Below, piece by piece: positions 1 through 64,000 of a stretch of DNA of 64,000 bases; the stretch's first letter is position 1; each line of letters begins with the position of its first letter. The stretch covers positions 682,001-746,000 of the forward strand of contig JAHQIY010000030.1 of the NCBI GenBank assembly GCA_019054805.1. Reading direction: 5' to 3'. The stretch is from Brachionus manjavacas. Its lineage: Eukaryota; Rotifera; Eurotatoria; Ploima; Brachionidae. The translations under genes were made by a program, and so were the position numbers. The notes beneath the pieces were generated by a model that made no database searches, had not been told where the DNA came from, and saw only the letters and a list, made by a program, of their open reading frames with translations.

Positions 1-3000
1 GAATCAAATTGTTCATTAGAAAATAAAGAAAAAATCAACGCTTTGTCACTCAAGTTGTCAATAAGTAAAGAAATAAGTAAATTTTGCATCGTCAATCAAG
101 CTGTACATTAGAAATAAAGAAAAAATTGACGCTTTGTCACTCAAGTTGTCAATAAGTCAAGAAAAAAGTAAATTATCGCCTCGTTAATCAAGCTTTTCAT
201 TAGAAATTAAGGTAAAAACTGGTCGCTATTTCACTCAAGTTTTTCTAGAGTAAAGAAATAAGTAAATTCACGCCTCGTGAATCAAATTAGTCATACTAAA
301 AGTAATAAGTAAATTACCGCCTTGTAAATCAAGTTTTCCATTAGAAAATTAGGTAAAAAATCAACGCTTTGTCACTCAAGTTGTCAATAAGTCAAGAAAA
401 AAGTAAATTATCGCCTCGTTAATCAAGCTTTTCATTAGAAAATAGGGTAAAAAATCAACGTTTTGTCACTCAAAGTTTCATAAGTAAAGAAATAAGTAAA
501 TTTTGCATCGTCAATCAAGCTGTACATTAGAAATAAAGAAAAAATTGACGCTTTGTCACTCAAGTTGTCAATAAGTCAAGAAAAAAGTAAATTATCGCCT
601 CGTTAATCAAGCTTTTCATTAGAAATTAAGGTAAAAACTGGTCGCTATTTCACTCAAGTTTTCCTAGAGTAAAGAAATAAGTAAATTGACGCCTCGTGAA
701 TCAAATTGTTCATTAGAAAATAAAGTAAAAATTGAGGCTTTGTCACTCAAGTTGTCAATATGTCAAGAAAAAAGTAAATTATCGCCTCGTTAATCAAGCT
801 TTTCATTAGAAAATAGGGTAAAAAATCAACGCTTTGTCACTCAAGTTGTCAATAAGTAAAGAAATAAGTAAATTTTGCATCGTCAATCAAGCTGTACATT
901 AGAAATAAAGAAAAAATTGACGCTTTGTCACTCAAGTTGTCAATAAGTCAAGAAAAAAGTAAATTATCGCCTCGTTAATCAAGCTTTTCATTAGAAATTA
1001 AGTTAAAAACTGGTCGCTATTTCACTCAAGTTTTCCTAGAGTAAAGAAATAAGTAAATTGACGTCCCGTGAATCAAATTGTTCATACGAAAAGTAATAAG
1101 TAAATTACCGCTTTGTAAATCAAGTTTTCCATTAGAAAATTAGGTAAAAAATCAACGCTTTGTCACTCAAGTTGTCAATAAGTAAAGAAATAAGTTAATT
1201 TACTCCTGGTTAATCAAGCTGTTCATTAGAAAATAAGGTAAAATATGAAGCTTTGTCACTCAAGTTGACAATAGGTAAAGAAATTAGATTATTTTCGCCT
1301 GGTCAATCAAGCTGTTCATTAGAGAATAGGGTAAAAAATCAACGCTTTGTCACTCGAGTTGTCAATAAGTAAAGAAAAAAGTAAATTTGGCATCGTCAAT
1401 CAAGCTGTACATTAGAAATAAAGAAAAATCAACGCTTTGTCACTCAAATTGTCAATTAGTAAAGAAATAAGTAAATTTTGCATCGTCAATCAAGCTGTAC
1501 ATTAGAAATAAAGAAAAAATTGACGCTTTGTCACTCAAGTTGTCAATAAGTAAAGAAAAAAGTGAATTTGGCATCGTCAATCAAGCTGTGCATTTGAAAT
1601 AAATAAAAAAAAAAGACGCTTTGTCACTCAAGTTTTCAATAAGTAAAGAAATAAGTAAATTTGGCATCGTCAATCAAGCTGTACATTAGAAATAAAGAAA
1701 AAATCAACGCTTTGTCACTCAAAATGTCAATAAGTAAAGAAATATGTTAATTTACGCCTGGTCAATAAAGCTGTTCATTAGAAAATAAAGTAAAAAATTA
1801 CGCTTTGTCACTCAAGTTGTCAATAAGTAAAGAAATATGTTAATTTACGCCTGGTCAATAAAGCTGTTCATTAGAAAATAAAGTAAAAATTGACGCTTTG
1901 TCACTCAAGTTGTCAATTAGTAAAGAAAAAAGTAAATTTGGCATCGTCAATCAAGCTGTACATTAGAAAATAAGGTAAAATATGAAGCTTTGTCACTCAA
2001 GTTGTCAATAAGTAAAGAAATATGTTAATTTACGCCTGGTCAATAAAGCTGTTCATTAGAAAATAAAGTAAAAATTGACGCTTTGTCACTCAAGTTGTCA
2101 ATTAGTAAAGAAAAAAGTAAATTTGGCATCGTCAATCAAGCTGTACATTAGAAATAAAGAAAAAATCAACGCTTTGTCACTCAAGTTGTCAATAAGTAAA
2201 GAAATATGTTAATTTACGCCTGGTCAATAAAGCTGTTCATTAGAAAATAAAGTAAAAAATTACGCTTTGTCACTCAAGTTGTCAATAAGTAAAGAAATAA
2301 GTAAATTAACGCCTCGTCAATCAAGCTGTTTATTAGAAAATAAAGTAAGAATTGACGCTTTGTCACTCAAGTTGTCAATAAGTAAAGAAATAAGTTAATT
2401 TACTCCTGGTAAATCAAGCTGTTCATTAGAAAATAAGGTAAAATATGAAGCTTTGTCACTCAAGTTGACAATAGGTAAAGAAATTAGATTATTTACGCCT
2501 GGTCAATCAAGCTGCTCATTAGAAAATAAAGTAAAAATTGACGCTTTGTCACTCAAGTTGTCAATAAGTCAAGAAAAAAGTAAATTATCGCCTCGTTAAT
2601 CAAGATTTTCATTAGAAATTAAGGTAAAAACTGGTCGCTATTTCACCCAAGTTTTTCTAGAGTAAAGAAATAAGTAAATTGACGCCTCGTGAATCAAATT
2701 GTTCATACGAAAAGTAATAAGTAAATTACCGCCTTGTAAATTAAGTTTTCCATTAGAAAATTTGGTAAAAAATCAACGCTTTGTCACTCAAGTTTTAAAT
2801 AAGTAAAGAAATAAGTTAATTTACTCCTGATAATTCAAGCTGTTCATTATAAAATAAGGTAAAATATGACGCTTTGTCACTCAAGTTGACAATAGGTAAA
2901 GAAATTAGATTATTTACGCCTGGTCAATCAAGCTGTTCATTAGAGAATAGGGTAAAAAATCAACGCTTTGTCACTCAAGTTGTCAATTAGTAAAGAAAAA

Positions 3001-5680
3001 AGTAAATTTGGCATCGTCAATCAAGCTGTACATTAGAAATAAAGAAAAAATCAACGCTTTGTCACTCAAGTTGTCAATAAGTAAAGAAATATGTTAATTT
3101 ACGCCTGGTCAATAAAGCTGTTCATTAGAAAATAAAGTAAAAAATTACGCTTTGTCACTCAAGTTGTCAATAAGTAAAGAAATAAGTAAATTAACGCCTC
3201 GTCAATCAAGCTGTTTATTAGAAAATAAAGTTAGAATTGACGCTTTGTCACTCAAGTTCTCAATAAGTAAAGAAATAAGTTAATTTACTCCTGGTAAATC
3301 AAGCTGTTCATTAGAAAATAAGGTAAAATATGAAGCTTTGTCACTCAAGTTGACAATAGGTAAAGAAATTAGATTATTTACGCCTGGTCAATCAAGCTGT
3401 TCATTAGAAAATAGGGTAAAAAATCAACACTTTGTCATTCAAGTTGTCAATAAGTAAAGAAATAAGTAAATTTGGCATCGTCAATCAAGCTGTACATTAG
3501 AAATAAAGAAAAAATCAACGCTTTGTCACTCAAGTTGTCAATAAGTAAAGAAATAAGTAAATTTGGCATCGTCAATCAAGCTGTACATTAGAAAAAAAGA
3601 AAAATTGACGCCTTGTCACTCAAGTTGTCAATAAGTAAAGAAATATGTTAATTTACGACTGGTCAATAAAGCTGTTCATTTGAAAATAAAGTAAAAATTT
3701 ACGCTTTGTCACTTAAGTTGTCAATAAGTCAAGAAAAAAGTAAATTGACGCCTCGTCAATCAAGCTGTTCATTAGAAAATAAAGTAAGAATTGACGCTTT
3801 GTCACTCAAGTTGTCAATAAGTCAAGAAAAAAGTAAATTACCGCCTCGTAAATCAAGCTGAACATTAGAAATAAAGATAAAATTGACGCTTTGTCACTCA
3901 AGTTGTCAATAAGTAAAGAAATAAGTAAATTTACGCTTCGTAAATCAAGCTGTTCATTGGAAAATATGGTAAAAAATAGACGTTTTGTCAATCAAATTGT
4001 CCATTATTAAAGAAATAAGTAAATGAGCGCCTCGTTAATCAAGCTTTTCCTTAGAAAAGTGGGTTATAAATCAACGCTTTGTCACTCAAGTTGTCAATAA
4101 GTAAAGAAATAAGTAAATTTTGCATCGTCAATCAAGCTGTACATTAGAAATAAAGAAAAAATTGACGCTTTGTCACTCAAGTTGTCAATAAGTCAAGAAA
4201 AAAGTAAATTATCGCCTCGTAAATCAAGCTTTTCATTAGAAATTAAGGTAAAAACTGGTCGCTATTTCACTCAAGTTTTCCTAGAGTAAAGAAATAAGTA
4301 AATTGACGCCTCGTGAATCAAATTGTTCATTAGAAAATAAAGTAAAAATTGACGCTTTGTCACTCAAGTTGTCAATTAGTAAAGAATCAAGTAAATTTAC
4401 GCTTTTTCACTCAAGTTGTCAATAAGTAAAGAAGTAAGTAAATTAGCGCCTCGTTAATAAAGTTATCCATCAGAATATAAGGTAAAAATTTTACTATTTG
4501 GCACTCAAGTTGTAAATAAGTAAAGAAATAAGTAAATTGACGCCTCGTGAATCAAATTGTTCATACTAAAAGTAATAAGTAAGTTACCGCCTTGTAAATC
4601 AAGTTTTTCATTAGAAAATTAGGTAAAAATTCAACGCTTTGTCACTCAAGTTGTCAATAAGTCAAGAAAAAAGTAAATTATCGCCTCGTTAATCAAGCTT
4701 TTCATTAGAAAATAGGGTAAAAAATCAACATTTTGTCACTCAAAGTTTCAATAAGTAAAGAAATAAGTAAATTTGGCATCGTCAATCAAGCTGTACATTA
4801 GAAATAAAGAAAAAATCAACGCTTTGTCACTCAAGTTGTCAATAAGTCAAGAAAAAAGTAAATTATCGCCTCGTGAATCAAATTGTTCATTAGAAAATAA
4901 AGTAAAAATTGACGCTTTGTCACTCAAGTTGTCAATTAGTAAAGAATCAAGTAAATTTACGCTTTGTCACTCAAGTTGTCAATAAGTAAAGAAGCAAGGA
5001 AATTAGCGCCTCGTTAATAAAGTTATCCATCAGAATATAAGGTAAAAATTTTACTATTTGGCACTCAAGTTGTAAATAAGTAAAGAAATAAGTAAATTGA
5101 CGCTTTGTCCCTCAAGTTATCAATAAGTAAAGAAAAAAGTAAATTACCGACTTGTAAATTAAGATGCCCATAAGAAAAGAAATAAGTAAATTGACGTCTC
5201 GTGAATCAAATTGTTCATTAGAAAATAAAGTAAAAATTGACGCTTTGTCACTCAAGTTGTCAATAAGTCAAGAAAAAAAGTAAATTATCGCCTCGTTAAT
5301 CAAGCTTTTCATTAGAAAATAGGGTAAAAAATCAACGCTTTGTCACTCAAGTTGTCAATAAGTAAAGAAATAAGTAAATTTTGCATCGTCAATCAAGCTG
5401 TACATTAGAAATAAAGAAAAATTGACGCTTTGTCACTCAAGTTGTCAATAAGTCAAGAAAAAAGTAAATTATCGCCTCGTTAATCAAGCTTTTCATTAGA
5501 AATTAAGGTAAAAACTGGTCGCTATTTCACTCAAGTTTTCCTAGAGTAAAGAAATAAGTAAATTGACGCCTCGTGAATCAAATTGTTCATACGAAAATTA
5601 ATAAGTAAATTACCGCCTTGTAAATCAAGTTTTCCATAAGAAAATTAGGTAAAAAATCAACGCTTTGTCACTCAAGTTGT
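1..5680 (+). repeat. Mixed A/B dimers with scattered HOR modules
   Basis: Variant units alternate without one regular HOR. Recurrent variants are TTTGCATCGTCAATCAAG, TTATCGCCTCGTTAATCAAG, CTGGTCGCTATTTCACTCAAG and TTCATACGAAAAGTAATAAG. A module with AAATATGAAGCTTTG recurs at 1241, 2441 and 3325, spaced 1200 and 884 bp, and about 440 bp around it (2078-2520 and 2962-3405) is nearly identical. A TCATACTAAAAG module recurs at 291 and 4561. No genes. Confidence 0.85.
4350..4445 (+). repeat. Two consecutive A modules without a B
   Basis: A module A with CAATTAGTAAAGAATCAAG is followed directly by another beginning CGCTTTTTCACTCAAG, at a 46-47 bp spacing. The usual B module between them is missing. 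The same arrangement recurs near 4910-5010. Confidence 0.8.
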
Positions 5681-8600
5681 CAATAAGTAAAGAAATAAGT
5701 TAATTTACGCCTGGTAAATCAAGCTGTTCATTAGAAAATAAAGTAAAAATTGACGCTTTGTCACTCAAGTTGTCAATAAGTCAAGAAAAAGTAAATTATC
5801 GCCTCGTTAATCAAGCTTTTCCTTAGAAAATTGGGTAAAAAATCAACGCTTTGTCACTCAAGTTGTCAATAAGTAAAGAAATAAGTAAATTTTGCATCGT
5901 CAATCAAGCTGTACATTAGAAATAAAGAAAAAATTGACGCTTTGTCACTCATGTTGTCAATAAGTCAAGAAAAAAGTAAATTATCGCCTCGTTAATCAAG
6001 CTTTTCATTAGAAATTAAGGTAAAAACTGGTCGCTATTTCACTCAAGTTTTCCTAGAGTAAAGAAATAAGTAAATTGACGCCTCGTGAATCAAATTGTTC
6101 ATACGAAAATTAATAAGTAAATTACCGCCTTGTAAATCAAGTTTTCCATAAGAAAATTAGGTAAAAAATCAACGCTTTGTCACTCAAGTTGTCAATAAGT
6201 AAAGAAATAAGTTAATTTACGCCTGGTAAATCAAGCTGTTCATTAGAAAATAAAGTAAAAATTAACGCTTTGTCACTAAAAATGTCAATAAGTAAGGAAA
6301 TAATTAAATTAGCGCATCGTAAAATTAAGTTGTCCATTCGAAAAAAAGGTAAAAATTGGTCGCTTTTTCACTCAAGTTGTCAATAAGTAAAGAAACAAGT
6401 AAAAAACCGCCTCGTAAATCAAGTTGTCCATTAAAAAATGAGGTACAAAATGGACGCATTGTCACTCAAGTTGTCAATAAGTAAAGAAATAAGTAAATTA
6501 GCGCCTCGTAAATCAAGCTGTTCATTAGAAAATAAGGTAAAAATAGACGCTTTGTCACTCAAGTTGTCAATAAGTAAAGAAATATGTGAATTTACGCTTG
6601 GTCAATAAAGCTGTTCATTAGAAAATAAAGTAAAAATTGACGCTTTGTCACTCAAGTTGTCAATAAGTAAGGAAATAAGTTAATTGACGCCTCGTCAATC
6701 AAGCTGTTCATTAGAAAATAAAATAAGAATTGACGCTTTGTCACTCAAGTTGTCAATAAGTCAAGAAAAAGTAAATTACCGCCTCGTAAATCAAGCTGAA
6801 CATTAGAAATAAAGATAAAATTGACGCTTTGTAACTCAAGTTGTCAATAAGTAAAGAAATAAGTAAATTGAGGCCTTGTAACTCAAGTTGTCAATAAGTA
6901 AAGAAATAAGTTAATTTACGCCTGGTAAATCAAGCTGTTCATTAGAAAATAAAGTAAAAATTGACGCTTTGTCACTCAAGTTGTCAATAAGTCAAGAAAA
7001 AAGTAAATTATCGCCTCGTTAATCAAGCTTTTCCTTAGAAAATTGGGTAAAAAATCAACGCTTTGTCACTCAAGTTGTCAATAAGTAAAGAAATAAGTAA
7101 ATTTTGCATCGTCAATCAAGCTGTACATTAGAAATAAAGAAAAAATTGACGCTTTGTCACTCAAGTTGTCAATAAGTAAAGAAATAAGTTAATTTACTCC
7201 TGGTAAATCAAGCTGTTCATTAGAAAATAAGGTAAAAACTGGTCGCTATTTCACTCAAGTTTTCCTAGAGTAAAGAAATAAGTAAATTGACGCCTCGTGA
7301 ATCAAATTGTTCATAAGAAAATTAATAAGTAAATTACCGCCTTGTAAATCAAGTTTTCCATAAGAAAATTAGGTAAAAAATCAACGCTTTGTCACTCAAG
7401 TTGTCAATAAGTAAAGAAATAAGTTAATTTACGCCTGGTAAATCAAGCTGTTCATTAGAAAATAAAGTAAAAATTGACGCATTGTCACTAAAAATGTCAA
7501 TAAGTAAGGAAATAATTAAATTAGCGCATCGTAAAATTAAGTTGTCCATTCGAAAAAAAGGTAAAAATTGGTCGCTTTTTCACTCAAGTTGTCAATAAGT
7601 AAAGAAACAAGTAAAAAACCGCCTCGTAAATCAAGTTGTCCATTAAAAAATGAGGTACAAAATGGACGCATTGTCACTCAAGTTGTCAATAAGTAAAGAA
7701 ATAAGTAAATTAGCGCCTCGTAAATCAAGCTGTTCATTAGAAAATAAGGTAAAAATAGACGCTTTGTCACTCAAGTTGTCAATAAGTAAAGAAATATGTG
7801 AATTTACGGTTGGTCAATAAAGCTGTTCATTAGAAAATAAAGTAAAAATTGACGCTTTGTCACTCAAGTTGTCAATAAGTAAGGAAATAAGTTAATTGAC
7901 GCCTCGTCAATCAAGCTGTTCATTAGAAAATAAAGTAAGAATTGACGCTTTGTCACTCAAGTTGTCAATAAGTCAAGAAAAAGTAAATTACCGCCTCGTA
8001 AATCAAGCTGAACATTAGAAATAAAGATAAAATTGACGCTTTGTAACTCAAGTTGTCAATAAGTAAAGAAATAAGTAAATTGAGGCCTTGTAACTCAAGT
8101 TGTCAATAAGTAAAGAAATAAGTTAATTTACGCCTGGTAAATCAAGCTGTTCATTAGAAAATAAAGTAAAAATTGACGCTTTGTCACTCAAGTTGTCAAT
8201 AAGTCAAGAAAAAAGTAAATTATCGCCTCGTTAATCAAGCTTTTCCTTAGAAAATTGGGTAAAAAATCAACGCTTTGTCACTCAAGTTGTCAATAAGTAA
8301 AGAAATAAGTAAATTTTGCATCGTCAATCAAGCTGTACATTAGAAATAAAGAAAAAATTGACGCTTTGTCACTCAAGTTGTCAATAAGTAAAGAAATAAG
8401 TTAATTTACTCCTGGTAAATCAAGCTGTTCATTAGAAAATAAGGTAAAAGATGAAGCTTTGTCACTCAAGTTGACAATAGGTAAAGAAATTAGATTATTT
8501 ACGCCTGGTCAATCAAGCTGTTCATTAGAGAATAGGGTAAAAAATCAACGCTTTGTCACTCAAGTTGTCAATAAGTAAAGAAAAAAGTAAATTTGGCATC

Positions 8601-9290
8601 GTCAATCAAGCTGTACATTAGAAATAAAGAAAAAATCAACGCTTTGTCACTCAAGTTGTCAATAAGTAAGGAAATAATTAAATTAGCGCATCGTAAAATT
8701 AAGTTGTCCATTCGAAAAAAAGGTAAAAATTGGTCGCTTTTTCACTCAAGTTGTCAATAAGTAAAGAAACAAGTAAAAAACCGCCTCGTAAATCAAGTTG
8801 TCCATTAAAAAATGAGGTACAAAATGGACGCATTGTCACTCAAGTTGTCAATAAGTAAAGAAATAAGTAAATTAGCGCCTCGTAAATCAAGCTGTTCATT
8901 AGAAAATAAGGTAAAAATAGACGCTTTGTCACTCAAGTTGTCAATAAGTAAAGAAATATGTGAATTTACGCTTGGTCAATAAAGCTGTTCATTAGAAAAT
9001 AAAGTAAAAATTGACGCTTTGTCACTCAAGTTGTCAATAAGTAAGGAAATAAGTTAATTGACGCCTCGTCAATCAAGCTGTTCATTAGAAAATAAAGTAA
9101 GAATTGACGCTTTGTCACTCAAGTTGTCAATAAGTCAAGAAAAAAGTAAATTACCGCCTCGTAAATCAAGCTGAACATTAGAAATAAAGATAAAATTGAC
9201 GCTTTGTAACTCAAGTTGTCAATAAGTAAAGAAATAAGTAAATTGAGGCCTTGTAACTCAAGTTGTCAATAAGTAAAGAAATAAGTTAAT
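5680..9290 (+). repeat. 1.2-kb HOR, three tandem copies
   Basis: The marker AATAAGTAAGGAAATAATTA occurs at 6287, 7499 and 8661, and TTGAGGCCTTGTAACTC at 6868, 8080 and 9243. Periods are 1212 and 1162-1163 bp, close to 13 and 12.5 dimers, so the third copy has lost one half-unit. The copies look nearly identical by eye and share rare variants such as AAGTAAAAAACCGCCTCG and AAATGGACGCATTGTCAC. Boundaries are approximate. Confidence 0.9.
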
Positions 9291-10150
9291 TTACTCCTGG
9301 TAAATCAAGCTGTTCATTAGAAAATAAGGTAAAAGATGAAGCTTTGTCACTCAAGTTGTCAATAAGTCAAGAAAAAAGTAAATTATCGCCTCGTTAATCA
9401 AGCTTTTCCTTAGAAAATTGGGTAAAAAATCAACGCTTTGTCACTCAAGTTGTCAATAAGTAAAGAAATAAGTAAATTTTGCATCGTCAATCAAGCTGTA
9501 CATTAGAAATAAAGAAAAAATTGACGCTTTGTCACTCAAGTTGTCAATAAGTAAAGAAATAAGTTAATTTACTCCTGGTAAATCAAGCTGTTCATTAGAA
9601 AATAAGGTAAAAGATGAAGCTTTGTCACTCAAGTTGACAATAGGTAAAGAAATTAGATTATTTACGCCTGGTCAATCAAGCTGTTCATTAGAGAATAGGG
9701 TAAAAAATCAACGCTTTGTCACTCAAGTTGTCAATAAGTAAAGAAAAAAGTAAATTTGGCATCGTCAATCAAGCTGTACATTAGAAATAAAGAAAAAATC
9801 AACGCTTTGTCACTCAAGTTGTCAATTAGTAAAGAAAAAAGTGAATTTGGCATCGTCAATCAAGCTGTGCATTTGAAATAAATAAAAAAAAAAGACGCTT
9901 TGTCACTCAAGTTGTCAATAAGTAAAGAAATAAGTTAATATACGCCTGGTAAATCAAGCTGTTCATTAGAAAATAAAGTAAAAATTGACGCTTTGTCACT
10001 CAAGTTGTCAATAAGTCAAGAAAAAAGTAAATTATCGCCTCGTTAATCAAGCTTTTCATTAGAAAATAGGGTAAAAAATCAACGCTTTGTCACTCAAGTT
10101 GTCAATAAGTAAAGAAATAAGTAAATTTTGCATCGTCAATCAAGCTGTAC
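9290..10150 (+). repeat. Mixed satellite between the 1.2-kb and 2.3-kb HORs
   Basis: Ordinary A/B dimers sharing variants with 1.2-3.4 kb (TTTACTCCTGGTAAATCAAG, AATTAGATTATTTACGCC, and a module ending in an A run then GACGC at about 9890). Nothing else is visible. Confidence 0.8.
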
Positions 10151-13100
10151 ATTTGAAATAAAGAAAAAATTGACGCTTTGTCACTCAAGTTGTCAATAAT
10201 TCAAGAAAAAAGTAAATTATCGCCTCGTTAATCAAGCTTTTCATTAGAAATTAATGTAAAAACTGGTCGCTATTTCACTCAACTTTTTCTAGAGTAAAGA
10301 AATAAGTAAATTGACGCCTCGTGAATCAAATTGTTCATACGAAAAGTAATAAGTAAATTACCGCCTTGTAAATTAAGTTTTCCATTAGAAAATTAGGTAA
10401 AAAATCAACGCTTTGTCACTCAAGTTGTCAATAAGTAAAGAAATAAGTTAATTTACTCCTGATAATTCAAGCTGTTCATTAGAAAATAAGGTAAAATATG
10501 ACGCTTTGTCACTCAAGTTGACAATAGGTAAAGAAATTAGATTATTTACGCCTGGTCAATCAAGCTGTTCATTAGAGAATAGGGTAAAAAATCAACGCTT
10601 TGTCACTCAAGTTGTCAATTAGTAAAGAAAAAATAAATTTGGCATCGTCAATCAAGCTGTACATTAGAAATAAAGAAAAATCAACGCTTTGTCACTCAAG
10701 TTGTCAATAAGTAAAGAAATATGTTAATTTACGCCTGGTCAATAAAGCTGTTCATTAGAAAATAAAGTAAAAATTTACGCTTTGTCACTCAAGTTGTCAA
10801 TAAGTAAAGAAATAAGTAAATTAACGCCTCGTCAATCAAGCTGTTTATTAGAAAATAAAGTAAGAATTGACGCTTTGTCACTCAAGTTGTCAATAAGTAA
10901 AGAAATAAGTTAATTTACTACTGGTAAATCAAGCTGTTCATTAGAAAATAAGGTAAAATATGACGCTTTGTCACTCAAGTTGACAATAGGTAAAGAAAAA
11001 AGTAAATTATCGCCCCGTTAATCAAGCTTTTCATTAGAAATTAAGGTAAAAACTGGTCGCTATTTCACTCAAGTTTTTCTAGAGTAAAGAAATAAGTAAA
11101 TTGACGCCTCGTGAATCAAATTGTTCATACGAAAAGTAATTAGTAAATTACCGCCTTGTAAATTAAGTTTTCCATTAGAAAATTAGGTAAAAAATCAACG
11201 CTTTGTCACTCAAGTTGTCAATAAGTAAAGAAATAAGTTAATTTACTCCTGATAATTCAAGCTGTTCATTAGAAAATAAGGTAAAATATGACGCTTTGTC
11301 ACTCAAGTTGACAATAGGTAAAGAAATTAGATTATTTACGCCTGGTCAATCAAGCTGTTCATTAGAGAATAGGGTAAAAAATCAACGCTTTGTCACTCAA
11401 GTTGTCAATTAGTTAAGAAAAAAGTAAATTTGGCATCGTCAATCAAGCTGTACATTAGAAATAAAGAAAAAATCAACGCTTTGTCACTTAAGTTGACAAT
11501 AAGTAAAGAAATAAGTAAATTTTGCATCGTCAATCAAGCTGTACATTAGAAAAAGAAAAATTGACGCCTTGTCACTCAAGTTGTCAATAAGTAAAGAAAT
11601 ATGTTAATTTACGACTGGTCAATAAAGCTGTTCATTTGAAAATAAAGTAAGAATTGAAGCTTTGTCACTCAAGTTGTCAATAAGTAAAGAAAAAAGTAAA
11701 TTATCGCCTCGTTAATTAAGCTTTTCATTAGAAATTAAGGTAAAAACTGGTCGCTATTTCACTCAAGTTTTCCAAGAGTAAAGAAATAAGTAAATTGACG
11801 CCTCGTGAATCAAATTGATCATTAGAAAATAAAGTAAAAATTGACACTTTGTCACTCAAGTTGTCAATAATTCAAGAAAAAAGTAAATTATCGCCTCGTT
11901 AATCAAGCTTTTCATTAGAAAATAGGGTAAAAAATCAACGCTTTGTCAATCATAATGTCAATAAGTAAAGAAATAAGTAAATTTTGCATCGTCAATCAAG
12001 CTGTACATTAAGAATAAAGAAAAAATCAACGCTTTGTCACTCAAGTTGTCAATAAGTCAAGAAATTAGTAAATTAACGCCTCGTCAATCAAGCTGTTTAT
12101 TAGAAAATAAAGTAAGAATTGACGCTTTGTCACTCAAGTTGTCAATAAGTAAAGAAATAAGTTAATTTACTACTGGTAAATCAAGCTGTTCATTAGAAAA
12201 TAAGGTAAAATATGACGCTTTGTCACTCAAGTTGACAATAGGTAAAGAAATTAGATTATTTACGCCTGGTTAATCAAACTGTTCGTTAGAAAATAGGGTA
12301 AAAAATCAACACTTTGTCATTCAAGTTGTCAATAAGTAAAGAAATAAGTAAATTTGGCATCGTCAATCAAGCTGTACATTAGAAATAAAGAAAAAATCAA
12401 CGCTTTGTCACTCAAGTTGTCAATAAGTAAAGAAATAAGTAAATTTTGCATCGTCAATCAAGCTGTACATTTGAAATAAAGAAAAAATTGACGCTTTGTC
12501 ACTCAAGTTGTCAATAAGTCAAGAAAAAAGTAAATTATCGCCTCGTTAATCAAGCTTTTCATTAGAAATTAATGTAAAAACTGGTCGCTATTTCACTCAA
12601 CTTTTTCTAGAGTAAAGAAATAAGTAAATTGACGCCTCGTGAATCAAATTGTTCATACGAAAAGTAATAAGTAAATTACCGCCTTGTAAATTAAGTTTTC
12701 CATTAGAAAATTAGGTAAAAAATCAACGCTTTGTCACTCAAGTTGTCAATAAGTAAAGAAATAAGTTAATTTACTCCTGATAATTCAAGCTGTTCATTAG
12801 AAAATAAGGTAAAATATGACGCTTTGTCACTCAAGTTGACAATAGGTAAAGAAATTAGATTATTTACGCCTGGTCAATCAAGCTGTTCATTAGAGAATAG
12901 GGTAAAAAATCAACGCTTTGTCACTCAAGTTGTCAATTAGTAAAGAAAAAATAAATTTGGCATCGTCAATCAAGCTGTACATTAGAAATAAAGAAAAATC
13001 TACGCTTTGTCACTCAAGTTGTCAATAAGTAAAGAAATATGTTAATTTACGCCTGGTCAATAAAGCTGTTCATTAGAAAATAAAGTAAAAATTTACGCTT

Positions 13101-14650
13101 TGTCACTCAAGTTGTCAATAAGTAAAGAAATAAGTAAATTAACGCCTCGTCAATCAAGCTGTTTATTAGAAAATAAAGTAAGAATTGACGCTTTGTCACT
13201 CAAGTTGTCAATAAGTAAAGAAATAAGTTAATTTACTACTGGTAAATCAAGCTGTTCATTAGAAAATAAGGTAAAATATGACGCTTTGTCACTCAAGTTG
13301 ACAATAGGTAAAGAAAAAGTAAATTATCGCCCCGTTAATCAAGCTTTTCATTAGAAATTAAGGTAAAAACTGGTCGCTATTTCACTCAAGTTTTTCTAGA
13401 GTAAAGAAATAAGTAAATTGACGCCTCGTGAATCAAATTGTTCATACGAAAAGTAATTAGTAAATTACCGCCTTGTAAATTAAGTTTTCCATTAGAAAAT
13501 TAGGTAAAAAATCAACGCTTTGTCACTCAAGTTGTCAATAAGTAAAGAAATAAGTTAATTTACTCCTGATAATTCAAGCTGTTCATTAGAAAATAAGGTA
13601 AAATATGACGCTTTGTCACTCAAGTTGACAATAGGTAAAGAAATTAGATTATTTACGCCTGGTCAATCAAGCTGTTCATTAGAGAATAGGGTAAAAAATC
13701 AACGCTTTGTCACTCAAGTTGTCAATTAGTTAAGAAAAAAGTAAATTTGGCATCGTCAATCAAGCTGTACATTAGAAATAAAGAAAAAATCAACGCTTTG
13801 TCACTTAAGTTGACAATAAGTAAAGAAATAAGTAAATTTTGCATCGTCAATCAAGCTGTACATTAGAAAAAAAGAAAAATTGACGCCTTGTCACTCAAGT
13901 TGTCAATAAGTAAAGAAATATGTTAATTTACGACTGGTCAATAAAGCTGTTCATTTGAAAATAAAGTAAGAATTGAAGCTTTGTCACTCAAGTTGTCAAT
14001 AAGTAAAGAAACAGTAAATTATCGCCTCGTTAATTAAGCTTTTCATTAGAAATTAAGGTAAAAACTGGTCGCTATTTCACTCAAGTTTTCCAAGAGTAAA
14101 GAAATAAGTAAATTGACGCCTCGTGAATCAAATTGATCATTAGAAAATAAAGTAAAAATTGACACTTTGTCACTCAAGTTGTCAATAATTCAAGAAAAAA
14201 GTAAATTATCGCCTCGTTAATCAAGCTTTTCATTAGAAAATAGGGTAAAAAATCAACGCTTTGTCACTCAAGTTGTCAATAAGTCAAGAAATTAGTAAAT
14301 TAACGCCTCGTCAATCAAGCTGTTTATTAGAAAATAAAGTAAGAATTGACGCTTTGTCACTCAAGTTGTCAATAAGTAAAGAAATAAGTTAATTTACTAC
14401 TGGTAAATCAAGCTGTTCATTAGAAAATAAGGTAAAATATGACGCTTTGTCACTCAAGTTGACAATAGGTAAAGAAATTAGATTATTTACGCCTGGTCAA
14501 TCAAACTGTTCGTTAGAAAATAGGGTAAAAAATCAACACTTTGTCATTCAAGTTGTCAATAAGTAAAGAAATAAGTAAATTTGGCATCGTCAATCAAGCT
14601 GTACATTAGAAATAAAGAAAAAATCAACGCTTTGTCACTTAAGTTGTCAA
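10150..14650 (+). repeat. 2.32-kb HOR, two tandem copies
   Basis: GTACATTTGAAATAAAG occurs at about 10148 and 12466, and CGCCCCGTTAATCAAG at 11011 and 13329, both 2318 bp apart. Further right, GAAATTAGTAAATTAACGCC (12061 and 14288) and GTTCGTTAGA (12281 and 14508) are 2227 bp apart. The right copy has therefore lost about 91 bp, one dimer, around 14255-14260. Otherwise the copies differ at few positions, mostly in A-run lengths. The duplication looks recent. Confidence 0.9.
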
Positions 14651-16135
14651 TAAGTAAAGAAATAAGTAAATTTGGCATCGTCAATCAAGCTGTACATTAG
14701 AAAAAAAGAAAAATTGACGCCTTGTCACTCAAGTTGTCAATAAGTAAAGAAATATGTTAATTTACGACTGGTCAATAAAGCTGTTCATTTGAAAATAAAG
14801 TAAAAATTTACGCTTTGTCACTCAAGTTGTCAATAAGTCAAGAAAAAAGTAAATTGACGCCTCGTCAATCAAGCTGTTCATTAGAAAATAAAGTAAGAAT
14901 TGACGCTTTGTCACTCAAGTTGTCAATAAGTAAAGAAATAAGTAAATTATCGCCTCGTTAATCAAGCTGTTCATTAGAAATTAAGGTAAAAACTGGTCGC
15001 TATTTCACTCAAGTTTTCCTAGAGTAAAGAAATAAGTAAATTGACGCCTCGTGAATCAAATTGATCATTAGAAAATAAAGAAAAAATTGACGCTTTGTCA
15101 CTCAAGTTGTCAATAATTCAAGAAAAAAGTAAATTAACGCCTCGTTAATCAAGCTTTTCATTAGAAAATAGGGTAAAAAATCAACGCTTTGTCACATATA
15201 ATGTCAATAAGTAAAGAAATAAGTAAATTTTGCATCGTCAATCAAGCTGTACATTAGGAATAAAGAAAAAATCAACGCTTTGTCACTCAAGTTGTCAATA
15301 AGTCAAGAAAAAAGTAAATTATCGCCTCGTTAATCAATCTTTTCATTAGAAATTAAGGTAAAAACTGGTCGCTATTTCACTCAAGTTTTCCTAGAGTAAA
15401 GAAATAAGTAAATTGACGCCTCGTGAATCAAATTGTTCATTAGAAAATAAAGTAAAAATTGACGCTTTGTCACTCAAGTTGTCAATAAGTCAAGAAAAAA
15501 GTAAATTATCGCCTCGTTAATCAAGCTTTTCATTAGAAAATAGGGTAAAAAATCAACGCTTTGTCACTCAAGTTGTCAATAAGTCAAGAAAAAAGTAAAT
15601 TTTGCATCGTCAATCAAGCTGTACATTAGAAATAAAGAAAAAATTGACGCTTTGTAACTCAAGTTGTCAATAAGTCAAGAAAAAAGTAAATTATTGCCTC
15701 GTTAATCAAGCTTTTCATTAGAAATTAAGGTAAAAACTGGTCGCTATTTCACTTAAGTTTTCCTAGAGTAAAGAAATAAGTAAATTGACGCCTCGTGAAT
15801 AAAATTGTTCATACGAAAATTAATAAGTAAATTACCGCCTTGTAAATCAAGTTTTCCATAAGAAAATTAGGTAAAAAATCAACGCTTTGTCACTCAAGTT
15901 GTCGATAAGTCAAGAAAAAAGTAAATTACCGCCTCGTTAATCAAGTTTTCCATGAGAAAATTAGGTAAAAAATCAACGCTTTGTCACTCAAGTTGTCAAT
16001 AAGTAAAGAAATAAGTTAATTTACTCCTGGTAAATCAAGCTGTTCATTAGAAAATAAAGTAAAAATTGACGCTTTGTCACTCAAGCTGTCAATAAGTCAA
16101 GAAAAAAGTAAATAATCGCCTGGTTAATCAAGTTT

Positions 16136-16858
16136 TCCATAAGAAAATTAGGTAAAAAATCAACGCTTTGTCACTCAAGTTGTCAATAAGTAAAGAAATA
16201 AGTTAATTTACGCCTGGTAAATCAAGCTGTTCATTAGAAAATAAAGTAAAAATTGACGCATTGTCACTAAAAATGTCAATAAGTAAGGAAATAATTAAAT
16301 TAGCGCATCGTAAAATTAAGTTGTCCATTCGAAAAAAAGGTAAAAATTGGTCGCTTTTTCACTCAAGTTGTCAATAAGTAAAGAAACAAGTAAAAAACCG
16401 CCTCGTAAATCAAGTTGTCCATTAAAAAATGAGGTATAAAATGGACGCATTGTCACTCAAGTTGTCAATAAGTAAAGAAATAAGTAAATTAGCGCCTCGT
16501 AAATCAAGCTGTTCATTAGAAAATAAGGTAAAAATAGACGCTTTGTCACTCAAGTTGTCAATAAGTAAAGAAATATGTGAATTTACGCTTGGTCAATAAA
16601 GCTGTTCATTAGAAAATAAAGTAAAAATTGAAGCTTTGTCACTCAAGTTGTCAATAAGTAAAGAAATAAGTTAATTGACGCCTCGTCAATCAAGCTGTTC
16701 ATTAGAAAATAAAGTAAGAATTGACGCTTTGTCACTCAAGTTGTCAATAAGTCAAGAAAAAGTAAATTACCGCCTCGTAAATCAAGCTGAACATTAGAAA
16801 TAAAGATAAAATTGACGCTTTGTAACTCAAGTTGTCAATAAGTAAAGAAATAAGTAAA
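16136..16858 (+). repeat. Distant partial copy of the 1.2-kb HOR
   Basis: AATAAGTAAGGAAATAATTA recurs at 16278, 8779 bp right of the middle copy (7499). The match extends over about 720 bp. It shares GACGCATTGTCACTAAAAATG with the middle copy rather than the CGCTTTGTCACTAAAAATG of the first, so it derives from that lineage. Confidence 0.85.
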
Positions 16859-17003
16859 TTTACGCCTCGTAAATCAAGCTGTTCATTGGAAAATATGGTA
16901 AAAAATAGACGTTTTGTCAATCAAATTGTCCATTATTAAAGAAATAAGTAAATGAGCGCCTCGTAAATCAAGTTGTCCATTAGAAAAAAAGGTAAAAAAT
17001 CAA

Positions 17004-17150
17004 CGCTTTGTCACTCAAGTTGTCAATTAGAAAAGAATCAAGTAAATTTACGCTTTGTCACTCAAGTTGTCAATTAGAAAAGAATCAAGTAAATTTACGC
17101 TTTGTCACTCAAGTTGTCAATAAGTAAAGAAAAAAGTAAATTACCGACTT
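17004..17150 (+). repeat. Three A modules in a row (47-bp monomeric stretch)
   Basis: CGCTTTGTCACTCAAGTTG starts at 17004, 17051 and 17098, exactly 47 bp apart. The first two share CAATTAGAAAAGAATCAAG. There is no B module between them, so here the array runs as a monomer repeat. Confidence 0.9.
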
Positions 17151-17774
17151 GTAAATTAAGATGCCCATAAGAAAAGGAATAAGTAAATTCCTGCCTCCTA
17201 AATCAAGTTGACCATTAGAAAAGTGGGTTATAAATCAACGCTTTGTCACTCAAGTTGTCAATAAGTAAAGAAATAAGTAAATTTTGCATCGTCAATCAAG
17301 CTGTACATTAGAAATAAAGAAAAAATTGACGCTTTGTCACTCAAGTTGTCAATAAGTCAAGAAAAAAGTAAATTATCGCCTCGTTAATCAAGCTTTTCAT
17401 TAGAAATTAAGGTAAAAACTGGTCGCTATTTCACTCAAGTTTTCCTAGAGTAAAGAAATAAGTAAATTGACGCCTCGTGAATCAAATTGTTTATTAGAAA
17501 ATAAAGTAAAAATTGACGCTTTGTCACTCAAGTTGTCAATAAGTCAAGAGAAAAGTAAATTATCGCCTCGTTAATCAAGCTTTTCATTAGAAAATAGGGT
17601 AAAAAATCAACGCTTTGTCACTCAAGTTGTCAATAAGTAAAGAAATAAGTAAATTTTGCATCGTCAATCAAGCTGTACATTAGAAATAAAGAAAAAATTG
17701 ACGCTTTGTCACTCAAGTTGTCAATAAGTCAAGAAAAAAGTAAATTATCGCCTCGTTAATCAAGCTTTTCATTA

Positions 17775-19240
17775 GAAATTAACGTAAAAACTGGTCGCTT
17801 TTTCACTCAAGTTTTCCTAGAATAAAGAAATAAGTAAATTGACGCCTCGTGAATCAAATTGTTCATACGAAAATTAATAAGTAAATTACCGCCTTGTTAA
17901 TCAAGTTTTCCATTAGAAAATTAGGTAAAAAATCAGCGCTTTGTCACTCAAGTTGTCGATAAGTCAAGAAAAAATTAAATTACCGCCTCGTTAATCAAGC
18001 TGTACATTAGAAATTAAGAAAAAATTGACGCCTTGTCACTTTAGTTGTAAATAAGTAAAGAAATAAGTAAATTGAGGCCTTGTAACTCAAGTTGTCAATA
18101 AGTAAAGAAATATGTTAATTTACGCCTGGTCAATCAAGCTGTACATTAGAAATTAAGAAAAAATTGACGCCTTGTCACTTTAGTTGTAAATAAGTAAAGA
18201 AATAAGTAAATTGAGGCCTTGTAACTCAAGTTGTCAATAAGTAAAGAAATATGTTAATTTACGCCTGGTGAATAAAGCTGTTCAAGTTGTCAATAAGTAA
18301 AGAAATTAGATTGTTTACTTTAGAAATAAAGAAAAAATCAACGCTTTGTCACTCAAGTTGTCAATAAGTAAAGAAATAAGTTAATTGACGCCTCGTGAAT
18401 CAAATTGTTTATTAGAAAATAAAGTAAAAATTGACGCTTTGTCACTCCAGTTGTCAATAAGTCAAGAGAAAAGTAAATTATCGCCTCGTTAATCAAGCTT
18501 TTCATTAGAAATTAACGTAAAAACTGGTCGCTTTTTCACTCAAGTTTTCCTAGAATAAAGAAATAAGTAAATTGACGCCTCGTGAATCAAATTGTTCATA
18601 CGAAAATTAATAAGTAAATTACCGCCTTGTAAATCAAGTTTTCCATTAGAAAATTAGGTAAAAAATCAACGCTTTGTCACTCAAGTTGTCGATAAGTCAA
18701 GAAAAAATTAAATTACCGCCTCGTTAATCAAGCTGTACATTAGAAATTAAGAAAAAATTGACGCCTTGTCACTTTAGTTGTAAATAAGTAAAGAAATAAG
18801 TAAATTGAGGCCTTGTAACTCAAGTTGTCAATAAGTAAAGAAATATGTTAATTTACGCCTGGTCAATCAAGCTGTACATTAGAAATTAAGAAAAAATTGA
18901 CGCCTTGTCACTTTAGTTGTAAATAAGTAAAGAAATAAGTAAATTGAGGCCTTGTAACTCAAGTTGTCAATAAGTAAAGAAATATGTTAATTTTCGCCTG
19001 GTGAATAAAGCTGTTCAAGTTGTCAATAAGTAAAGAAATTAGATTATTTACTTTAGAAATAAAGAAAAAATCAACGCTTTGTCACTCAAGTTGTCAATAA
19101 GTAAAGAAATAAGTTAATTGACGCCTCGTGAATCAAATTGTTTATTAGAAAATAAAGTAAAAATTGACGCTTTGTCACTCAAGTTGTCAATAAGTAAAGA
19201 AATAAGTAAATTTTGCATCGTCAATCAGGCTGTACATTAG
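17775..19240 (+). repeat. 733-bp HOR, two tandem copies
   Basis: AACGTAAAAACTGGTCGC occurs at 17781 and 18514, and the rearranged-monomer junction GCTGTTCAAGTTGTC at 18277 and 19010; both are 733 bp apart. Each copy holds two near-identical segments with CACTTTAGTTGTAAATAAG followed by TTGAGGCCTTGTAACTC. Ends are approximate. Confidence 0.85.
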
Positions 19241-22200
19241 AAATAAAGAAAAAATTGACGCTTTGTCACTCAAGTTGTCAATAAGTCAAGAAATAAGTAA
19301 ATTGACGCCTCGTGAATCAAATTGTTCTTACGAAAATAAGGTAAAAATAGACGCTTTGTCACTCAAGTTGTCAATAAGTAAAGAAATATGTGAATTTACG
19401 CTTGGTCAATAAAGCTGTTCATTAGAAAATAAAGTAAAAATTGACGCTTTGTCACTCAAGTTGTCGATAAGTCAAGAAAAAATTAAATTACCGCCTCGTT
19501 AATCAAGTTTTCCATAAGAAAATTAGGTAAAAAATCAACGCTTTGTCACTCAAGTTGTCAATAAGTAAAGAAATAAGTTAATTTACGCCTGGTAAATCAA
19601 GCTGTTCATTAGAAAATAAAGTAAAAATTGACGCTTTGTCACTCAAATTGTCAATAAGTAAAGAAATAAGTAAATTAGCGCCTCGTAAATCAAGCTGTTC
19701 ATTAGAAAATAAGGTAAAAATAGACGCTTTGTCACTCAAGTTGTCAATAAGTAAAGAAATATGTGAATTTACGCTTGGTCAATAAAGCTGTTCATTAGAA
19801 AATAAAGTAAAAATTGACGCTTTGTCACTCAAGTTGTCAATAAGTAAAGAAATAAGTTAATTTACGCCTGGTCAATCAAGCTGTACATTAGAAATTAAGA
19901 AAAAATTGACGCCTTGTCACTTTAGTTGTAAATAAGTAAAGAAATAAGTAAATTGAGGCCTTGTAACTCAAGTTGTCAATAAGTAAAGAAATATGTTAAT
20001 TTACGCCTGGTGAATAAAGCTGTTCAAGTTGTCAATAAGTAAAGAAATTAGATTATTTACTTTAGAAATAAAGAAAAAATCAACGCTTTGTCACTCAAGT
20101 TGTCAATAAGTAAAGAAATAAGTTAATTTACGCCTGGTAAATCAAGCTGTTCATTAGAAAATAAAGTAAAAATTGACGCTTTGTCACTCAAGTTGTCAAT
20201 AAGTCAAGAGAAGAGTAAATTATCGCCTCGTTAATCAAGCTTTTCATTAGAAAATAGGGTAAAAAATCAACGCTTTGTCACTCAAATTGTCAATAAGTAA
20301 AGAAATAAGTAAATTAGCGCCTCGTAAATCAAGCTGTTCATTAGAAAATAAGGTAAAAATAGACGCTTTGTCACTCAAGTTGTCAATAAGTAAAGAAATA
20401 TGTGAATTTACGCTTGGTCAATAAAGCTGTTCATTAGAAAATAAGGTAAAAAGAGACGCTTTGTCACTCAAGTTGTCAATAAGTAAAGAAATAAGTAAAT
20501 TTACGCTTGGTCAATAAAGCTGTTCAAGTTGTCAATAAGTAAAGAAATTAGATTATTTACTTTAGAAATAAAGAAAAAATCAACGCTTTGTCACTCAAGT
20601 TGTCAATAAGTAAAGAAATATGTTAATTTACGCCTGGTTAATAAAGCTGTTCAAGTTGTCAATAAGTAAAGAAATTAGATTATTTACATTAGAAATAAAG
20701 AAAAAATCAACGCTTTGTCACTCAAGTTGTCAATAAGTAAAGAAATTAGATTATTTACGCCTGGTCAATCAAGCTTTTCATTAGAAAATAGGGTAAAAAA
20801 TCAACGCTTTGTCACTCAAGTTGTCAATAAGTAAAGAAATAAGTAAATTTGGCATCGTCAATCAAGCTGTACATTAGAAATAAAGAAAAAATTGACGCCT
20901 TGTCACTCAAGTTGTAAATAAGTAAAGAAATAAGTAAATTGACGCCTTGTAACTAAAGTTGTCAATAAGTAAAGAAATAAGTAAATTGACGCCTCGTCTA
21001 TTAAGCTGTTCATTAGAAAATAAAGTAAAAATTGACGCTTTGTCACTCAAGTTGTCGATAAGTAAAGAAATAAGTAAATTAGCGCCTCGTAAATCAAGCT
21101 GTTCATTAGAAAATAAGGTAAAAAGAGACGCTTTGCCACTCAAGTTGTCAATAAGAAAAGAAATATGTGAATTTACGCTTGGTCAATCAAGCTGTACATT
21201 AGAATTTAAGAAAAAATTGACGCCTTGTCACTTTAGTTTTCAAAAAGTAAAGAAATAAGTAAATTAGCGCCTCGTAAATCAAGCTGTTCATTAGAAAATA
21301 AGGTAAAAAGAGACGCTTTGTCACTCAAGTTGTCAATAAGTAAAGAAATAAGTAAATTTACGCTTGGTCAATAAAGCTGTTCAAGTTGTCAATAAGTAAA
21401 GAAATTAGATTATTTACTTTAGAAATAAAGAAAAAATTGACGCCTTGTCACTCAAGTTGTAAATAAGTAAAGAAATAAGTAAATTGACGCCTTGTAACTA
21501 AAGTTGTCAATAAGTAAAGAAATAAGTAAATTGACGCCTCGTCTATTAAGCTGTTCATTAGAAAATAAGGTAAAAAGAGACGCTTTGCCACTCAAGTTGT
21601 CAATAAGTAAAGAAATATGTGAATTTACGCTTGGTCAATAAAGCTGTTCATTAGAAAATAAAGTAAAAATTGACGCTTTGTCACTCAAGTTGTCAATAAG
21701 TAAAGAAATAAGTTAATTTACGCCTGGTCAATCAAGCTGTACATTAGAAATTAAGAAAAAATTGACGCCTTGTCACTTTAGTTGTAAATAAGTAAAGAAA
21801 TAAGTAAATTGAGGCCTTGTAACTCAAGTTGTCAAAAAGTAAAGAAATATGTTAATTTACGCCTAGTGAATAAAGCTGTTCAAGTTGTCAATAAGTAAAG
21901 AAATTAGATTATTTACTTTAGAAATAAAGAAAAAATCAACGCTTTGTCACTCAAGTTGTCAATAAGTAAAGAAATAAGTTAATTTACGCCTGGTAAATCA
22001 AGCTGTTCATTAGAAAATAAAGTAAAAATTGACGCTTTGTCACTCAAGCTGTCAATAAGTAAAGAAATTAGATTATTTACGCCTGGTCAATCAAGCTTTT
22101 CATTAGAAAATAGGGTAAAAAATCAACGCTTTGTCACTCAAGTTGTCAATAAGTAAAGAAATAAGTAAATTTGGCATCGTCAATCAAGCTGTACATTAGA

Positions 22201-25200
22201 AATAAAGAAAAAATTGACGCCTTGTCACTCAAGTTGTAAATAAGTAAAGAAATAAGTAAATTGACGCCTTGTAACTAAAGTTGTCAATAAGTAAAGAAAT
22301 AAGTAAATTGACGCCTCGTCTATTAAGCTGTTCATTAGAAAATAAGGTAAAAAGAGACGCTTTGCCACTCAAGTTGTCAATAAGTAAAGAAATATGTGAA
22401 TTTACGCTTGGTCAATAAAGCTGTTCATTAGAAAATAAGGTAAAAAGAGACGCTTTGCCACTCAAGTTGTCAATAAGTAAAGAAATATGTGAATTTACGC
22501 CTGGTCAATCAAGCTGTACATTAGAAATTAAGAAAAAATTGACGCCTTGTCACTTTAGTTGTAAATAAGTAAAGAAATAAGTAAATTGAGGCCTTGTAAC
22601 TCAAGTTGTCAAAAAGTAAAGAAATATGTTAATTTACGCCTGGTGAAAAAAGCTGTTCAAGTTGTCAATAAGTAAAGAAATTAGATTATTTACTTTAGAA
22701 ATAAAGAAAAAATCAACGCTTTGTCACTCAAGTTGTCAATAAGTAAAGAAATGAGTTAATTTACGCCTGGTAAATCAAGCTGTTCATTAGAAAATAAAGT
22801 AAAAATTGACGCTTTGTCACTCAAGTTGTCGATAAGTAAAGAAATTAGATTATTTACGCCTGGTCAATCAAGCTTTTCATTAGAAATAAAGAAAAAATTG
22901 ACGCCTTGTCACTCAAGTTGTAAATAAGTAAAGAAATAAGTAAATTGACGCCTTGTAACTAAAGTTGTCAATAAGTAAAGAAATAAGTAAATTGACGCCT
23001 CGTCTATTAAGCTGTTCATTAGAAAATAAGGTAAAAAGAGACGCTTTGCCACTCAAGTTGTCAATAAGTAAAGAAATAAGTAAATTTGGCATCGTCAATC
23101 AAGCTGTACATTAGAAATAAAGAAAAAATTGACGCCTTGTCACTCAAGTTGTAAATAAGTAAAGAAATAAGTAAATTGACGCCTTGTAACTAAAGTTGTC
23201 AATAAGTAAAGAAATAAGTAAATTGACGCCTCGTCTATTAAGCTGTTCATTAGAAAATAAAGTAAAAATTGACGCTTTGTCACTCAAGTTGTCGATAAGT
23301 AAAGAAATAAGTAAATTAGCGCCTCGTAAATCAAGCTGTTCATTAGAAAATAAGGTAAAAAGAGACGCTTTGCCACTCAAGTTGTCAATAAGAAAAGAAA
23401 TATGTGAATTTACGCTTGGTCAATCAAGCTGTACATTAGAATTTAAGAAAAAATTGACGCCTTGTCACTTTAGTTGTAAATAAGTAAAGAAATAAGTAAA
23501 TTGAGGCCTTGTAACTCAAGTTGTCAAAAAGTAAAGAAATATGTTAATTTACGCCTGGTGAATAAAGCTGTTCAAGTTGTCAATAAGTAAAGAAATTAGA
23601 TTATTTACTTTAGAAATAAAGAAAAAATCAACGCTTTGTCACTCAAGTTGTCAATAAGTAAAGAAATAAGTTAATTTACGCCTGGTAAATCAAGCTGTTC
23701 ATTAGAAAATAAAGTAAAAATTGACGCTTTGTCACTCAAGTTGTCAATAAGTAAAGAAATTAGATTATTTACGCCTGGTCAATCAAGCTTTTCATTAGAA
23801 AATAGGGTAAAAAATCAACGCTTTGTCACTCAAGTTGTCAATAAGTAAAGAAATAAGTAAATTTGGCATCGTCAATCAAGCTGTACATTAGAAATAAAGA
23901 AAAAATTGACGCCTTGTCACTCAAGTTGTAAATAAGTAAAGAAATAAGTAAATTGACGCCTTGTAACTAAAGTTGTCAATAAGTAAAGAAATAAGTAAAT
24001 TGACGCCTCGTCTATTAAGCTGTTCATTAGAAAATAAGGTAAAAAGAGACGCTTTGCCACTCAAGTTGTCAATAAGTAAAGAAATATGTGAATTTACGCT
24101 TGGTCAATAAAGCTGTTCATTAGAAAATAAAGTAAAAATTGACGCTTTGTCACTCAAGTTGTCAATAAGTAAAGAAATAAGTTAATTTACGCCTGGTCAA
24201 TCAAGCTGTACATTAGAAATTAAGAAAAAATTGACGCCTTGTCACTTTAGTTGTAAATAAGTAAAGAAATAAGTAAATTGAGGCCTTGTAACTCAAGTTG
24301 TCAAAAAGTAAAGAAATATGTTAATTTACGCCTGGTGAATAAAGCTGTTCAAGTTGTCAATAAGTAAAGAAATAAGTTAATTTACGCCTGGTAAATCAAG
24401 CTGTTCATTAGAAAATAAAGTAAAAATTGACGCTTTGTCACTCAAGTTGTCAATAAGTAAAGAAATTAGATTATTTACGCCTGGTCAATCAAGCTTTTCA
24501 TTAGAAAATAGGGTAAAAAATCAACGCTTTGTCACTCAAGTTGTCAATAAGTAAAGAAATAAGTAAATTTGGCATCGTCAATCAAGCTGTACATTAGAAA
24601 TAAAGAAAAAATTGACGCCTTGTCACTCAAGTTGTAAATAAGTAAAGAAATAAGTAAATTGACGCCTTGTAACTAAAGTTGTCAATAAGTAAAGAAATAA
24701 GTAAATTGACGCCTCGTCTATTAAGCTGTTCATTAGAAAATAAAGTAAAAATTGACGCTTTGTCACTCAAGTTGTCAATAAGTAAAGAAATAAGTAAATT
24801 AGCGCCTCGTAAATCAAGCTGTTCATTAGAAAATAAGGTAAAAAGAGACGCTTTGCCACTCAAGTTGTCAATAAGTAAAGAAATATGTGAATTTACGCTT
24901 GGTCAATAAAGCTGTTCATTAGAAAATAAAGTAAAAATTGACGCTTTGTCACTCAAGTTGTCAATAAGTAAAGAAATAAGTTAATTTACGCCTGGTCAAT
25001 CAAGCTGTACATTAGAAATTAAGAAAAAATTGACGCCTTGTCACTTTAGTTGTAAATAAGTAAAGAAATAAGTAAATTGAGGCCTTGTAACTCAAGTTGT
25101 CAAAAAGTAAAGAAATATGTTAATTTACGCCTGGTGAATAAAGCTGTTCAAGTTGTCAATAAGTAAAGAAATTAGATTATTTACTTTAGAAATAAAGAAA

Positions 25201-26470
25201 AAATCAACGCTTTGTCACTCAAGTTGTCAATAAGTAAAGAAATAAGTTAATTTACGCCTGGTAAATCAAGCTGTTCATTAGAAAATAAAGTAAAAATTGA
25301 CGCTTTGTCACTCAAGTTGTCGATAAGTAAAGAAATAAGTAAATTAGCGCCTCGTAAATCAAGCTGTTCATTAGAAAATAAGGTAAAAAGAGACGCTTTG
25401 CCACTCAAGTTGTCAATAAGTAAAGAAATATGTGAATTTACGCTTGGTCAATAAAGCTGTTCATTAGAAAATAAAGTAAAAATTGACGCTTTGTCACTCA
25501 AGTTGTCAATAAGTAAAGAAATAAGTTAATTTACGCTTGATCAATCAAGCTGTACATTAGAATTTAAGAAAAAATTGACGCCTTGTCACTTTAGTTGTAA
25601 ATAAGTAAAGAAATAAGTAAATTGAGGCCTTGTAACTCAAGTTGTCAATAAGTAAAGAAATATGTTAATTTACGCCTGGTGAATAAAGCTGTTCAAGTTG
25701 TCAATAAGTAAAGAAATTAGATTATTTACTTTAGAAATAAAGAAAAAATCAACGCTTTGTCACTCAAGTTGTCAATAAGTAAAAAAATAAGTTAATTTAC
25801 GCCTGGTAAATCAAGCTGTTCATTAGAAAATAAAGTAAAAATTGACGCTTTGTCACTCAAGTTGTCAATAAGTCAAGAGAAGAGTAAATTATCGCCTCGT
25901 TAATCAAGCTTTTCATTAGAAAATAGGGTAAAAAATCAACGCTTTGTCACTCAAGTTCTCAATAAGTAAAGAAATAAGTAAATTTGGCATCGTCAATCAA
26001 GCTGTACATTAGAAATAAAGAAAAAATTGACGCCTTGTCACTCAAGTTGTAAATAAGTAAAGAAATAAGTAAATTGACGCCTTGTAACTAAAGTTGTCAA
26101 TAAGTAAAGAAATAAGTAAATTGACGCCTCGTCTATTAAGCTGTTCATTAGAAAATAAGGTAAAAAGAGACGCTTTGCCACTCAAGTTGTCAATAAGTAA
26201 AGAAATATGTGAATTTACGCTTGGTCAATAAAGCTGTTCATTAGAATTTAAGAAAAAATTGACGCCTTGTCACTTTAGTTGTAAATAAGTAAAGAAATAA
26301 GTAAATTGAGGCCTTGTAACTCAAGTTGTCAAAAAGTAAAGAAATATGTTAATTTACGCCTGGTGAAAAAAGCTGTTCAAGTTGTCAATAAGTAAAGAAA
26401 TTAGATTATTTACTTTAGAAATAAAGAAAAAATCAACGCTTTGTCACTCAAGTTGTCAATAAGTAAAGAA
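19240..26470 (+). repeat. Shuffled HOR block rich in the rearranged monomer
   Basis: Segments of 0.4-2.2 kb are reused in varying order. A module with CGCCTCGTCTATTAAG recurs through 20.99-26.13 kb. One segment of a few hundred bases starts near 20880, 23117, 24600 and again near 26700, spaced about 2237, 1483 and 2100 bp. Between these, CACTTTAGTTGTAAATAAG modules and the GCTGTTCAAGTTGTC junction alternate. Open frames of 60-99 codons in this block (for example 20907-21143 minus and 20959-21258 plus) are repeat artefacts. Confidence 0.85.
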
Positions 26471-29400
26471 ATGAGTTAATTTACGCCTGGTAAATCAAGC
26501 TGTTCATTAGAAAATAAAGTAAAAATTGACGCTTTGTCACTCAAGTTGTCGATAAGTAAAGAAATTAGATTATTTACGCCTGGTCAATCAAGCTTTTCAT
26601 TAGAAAATAGGGTAAAAAATCAACGCTTTGTCACTCAAGTTGTCAATAAGTAAAGAAATAAGTAAATTTGGCATCGTCAATCAAGCTGTACATTAGAAAT
26701 AAAGAGAAAATTGACGCCTTGTCACTCAAGTTGTAAATAAGTAAAGAAATAAGTAAATTGACGCCTTGTAACTAAAGTTGTCAATAAGTAAAGAAATAAG
26801 TAAATTGACGCCTCGTCTATTAAGCTGTTCATTAGAAAATAAAGTAAAAATTGACGCTTTGTCACTCAAGTTGTCGATAAGTAAAGAAATAAGTAAATTA
26901 GCGCCTCGTAAATCAAGCTGTTCATTAGAAAATAAGGTAAAAGAGACGCTTTGCCACTCAAGTTGTCAATAAGTAAAGAAATATGTGAATTTACGCTTGG
27001 TCAATAAAGCTGTTCATTAGAAAATAAAGTAAAAATTGACGCTTTGTCACTCAAGTTGTCAATAAGTAAAGAAATAAGTTAATTTACGCTTGGTCAATCA
27101 AGCTGTTCATTAGAATTTAGGAAAAATTGACGCCTTGTCACTTTAGTTGTAAATAAGTAAAGAAATATGTTAATTTACGCCTGGTTAATAAAGCTGTTCA
27201 TGTTGTCAATAAGTAAAGAAATTAGATTATTTACATTAGAAATAAAGAAAAAATCAACGCTTTGTCACTCAAGTTGTCAATAAGTAAAGAAATAAGTAAA
27301 TTTGGCATCGTCAATCAAGCTGTTCATTAGAAAATAAAGTAAAAATTGACGCTTTGTCACTCAAGTTGTCAATAAGTAAAGAAATTAGATTATTTACGCC
27401 TGGTCAATCAAGCTTTTCATTAGAAAATAGGGTAAAAAATCAACGCTTTGTCACTCAAGTTGTCAATAAGTAAAGAAATAAGTAAATTTGGCATCGTCAA
27501 TCAAGCTGTACATTAGAAATAAAGAAAAAATTGACGCCTTGTCACTCAAGTTGTAAATAAGTAAAGAAATAAGTAAATTGACGCCTTGTAACTAAAGTTG
27601 TCAATAAGTAAAGAAATAAGTAAATTGACGCCTCGTCTATTAAGCTGTTCATTAGAAAATAAAGTAAAATTTGACGCTTCGTCACTCAAGTTGTCAATAA
27701 GTAAAGAAATTAGATTATTTACGCCTGGTCAATCAAGCTTTTCATTAGAAAATAGGGTAAAAAATCAACGCCTTGTCACTCAAGTTTTTCGATAAGTAAA
27801 GAAATATGTGAATTTACGCCTGGTCAATAAAGCTGTTCATTAGAAAATAAAGTAAAAATTGACGCTTTGTCACTCAAGTTGTCAATAAGTAAAGAAATAA
27901 GTAAATTAGCGCCTCGTAAATCAAGCTGTTCATTAGAAAATAAGGTAAAAATAGACGCTTTGTCACTCAAGTTGTCAATAAGTAAAGAAATATGTGAATT
28001 TACGCTTGGTCAATAAAGCTGTTCATTAGAAAGTAAAGTAAAAATTGACGCTTTGTCACTCAAGTTGTCAATAAGTAAAGAAATAAGTTAATTTACGCCT
28101 GGTCAATCAAGCTGTACATTAGAAATTAAGAAAAAATTGACGCCTTGTCACTTTAGTTGTAAATAAGTAAAGAAATAAGTAAATTGAGGCCTTGTAACTC
28201 AAGTTGTCAATAAGTAAAGAAATATGTTAATTTACGCCTGGTTAATAAAGCTGTTCAAGTTGTCAATAAGTAAAGAAATTAGATTATTTACATTAGAAAA
28301 TAAAGTAAAAATAGACGCTTTGTCACTCAAGTTGTCAATAAGTAAAGAAATATGTGAATTTACGCTTGGTCAATAAAGCTGTTCATTAGAAAATAAAGTA
28401 AAAATTGACGCTTTGTCACTCAAGTTGTCAATAAGTAAAGAAATATGTAAATTAACGCTTCGTCAATCAAGCTGTTTATTAGAAAATAAAGTAAAAATTG
28501 ACGCTATGTCACTCAAATTGTCAATTAGTAAAGAAATAAATAAATTACCGCCTCGTTAATCAAGCTTTTCATTAGAAATTAAGGTAAAAACTGGTCGCTT
28601 TTTCACTCAAGTTTTCCTAGAGTAAAGAAATAAGTAAATTGACGCCTCGTGAATCAAATTGTTCATACGAAAAGGAATAAGTAAATTACCGCCTTGTAAA
28701 TCAAGTTTTCCATTAGAAAATTAGGTAAAAAATCAACGCTTTGTCACTCAAGTTGTCAATAAGTAAAGAAATAAGTAAATTTTGCATCGTCAATCAAGCT
28801 GTACATTAGAAATAAAGAAAAAATTGACGCTTTGTCACTCAAGTTGTCAATAAGTAAAGAAATAAGTTAATTTACGCCTGGTCAATCAAGCTGTACATTA
28901 GAAATTAAGAAAAAATTGACGCCTTGTCACTCAAGTTTTCTTAGAGTAAAGAAATAAGTAAATTGACGCCTCGTGAATCAAATTGTTCATACGAAAAGGA
29001 ATAAGTAAATTACCGCCTTGTAAATCAAGTTTTCCATTAGAAAATTAGGTAAAAAATCAACGCTTTGTAACTCAAGTTGTCAATAAGTAAAGAAATGAGT
29101 TAATTTACGCCTGGTAAATCAAGCTGTTCATTAGAAAATAAAGTAAAAATTGACGCTTTGTCACTCAAGTTGTCGATAAGTAAAGAAATTAGATTATTTA
29201 CGCCTGGTCAATCAAGCTTTTCATTAGAAAATAGGGTAAAAAATCAACGCTTTGTCACTCAAGTTGTCAATAAGTAAAGAAATAAGTAAATTTGGCATCG
29301 TCAATCAAGCTGTACATTAGAAATAAAGAGAAAATTGACGCCTTGTCACTCAAGTTGTAAATAAGTAAAGAAATAAGTAAATTGACGCCTTGTAACTAAA

Positions 29401-31554
29401 GTTGTCAATAAGTAAAGAAATAAGTAAATTGACGCCTCGTCTATTAAGCTGTTCATTAGAAAATAAAGTAAAAATTGACGCTTTGTCACTCAAGTTGTCG
29501 ATAAGTAAAGAAATAAGTAAATTAGCGCCTCGTAAATCAAGCTGTTCATTAGAAAATAAGGTAAAAAGAGACGCTTTGCCACTCAAGTTGTCAATAAGTA
29601 AAGAAATATGTGAATTTACGCTTGGTCAATAAAGCTGTTCATTAGAAAATAAAGTAAAAATTGACGCTTTGTCACTCAAGTTGTCAATAAGTAAAGAAAT
29701 AAGTTAATTTACGCTTGGTCAATCAAGCTGTACATTAGAATTTAAGAAAAAATTGACGCCTTGTCACTTTAGTTGTAAATAAGTAAAGAAATATGTTAAT
29801 TTACGCCTGGTTAATAAAGCTGTTCATGTTGTCAATAAGTAAAGAAATTAGATTATTTACATTAGAAATAAAGAAAAAATCAACGCTTTGTCACTCAAGT
29901 TGTCAATAAGTAAAGAAATAAGTAAATTTGGCATCGTCAATCAAGCTGTTCATTAGAAAATAAAGTAAAAATTGACGCTTTGTCACTCAAGTTGTCAATA
30001 AGTAAAGAAATTAGATTATTTACGCCTGGTCAATCAAGCTTTTCATTAGAAAATAGGGTAAAAAATCAACGCTTTGTCACTCAAGTTGTCAATAAGTAAA
30101 GAAATAAGTAAATTTGGCATCGTCAATCAAGCTGTACATTAGAAATAAAGAAAAAATTGACGCCTTGTCACTCAAGTTGTAAATAAGTAAAGAAATAAGT
30201 AAATTGACGCCTTGTAACTAAAGTTGTCAATAAGTAAAGAAATAAGTAAATTGACGCCTCGTCTATTAAGCTGTTCATTAGAAAATAAAGTAAAATTTGA
30301 CGCTTCGTCACTCAAGTTGTCAATAAGTAAAGAAATTAGATTATTTACGCCTGGTCAATCAAGCTTTTCATTAGAAAATAGGGTAAAAAATCAACGCCTT
30401 GTCACTCAAGTTTTTCGATAAGTAAAGAAATATGTGAATTTACGCCTGGTCAATAAAGCTGTTCATTAGAAAATAAAGTAAAAATTGACGCTTTGTCACT
30501 CAAGTTGTCAATAAGTAAAGAAATAAGTAAATTAGCGCCTCGTAAATCAAGCTGTTCATTAGAAAATAAGGTAAAAATAGACGCTTTGTCACTCAAGTTG
30601 TCAATAAGTAAAGAAATATGTGAATTTACGCTTGGTCAATAAAGCTGTTCATTAGAAAGTAAAGTAAAAATTGACGCTTTGTCACTCAAGTTGTCAATAA
30701 GTAAAGAAATAAGTTAATTTACGCCTGGTCAATCAAGCTGTACATTAGAAATTAAGAAAAAATTGACGCCTTGTCACTTTAGTTGTAAATAAGTAAAGAA
30801 ATAAGTAAATTGAGGCCTTGTAACTCAAGTTGTCAATAAGTAAAGAAATATGTTAATTTACGCCTGGTTAATAAAGCTGTTCAAGTTGTCAATAAGTAAA
30901 GAAATTAGATTATTTACATTAGAAAATAAAGTAAAAATAGACGCTTTGTCACTCAAGTTGTCAATAAGTAAAGAAATATGTGAATTTACGCTTGGTCAAT
31001 AAAGCTGTTCATTAGAAAATAAAGTAAAAATTGACGCTTTGTCACTCAAGTTGTCAATAAGTAAAGAAATATGTAAATTAACGCTTCGTCAATCAAGCTG
31101 TTTATTAGAAAATAAAGTAAAAATTGACGCTATGTCACTCAAATTGTCAATTAGTAAAGAAATAAATAAATTACCGCCTCGTTAATCAAGCTTTTCATTA
31201 GAAATTAAGGTAAAAACTGGTCGCTTTTTCACTCAAGTTTTCCTAGAGTAAAGAAATAAGTAAATTGACGCCTCGTGAATCAAATTGTTCATACGAAAAG
31301 GAATAAGTAAATTACCGCCTTGTAAATCAAGTTTTCCATTAGAAAATTAGGTAAAAAATCAACGCTTTGTCACTCAAGTTGTCAATAAGTAAAGAAATAA
31401 GTAAATTTTGCATCGTCAATCAAGCTGTACATTAGAAATAAAGAAAAAATTGACGCTTTGTCACTCAAGTTGTCAATAAGTAAAGAAATAAGTTAATTTA
31501 CGCCTGGTCAATCAAGCTGTACATTAGAAATTAAGAAAAAATTGACGCCTTGTC
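26471..31554 (+). repeat. 2.62-kb HOR, two tandem copies
   Basis: ATGAGTTAATTTACGCC occurs at 26471 and 29095 (2624 bp), and ACGCTATGTCACTCAAATTG at 28501 and 31127 (2626 bp). The copies agree almost base for base, including rare variants such as AAATTTGACGCTTCGTCAC (27667 and 30293). Small differences are single-base A-run changes (for example near 26940). Confidence 0.9.
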
Positions 31555-32333
31555 ACTTTAGTTGTAAATAAGTAAAGAAATAAGTAAATTGAGGCCTTGT
31601 AACTCAAGTTGTCAATAAGTAAAGAAATATGTTAATTTACGCCTGGTTAATAAAGCTGTTCAAGTTGTCAATAAGTAAAGAAATTAGATTATTTACATTA
31701 GAAAATAAAGTAAAAATAGACGCTTTGTCACTCAAGTTGTCAATAAGTAAAGAAATATGTGAATTTACGCTTGGTCAATAAAGCTGTTCATTAGAAAATA
31801 AAGTAAAAATTGACGCTTTGTCACTCAAGTTGTCAATAAGTAAAGAAATATGTAAATTAACGCTTCGTCAATCAAGCTGTTTATTAGAAAATAAAGTAAA
31901 AATTGACGCTATGTCACTCAAATTGTCAATTAGTAAAGAAATAAATAAATTACCGCCTCGTTAATCAAGCTTTTCATTAGAAATTAAGGTAAAAACTGGT
32001 CGCTTTTTCACTCAAGTTTTCCTAGAGTAAAGAAATAAGTAAATTGACGCCTCGTGAATCAAATTGTTCATACGAAAAGGAATAAGTAAATTACCGCCTT
32101 GTAAATCAAGTTTTCCATTAGAAAATTAGGTAAAAAATCAACGCTTTGTCACTCAAGTTGTCAATAAGTAAAGAAATAAGTAAATTTTGCATCGTCAATC
32201 AAGCTGTACATTAGAAATAAAGAAAAAATTGACGCTTTGTCACTCAAGTTGTCAATAAGTCAAGAAAAAAGTAAATTATCGCCTCGTTAATCAAGCTTTT
32301 CATTAGAAATTAAGGTAAAAACTGGTCGCTATT
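30776..32333 (+). repeat. 779-bp tandem duplication
   Basis: ACGCTATGTCACTCAAATTG occurs at 31127 and 31906, and the GCTGTTCAAGTTGTC junction at 30876 and 31655, both 779 bp apart. This duplication extends the right copy of the 2.62-kb HOR, so it is younger than that HOR or made with it. Ends are approximate. Confidence 0.85.
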
Positions 32334-35300
32334 TCACTCAAGTTTTCTTAGAGTAAAGAAATAAGTAAATTGACGCCTCGTGAATCAAATTGTTCATACG
32401 AAAAGGAATAAGTAAATTACCGCCTTGTAAATCAAGTTTTCCATTAGAAAATTAGGTAAAAAATCAACGCTTTGTAACTCAAGTTGTCAATAAGTAAAGA
32501 AATAAGTTAATTTACTCCTGGTAAATCAAGCTGTTCATTAGAAAATAAGGTAGAATATGACGCTTTGTCACTTAAGTTGACAATAGGTAAAGAAATTAGA
32601 TTATTTACGCCTGGTCAATCAAGCTGTTCATTAGAAAATAGGGTAAAAAATCAACGCTTTGTCACTCAAGTTGTCAATAAGTAAAGAAAAAAGTAAATTT
32701 TGCATCGTCATTCAAGCTGTACATTAGAAATAAAGAAAAAATCAACGCTTTGTCACTCAAGTTGTCATTAATAAAGAAATAAGTAAATTTTGCATCGTCA
32801 ATCAAGCTCTACATTAGAATTAAAGATAAAAATTGACGCTTTGTCACTCAAGTTGTCAATAAGTAAAGAAAAAAGTAAATTTGGCATCGTCAATCAAGCT
32901 GTACATAAGAAATAAATAAAAAAAAAAGACGCTTTGTCAATTAAGTTGTCAATAAGTAAAGAAAAAAGTAAATTATCGCCTCGTTAATCAAGCTTTTCAT
33001 TAGAAATTAAGGTAAAAACTGGTCGCTATTTCACTCAAGTTTTCCTAGAGTAAAAAAATAAGTAAATTGACGCCTCGTGAATCAAATTGTTCATACGAAA
33101 AGGAATATGTAAATTACCGCCTTGTAAATCAAGTTTTCCATTAGAAAATTAGGTAAAAAATCAACGCTTTGTCACTCAAGTTGTCAATAAGTAAAGAAAT
33201 AAGTAAATTTTGCATCGTCAATCAAGCTGTACATTAGAAATAAAGAAAAAATTGACGCCTTGTCACTCAAGTTGTCAATAAGTCAAGAAAAAAGTAAATT
33301 ATCGCCTCGTTAATCAAGCTTTTCATTAGAAATTAAGCTAAAAACTGGTCGCTATTTCACTCAAGTTTTCCTAGAGTAAAGAAATAAGTAAATTGACGCC
33401 TCGTGAATCAAATTGTTCATACGAAAAGGAATAAGTAAATTACCGCCTTGTAAATCAAGTTTTCCATTAGAAAATTAGGTAAAAAATCAACGCTTTGTAA
33501 CTCAAGTTGTCAATAAGTAAAGAAATAAGTTAATTTACTCCTGGTAAATCAAGCTGTTCATTAGAAAATAAGGTAGAATATGACGCTTTGTCACTTAAGT
33601 TGACAATAGGTAAAGAAATTAGATTATTTACGCCTGGTCAATCAAGCTGTTCATTAGAAAATAGGGTAAAAAATCAACGCTTTGTCACTCAAGTTGTCAA
33701 TAAGTAAAGAAAAAGTAAATTTTGCATCGTCATTCAAGCTGTACATTAGAAATAAAGAAAATATCAACGCTTTGTCACTCAAGTTGTCATTAATAAAGAA
33801 ATAAGTAAATTTTGCATCGTCAATCAAGCTCTACATTAGAATTAAAGATAAAAATTGACGCTTTGTCACTCAAGTTGTCAATAAGTAAAGAAAAAGTAAA
33901 TTTGGCATCGTCAATCAAGCTGTACATAAGAAATAAATAAAAAAAAAAGACGCTTTGTCACTTAAGTTGTCAATAAGTAAAGAAAAAAGTAAATTATCGC
34001 CTCGTTAATCAAGCTTTTCATTAGAAATTAAGGTAAAAACTGGTCGCTATTTCACTCAAGTTTTCCTAGAGTATAAAAATAAGTAAATTGACGCCTCGTG
34101 AATCAAATTGTTCATACGAAAAGGAATATGTAAATTACCGCCTTGTAAATCAAGTTTTCCATTAGAAAATTAGGTAAAAAATCAACGCTTTGTCACTCAA
34201 GTTGTCAATAAGTAAAGAAATAAGTAAATTTTGCATCGTCAATCAAGCTGTACATTAGAAATAAAGAAAAAATTGACGCCTTGTCACTCAAGTTGTCAAT
34301 AAGTCAAGAAAAAAGTAAATTATCGCCTCGTTAATCAAGCTTTTCATTAGAAATTAAGCTAAAAACTGGTCGCTATTTCACTCAAGTTTTCCTAGAGTAA
34401 AGAAATAAGTAAATTGACGCCTCGTGAATCAAATTGTTCATACGAAAAGGAATAAGTAAATTACCGCCTTGTAAATCAAGTTTTCCATTAGAAAATTAGG
34501 TAAAAAATCAAAGCTTTGTCACTCAAGTTGTCAATAAGTAAAGAAATAAGTTAATTTACTCCTGGTAAATCAAGCTGTTCATTAGAAAATTAGGTAGAAT
34601 ATGACGCTTTGTCACTTAAGTTGACAATAGGTAAAGAAATTAGATTATTTTCGCCTGGTCAATCAAGCTGATCATTAGAAAATAGGGTAAAAAATCAACG
34701 CTTTGTCACTCAAGTTGTCAATAAGTCAAGAAAAAAGTAAATTTGGCATCGTCAATCAAGCTGTACATTAGAAATAAAGAAAAAATCAACGCTTTGTCAA
34801 TCAAGTTGTCATTAATAAAGAAAAAAGTAAATTTGGCATCGTCAATCAAGCTGTACATAAGAAATAAATAAAAAAAAAAGACGCTTTGTCACTTAAGTTG
34901 TCAATAAGTAAAGAAAAAAGTAAATTATCGCCTCGTTAATCAAGCTTTTCATTAGAAATTAAGGTAAAAACTGGTCGCTTTTTCACTCAAGTTTTCCTAG
35001 AGTAAAGAAATAAGTAAATTGACGCCTCGTTAATCAAGCTTTTCATTAGAAAATAGGGAAAAAATCAACGCTTTGTCACTCAAATTTTCAATAAGTAAAG
35101 AAATAAGTAAATATTGCATCGTCAATCAAGCTGTACATTAGAAATAAAGAAAAAATTGACGCTTTGTCACTCAAGTTGTCAATAAGTCAAGAAAAAAGTA
35201 AATTATCGCCTCGTTAATCAAGCTTTTCATTAGAAATTAAGCTAAAAACTGGTCGCTATTTCACTCAAGTTTACCTAGAGTATAAAAATAAGTAAATTGA

Positions 35301-35650
35301 CACCTCGTGAATCAAATTGTTCAAACGAAAAGGAATAAGTAAATTACCGCCTTGTAAATCAAGTTTTCCATTAGAAAATTAGGTAAAAAATCAACGCTTT
35401 GTCACTCAAGTTGTCAATAAGTAAAGAAATAAGTTAATTTACTCCTGGTAAATCAAGCTGTTCATTAGAAAATAAGGTAGAATATGACGCTTTGTCACTT
35501 AAGTTGACAATAGGTAAAGAAATTAGATTATTTACGCCTGGTCAATCAAGCTGTTCATTAGAGAATAGGGTAAAAAATCAACGCTTTGTCACTCAAGTTG
35601 TCAATAAGTCAAGAAAAAAGTAAATTTGGCATCGTCAATCAAGCTGTACA
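32240..35650 (+). repeat. 1.02-kb HOR, three to four copies
   Basis: TAGAATATGACGCTTTG occurs at 32551, 33574, 34595 and 35478 (1023, 1021 and 883 bp). A module with GTACATAAGAAATAAATAAA occurs at 32901, 33922 and 34853 (1021 and 931 bp). The shorter spacings are one and one-and-a-half dimers less than 1021-1023, so later copies have lost whole modules. Confidence 0.9.
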
Positions 35651-35699
35651 TTAGAAATAAAGAAAAAATCAACGCTTTGTCACTCAAGTTGTCAATAAG

Positions 35700-36480
35700 T
35701 AAAGAAATAAGTAAATTTGGCATCGTCAATCAAGCTGTACATTAGAAATAAAGAAAAATTGACGCCTTGTCACTCAAGTTGTCAATAAGTAAAGAAATAT
35801 GTTAATTTACGCCTGGTCAATAAAGCTGTTCATTAGAAAATAAAGAAAAAATCAACGCTTTGTCACTCAAGTTGTCAATAAGTAAAGAAATAAGTAAATT
35901 TGGCATCGTCAATCAAGCTGTACATTAGAAATAAAGAAAAATTGACGCCTTGTCACTCAAGTTGTCAATAAGTAAAGAAATATGTTAATTTACGCCTGGT
36001 CAATAAAGCTGTTCATTAGAAAATAAAGAAAAAATCAACGCTTTGTCACTCAAGTTGTCAATAAGTAAAGAAATAAGTAAATTTGGCATCGTCAATCAAG
36101 CTGTACATTAGAAATAAAGTAAAATATGACGCTTTGTCACTCAAGTTGACAATAGGTAAAGAAATTAGATTATTTACGCCCGGTCAATCAAGCTGTTCAT
36201 TAGAGAATAGGGTAAAAAATCAACGCTTTGTCACTCAAGTTGTCAATAAGTCAAGAAAAAAGTAAATTTGGCATCGTCAATCAAGCTGTACATTAGAAAT
36301 AAAGAAAAAATCAACGCTTTGTCACTCAAGTTGTCAATAAGTAAAGAAATAAGTAAATTTGGCATCGTCAATCAAGCTGTACATTAGAAATAAAGAAAAA
36401 TTGACGCCTTGTCACTCAAGTTGTCAATAAGTAAAGAAATATGTTAATTTACGCCTGGTCAATAAAGCTGTTCATTAGAA
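35700..36480 (+). repeat. 183-bp tandem repeat (two dimers)
   Basis: CATCGTCAATCAAGCTGTAC occurs at 35721, 35904 and 36087, 183 bp apart. The unit joins a TTTGGCATCG dimer to a TTTACGCCTGGTCAATAAAG dimer. A fourth, altered unit follows at about 36270-36480. Confidence 0.85.
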
Positions 36481-36599
36481 AATAAAGTAAAAATTTACGC
36501 TTTGTCATTCAAGTTGTAAATAAGTCAAGAAAAAAGTAAATTGACGCCTCGTCAATCAAGCTGTTCATTAGAAAATAAAGTAAGAATTGACGCTATGTC

Positions 36600-38500
36600 G
36601 CTCAAGTTGTCATTAAGTCAAGAAAAAAGTAAATTACATTGGAAAATATGGTAAAAAATAGACGTTTTGTCAATCAAATTGTCCATTATTAAAGAAATAA
36701 GTAAATAAGCGCCTCGTAAATCAAGTTGTCGATTAGAAAAAAAGGTAAAAAATAAACGCTTTGTCACTCAAGTTGTCAATTAGAAAAGAATCAAGTAAAT
36801 TTACGCTTTGTCACTCAAGTTGTCAATAAGTAAAGAAGTAAGTAAATTAGCGCCTCGTTAATAAAGTTATCCATCAGAATATAAGGTAAAAATTTTAATA
36901 TTTGGAACTCAAGTTGTAAAAAAGTAAAGAAATAAGTAAATTTACGCCTCGTCAATCAAGCTGTTCATTGGAAAATAAGGTAAAAAATTGTTGCTTTGTC
37001 ACTCAAGTTGTCATTAAGTAAAGAATTAAGTAAATTTACGCCTCGTAAATCAAGCTGTTCATTGGAAAATAAGGTAAAAAATAGACGTTTTGTCAATCAA
37101 ATTGTCCATTATTAAAGAAATAAGTAAATGAGCGCCTCGTAAATCAAGTTGTCGATTAGAAAAAAAGGTAAAAAATAAACGCTTTGTCACTCAAGTTGTC
37201 AATTAGAAAAGAATCAAGTAAATTTACGCTTTGTCACTCAAGTTGTCAATAAGTAAAGAAGTAAGTAAATTAGCGCCTCGTTAATAAAGTTATCCATCAG
37301 AATATAAGGTAAAAATTTTAATATTTGGCACTCAAGTTGTAAATAAGTAAAGAAATTAGAAAATTGACGCTTTGTCCCTCAAGTTATCAATAAGTAAAGA
37401 TAAAAGTAAATTACCGACTTGTAAATTAAGATGCCCATAAGAAAAGGAATAAGTAAATTACTGCCTCCTAAATCAAGTTGACCATTAGAAAAGTGGGTTA
37501 AAAATCAACGCTTTGTCACTCAAGTTGTTAAAAAGTAATGAAATAAGTAAATTAACGCCTCGTGAATCAAGCTGTATATATAAAATAAGGTAAAAAATTG
37601 ACTCTTTGTCACTTAAGTTGTCAATAAGTAGAGTAGGGAAGAAAATTTTGTCCTCGAAAATCAAGCTGTACATTTGAAAATAAGGTAAAAAATTCACTCT
37701 TTGGCACTCAAGTTGTCAAAAAGTATAGTAGAAAGAACATTTTCGCCACGTAAATCAAGTTGAACATTAGTAAATAATGTAAAAAATTGACTCTTTGGCA
37801 CTCAAGTTGTCCATAAGTAAAGAAATAAGAAAAATTAAGGCTTTGTCATTAAGTAAAGAATCAAGTAAATTTACGCTTTGTCACTCAAGTTGTCAATAAG
37901 TTAATAAGTAAGTAAATTAGCGCCTCGTGAATCAAGTCGTCCATTAGAAAATAAGGTAAAAAATCAAAGCTTTGTCACTTAAGTTGTCAATAAGAAAGGA
38001 AATAATTAAATTAGCGCATCGTAAAATTAAGTTGTTCATTAGAAAATAAGGGAAAATTGGTCACTTTTTCACTCAAGTTTTCCTAAAGTAAAGGTATAAG
38101 TAAATTTATGCCTCGTAAATCAAGCTGTTCATTAGAAAATAAGGGAAAAAATTGACGCATTGTCACTAAAAATGTCAATAAGAAAGGAAATAATTAAATA
38201 AGCGCATCGTAAATCAATTTGTTCATTAGAAAATAAGGGAAAATTGGTCACTTTTTCACTCAACATTTCCTAAAGTAAAGAAATAAGTAAATTATCGCCT
38301 CGTAAATCAAGCTGTTCATTAGAAAATAAAGTAAAAATTGACGCTTGTCATTCAAGTTCTCAATAAGTAAAGAAATAAGTAAATTGTCATCTCGTAAATC
38401 AAATTGTTCATACGAAAAGTAATAAGTTAAAGTCCGCCTCGTAAATCAAGTTATTCATTAGAAAATAAGGTAAAAAATCAAAGCTTTGTCACTTAAGTTG
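36600..38500 (+). repeat. Divergent satellite, start of a second subfamily
   Basis: From about 36.6 kb new variants appear: TTGTCCATTATTAAAGAAA, TTATCCATCAGAATATAAG, TTTACTGCCTCCTAAATCAAG-like units and AAGTAGAGTAGGGAAG. Neighbouring units are more different from each other than in the left blocks, so this stretch looks less homogenised. No genes. Confidence 0.8.
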
Positions 38501-41500
38501 TCAATAAGTAAAGAAATAAGTAAATTTCCTCTTTGTCAATCAAAATGTCAATAAGTAGAGTAGAAAGAAAATTTTCGCCTCATTAATCAAGCTGTACATT
38601 AAAAAATAAAGTAAAAATTTTTCAGCCAGGTTTTCAATAAGTAAGGAAATAAGTAAATTATCGCCTCATTAAACAAATTGTCCATAAATAAGGAAATAAG
38701 TTAATTAGCGCCTCGTTAAACAAATTTCCTTTAGAAAATAAGGTAAAAAATCAACGCTTTGTCACTCAAGTTGTCTATAAAAAAAGAAATAAGTAAATAT
38801 ACCCTCTGTTACTCAAGCTGTACATTGGAAAATAAGTTAAAAAATCGACTCTTTGGAACTCAAGTTGACAATTGGTAAAGAAATAAGTAAATTTACGCCT
38901 CGTAAATCAAGTTGCCCATGAGAAAAGGAATAAGTAAATTACTGCCTCCTAAATCAAGTTGACCATTAGAAAAGTGGGTTAAAAATCAACGCTTTGTCAC
39001 TCAAGTTGTAAATAAGTAAAGAAATAAGTAAATTTACGCCTCGTTAATCAAGCTGTTTATTGGAAAATATGGTAAAAAATAGACGTTTTGTCAATCAAAT
39101 TGTCCATTTTTAAAGAAATAAGTAAAGAAGCGCCTCGTAAATCAAGATGTTCATTAGAAAATAAGGTAAAAAATTGTTGCTTTGTCACTTAAGTTGTCAA
39201 TAAGTAGAGTAGGGAAGAAAATTTTGTCCTCGAAAATCAAGCTGTACATTTGAAAATAAGGTAAAAAATTCACTCTTTGGCACTCAAGTTGTCAATAAGT
39301 ATAGTAGAAAGAACATTTTCGCCACGTAAATCAAGTTGTACATTAGAAAATAATGTAAAAAATTGACTCTTTGGCACTCAAGTTGTCCATAAGTAAAGAA
39401 ATAAGAAAAATTAACGCTTTGTCACGCAAGTTGTCATTAAGTAAAGAAAAAAGTAAATTGACGCCTCGTAAATCAAATTGTCTATAGGAAAAGTAATATG
39501 TAAAAAACCACCTCGTGTATCAAGTCGTCCATTAGAATATAATTTAAAAAATTTACTATTTGTCAATCAAAATGTAAATAAGTAGAGTAGAAAGAAAATT
39601 TTCGCCTCATTAATCAAGCTGTACATTAGAAAATAAAGTAAAAATTGACGCTTGTCATTCAAGTTCTCAATAAGTAAAGAAATAAGTAAATTGTCATCTC
39701 GTAAATCAAATTGTTCATACGAAAAGTAATAAGTTAAAGTCCGCCTCGTAAATCAAGTTATTCATTAGAAAATAAGGTAAAAAATCAAAGCTTTGTCACT
39801 TAAGTTGTCAATAAGTAAAGAAATAAGTAAATTTCCTCTTTGTCAATCAAAATGTCAATAAGTAGAGTAGAAAGAAAATTTTCGCCTCATTAATCAAGCT
39901 GTACATTAAAAAATAAAGTAAAAATTTTTCAGCCAGGTTTTCAATTAGTAAGGAAATAAGGAAATTATCGGATTATTAAACAAATTGTCCATAAATAAGG
40001 AAATAAGTTAATTTGCGCCTCGTTAAACAAATTTCCTTTAGAAAATAATGTAAAAATCAACGCTTTGTCACTCAAGTTGTCTATAAAAAAAGAAATAAGT
40101 AAATTTACCCTCTGTTACTCAAGCTGTACATAGGAAAATAAGTTAAAAAATCGACTCTTGGGCACTCAAGTTGTCCATTAGTAAAGATATAAGAAAATTG
40201 ACGCTTTGTCACTCAAGTTGTAAATAAGTAAAGAAATAAGTAAATTTACGCCTCGTAAATCAAGCTGTTTATTGGAAAATATGGTAAAAAATAGACGTTT
40301 TGTCAATCAAATTGTCCATTATTAAAGAAATAAGTAAATAAGCGCCTCGTAAATCAAGATGTTCATTAGAAAATAAGGTAAAAAATTGTTGCTTTGTCAC
40401 TCAAGTTGTCATTAAGTATAGAATTAAGTAAATTTACGCTGTGTCACTTAAGTTGTCCATAAGTAAAAAAATAAGAAAAATTAACGCTTTGTAACTCAAG
40501 TTGTCAATAAGTAAAGAAAAAAGTAAATTTACGCCTCGTAAATCAAATTCTCTATAGGAAAAGTAATATGTAAAAAACCACCTCGTGAATCAAGTCGTCC
40601 ATTAGAAAATAAGTAAAAAAATTTCCTCTTTGTCAATCAAAATGTCAATAAGTAGAGTAGAAAGAAAATTTTCGCCTCATTAATCAAGCTGTACATTAAA
40701 AAATAAAGTAAAAATTTTTCAGCCAGGTTTTCAATAAGTAAGGAAATAAGTAAATTATCGCCTCATTAAACAAATTGTCCATAAATAAGGAAATAAGTTA
40801 ATTAGCGCCTCGTTAAACAAATTTCCTTTAGAAAATAAGGTAAAAAATCAACGATTTGTCACTCAAGTTGTCTATTAAAAAAAGAAATATGTAGATTTAC
40901 GCTCTGTTACCCAAGCTGTACATTGGAAAATAAGTTTAAAAAATCAACTCTTTGGCACTCAAGTTGTCCATTAGTAAAGAAATAAGAAAATTGACGTTTG
41001 TCACTCAAGTTGACAATTGGTAAAGAAATAAGTAAATTTACGCCTCGTAAATCAAGTTGCCCATAAGAAAAGGAATAAGTAAATTACTGCCTCCTAAATC
41101 AAGTTGACCATTAGATAAATGGGTTAAAAATCAACTCTTTGTCACTCAAGTTGTCCATTAGTAAAGAAATAAGAAAATTGACGTTTGTCACTCAAGTTGA
41201 CAATTGGTAAAGAAATAAGTAAATTTACGCCTCGTAAATCAAGTTGCCCATAAGAAAAGGAATAAGTAAATTACTGCCTCCTAAATCAAGTTGACCATTA
41301 GAAAAATGGGTTAAAAATCAACTCTTTGTCACTCAAGTTGTAAATAAGTAAAGAAATAAGTAAATTTACGCCTCGTAAATCAAGCTGTTTATTAGAAAAT
41401 AAGGTAAAAAATCAAAGCTTTGTCACTTAAGTTGTCAATAAGTAAAGAAATAAGTAAATTTCCTCTTTGTCAATCAAAATGTCAATAAGTAGAGTAGAGA

Positions 41501-44500
41501 GAAAATTTTCGCCTCATTAATCAAGCTGTACATTAAAAAATAAAGTAAAAATTTTTCAGCCAGGTTTTCAATTAGTAAGGAAATAAGGAAATTATCGGAT
41601 TATTAAACAAATTGTCCATAAATAAGGAAATAAGTTAATTTGCGCCTCGTTAAACAAATTTCCTTTAGAAAATAATGTAAAAAATCAACGCTTTGTCACT
41701 CAAGTTGTCTATAAAAAAAGAAATAAGTAAATTTACCCTCTGTTACTCAAGCTGTACATAGGAAAATAAGTTAAAAAATCGACTCTTGGGCACTCAAGTT
41801 GTCCATTAGTAAAGATATAAGAAAATTGACGCTTTGTCACTCAAGTTGTAAATAAGTAAAGAAATAAGTAAATTTACGCCTCGTAAATCAAGCTGTTTAT
41901 TGGAAAATATGGTAAAAAATAGACGTTTTGTCAATCAAATTGTCCATTTTTAAAGAAATAAGTAAAGAAGCGCCTCGTAAATCAAGATGTTCATTAGAAA
42001 ATAAGGTAAAAAATTGTTGCTTTGTCACTCAAGTTGTCATTAAGTATAGAATTAAGTAAATTTACGCTGTGTCACTTAAGTTGTCCATAAGTAAAAAAAT
42101 AAGAAAAATTAACGCTTTGTAACTCAAGTTGTCAATAAGTAAAGAAAAAAGTAAATTTACGCCTCGTAAATCAAATTCTCTTTAGGAAAAGTAATATGTA
42201 AAAAACCACCTCGTGAATCAAGTCGTCCATTAGAAAATAAGTAAAAAAATTTCCTCTTTGTCAATCAAAATGTCAATAAGTAGAGTAGAAAGAAAATTTT
42301 CGCCTCATTAATCAAGCTGTACATTAAAAAATAAAGTAAAAATTTTTCAGCCAGGTTTTCAATAAGTAAGGAAATAAGTAAATTATCGCCTCATTAAACA
42401 AATTGTCCATAAGTAAGGAAATAAATTAATTTGCGCCTCGTTAAACAAATTTCCTTTAGAAAATAAGGTAAAAAATCAACGCTTTGTCACTCAAGTTCTC
42501 TATAAAAAAAGAAATGAGTAAATTTACGCTCTGTTACTCAAGCTGTTCATTGGAAAATAAGGTAAAAAATCAACGCTTTGTCACTCAAGAGCTCTATAAA
42601 AAAAGAAATAAGTAAATTTTCGCTCTGTTACTCAAGCTGTACATTGGAAAATAAGTTTAAAAAATCGACTCTTTGGCACTCAAGTTGTCCATTAGTAAAG
42701 AAATAAGAAAATTGACGCTTTGTCACTCAAGTTGACAATCTGTGAAGAAATAAGTAAATTTACGCCTCGTAAATCAAGTTGCCCATAAGAAAAGGAATAA
42801 GTAAATTACTGCCTCCTAAATCAAGTTGACCATTAGAAAAATGGGTTAAAAATCAACGCTTTGTCACTCAAGTTGTAAATAAGTAAAGAAATAAGTAAAT
42901 TTACGCCTCGTAAATCAAGCTGTTTATTAGAAAATAAGGTAAAAAATCAAAGCTATGTCACTTAAGTTGTCAATAAGTAAAGAAATAAGTAAATTTCCTC
43001 TTTGTCAATCAAAATGTCAATAAGTAGAGTAGAAAGAAAATTTTCGCCTCATTAATCAAGCTGTACATTTAAAAATAAAGTAAAAATTTTTCAGCCAGGT
43101 TTTCAATAAGTAAGGAAATAAGTAAATTATCGCCTCATTAAACAAATTGTCCATAAATAAGGAAATAAGTTAATTAGCGCCTCGTTAAACAAATTTCCTT
43201 TAGAAAATAAGGTAAAAAATCAACGATTTGTCACTCAAGTTGTCTATTAAAAAAAGAAATATGTAGATTTACGCTCTGTTACTCAAGTTGACAATTGGTA
43301 AAGAAATAAGTAAATTTACGCCTCGTAAATCAAGTTGCCCATAAGAAAAGGAATAAGTAAATTACTGCCTCCTAAATCAAGTTGACCATTAGAAAAATGG
43401 GTTAAAAATCAACTCTTTGTCACTCAAGTTGTAAATAAGTAAAGAAATAAGTAAATTTACGCCTCGTAAATCAAGCTGTTTATTAGAAAATAAGGTAAAA
43501 ATCAAAGCTTTGTCACTTAAGTTGTCAATAAGTAAAGAAATAAGTAAATTTCCTCTTTGTCAATCAAAATGTCAATAAGTAGAGTAGAGAGAAAATTTTC
43601 GCCTCATTTATCAAGCTGTACATTAAAAAATAAAGTAAAAATTTTTCAGCCAGGTTTTCAATAAGTAAGGAAATAAGTAAATTATCGCCTCATTAAACAA
43701 ATTGTCCATAAATAAGGAAATAAGTTAATTTGCGCCTCGATAAACAAATTTTCTTTAGAAAATAAGGTAAAAAATCAACGATTTGTCACTCAAGTTGTCT
43801 ATTAAAAAAAGAAATAAGTAAATTTACGCTCTGTTACTCAAGTTGTACATTGGAAAATAAGTTTAAAAAATCGACTCTTTGGCACTCAAGGTAATCATTA
43901 GTGAAGAAATAGGAAAATTGACGCTTTGTCATTCAAGTTGACAATCTGTAAAGAAATAAGTAAATTTACGCCTCGTAAATCAAGTTGCCCATAAGAAAAG
44001 GAATAAGTAAATTACTGCCTCCTAAATCAAGTTGACCATTAGAAAAATGGGTTAAAAATCAACGCTTTGTCACTCAAGTTGTAAATAAGTAAAGAAATAA
44101 GTAAATTTACGCCTCGTAAATCAAGCTGTTTATTAGAAAATAAGGTAAAAAATCAAAGCTTTGTCACTTAAGTTGTCAATAAGTAAAGAAATAAGTAAAT
44201 TTCCTCTTTGTCAATCAAAATGTCAATAAGTAGAGTAGAAAGAAAATTTTCGCCTTATTAATCAAGCTGTACATTAAAAAATAAAGTAGGAATTTTTCAG
44301 CCAGGTTTTCAATAAGTAAGGAAATAAGTAAATTATCGCCTCATTTAACAAATTGTCCATAAATAAGGAAATAAGTTAATTAGCGCCTCGTTAAACAAAT
44401 TTCCTTTAGAAAATAAGGTAAAAATCAACGATTTGTCACTCAAGTTGTCTATTAAAAAGAAATATGTAGATTTACGCTCTGTAACCCAAGCTGTACATTG

Positions 44501-46600
44501 GAAAATAAGTTTAAAAAATCGACTCTTTGGCACTCAAGTTGTCCATTAGTAAAGAAATAAGAAAATTGACGTTTGTCACTCAAGTTGACAATTGGTAAAG
44601 AAATAAGTAAATTTACGCCTCGTAAATCAAGTTGCCCATAAGAAAAGGAATAAGTAAATTACTGCCTCCTAAATCAAGTTGACCATTAGAAAAATGGGTT
44701 AAAAATCAACTCTTTGTCACTCAAGTTGTCCATTAGTAAAGAAATAAGAAAATTGACGTTTGTCACTCAAGTTGACAATTGGTAAAGAAATAAGTAAATT
44801 TACGCCTCGTAAATCAAGTTGCCCATAAGAAAAGGAATGAGTAAATTACTGCCTCCTAAATCAAGTTGACCATTAGAAAAATGGGTTAAAAATCAACTCT
44901 TTGTCACTCAAGTTGTAAATAAGTAAAGAAATAAGTAAATTTACGCCTCGTAAATCAAGCTGTTTATTAGAAAATAAGGTAAAAAATCAAAGCTTTGTCA
45001 CTTAAGTTGTCAATAAGTAAAGAAATAAGTAAATTTCCTCTTTGTCAATCAAAATGTCAATAAGTAGAGTAGAGAGAAAATTTTCGCCTCATTTATCAAG
45101 CTGTACATTAAAAAATAAAGTAAAAATTTTTCAGCCAGGTTTTCAATAAGTAAGGAAATAAGTAAATTATCGCCTCATTAAACAAATTGTCCATTAATAA
45201 GGAAATAAGTTAATTTGCGCCTCGATAAACAAATTTTCTTTAGAAAATAAGGTAAAAAATCAACGATTTGTCACTCAAGTTGTCTATTAAAAAAAGAAAT
45301 AAGTAAATTTACGCTCTGTTACTCAAGTTGTACATTGGAAAATAAGTTTAAAAAATCGACTCTTTGGCACTCAAGGTAATCATTAGTGAAGAAATAGGAA
45401 AATTGACGCTTTGTCATTCAAGTTGACAATCTGTAAAGAAATAAGTAAATTTACGCCTCGTAAATCAAGTTGCCCATAAGAAAAGGAATAAGTAAATTAC
45501 TGCCTCCTAAATCAAGTTGACCATTAGAAAAATGGGTTAAAAATCAACGCTTTGTCACTCAAGTTGTAAATAAGTAAAGAAATAAGTAAATTTACGCCTC
45601 GTAAATCAAGCTGTTTATTAGAAAATAAGGTAAAAAATCAAAGCTTTGTCACTTAAGTTGTCAATAAGTAAAGAAATAAGTAAATTTCCTCTTTGTCAAT
45701 CAAAATGTCAATAATTAGAGTAGAAAGAAAATTTTCGCCTCATTAATCAAGCTGTACATTAAAAAATAAAGTAGGAATTTTTCAGCCAGGTTTTCAATAA
45801 GAAAGGAAATTAGTAAATTATCGCCTCATTTAACAAATTGTCCATAAATAAGGAAATAAGTTAATTAGCGCCTCGTTAAACAAATTTCCTTTAGAAAATA
45901 AGGTAATAAATCAACGATTTGTCACTCAAGTTGTCTATTAAAAAAAGAAATAAGTAAATTTACGCTCTGTTACACAAGCTGTACATTGGAAAATTAGTTT
46001 AAAAAATCGACTCTTTGGCACTCAAGTTAATCATTAGTGAAGAAATAGGAAAATTGACGCTTTGTCATTCAAGTTGACAATCTGTAAAGAAATAAGTAAA
46101 TTTACGCCTCGTAAATCAAGTTGCCCATAAGAAAAGGAATAAGTAAATTACTGCCTCCTAAATCAAGTTGACCATTAGAAAAATGGGTTAAAAATCAACG
46201 CTTTGTCACTCAAGTTGTAAATAAGTAAAGAAATAAGTAAATTTACGCCTCGTAAATCAAGCTGTTTATTAGAAAATAAGGTAAAAAATCAAAGCTTTGT
46301 CACTTAAGTTGTCAATAAGTAAAGAAATAAGTAAATTTCCTCTTTGTCAATCAAAATGTCAATAAGTAGAGTAGAAAGAAAATTTTCGCCTTATTAATCA
46401 AGCTGTACATTAAAAAATAAAGTAGGAATTTTTCAGCCAGGTTTTCAATAAGTAAGGAAATAAGTAAATTATCGCCTCATTTAACAAATTGTCCATAAAT
46501 ATGGAAATAAGTTAATTAGCGCCTCGTTAAACAAATTTCCTTTAGAAAATAAGGTAAAAAATCAACGATTTGTCACTCAAATTGTCCATTAGTAAAGAAA
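38500..46600 (+). repeat. 651-bp HOR block with length variants
   Basis: The marker CAGCCAGGTTTTCAATAAG or -TTAG occurs at 38623, 39930, 40720, 41557, 42348, 43092, 43647, 44298, 45132, 45783 and 46434. Spacings are 1307, 790, 837, 791, 744, 555, 651, 834, 651 and 651 bp. 651 is seven dimers, and the others are close to 6, 8, 8.5, 9 and 14. Each unit also carries GTAGAGTAGAAAGAAAATTTTCGCC, then AACAAATTGTCCATAAATAAGG and AACAAATTTCCTTTAG. The regular copies lie at the right (43.6-46.5 kb). Confidence 0.92.
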
Positions 46601-46949
46601 TAAGAAAATTGACGCTTTGTCACTCAAGTTGACAATTTGTAAAGAAATTAGTAAATTTACGCCTCGTAAATCAAATTTTTCATACGAAAAGTAATAAGTT
46701 TAAATCCGCCTCGTAAATCAAGTTGTCTATTAGAAAATAAGGTAAAAAATAAACGCTTTGTCACTCAAGCTTTCAATAAGTAAGTAAATAAGTAAATTTA
46801 CGCTCTGTTACTCAAGCTGTACATTGGAAAAAAAGTTAAAAAATCGACTCTTTGGCACTCTAGTTGTCCATTAGTAAAGAAATAAGTAAATTTACGCCTC
46901 GACGATCAAGATGTCCATTAGAAAATAAGGTAAAAATGGACGCTTTGTC
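46600..46949 (+). repeat. Satellite immediately left of the transposon
   Basis: Normal A/B dimers; the last is cut at CGCTTTGTC by the insertion. No other features. Confidence 0.85.
46941..46949 (+). repeat. Left copy of putative 9-bp target-site duplication
   Basis: CGCTTTGTC, identical to 47685-47693. It falls at the start of a module A, so part of the match is satellite sequence. What makes it a duplication is that the two flanks join into an intact unit when one copy is dropped. Confidence 0.65.
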
Positions 46950-46955
46950 GGTCTA

Positions 46956-47000
46956 TTGTAAATTATTGTTAAATGATTTTAATGTCAAAAATTTATTGTC
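46956..47000 (+). repeat. Left terminal inverted repeat of the inserted element
   Basis: Starts TTGTAAATTATTGTTAAA and continues ATTTTAATGTCA. It matches the reverse complement of the right end with only scattered mismatches over about 45 bp, including exact stretches of 9, 7 and 12 bases. The bases further out (46950-46955) do not pair convincingly. Confidence 0.75.
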
Positions 47001-47036
47001 AAAAATTTTAATGTCAAAATAATTTAATGTCAAAAA
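46983..47036 (+). repeat. Left subterminal TGTCAAAA repeats
   Basis: The motif TGTCAAAA occurs four times, starting at 46983, 46997, 47012 and 47028, with spacing of 14-16 bases. Subterminal motif clusters are often transposase binding sites in DNA transposons; that role is an inference here. Confidence 0.55.
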
Positions 47037-47138
47037 TGAAAAAAGGATTTAAATGTTAAAATTTCCTGATGTTAAAAGCTATAGTCAATAAAGATAATTA
47101 AAAATTTGTATTTTTTGTAATTTTTATTAAGCAAGGAC

Positions 47139-47157
47139 AAAAAAAAAAAAAAAAAAT
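47139..47157 (+). repeat. 19-base A homopolymer in the element
   Basis: A run of 19 A at 47139-47157. It lies directly downstream (minus-strand sense) of the stop of the 40-codon open stretch, where it reads as poly-T. It is therefore not a poly-A tail of a retrocopy of that stretch. Its length may be affected by sequencing error. Confidence 0.85.
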
Positions 47158-47160
47158 TAA

Positions 47161-47283
47161 TTAATTTAATGGTTGAACGTCATGTTTTTCCAAAAATTCG
47201 AATGCTAATTGAATTTTAACTTTTTCTTTTATTTGACGCTTCAAACTTAAAACAGCAGCTTCCCGGTCTTTTTTCGAAATTTT
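47161..47283 (-). pseudogene. Protein-like 40-codon stretch inside the element, possible captured gene fragment
   Basis: On the minus strand an open stretch of 40 codons runs from just after an in-frame stop (47284-47286) to a TAA at 47161-47163. There is no ATG at its start. The translation contains KDREAAVLSLKRQIKE and ends LAFEFLEKHDVQPLN. It is rich in K, E, L and Q with heptad-like spacing, as in an amphipathic helix. This composition is unlike the rest of the AT-rich element, and local GC is higher here (for example CAGCAGCTTCCCGGTC on the plus strand). It could be the last exon of a host gene picked up by the element, or the end of a lost transposase. An AATAAA lies at about 47123-47128 in minus-strand sense. 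I do not recognise the family. Chance is possible at this length. Confidence 0.35.
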
Positions 47284-47482
47284 TTATTGTTTAAAAAGTT
47301 AATTTTGTTCAATTTTTAAGTAAATTTTGGACTACTCAATATTTTAAAGGGTAAAAATTTAATTTTTATCAAAAGAATGCTGATTTCAAAACAATTTCGG
47401 ACTTCTATTAATTCAAAATTTTTTTTTAAAGGAAGCGGTCAATTAGTCTTTTTAAATTAGGCAAATTAAAATAGAATAGCAT

Positions 47483-47638
47483 CATTTTTTAACATTAGAT
47501 TATTAATTAAGATTTAAAAATACTTTCCTTATTTAAGATTTAACAATAATTTCCTTATTTAGCAAATAACATTTAATTCCTTATTTAATTTTTAACATTA
47601 GATTCCTTAATTAAGATTTAACATTAAACTCACTGACA
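47483..47638 (+). repeat. 26-bp minisatellite inside the element (six copies)
   Basis: Six consecutive 26-bp units start at 47483, 47509, 47535, 47561, 47587 and 47613. Typical unit parts are AAGATTTAACA and TTCCTTATTT; the last unit diverges in its second half and runs into the right inverted repeat. The unit is unrelated to the 46/47-bp satellite module. Minisatellites near one end are common in MITE-like elements. Confidence 0.8.
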
Positions 47639-47680
47639 TTTATTTTGTGACATTAAAATATTTTAACATTAATTTACAGT
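47636..47680 (-). repeat. Right terminal inverted repeat of the inserted element
   Basis: Read on the minus strand it begins CTGTAAATTAATGTTAAAAT and continues ATTTTAATGTCAC, pairing with the left end. The two arms differ by a handful of substitutions and one small indel, so the insertion or its parent copy is not brand new. Confidence 0.75.
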
Positions 47681-47684
47681 AAAT

Positions 47685-47693
47685 CGCTTTGTC
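47685..47693 (+). repeat. Right copy of putative 9-bp target-site duplication
   Basis: CGCTTTGTC, followed directly by ACTCAAAATGTC, the normal continuation of a module A. The base before each copy differs (A on the left, T on the right), so the match is exactly nine bases. Confidence 0.65.
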
Positions 47694-47940
47694 ACTCAAA
47701 ATGTCAAAAAATAATGAAAAAAGTAAATTACCGCCTTGTAAATCAAGTTGTCCATAAGTAAAGAAATAAGAAAAGTTGTCAATTAGTAATGAAAAAAGTA
47801 AATTACTGCCTCCCAAATCAAGTTGACCATTAGAAAAGCGGGTAAAAAATCAACGCTTTGTCACTCAAGTTGTTAATAAGTATAGATATAAGTAAATTAC
47901 CGCCTCATTAATTAAGCTGTATTTATGAAAATAAGGTTAA
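47694..47940 (+). repeat. Satellite immediately right of the transposon
   Basis: Dimers with TTACTGCCTCCCAAATCAAG and TTGACCATTAGAAAAGCGGG, markers also found in 38.9-46.2 kb. This shows continuity of the array across the insertion. Confidence 0.85.
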
Positions 47941-48660
47941 AAATGGACACTTTGTCACTGAAGTTGTCCATTAGTAAAGAAATAAGTTAATTACCGATTG
48001 ATTAATCAAGTAGTTCATAAGGAATGAAAATGGTAAATAGAGGTCTCATAACATATGTTGTCCATTAGAAAATTAGGTAAAAAATGGACGCTTTGTCACT
48101 CAAGTTGTCCATTAGTAAAGAAATAAGTTAATTACCAATTGATTAATCAAGTAGTTCATAAGGAATGAAAATGGTAAATAGAGGTCTCATAACATATGTT
48201 GTCCATTAGAAAATAAGGTAAAAAATGGACGCCTCGTAGCTTAGATATGAAAATAAGGTAAAAAATAGACACTTTGTCACTGAAGTTGTCCATTAGTAAA
48301 GAAATAAGTTAATTACCGATTGATTAATCAAGTAGTTCATAAGGAATGAAAAAGGTAAATAGAGGTCTCGTAACTTATGTTGTCCTTTAGAAAATAAGGT
48401 AAAAATTGGACGCTTTGTCACTCAAGTTGTCAATAAGTAAATTAAAAAGTAAATTACCGACTCATTAATCATGGAGTTCATAAGGAATGCAAAAGGTAAA
48501 TAGAGGTCTCGTAACTTATGTTGTCCTTTAGAAAATAAGGTAAAAAATGGACGTTTTGTCACTCAAGTTGTCTATAGGTAAAGAAATAAGTAAATTACCG
48601 ACTTATTATTCAAGGAGTTCATAAGAAATGAAAAAGGTAAATAGAGGTCTCGTCAATCAA
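47940..48660 (+). repeat. 141-bp repeat of three modules
   Basis: TTACCGATTGATTAATCAAG and its variants start at 47991, 48132, 48313, 48454 and 48595, spaced 141, 181, 141 and 141 bp. Each unit is an A module, a module with AGTTCATAAGGAATGAAAA, and a third module with TAAATAGAGGTCTCATAAC or -GTAAC. The third module type is rare further left. Similar units recur at 52.08, 54.2, 56.3 and 62.7-63.6 kb. Confidence 0.88.
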
Positions 48661-49610
48661 GCTGTTCATTAGAAAATAAAATAAAAATTGACTCTTTGTC
48701 ACTCAAGTTGTCAATAAGTAAAGATATAAGTAAAATTGACGCCTCGTAAATCAAGTTGTCCATTAGAAAATAAGTTAAAAAATTTACTATTTGTCAATCA
48801 AAATGTCAATAAGTAGAGTAGAAAGAAAATTTTCGCCTAATCAATCAAGCTGTACATTAAAAAATAAAGTAAAAATTGAAGCTTTGTCTTTCAAGTTCTC
48901 AATATCTAAAGAAATAAGGAAATTGACGCCTCGATAATCAAATTGTTCATTCGAAAAGTAATAAGTAAAAAACCGCCTGGTAAATCAAGTTTTCCATTAA
49001 AAAATAAGGTAAAAAATCAAAGCTTTATCACTCAAGTTGTCAATAAGTAAAGAAACAAGGAAATTGACGCCTCGTCAATCAAGCTGTACATTAGAAAATA
49101 AAATAAAAATTGACTCTTTGTCACTCAAGTTGTCAATAAGTAAAGAAATAAGTAAAATTGACGCCTCGTTAATCAAGTTGTCCATTAGAAAATAATGTAA
49201 AAAATCAACGCTTTATCACTCAAGTTCTCAACATTTAAAGAAAAAAGTTAATTGACGCCGCGATAATCAAATTGTTCATTCGAAAAGTAATAAGTAAAAA
49301 ACCGCCTCGTAAATCAATATTTCCATTAAAAAATAAGGTAAAAAATCAAAGTTTAATCACTCAAGTTGTCAATTAGTAAAGATACAAGGAAATTGTCGCT
49401 TCGTCAATCAAGCTGTACATTAGAAAATAAAGTAAAAATTGACTCTTTGTAACTCAAGTTGTCAATAAGTAAAGAAATAAGTAAAATTGACGCCTCGTTA
49501 ATCAAATTGTTCATACGAAAAGTATTAAGTAAATTACCGCCTCGTAAATCAAGTCGTCCAATAGAAAAAAAATTAAAAAATTTACTATTTGTCACTCAAA
49601 ATGTCAATAA
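48660..49610 (+). repeat. Mixed satellite
   Basis: A/B dimers with AGTAAAATTGACGCCTCG and TTCATTCGAAAAGTAATAAG variants. There is a near-repeat of about 370 bp between roughly 48.65-49.0 and 49.07-49.4 kb. No genes. Confidence 0.75.
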
Positions 49611-49613
49611 GTA

Positions 49614-51600
49614 GAGAAGAAAGAAAATTTTCGCCTCATCAATCAAGCTGTACATTAAAAAATAAAGTAAAAATTGAAGCTTTGTCTTTCATGTTCTCAA
49701 TAAGTAAAGAAATAGGTAAATTGGCGCATCGTAAATCAAATTGTCCATAAGAAAAGTAATAAGTAAATTACCGCCTCGTAAATCAAGTCGTCCATTAGAA
49801 AATAAGCTAAAAAATTTACTATTTGTCACTCAAAATGTCAATAAGTAGAGAAGAAAGAAAATTTTCGCCTCATCAATCAAGCTGTACATTAAAAAATAAA
49901 GTAAAAATTGAAGCTTTGTCTATCAAGTTCTCAATAAGTAAAGAAATAGGTAAATTGGCGCATCGTAAATCAAATTGTCCATAAGAAAAGTAATAAGTAA
50001 AAAACCGCCTCGTAAATCAAGTTTTCCATTGAAAAATAAGGTAAAAAATCAACGCTTAATCACTCAAGTTGTCAATAAGTAAAGAAATAAGTAAAATTGA
50101 CGCCTCAGTAATCAAATTATTCATACGAAAAGTATTAAGTAAATTACCGCCTCGTAAATCAAGTCGTCCATTAGAAAATAAGTTAAAAAATTTACTATTT
50201 GTCACTCAAAATGTCAATAAGTAGAGAAGAAAGAAAATTTTCGCCTCATCAATCAAGCTGTACATTAAAAAATAAAGTAAAAATTGAAGCTTTGTCTTTC
50301 ATGTTCTCAATAAGTAAAGAAATAAGTAAATTGGCGCATCGTAAATCAAATTGTCCATAAGAAAGGTAATAAGTAAAAAACCGCCTCGTAAATCAAGTTT
50401 TCCATTGGAAAATAAGGTAAAAAATCAACGCTTAATCACTCAAATTGTCAATAAGTAAAGAAATAAGTAAAATTGACGCCTCAGTAATCAAATTATTCAT
50501 ACGAAAAGTATTAAGTAAATTACCGCCTCGTAAATCAAGTCGTCCATTAGAAAATAAGTTAAAAAATTTACTATTTGTCACTCAAAATGTCAATAAGTAG
50601 AGAAGAAAGAAAATTTTCGCCTCATCAATCAAGCTGTACATTAAAAAATAAAGTAAAAATTGAAGCTTTGTCTTTCAAGTTCTCAATAAGTAAAGAAATA
50701 AGTAAATTGGCGCATCTTAAATCAAATTGTTCATAAGAAAAGTATTAAGTAAATTACCGCCTCGTAAATCAAGTCGTCCAATAGAAAAAAAATTAAAAAA
50801 TTTACTATTTGTTACTCAAAATGTCAATAAGTCGAGTAGAAAGAAAATTTTCGCCTCATCAATCAAGCTGTACATTAAAAAATAAAGTAAAAATTGAAGC
50901 TTTGTCTTTCAAGTTCTCAATAAGTAAAGAAATAAGTAAATTGGCGCATCGTAAATCAAATTGTCCATAAGAAAAGTAATAAGTAAAAAACCGCCTCGTA
51001 AATCAAGTTTTTCATTGGAAAATAAGGTAAAAAATCAAAGCTTATTCACTCAAGTTGTCAATAAGTAAAGAAATAAGTAAAATTGACGCCTCGTTAATCA
51101 AATTATTCATACGAAAAGTATTAAGTAAATTACCGCCTCGTAAATCAAGTCGTCCATTAGAAAATAAGTTAAAAAATTTACTATTTGTCACTCATAATGT
51201 CAATAAGTCGAGTAGAAAGAAAATTTTCGCCTCATCAATCAAGCTGTACATTAAAAATTAAAGTAAAAATTGAAGCTTTGTCTTTCATGTTCTCAATAAG
51301 TAAAGAAATAGGTAAATTGGCGCATCGTAAATCAAATTGTCCGTAAGAAAAGTAATAAGTAAAAACCGCCTCGTAAATCAAGTTTTCCATTGAAAAATAA
51401 GGTAAAAAATCAACGCTTAATCACTCAAGTTGTCAATAAGTAAAGAAATAAGTAAAATTGACGCCTCAGTAATCAAATTATTCATACGAAAAGTACTAAG
51501 TAAATTACCGCCTCGTAAATCAAGTCGTCCATTAGAAAATAAGTTAAAAAATTTACTATTTGTCACTCAAAATGTCAATAAGTAGAGAAGAAAGAAAATT
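49614..51600 (+). repeat. 376-bp HOR (eight modules) with 234-bp variants
   Basis: GAGAAGAAAGAAAATTTTCGC, or the GAGTAG form, starts at 49614, 49848, 50224, 50600, 50834, 51210 and 51584. Spacings are 234, 376, 376, 234, 376 and 374 bp. These are close to eight and five modules of about 47 bp. Confidence 0.9.
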
Positions 51601-54600
51601 TTCGCCTCATCAATCAAGCTGTACATTAAAAAATAAAGTAAAAATTGAAGCTTGTCTTTCAAGTTCTCAATAAGTAAAGAAATAAGTAAATTGGCGCATC
51701 GTAAATCAAATTGTCCATAAGAAAAGAAATAAGTAAAATTGACGCCTCGTTAATCAAATTATTCATACGAAAAGTATTAAGTAAATTACCGCCTCGTAAA
51801 TCAAGTTGTCCATTAGAAAAAAAGGTAAAGATGGACGCTTTGTCACTCAAGTTGTCAATAAGTAAAGAAACAAGTAAATGACCGACTCATCAATCAAGCT
51901 GTTCATAAGAAAATAAGGTAAAAAATGAACGCTTTGTAACTCAAGTTTTCCCTTAGTAAAGAAATAAGAAAAATTATCGCCTCGAAAATCAAGTTGTGCT
52001 TTAGAAAATAAGGTAAAAAATGGACGCTTTATCACTCAAGTTGTAAATTAGTGAATAAAAAAGTAAATTACCGACTCATTAATCAAGAAGTTCATAAGGA
52101 ATGAAAAAGGTAAATAGAGGTCTTGTCAATTATGTTTTCCATTAGAAAATTGGGTAAAAAATCGATGCTTAGTCACTCAAGTTTTCAATAAGTAAAGAAA
52201 CCAGTAAATGACCGACTCATTAATCAAGCTGTTCATAAGAAAATAAGGTAAAAAATTGACGCTTTGTAACTCAAATTGTCCTTTAGAAAAAAAAAAAGTA
52301 AATTACCGCCTCGTAAATCAAATTGTCCATTAGAAAAGTAATAAGTAAATCACCGCCCTGTTAATCGAGTTGTCCATTAGAAAATTAGTTAAAAAATGGT
52401 CGCTTTTTCACTCAAGTTGTCAATAATTAAGGAAATAAGTTAATTACTGCCTCATTAATCAAGCTGTACATAAGAAATTAAGGTAAAAAATGAACGCTTT
52501 GTCACTCAAGTTGTCCCAAAGTAAAGAAATAAGAAAATTAGCGCCTCGAAAATAAAGTTGTCTATTAGAAAATAAGGTAAAAATGGACTCTTCGTCACTC
52601 AAGATGTCCATAAGTAAAGAACTTAGTAAATTGACGCTTCGACATTCAATTAGTTCATTAGTAAAGAAAAAATAAATGAAGTTATTTTAAATTATGTTGT
52701 CAATTAGAAAATAAGGTAAAAAATTAACGCTTTGTCACTCAAGTTGTCCCAAAGTAAACAAATAAGAAAATAAGCGCCTCGAAAATCAAGTTGTGCATTT
52801 GAAAATAAGGTAAAAAATGGACACTCTATCACTCAAGTTGTCCATTAGTAAAGAAGTAAGTAAATTACCGCCTCGTAAATCAAGTCGTCCAATAGAAAAA
52901 AATTAAAAAATTTACTATTTGTTACTCAAAATGTCAATAAGTCGAGTAGAAAGAAAATTTTCGCCTCATCAATCAAGCTGTACATTAAAAAATAAAGTAA
53001 AAATTGAAGCTTTGTCTTTCAAGTTCTCAATAAGTAAAGAAATAAGTAAATTGGCGCATCGTAAATCAAATTGTCCATAAGAAAAGTAATAAGTAAAAAA
53101 CCGCCTCGTAAATCAAGTTTTTCATTGGAAAATAAGGTAAAAAATCAAAGCTTATTCACTCAAGTTGTCAATAAGTAAAGAAATAAGTAAAATTGACGCC
53201 TCGTTAATCAAATTATTCATACGAAAAGTATTAAGTAAATTACCGCCTCGTAAATCAAGTCGTCCATTAGAAAATAAGTTAAAAAATTTACTATTTGTCA
53301 CTCATAATGTCAATAAGTCGAGTAGAAAGAAAATTTTCGCCTCATCAATCAAGCTGTACATTAAAAAATAAAGTAAAAATTGAAGCTTTGTCTTTCATGT
53401 TCTCAATAAGTAAAGAAATAGGTAAATTGGCGCATCGTAAATCAAATTGTCCGTAAGAAAAGTAATAAGTAAAAAACCGCCTCGTAAATCAAGTTTTCCA
53501 TTGAAAAATAAGGTAAAAAATCAACGCTTAATCACTCAAGTTGTCAATAAGTAAAGAAATAAGTAAAATTGACGCCTCAGTAATCAAATTATTCATACGA
53601 AAAGTACTAAGTAAATTACCGCCTCGTAAATCAAGTCGTCCATTAGAAAATAAGTTAAAAAATTTACTATTTGTCACTCAAAATGTCAATAAGTAGAGAA
53701 GAAAGAAAATTTTCGCCTCATCAATCAAGCTGTACATTAAAAAATAAAGTAAAAATTGAAGCTTGTCTTTCAAGTTCTCAATAAGTAAAGAAATAAGTAA
53801 ATTGGCGCATCGTAAATCAAATTGTCCATAAGAAAAGAAATAAGTAAAATTGACGCCTCGTTAATCAAATTATTCATACGAAAAGTATTAAGTAAATTAC
53901 CGCCTCGTAAATCAAGTTGTCCATTAGAAAAAATGTAAAGATGGACGCTTTGTCACTCAAGTTGTCAATAAGTAAAGAAACAAGTAAATGACCGACTCAT
54001 CAATCAAGCTGTTCATAAGAAAATAAGGTAAAAAATGAACGCTTTGTAACTCAAGTTTTCCCTTAGTAAAGAAATAAGAAAAATTATCGCCTCGAAAATC
54101 AAGTTGTGCTTTAGAAAATAAGGTAAAAATGGACGCTTTATCACTCAAGTTGTAAATTAGTGAATAAAAAAGTAAATTACCGACTCATTAATCAAGAAGT
54201 TCATAAGGAATGAAAAAGGTAAATAGAGGTCTTGTCAATTATGTTTTCCATTAGAAAATTGGGTAAAAAATCGATGCTTAGTCACTCAAGTTTTCAATAA
54301 GTAAAGAAACCAGTAAATGACCGACTCATTAATCAAGCTGTTCATAAGAAAATAAGGTAAAAAATTGACGCTTTGTAACTCAAATTGTCCTTTAGAAAAA
54401 AAAAAAGTAAATTACCGCCTCGTAAATCAAATTGTCCATTAGAAAAGTAATAAGTAAATCACCGCCCTGTTAATCGAGTTGTCCATTAGAAAATTAGTTA
54501 AAAAATGGTCGCTTTTTCACTCAAGTTGTCAATAATTAAGGAAATAAGTTAATTACTGCCTCATTAATCAAGCTGTACATAAGAAATTAAGGTAAAAAAT

Positions 54601-57040
54601 GAACGCTTTGTCACTCAAGTTGTCCCAAAGTAAAGAAATAAGAAAATTAGCGCCTCGAAAATAAAGTTGTCTATTAGAAAATAAGGTAAAAAATGGACTC
54701 TTCGTCACTCAAGATGTCCATAAGTAAAGAACTTAGTAAATTGACGCTTCGACATTCAATTAGTTCATTAGTAAAGAAAAAAAATAAATGAAGTTCTTGT
54801 CAATTATGTTGTCCATTAGAAAATAAGGTAAAAAATTAACGCTTTGTCACTCAAGTTGTCCCAAAGTAAACAAATAAGAAAATAAGCGCCTCGAAAATCA
54901 AGTTGTGCATTTGAAAATAAGGTAAAAAATGGACACTCTATCACTCAAGTTGTCCATTAGTAAAGAAGTAAGTAAATTACCGCCTCGTAAATCAAGTCGT
55001 CCAATAGAAAAAAAATTAAAAAATTTACTATTTGTTACTCAAAATGTCAATAAGTCGAGTAGAAAGAAAATTTTCGCCTCATCAATCAAGCTGTACATTA
55101 AAAAATAAAGTAAAAATTGAAGCTTTGTCTTTCAAGTTCTCAATAAGTAAAGAAATAAGTAAATTGGCGCATCGTAAATCAAATTGTCCATAAGAAAAGT
55201 AATAAGTAAAAAACCGCCTCGTAAATCAAGTTTTTCATTGGAAAATAAGGTAAAAAATCAAAGCTTATTCACTCAAGTTGTCAATAAGTAAAGAAATAAG
55301 TAAAATTGACGCCTCGTTAATCAAATTATTCATACGAAAAGTATTAAGTAAATTACCGCCTCGTAAATCAAGTCGTCCATTAGAAAATAAGTTAAAAAAT
55401 TTACTATTTGTCACTCATAATGTCAATAAGTCGAGTAGAAAGAAAATTTTCGCCTCATCAATCAAGCTGTACATTAAAAAATAAAGTAAAAATTGAAGCT
55501 TTGTCTTTCATGTTCTCAATAAGTAAAGAAATAGGTAAATTGGCGCATCGTAAATCAAATTGTCCGTAAGAAAAGTAATAAGTAAAAAACCGCCTCGTAA
55601 ATCAAGTTTTCCATTGAAAAATAAGGTAAAAAATCAACGCTTAATCACTCAAGTTGTCAATAAGTAAAGAAATAAGTAAAATTGACGCCTCAGTAATCAA
55701 ATTATTCATACGAAAAGTACTAAGTAAATTACCGCCTCGTAAATCAAGTCGTCCATTAGAAAATAAGTTAAAAAATTTACTATTTGTCACTCAAAATGTC
55801 AATAAGTAGAGAAGAAAGAAAATTTTCGCCTCATCAATCAAGCTGTACATTAAAAAATAAAGTAAAAATTGAAGCTTGTCTTTCAAGTTCTCAATAAGTA
55901 AAGAAATAAGTAAATTGGCGCATCGTAAATCAAATTGTCCATAAGAAAAGAAATAAGTAAAATTGACGCCTCGTTAATCAAATTATTCATACGAAAAGTA
56001 TTAAGTAAATTACCGCCTCGTAAATCAAGTTGTCCATTAGAAAAAGGTAAAGATGGACGCTTTGTCACTCAAGTTGTCAATAAGTAAAGAAACAAGTAAA
56101 TGACCGACTCATCAATCAAGCTGTTCATAAGAAAATAAGGTAAAAATGAACGCTTTGTAACTCAAGTTTTCCCTTAGTAAAGAAATAAGAAAAATTATCG
56201 CCTCGAAAATCAAGTTGTGCTTTAGAAAATAAGGTAAAAATGGACGCTTTATCACTCAAGTTGTAAATTAGTGAATAAAAAAGTAAATTACCGACTCATT
56301 AATCAAGAAGTTCATAAGGAATGAAAAAGGTAAATAGAGGTCTTGTCAATTATGTTTTCCATTAGAAAATTGGGTTTAAAAATCGATGCTTAGTCACTCA
56401 AGTTTTCAATAAGTAAAGAAACCAGTAAATGACCGACTCATTAATCAAGCTGTTCATAAGAAAATAAGGTAAAAAATTGACGCTTTGTAACTCAAATTGT
56501 CCTTTAGAAAAAAAAAAAGTAAATTACCGCCTCGTAAATCAAATTGTCCATTAGAAAAGTAATAAGTAAATCACCGCCCTGTTAATCGAGTTGTCCATTA
56601 GAAAATTAGTTAAAAAATGGTCGCTTTTTCACTCAAGTTGTCAATAATTAAGGAAATAAGTTAATTACTGCCTCATTAATCAAGCTGTACATAAGAAATT
56701 AAGGTAAAAAATGAACGCTTTGTCACTCAAGTTGTCCCAAAGTAAAGAAATAAGAAAATTAGCGCCTCGAAAATAAAGTTGTCTATTAGAAAATAAGGTA
56801 AAAAATGGACTCTTCGTCACTCAAGATGTCCATAAGTAAAGAACTTAGTAAATTGACGCTTCGACATTCAATTAGTTCATTAGTAAAGAAAAAAAATAAA
56901 TGAAGTTCTTGTCAATTATGTTGTCCATTAGAAAATAAGGTAAAAAATTAACGCTTTGTCACTCAAGTTGTCCCAAAGTAAACAAATAAGAAAATAAGCG
57001 CCTCGAAAATCAAGTTGTGCATTTGAAAATAAGGTAAAAA
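50745..57040 (+). repeat. 2.11-kb HOR, three tandem copies
   Basis: GTTACTCAAAATGTCAATAAG occurs at 50811, 52921 and 55033, with periods 2110 and 2112 bp. Copies start at about 50745, 52855 and 54967. They are almost identical over about 2.1 kb: most differences are A-run lengths, for example the run before GGTAAAGATGGACGC near 51820, 53930 and 56040. The first copy differs more from the others near 52680 (GTTATTTTAAATTATG against GTTCTTGTCAATTATG). The 376-bp HOR lies inside its left half, so levels are nested. Confidence 0.93.
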
Positions 57041-57468
57041 ATGGTCGCTTTTTCACTCAAGTTGTCAATAATTAAGGAAATAAGTTAATTACTGCCTCAT
57101 TAATCAAGCTGTACATAAGAAATTAAGGTAAAAAATGAACGCTTTGTCACTCAAGTTGTCCCAAAGTAAAGAAATAAGAAAATTAGCGCCTCGAAAATAA
57201 AGTTGTCTATTAGAAAATAAGGTAAAAAATGGACTCTTCGTCACTCAAGATGTCCATAAGTAAAGAACTTAGTAAATTGACGCTTCGACATTCAATTAGT
57301 TCATTAGTAAAGAAAAAAAATAAATGAAGTTCTTGTCAATTATGTTGTCCATTAGAAAATAAGGTAAAAAATTAACGCTTTGTCACTCAAGTTGTCCCAA
57401 AGTAAACAAATAAGAAAATAAGCGCCTCGAAAATCAAGTTGTGCATTTGAAAATAAGGTAAAAAATGG
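56621..57468 (+). repeat. 424-bp tandem duplication
   Basis: TCGCTTTTTCACTCAAGTTG followed by TCAATAATTAAGG occurs at 56621 and 57045, 424 bp apart. The copies contain the same nine modules, and the second continues into ACACTCTATCACTCAAG. The duplication lies at the end of the third 2.11-kb copy. Confidence 0.88.
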
Positions 57469-60400
57469 ACACTCTATCACTCAAGTTGTCCATTAGTAAA
57501 GAAGTAAGTAAATTACCTACTCATAAATCAAGGAGTTCATTAGGATTTAAAAAAGTAAATAGAGGTCTCATCAATTATGTTGTTCAGTAGAAAATATGGT
57601 AAAAAATGGACTTTTTGTCACTCAAGATGTCCATAAGAAAAGAACTTAGTTAATTGACGCTTCGACACTCAATTAGTTCATTAGTTAAGAAAAGGATATG
57701 GAGTTCTAGTCAATTATGTTGTCCATTAGAAAATAAGGTAAAAAATGAACGCTTTGTCACTCAAGTTGTCCCAAAGTAAAGAAATAAGAAATTTGGCGCC
57801 TCGAAAATCAAGTTGTGCATTAGAAATTAAGGTAAAAAATGGACTCTTTGTCACTCAAGATGTCCATGAGTAAAGAACTTAGTAAATTGACGCTTAGACA
57901 CTCAATTAGTTCATTAGTAAAGAAAAAAATAAATGGTGTTTTCGTCAATTATGTTGTCCATTAGAAAATAAGGTAAATGGACTCTTTGGCACTCAAGTTG
58001 TCCCAAAGTAAAGAAATAAGAAAATTAGCGCCTCGAAAATCAAGTTGTCTTTTAGAAAATAAGGTAAAAAATGGACTCTTTGTCACTCAAGAAGTCCATA
58101 AGTAAAGAACTTGGTAAATTGACGCTTCGACACTCAATTAGTTCATTAGTAAAGAATAAAAAAAAATGGAGTTCTCGTCAATTATGTTGTCCATTAGAAA
58201 ATAAGGTAAAAAATGAACGCTTTGTCACTCAAGTTGTCCCAAAGTAAAGAAATAAGAAAATTAGCGCCTCGAAAATCAACTTGTGCATTAGAAATTAAGG
58301 TAAAAAATGGACTCTTTGGCACTCAAGATGTCCATAAGTAAAGAAAAGTGAAAATTGACGCTTCGACACTCAAATAGTTCATTAGTAAAGAAAAAAATAA
58401 ATGGAGTTCTCGTCAATTATGTTGTCAATTAGAAAATAAGGTAAAAATGGACGCTTTGTCACTCAAGTTGTCCATTAGTAAAGAAAAAAGAAAATAAGCG
58501 CCTCGAAAATCAAGTTGTGCATTAGAAAATAAGGTAAAAAAGCGACACTTTGTCACTCAAGTTGTCCATAAGTAAAGAACTTAGTAAATTGACGCTTCGA
58601 CACTCAATTTGTTCATTATTAAAGAAAAGGATATGGAGTTCTAGTCAATTATGTTGTCCATTAGAAAATAAGGTAAAAAATGAACGCTTTGTCACTCAAG
58701 TTGTCCCAAAGTAAAGAAATAAGAAAATTAGCGCCTCGAAAATCAACTTGTGCATTAGAAATTAAGGTAAAAAATGGACTCTTTGGCACTCAAGATGTCC
58801 ATAAGTAAAGAAAAGTAAAAATTGACGCTTCGACACTCAAATAGTTCATTAGTAAAGAAAAAATAAATGGAGTTCTCGTCAATTATGTTGTCAATTAGAA
58901 AATAAGATAAAAATGAACGCTTTGTCACTCAAGTTGTCCCAAAGTAAAGAAATAAGAAAATTAGCGCCTCGAAAATCAAGTTGTCTATTAGAAAATAAGG
59001 TAAAAAATGGACTCTTTGTCACTCAAGAAGTCCATAAGTAAAGAACTTAGTAAATTGACGCTTCGACACTCAATTAGTTCATTAGTAAAGAAAAAAGTAA
59101 ATGGTGTTTTCGTCAATTATGTTGTCCATTAGAAAATAAGGGAAAAAATGAACGCTTTGTCACTCAAGTTGTCCCAAAGTAAAGAAATAAGAAAATTAGC
59201 GCCTCGAAAATCAACTTGTGCATTAGAAATTAAGGTAAAAAATGGACTCTTTGGCACTCAAGATGTCCATAAGTAAAGAAAAGTGAAAATTGACGCTTCG
59301 ACACTCAAATAGTTCATTAGTAAAGAAAAAAATAAATGGAGTTCTCGTCAATTATGTTGTCAATTAGAAAATAAGATAAAAAATGAACGCTTTGTCACTC
59401 AAGTTGTCCCAAAGTAAAGAAATAAGAAATTTGGCGCCTCGAAAATCAAGTTGTGCATTAGAAAATAAGGTAAAAAATGGATTTTTTGTCACTCAAGATG
59501 TCCATATGTAAAGAACTTAGTAAATTGACGCTTCTACACTCAATTAGTTCATTAGTAAAGAAAAGGATATGGAGTTCTAGTCAATTATGTTGTCTATTAG
59601 AAAATAAGGTAAAAAATGGATTTTTTGTCACTCAAGTTGTCCATTAGTAAAGAAAAAAGAAAATTGACGCTTCGACATTCAATTAGTTCATTAGTAAAGA
59701 AAAAAAATAAATGAAGTTCTTGTCAATTATGTTGTCCATTAGAAAATAAGGTAAAAAATTAACGCTTTGTCACTCAAGTTGTCCCAAAGTAAACAAATAA
59801 GAAAATAAGCGCCTCGAAAATCAAGTTGTGCATTTGAAAATAAAGGTAAAAAATGGACACTCTATCACTCAAGTTGTCCATTAGTAAAGAAGTAAGTAAA
59901 TTACCTACTCATAAATCAAGGAGTTCATTAGGATTTAAAAAAGTAAATAGAGGTCTCATCAATTATGTTGTTCAGTAGAAAATTAGGTAAAAAATGGACT
60001 TTTTGTCACTCAAGATGTCCATAAGTAAAGAACTTAGTAAATTGACGCTTCGACACTCAATTAGTTCATTAGTAAAGAAAAAAATAAATGGAGTTCTCGT
60101 CAATTATGTTGTCAATTAGAAAATAAGATAAAAAATGAACGCTTTGTCACTCAAGTTGTCCCAAAGTAAAGAAATAAGAAATTTGGCGCCTCGAAAATCA
60201 AGTTGTGCATTAGAAATTAAGGTAAAAAATGGACTCTTTGTCACTCAAGATGTCCATGAGTAAAGAACTTAGTAAATTGACGCTTAGACACTCAATTAGT
60301 TCATTAGTAAAGAAAAAAATAAATGGTGTTTTCGTCAATTATGTTGTCCATTAGAAAATAAGGTAAAAAATGGACTCTTTGGCACTCAAGTTGTCCCAAA

Positions 60401-61860
60401 GTAAAGAAATAAGAAAATTAGCGCCTCGAAAATCAAGTTGTCTATTAGAAAATAAGGTAAAAAATGGACTCTTTGGCACTCAAGATGTCCATAAGTAAAG
60501 AACTTAGTAAATTGACGCTTCGACACTCAATTAGTTCATTAGTAAAGAATAAAAAAAAATGGAGTTCTCGTCAATTATGTTGTCCATTAGAAAATAAGGT
60601 AAAAAATGAACGCTTTGTCACTCAAGTTGTCCCAAAGTAAAGAAATAAGAAAATTAGCGCCTCGAAAATCAACTTGTGCATTAGAAATTAAGGTAAAAAT
60701 GGACTCTTTGGCACTCAAGATGTCCATAAGTAAAGAAAAGTGAAAATTGACGCTTCGACACTCAAATAGTTCATTAGTAAAGAAAAAAATAAATGGAGTT
60801 CTCGTCAATTATGTTGTCAATTAGAAAATAAGATAAAAAATGAACGCTTTGTCACTCAAGTTGTCCCAAAGTAAAGAAATAAGAAAATTATCCCCTCGAA
60901 AATCAAGTTGTGCATTAGAAATTAAGGTAAAAAATGGACTCTTTGTCACTCAAGAAGTCCATAAGTAAAGAACTTAGTAAATTGACGCTTCGACACTCAA
61001 TTAGTTCATTAGTAAAGAATAAAAAAAAATGGAGTTCTCGTCAATTATGTTGTCCATTAGAAAATAAGGTAAAAAATGAACGCTTTGTCACTCAAGTTGT
61101 CCCAAAGTAAAGAAATAAGAAAATTAGCGCCTCGAAAATCAACTTGTGCATTAGAAATTAAGGTAAAAAATGGACTCTTTGGCACTCAAGATGTCCATAA
61201 GTAAAGAAAAGTAAAAATTGACGCTTCGACACTCAAATAGTTCATTAGTAAAGAAAAAAATAAATGGAGTTCTCGTCAATTATGTTGTCAATTAGAAAAT
61301 AAGATAAAAAATGAACGCTTTGTCACTCAAGTTGTCCCAAAGTAAAGAAATAAGAAAATTAGCGCCTCGAAAATCAAGTTGTCTATTAGAAAATAAGGTA
61401 AAAAATGGACTCTTTGTCACTCAAGAAGTCCATAAGTAAAGAACTTAGTAAATTGACGCTTCGACACTCAATTAGTTCATTAGTAAAGAAAAAAGTAAAT
61501 GGTGTTTTCGTCAATTATGTTGTCCATTAGAAAATAAGGGAAAAAATGAACGCTTTGTCACTCAAGTTGTCCCAAAGTAAAGAAATAAGAAAATTAGCGC
61601 CTCGAAAATCAACTTGTGCATTAGAAATTAAGGTAAAAAATGGACTCTTTGGCACTCAAGATGTCCATAAGTAAAGAAAAGTGAAAATTGACGCTTCGAC
61701 ACTCAAATAGTTCATTAGTAAAGAAAAAAATAAATGGAGTTCTCGTCAATTATGTTGTCAATTAGAAAATAAGATAAAATGAACGCTTTGTCACTCAAGT
61801 TGTCCCAAAGTAAAGAAATAAGAAATTTGGCGCCTCGAAAATCAAGTTGTGCATTAGAAA
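57281..61860 (+). repeat. 2.39-kb HOR, two copies
   Basis: CGCTTCGACATTCAATTAG occurs at 57281 and 59668, and the variant CGCTTAGACACTC at 57891 and 60281. A module with AAAAAAGTAAATGGTGTTTTCG follows 59059 and 61457. Offsets are 2387, 2390 and 2398 bp. Some internal modules do not correspond (the one at 58593 against 60986), so the copies are mosaic. Confidence 0.85.
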
Positions 61861-61960
61861 TTAAGGTAAAAAATGGACTCTTTGTCACTCAAGATGTCCA
61901 TGAGTAAAGAACTTAGTAAATTGACGCTTCGACACTCAATTAGTTCATTAGTAAAGAAAA
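57658..61960 (+). repeat. 235-bp HOR of five modules
   Basis: CGCTTCGACACTCAA or close variants start at 57658, 57891, 58123, 58359, 58593, 58826, 59059, 59294, 59529, then 60046, 60281, 60516, 60751, 60986, 61222, 61457, 61692 and 61925. Spacing is 232-236 bp apart from one disruption at 59.53-60.05 kb (139 and 378 bp). Module order is: A with TTGTCCCAAAGTAAAG; B with CGCCTCGAAAATCAAG; A with GATGTCCATAAGTAAAG; CGCTTCGACACTCAATTAG; and AGTTCTCGTCAATTATG. In part of the block two versions alternate (AGAACTTAGTAAATT and AGAAAAGTGAAAATT), giving a 470-bp period. Confidence 0.92.
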
Positions 61961-64000
61961 AAGTAAATGGTGTTTTCGTCAATTATGTTGTCCATTAGAA
62001 AATAAGGTAAAAAATGGACTCTTTGGCACTCAAGATGTCCATAAGTAAAGAAATAAGAAAATTAGCGCCTCGAAAATCAAGTTGTTCATTAGAAATTAAG
62101 GTAAAAAATGAACGCTTTGTCACTCAAGTTGTCCCAAAGTAAAGAAATAAGAAAATTAGCGCCTCGAAAATCAAGTTGTCTTTTAGAAAATAAGGTAAAA
62201 AAGCGACACTTTGTCACTCAAGTTGTCCATAAGTAAAGAACTTAGTAAATTGACGCTTCGACACTCAATTTGTTCATTATTAAAGAAAAAAAAAATGGAG
62301 TTCTCGACAATTATGTTGTCCATTAGAAAATAAGTTAAAAAATGAACTTTTTGTCTCTCAAAATGTCCTAAAGTAAAGAAATAAAAAAATTAGCGCCTCG
62401 AAAATCAAGTTGTGCATTAGAAAATAAGGTAAAAATGGACTCTTTGGCACTCAAGATGTCCATAAGTAAAGAAAAGTGAAAATTGACGCTTCGACACTCA
62501 AATAGTTCATTAGTAAAGAAAAAAATAAATGGAGTTCTCGTCAATTATGTTGTCAATTAGAAAATTAGGTAAAAAATGGACACTTTGTCACTCAAGATGT
62601 CCATAATTAAAGAACTAAGTAAATTGACACTTCGACACTCAAATAGTTCATTAGTAAAGAAAAAAGTAAATTACCGACTCATTAATCATGGAGTTCATAA
62701 GGAATGAAAAAGGTAAATAGAGGTCTCGTAACTTATGTTGTCCTTTAGAAAATAAGGTAAAAAATGGACGCTTTGTCACTCAAGTTGTCAATAATTAAAT
62801 AATAAAGTAAATTACGGACTCATTAATCATGCAGTTCATAAGGATTTAAAAAAGTAAATAGAGGTCTCGTCAATTATGTTGTCTATTAGATAATAAGGTA
62901 AAAAATGGACACTTTGTCACTCAAGATGTCCATAAGTAAAGAACTTAGTAAATTGACGCTTCGACACTCAATTAGTTAATTAGTAAAGAAAAAAATAAAT
63001 GGAGTTCTCGTCAATTATGTTGTCAATTAGAAAATAAGTTAAAAAAATGAACGCTTTGTCACTCAAGTTGTCCCAAAGTAAAGAAATAAGAAAATTATCC
63101 CCTCGAAAATCAAGTTGTGCATTAAAAATACGGTAATAAATGGACACTTTATCACTCAAGTTGTCCATTAGTAAAGAATTAAGTAGATTACCTACTATTA
63201 ATCAAGGAGTTCATTAGAATTAAAAAAAGTAAATAGAGGTCTCGTCAATTATGCTGTATATTAGAAAATAAGGTAAAAAATGTACTCTTTGTCACTCAAG
63301 ATGTCCATAAGTAAAGAACTTAGTAAATTGACGTTTCGACACTCAATTAGTTCATTAGTAAAGAAAAAATAAATGGTGTTCTCGTCAATTATGTTGTCAA
63401 TTAGAAAATAATTTAAAAAATGAACGCTTTGTCACTCAAGTTGTCCCAAAGTAAAGAAATAAGAAAATTAGCGCCTCGAAAATCAAGTTGTGCATTAAAA
63501 ATACGGTAATAAATGGACACTTTATCACTCAAGTTGTCCAATAGTAAAGAAGTAAGTAAATTACCTACTCATTAATCAAGGAGTTCATTAGGATTTAAAA
63601 AAGGAAATAGAGGTCTCGTCAATTATGTTGTCCATTAGAAAATAAGTTAAAAAATGAACGCTTTGTCACTCAAGTTGTCCCAAAGTAAAGAAATTAGAAA
63701 ATTTGCGCCTCGAAAATCAAGTTGTGCATTAGAAAATAAGGTAAAAAATTGACGCTTTATCACTCAAGTTGTCCATTTGTAAAGAATTAAGTAAATTACC
63801 TACTCATTAAACAAGGAGTTCATTAGTAAAGAAAAAAATAAATGGTGTTCTCGTCAATTATGTTTTTAATTAGAAAATAATTTAAAAAAGAACGCTTTGT
63901 CACTCAAGATGTCCCAAAGTAAAGAAATAAGAAAATTAGCGCCTCGAAAATCAAGTTGTACATTAGAAAATAAGGTAAAAAATGGACGCTTTATCACTCA
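61960..64000 (+). repeat. Mixed satellite at the right edge
   Basis: Units of the 235-bp HOR are mixed with modules of the 141-bp type (AGTTCATTAGGATTTAAAA and TAAATAGAGGTCTCG at about 62.7, 62.85, 63.2 and 63.6 kb). The array continues past the window, ending mid-unit at TTTATCACTCA. No genes. Confidence 0.85.

What the first reader, a model, noticed from the sequence alone, without database searches (positions are those of the whole stretch)
1..64000. 64 kb of one satellite with at least four nested repeat levels
One 46/47-bp module explains all but about 735 bp of the window. Modules form 93-bp dimers, dimers form HORs of 141 bp to 2.6 kb, and the larger HORs contain smaller ones (376 inside 2112; 235 inside 470 inside about 2390). 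All units run in one direction. I do not recognise the family by name.
Basis: seen in the sequence. Interest (0 to 1): 0.7.

Follow-up and report, generated by a model that had tools for sequence, protein, structure and literature searches.

The report
Mirror-layered satellite with nested repeats
The window is non-coding DNA built from one 47-letter unit copied over and over at several scales; it belongs to a larger block, in what looks like an animal genome, whose sampled parts flip direction at one point and resemble each other in layers on both sides of the flip. Such repeats are ordinary in kind; the mirrored layout is the unusual part.

Summary
Apart from one 735-bp insert (46950-47684), the window reads as 46/47-bp modules of one AT-rich satellite on one strand. 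Nesting is real at two places: 235 in 470 in 2387 bp at 57.2-62.1 kb, and 376 in 2112 bp at 50.7-57.1 kb. Most of the long periods listed are separate block duplications of about 2-3 copies, not one homogenised HOR array. The insert is a transposable element (9-bp target duplication, long inverted ends). The window lies near the end of a 750-kb contig (C30) of an unidentified, apparently animal, 114-Mb genome. Outside it the array is not one-way: sampled stretches at 500-643.8 kb are inverted, the switch is at C30:643,790, and subfamilies are layered in mirror order around it. Three diagnostic oligos were placed only on C30 and near one end of contig C2, as far as listed; another, far commoner 337-bp satellite sits at other contig ends. 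Best reading: a heterochromatic satellite block at one locus, grown by in-register tandem duplication around an old inversion; centromere function is possible, untested. Closest in print: macro-dyad satellites of Tribolium and the mirrored layers of human centromere 8.

The parts
1..46949 (+). Satellite, 'middle' subfamily: A modules mostly alternating with B/C/D modules (93-bp dimers), many block duplications of 0.3-2.6 kb
5198..8449 (+). 1213-bp tandem block duplication, 94.9%, about 2.7 copies
9240..14974 (+). 2318-bp tandem block duplication (50 modules), 92.7%, about 2.5 copies
18994..31719 (+). Zone of recurring odd-length modules: 56 bp (15 copies, 7 distinct), 14 of the 15 directly followed by a 24-bp (11 copies, 3 distinct) or 25-bp module (3 copies, 1 distinct)
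26427..31597 (+). 2624-bp block (57 modules), two copies, 99.45%
31694..35052 (+). 1026-bp block (22 modules), about 3.3 copies, 95.7%
38622..46471 (+). Zone with a recurring 39-bp module (11 copies, 3 distinct)
46941..46949 (.). Left copy of the 9-bp target-site duplication CGCTTTGTC
46950..47684 (.). 735-bp transposable-element insertion; inverted ends align over about 105-115 bp with gaps (only the outer 120 bp of each end were aligned; the outermost 3-4 bp do not match); 316 bp of it have a 92.4% relative at one place on C2 (9,659,346-9,659,658; in overlapping loci L039-L041)
47685..47693 (.). Right copy of the 9-bp target-site duplication
47685..57100 (+). Satellite, transitional between middle and outer subfamilies (scores 302 with window 1-46949, 261 with 57200-64000)
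50746..57108 (+). 2112-bp HOR (45 modules), three copies, 99.2%; 376-bp (8-module) repeats in about the first 1 kb of each unit
57200..64000 (+). Satellite, 'outer' subfamily, rich in A-B-A-D-B pentamers
57202..62147 (+). Nested HORs: 94 + 141 = 235 bp, 470 bp, 2387 bp (two copies, 96.6%)

Best explanation
The window is part of one heterochromatin-like satellite block at a single place, or two linked places, of an apparently animal genome: C30 about 478-749.6 kb and, in patches, C2 about 9.63-9.83 Mb. It has no coding role. Shown: a 47-bp module; in-register duplication of blocks of 2 to 57 modules, one on top of another, which makes the nested periods; a strand switch at C30:643,790 with one subfamily on both sides of it and another further out on both sides, in the stretches sampled; two fully listed oligonucleotides placed only on C2 and C30. 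Inferred: the duplications arise by unequal exchange or repair synthesis between homologous modules; the C2 and C30 ends flank one assembly gap in one chromosome; the block grew around, or after, an old inversion; it is packed as (peri)centromeric or interstitial heterochromatin without sequence-specific function.
For: Module, dimer and nested lags above permutation. Block duplications of many sizes; the 60 longest self-alignments run from 90% (the search cut-off) to 99.45%, 55 of 60 below 98%, as continuing local duplication with weak homogenisation would leave. In register: 1313 of 1364 modules are 43-49 bp; 40 of the 51 others belong to four recurring lengths (24, 25, 39, 56 bp) with 3, 1, 3 and 7 distinct sequences. 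Strand switch at C30:643,790/643,792. Mirror layering: 26 of 26 500-bp pieces of the minus arm at 600-643.5 kb match best to plus-arm 646-664 kb (85.1-90.6%), a zone that is about 9% of the plus-arm DNA compared; 0 of 19 pieces at 500-509.5 kb do, 7 going to 698-701 kb and 12 to 730-748 kb, and 8 of those 19 match C2 better still. Zone-to-zone scores give inner, middle and outer groups. Confinement: 35 of 35 and 17 of 17 places of two fully listed oligos lie on C2:9.63-9.83 Mb and C30:478-749 kb. Longest stop-free stretch in the window is 101 codons.
Against: The minus arm was read only at 500-510, 600-610 and 640-643.8 kb, and 650-662 kb was not read, so the layering is sampled, not continuous. 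The zone scores favour larger zones, and window 47685-57100 is transitional, so the layers grade into one another. Oligos do not exclude divergent relatives elsewhere; of the 74 reverse matches of the 26-mer only 3 on C2 and 6 in L007 were placed. Against 'weak homogenisation everywhere': at 500.1-505.6 kb a 94-bp dimer stands about 59 times at 89%. The C2-C30 join rests on shared outer subfamily and contig-end position only. The arms are unequal: the inner zone reaches about 44 kb or more on the minus side, about 20 kb on the plus side. Contig ends inside repeats invite misassembly, and there are no reads to check.
Confidence: 0.62

Rival explanations
1. The block is the functional centromere of one chromosome, subterminal in position, with its own chromosome-specific satellite; the mirror layers mark a kinetochore core near C30:643.8 kb.
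For: Mirror order of subfamilies in the samples, as described for human centromere 8 (PMC8099727, passages read); position at a contig end where assembly stops; C30 has a telomere-like start, so the block would be about 0.5 Mb from a chromosome end.
Against: A different 337-bp satellite has 3389 exact 27-mers; the first 100 places listed put it at both ends of C1 and the left end of C2. It is a better candidate for a centromere repeat shared by chromosomes, though lying at both ends of C1 could also mean subtelomeric. No CENP-B box even with one mismatch (0 found, 2.2 expected in shuffles), though many centromeres lack it (recalled). No homogeneous young core in the samples: the 94/95-bp dimers beside the switch match at 79-83%, and the most homogeneous of the sampled dimer arrays, 89%, is far from it.
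Confidence: 0.22
2. The array, its long nearly identical duplications or its inversion are assembly artefacts.
For: C30 ends in the array; duplicates of 99.2-99.45% over 2.5-4.3 kb are of the kind assemblers mis-join; more genome letters could not be fetched.
Against: The two arms beside the switch differ by 9-15%, so it is no simple read fold-back; the family recurs on C2 with other periods (227, 141, 368 bp); 55 of the 60 longest self-alignments are below 98% identity.
Confidence: 0.07
3. The block marks a special chromosome or region (sex chromosome, B chromosome or copy-variable element) rather than ordinary heterochromatin.
For: Placement on two contig ends only. Megabase satellite blocks that vary between individuals are known in the rotifer Brachionus asplanchnoidis (PMC8447722, abstract and passages read).
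Against: No population, sex or coverage data; C30 also holds non-satellite DNA, with a reverse-transcriptase fragment, in the samples at 100-110 and 300-310 kb.
Confidence: 0.08

Closest known systems
Macro-dyad satellite arrays of Tribolium (TmSat1/TmSat2 and relatives; PMC13081366: abstract, section 7 part 1 and Discussion read)
   Same: Satellite arrays that change strand and so form large inverted halves; HORs built from one short ancestral unit; inversion-site sequence shared between copies (two C2 switches share the 19 bp GTGACAAAGCGTAAATCAA).
   Different: In T. madens the longest annotated is 75 kb and thousands of inversion sites lie in putative (peri)centromeres of all chromosomes; here one C30 switch with arms sampled over about 249 kb, at one locus, with subfamilies in mirror order around it. 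The C30 switch sequence differs from the C2 one. Unit sequences were not compared with Tribolium.
Layered alpha-satellite centromere of human chromosome 8 (PMC8099727, passages read)
   Same: Evolutionary layers in mirror order around a middle.
   Different: There the central layer is a near-identical HOR core; here the mirror layers are also inverted in strand, the HORs are low-copy and no homogeneous core was seen in the samples.
Cascading alpha-satellite HORs of primates (search listing only)
   Same: Higher-order repeats inside higher-order repeats.
   Different: 47-bp unit, unrelated genome, block copy numbers mostly 2-3.
rotiSat1 and rotiSat2 of the rotifer Brachionus asplanchnoidis (PMC8447722, abstract and passages read)
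   Same: Large satellite blocks in a small AT-rich animal genome.
   Different: Monomers of 154 and 143 bp with elevated GC; sequences not compared here.

Membership tests
Satellite DNA with higher-order repeats | Head-to-tail tandem monomers of one family in arrays of many kb | tested here: met
   1364 modules outside the insert, period peaks 47 and 94
Satellite DNA with higher-order repeats | Multimonomer units more alike at the HOR lag than neighbouring monomers | tested here: met
   Lag 51 0.959, lag 45 0.996, lag 57 0.995, against lag 1 of 0.62-0.68 and permutation maxima of 0.72-0.80
Satellite DNA with higher-order repeats | Long homogenised HOR array (tens to hundreds of copies) | tested here: not met
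   In the window blocks of 1-2.6 kb stand about 2-3.3 times and the 235-bp unit about ten times per 2.4-kb block. Outside it, at C30:500.1-505.6 kb, a 94-bp dimer stands about 59 times at 89%, so other parts of the block come nearer
Macro-dyad satellite arrays (Tribolium) | Array split into two subarrays of opposite orientation | tested here: met
   Switch at C30:643,790; the three stretches sampled left of it are minus, those right of it plus
Macro-dyad satellite arrays (Tribolium) | Many arrays with conserved inversion sites | tested here: inconclusive
   Three switches seen; two on C2 share 19 bp at the junction, the C30 one does not
Macro-dyad satellite arrays (Tribolium) | Location in (peri)centromeres of all chromosomes | tested here: not met
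   35 of 35 and 17 of 17 places of two oligos on C2 and C30; divergent relatives elsewhere not excluded
Centromeric satellite | CENH3/CENP-A occupancy | not testable with these tools
   No ChIP data
Centromeric satellite with CENP-B box | 17-bp CENP-B box (motif recalled) | tested here: not met
   0 matches with up to one mismatch in the window, 2.2 expected in shuffles
Mutator-like MITE, for the 735-bp insert | 9-bp target-site duplication and long terminal inverted repeats (criteria recalled) | tested here: met
   CGCTTTGTC on both sides; inverted ends score 57, at most 30 in 300 shuffles
Mutator-like MITE, for the 735-bp insert | Related autonomous copy with a Mutator-like transposase | tested here: inconclusive
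   The C2 relative runs into short open stretches; the one tested (78 aa) has no Pfam match over its cut-off

The most novel reading that the evidence does not exclude
A single-locus satellite of at least 250 kb, inverted in strand and layered in mirror order, that has become or is becoming the centromere of one chromosome, showing that inverted mirror architecture rather than sequence recurs at centromeres well outside Tribolium.
Probability: 0.15. Interest if true: 0.72.

Novelty: new variant of a known kind. Interest (0 to 1): 0.42.

Why it matters
The Tribolium madens paper (2026, Discussion read) says that macro-dyad satellite symmetry has been documented only within Tribolium; a search of the held library for 'macro-dyad' with 'satellite' found that paper and one other, which holds the word only in its reference list. 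Other wordings for the same layout were not searched exhaustively. A mirrored, inverted, layered satellite at one locus of a small genome would be a second case, and its low-copy duplications record its growth step by step. It also corrects a reading that would call the window a regular HOR array.

Tried and rejected
Coding origin: longest stop-free stretch 101 codons. Origin from the neighbouring hAT element: on C2 satellite lies beside hAT pieces with different junctions (hAT dimerisation domain in L042), so a shared element is not supported, though only two places were compared. CENP-B box: none. Relationship with the 337-bp satellite: only a 10-bp match. Relatives in viral contigs: one lone 18-mer, non-tandem. 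Species: the COX1 search found one match, a bacterial cyo operon on C21; the 18S search failed twice; arthropod cuticle (PF00379) and nematode cuticle collagen (PF01484) gave no match, but the tool's controls were silent too, so absence is not shown; a text search by assembly statistics listed 20 of 40 papers, none of an evident source. FLYWCH/MULE domain in the C2 relative of the insert: suspected from memory, not confirmed. A 40-base exact oligo found nothing. Literature: the search for 46- and 93-bp satellites gave one paper, on shrimp, not opened; that for a 47-bp satellite listed 20 of 493 papers, none seen by title or abstract start to describe this family; three further searches were seen as listings of 20 of 21, 10 of 34 and 10 of 20 papers, and one found nothing.
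Full report
What is in the window. The 64 kb are, apart from one insert, a single satellite. Autocorrelation peaks at 47, 94, 93, 141 and 235 bp, far above one shuffle. A cyclic 47-column profile cuts the window into 1378 modules with mean pairwise identity 71%; 1364 lie outside the insert and 1313 of these are 43-49 bp. Clustering the 1378 gives a major A type (ACGCTTTGTCACTCAAGTTGTCAATAAGTAAAGAAATAAGTAAATTT, 652 modules) and three others, B (348), C (236) and D (142); A mostly alternates with non-A in 1-46949, while to the right A-B dimers and A-D-B trimers combine. The clusters overlap (silhouette 0.20-0.26 for two to four clusters), so the letters are a convenience.

The nested repeats. 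At 57.2-62.1 kb a five-module A-B-A-D-B unit of 235 bp repeats; the whole is doubled at 2387 bp (96.6%). A 470-bp level lies between: lag 10 exceeds lag 5 clearly in the right half (0.953 against 0.924) and slightly in the left (0.885 against 0.872), though over the whole stretch they are equal. That gives 47, 94/141, 235, 470 and 2387. At 50.7-57.1 kb a 2112-bp unit of 45 modules stands three times at 99.2% and holds 376-bp repeats in about its first 1 kb. Elsewhere there are blocks of 1026, 1164, 1213, 1486, 1692, 2318 and 2624 bp, about 2 to 3.3 copies each. The window is better described as a pile of local tandem duplications of different ages than as one regular hierarchy.

How they arise. 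Duplications keep the module frame. Of the 51 odd-length modules two are cut by the window's edges; 40 belong to four recurring lengths, 56 bp (15 copies, 7 distinct), 24 bp (11, 3), 39 bp (11, 3) and 25 bp (3, 1): a few out-of-frame events, then spread in frame. This fits unequal exchange or repair synthesis between homologous modules; the molecular route is inferred.

The insert. 46950-47684 is flanked by CGCTTTGTC on both sides and has imperfect inverted ends that align over about 105-115 bp (score 57, at most 30 in 300 shuffles). A 316-bp stretch has a 92.4% relative at one place on C2, at the edge of the satellite there. It is a transposable element; the 9-bp duplication suggests a Mutator-like one (recalled), but no transposase domain was confirmed in the relative.

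Where the window lies. It is C30:682,001-746,000 of a 114.17-Mb, 61-contig genome. C30 is 749,555 bp, begins with a degenerate CCCTAA/CCTAAA telomere-like stretch and a 132-bp tandem array, and stops inside the satellite. Gene pieces in other samples include DOMON and Cu2_monooxygen domains about 3 kb apart, a sodium:solute symporter exon and an ABC transporter (L013, L012), and hAT and reverse-transcriptase pieces. The DOMON plus Cu2_monooxygen pair points to an animal (general knowledge); the species was not identified.

Orientation and layers outside the window. Ten-kb samples show no satellite at 1-10, 100-110 and 300-310 kb; minus strand at 500-510, 600-610 and 640-643.79 kb; plus strand at 643.79-650 kb and from 662 to 749.6 kb, apart from the insert. 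The 22 oligo places on C30 below 600 kb are all minus (18, 4). Subfamilies mirror each other around the switch. All 26 500-bp pieces of the minus arm at 600-643.5 kb match best, at 85.1-90.6%, to plus-arm DNA at 646-664 kb, although that inner zone is about 9% of the plus-arm DNA compared; none of the 19 pieces at 500-509.5 kb does: 7 go to 698-701 kb and 12 to 730-748 kb, and 8 of the 19 match C2 better still. A zone-by-zone score table gives inner, middle and outer groups, with C2 among the outer and window 47685-57100 transitional; larger zones are favoured in it. C2 has two strand switches of its own, 44 kb apart, which share 19 bp across the junction; the C30 switch is different.

How widespread it is. 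A 26-mer has 372 exact places, 298 forward and 74 reverse; the first 100 listed are 38 on C2 and 62 on C30, and window, L002 and L003 hold 262 of the 298 forward ones. Of the 74 reverse ones 3 on C2 and 6 in L007 were placed. Two rarer oligos are listed completely: 35 of 35 and 17 of 17 places on C2:9.63-9.83 Mb and C30:478-749 kb. More divergent relatives elsewhere are not excluded. A commoner satellite of this genome is another, unrelated one of 337 bp with 3389 exact 27-mers, at both ends of C1 and the left end of C2 in the first 100 places listed.

What it does. Most likely it is a heterochromatic block without sequence-specific function, at one locus if the C2 and C30 ends flank the same gap. 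Mirror layers are described for human centromere 8 (PMC8099727, passages), and strand-inverted satellite halves for Tribolium (PMC13081366: abstract, section 7 part 1, Discussion), so a centromere role is a real rival. Against it stand the rarity of this satellite beside the 337-bp one, the lack of a CENP-B box (many centromeres lack it, recalled), and no homogeneous core in the samples.

What is known. The T. madens paper states that macro-dyad satellite symmetry had been documented only within Tribolium; the library search for the term found that paper and one that holds it only in its reference list. Nested HORs are known from primates (search listing). Searches for 46-, 47- and 93-bp satellites gave no match among what was listed: one unopened paper and 20 of 493. 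The kind is known; the single-locus, layered and inverted form at this size is a variant.

Limits. 

Noticed in passing
G000:C1 both ends, C2 left end (L010, L011): A 337-bp satellite, one unit from each contig 78-79% alike on opposite strands, 3389 exact 27-mers genome-wide; candidate centromeric or subtelomeric repeat.
   Followed up: partly
L001 (G000:C30:1-10000): Degenerate telomere-like start mixing CCCTAA, CCTAAA and CCCTAAA units, then a 132-bp tandem array.
   Followed up: no
G000:C3, C6, C8, C14, C15, C17, C18, C19, C29, C31, C50, C52: Telomere-like tracts away from base 1 of their contigs; 90 places in all for one pattern, 6 of them on C30.
   Followed up: no
L044 (around G000:C21:120555-121901): A bacterial quinol-oxidase (cyo-like) operon at 33.6% GC in the assembly: symbiont or contaminant; best relatives among the 80 returned are 58% identical.
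   Followed up: partly
L014, L042 (G000:C2:9.630-9.633 and 9.677-9.680 Mb): hAT pieces, 96.6% alike over 1035 bp, each beside a satellite island, with different junctions.
   Followed up: partly
L015 position 1308 and L043 position 893 (G000:C2): Two strand-switch points 44 kb apart share the junction GTGACAAAGCGTAAATCAA although their surroundings are only about 72% alike.
   Followed up: partly
window 18994-31719: A 56-bp fused module directly followed by a 24- or 25-bp one in 14 of 15 cases, at irregular spacing: a tracer of in-frame spreading.
   Followed up: partly
L007 86-5618 (G000:C30:500,086-505,618): A 94-bp dimer array of about 59 copies at 89% matches, more homogeneous than the window's dimers.
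   Followed up: no
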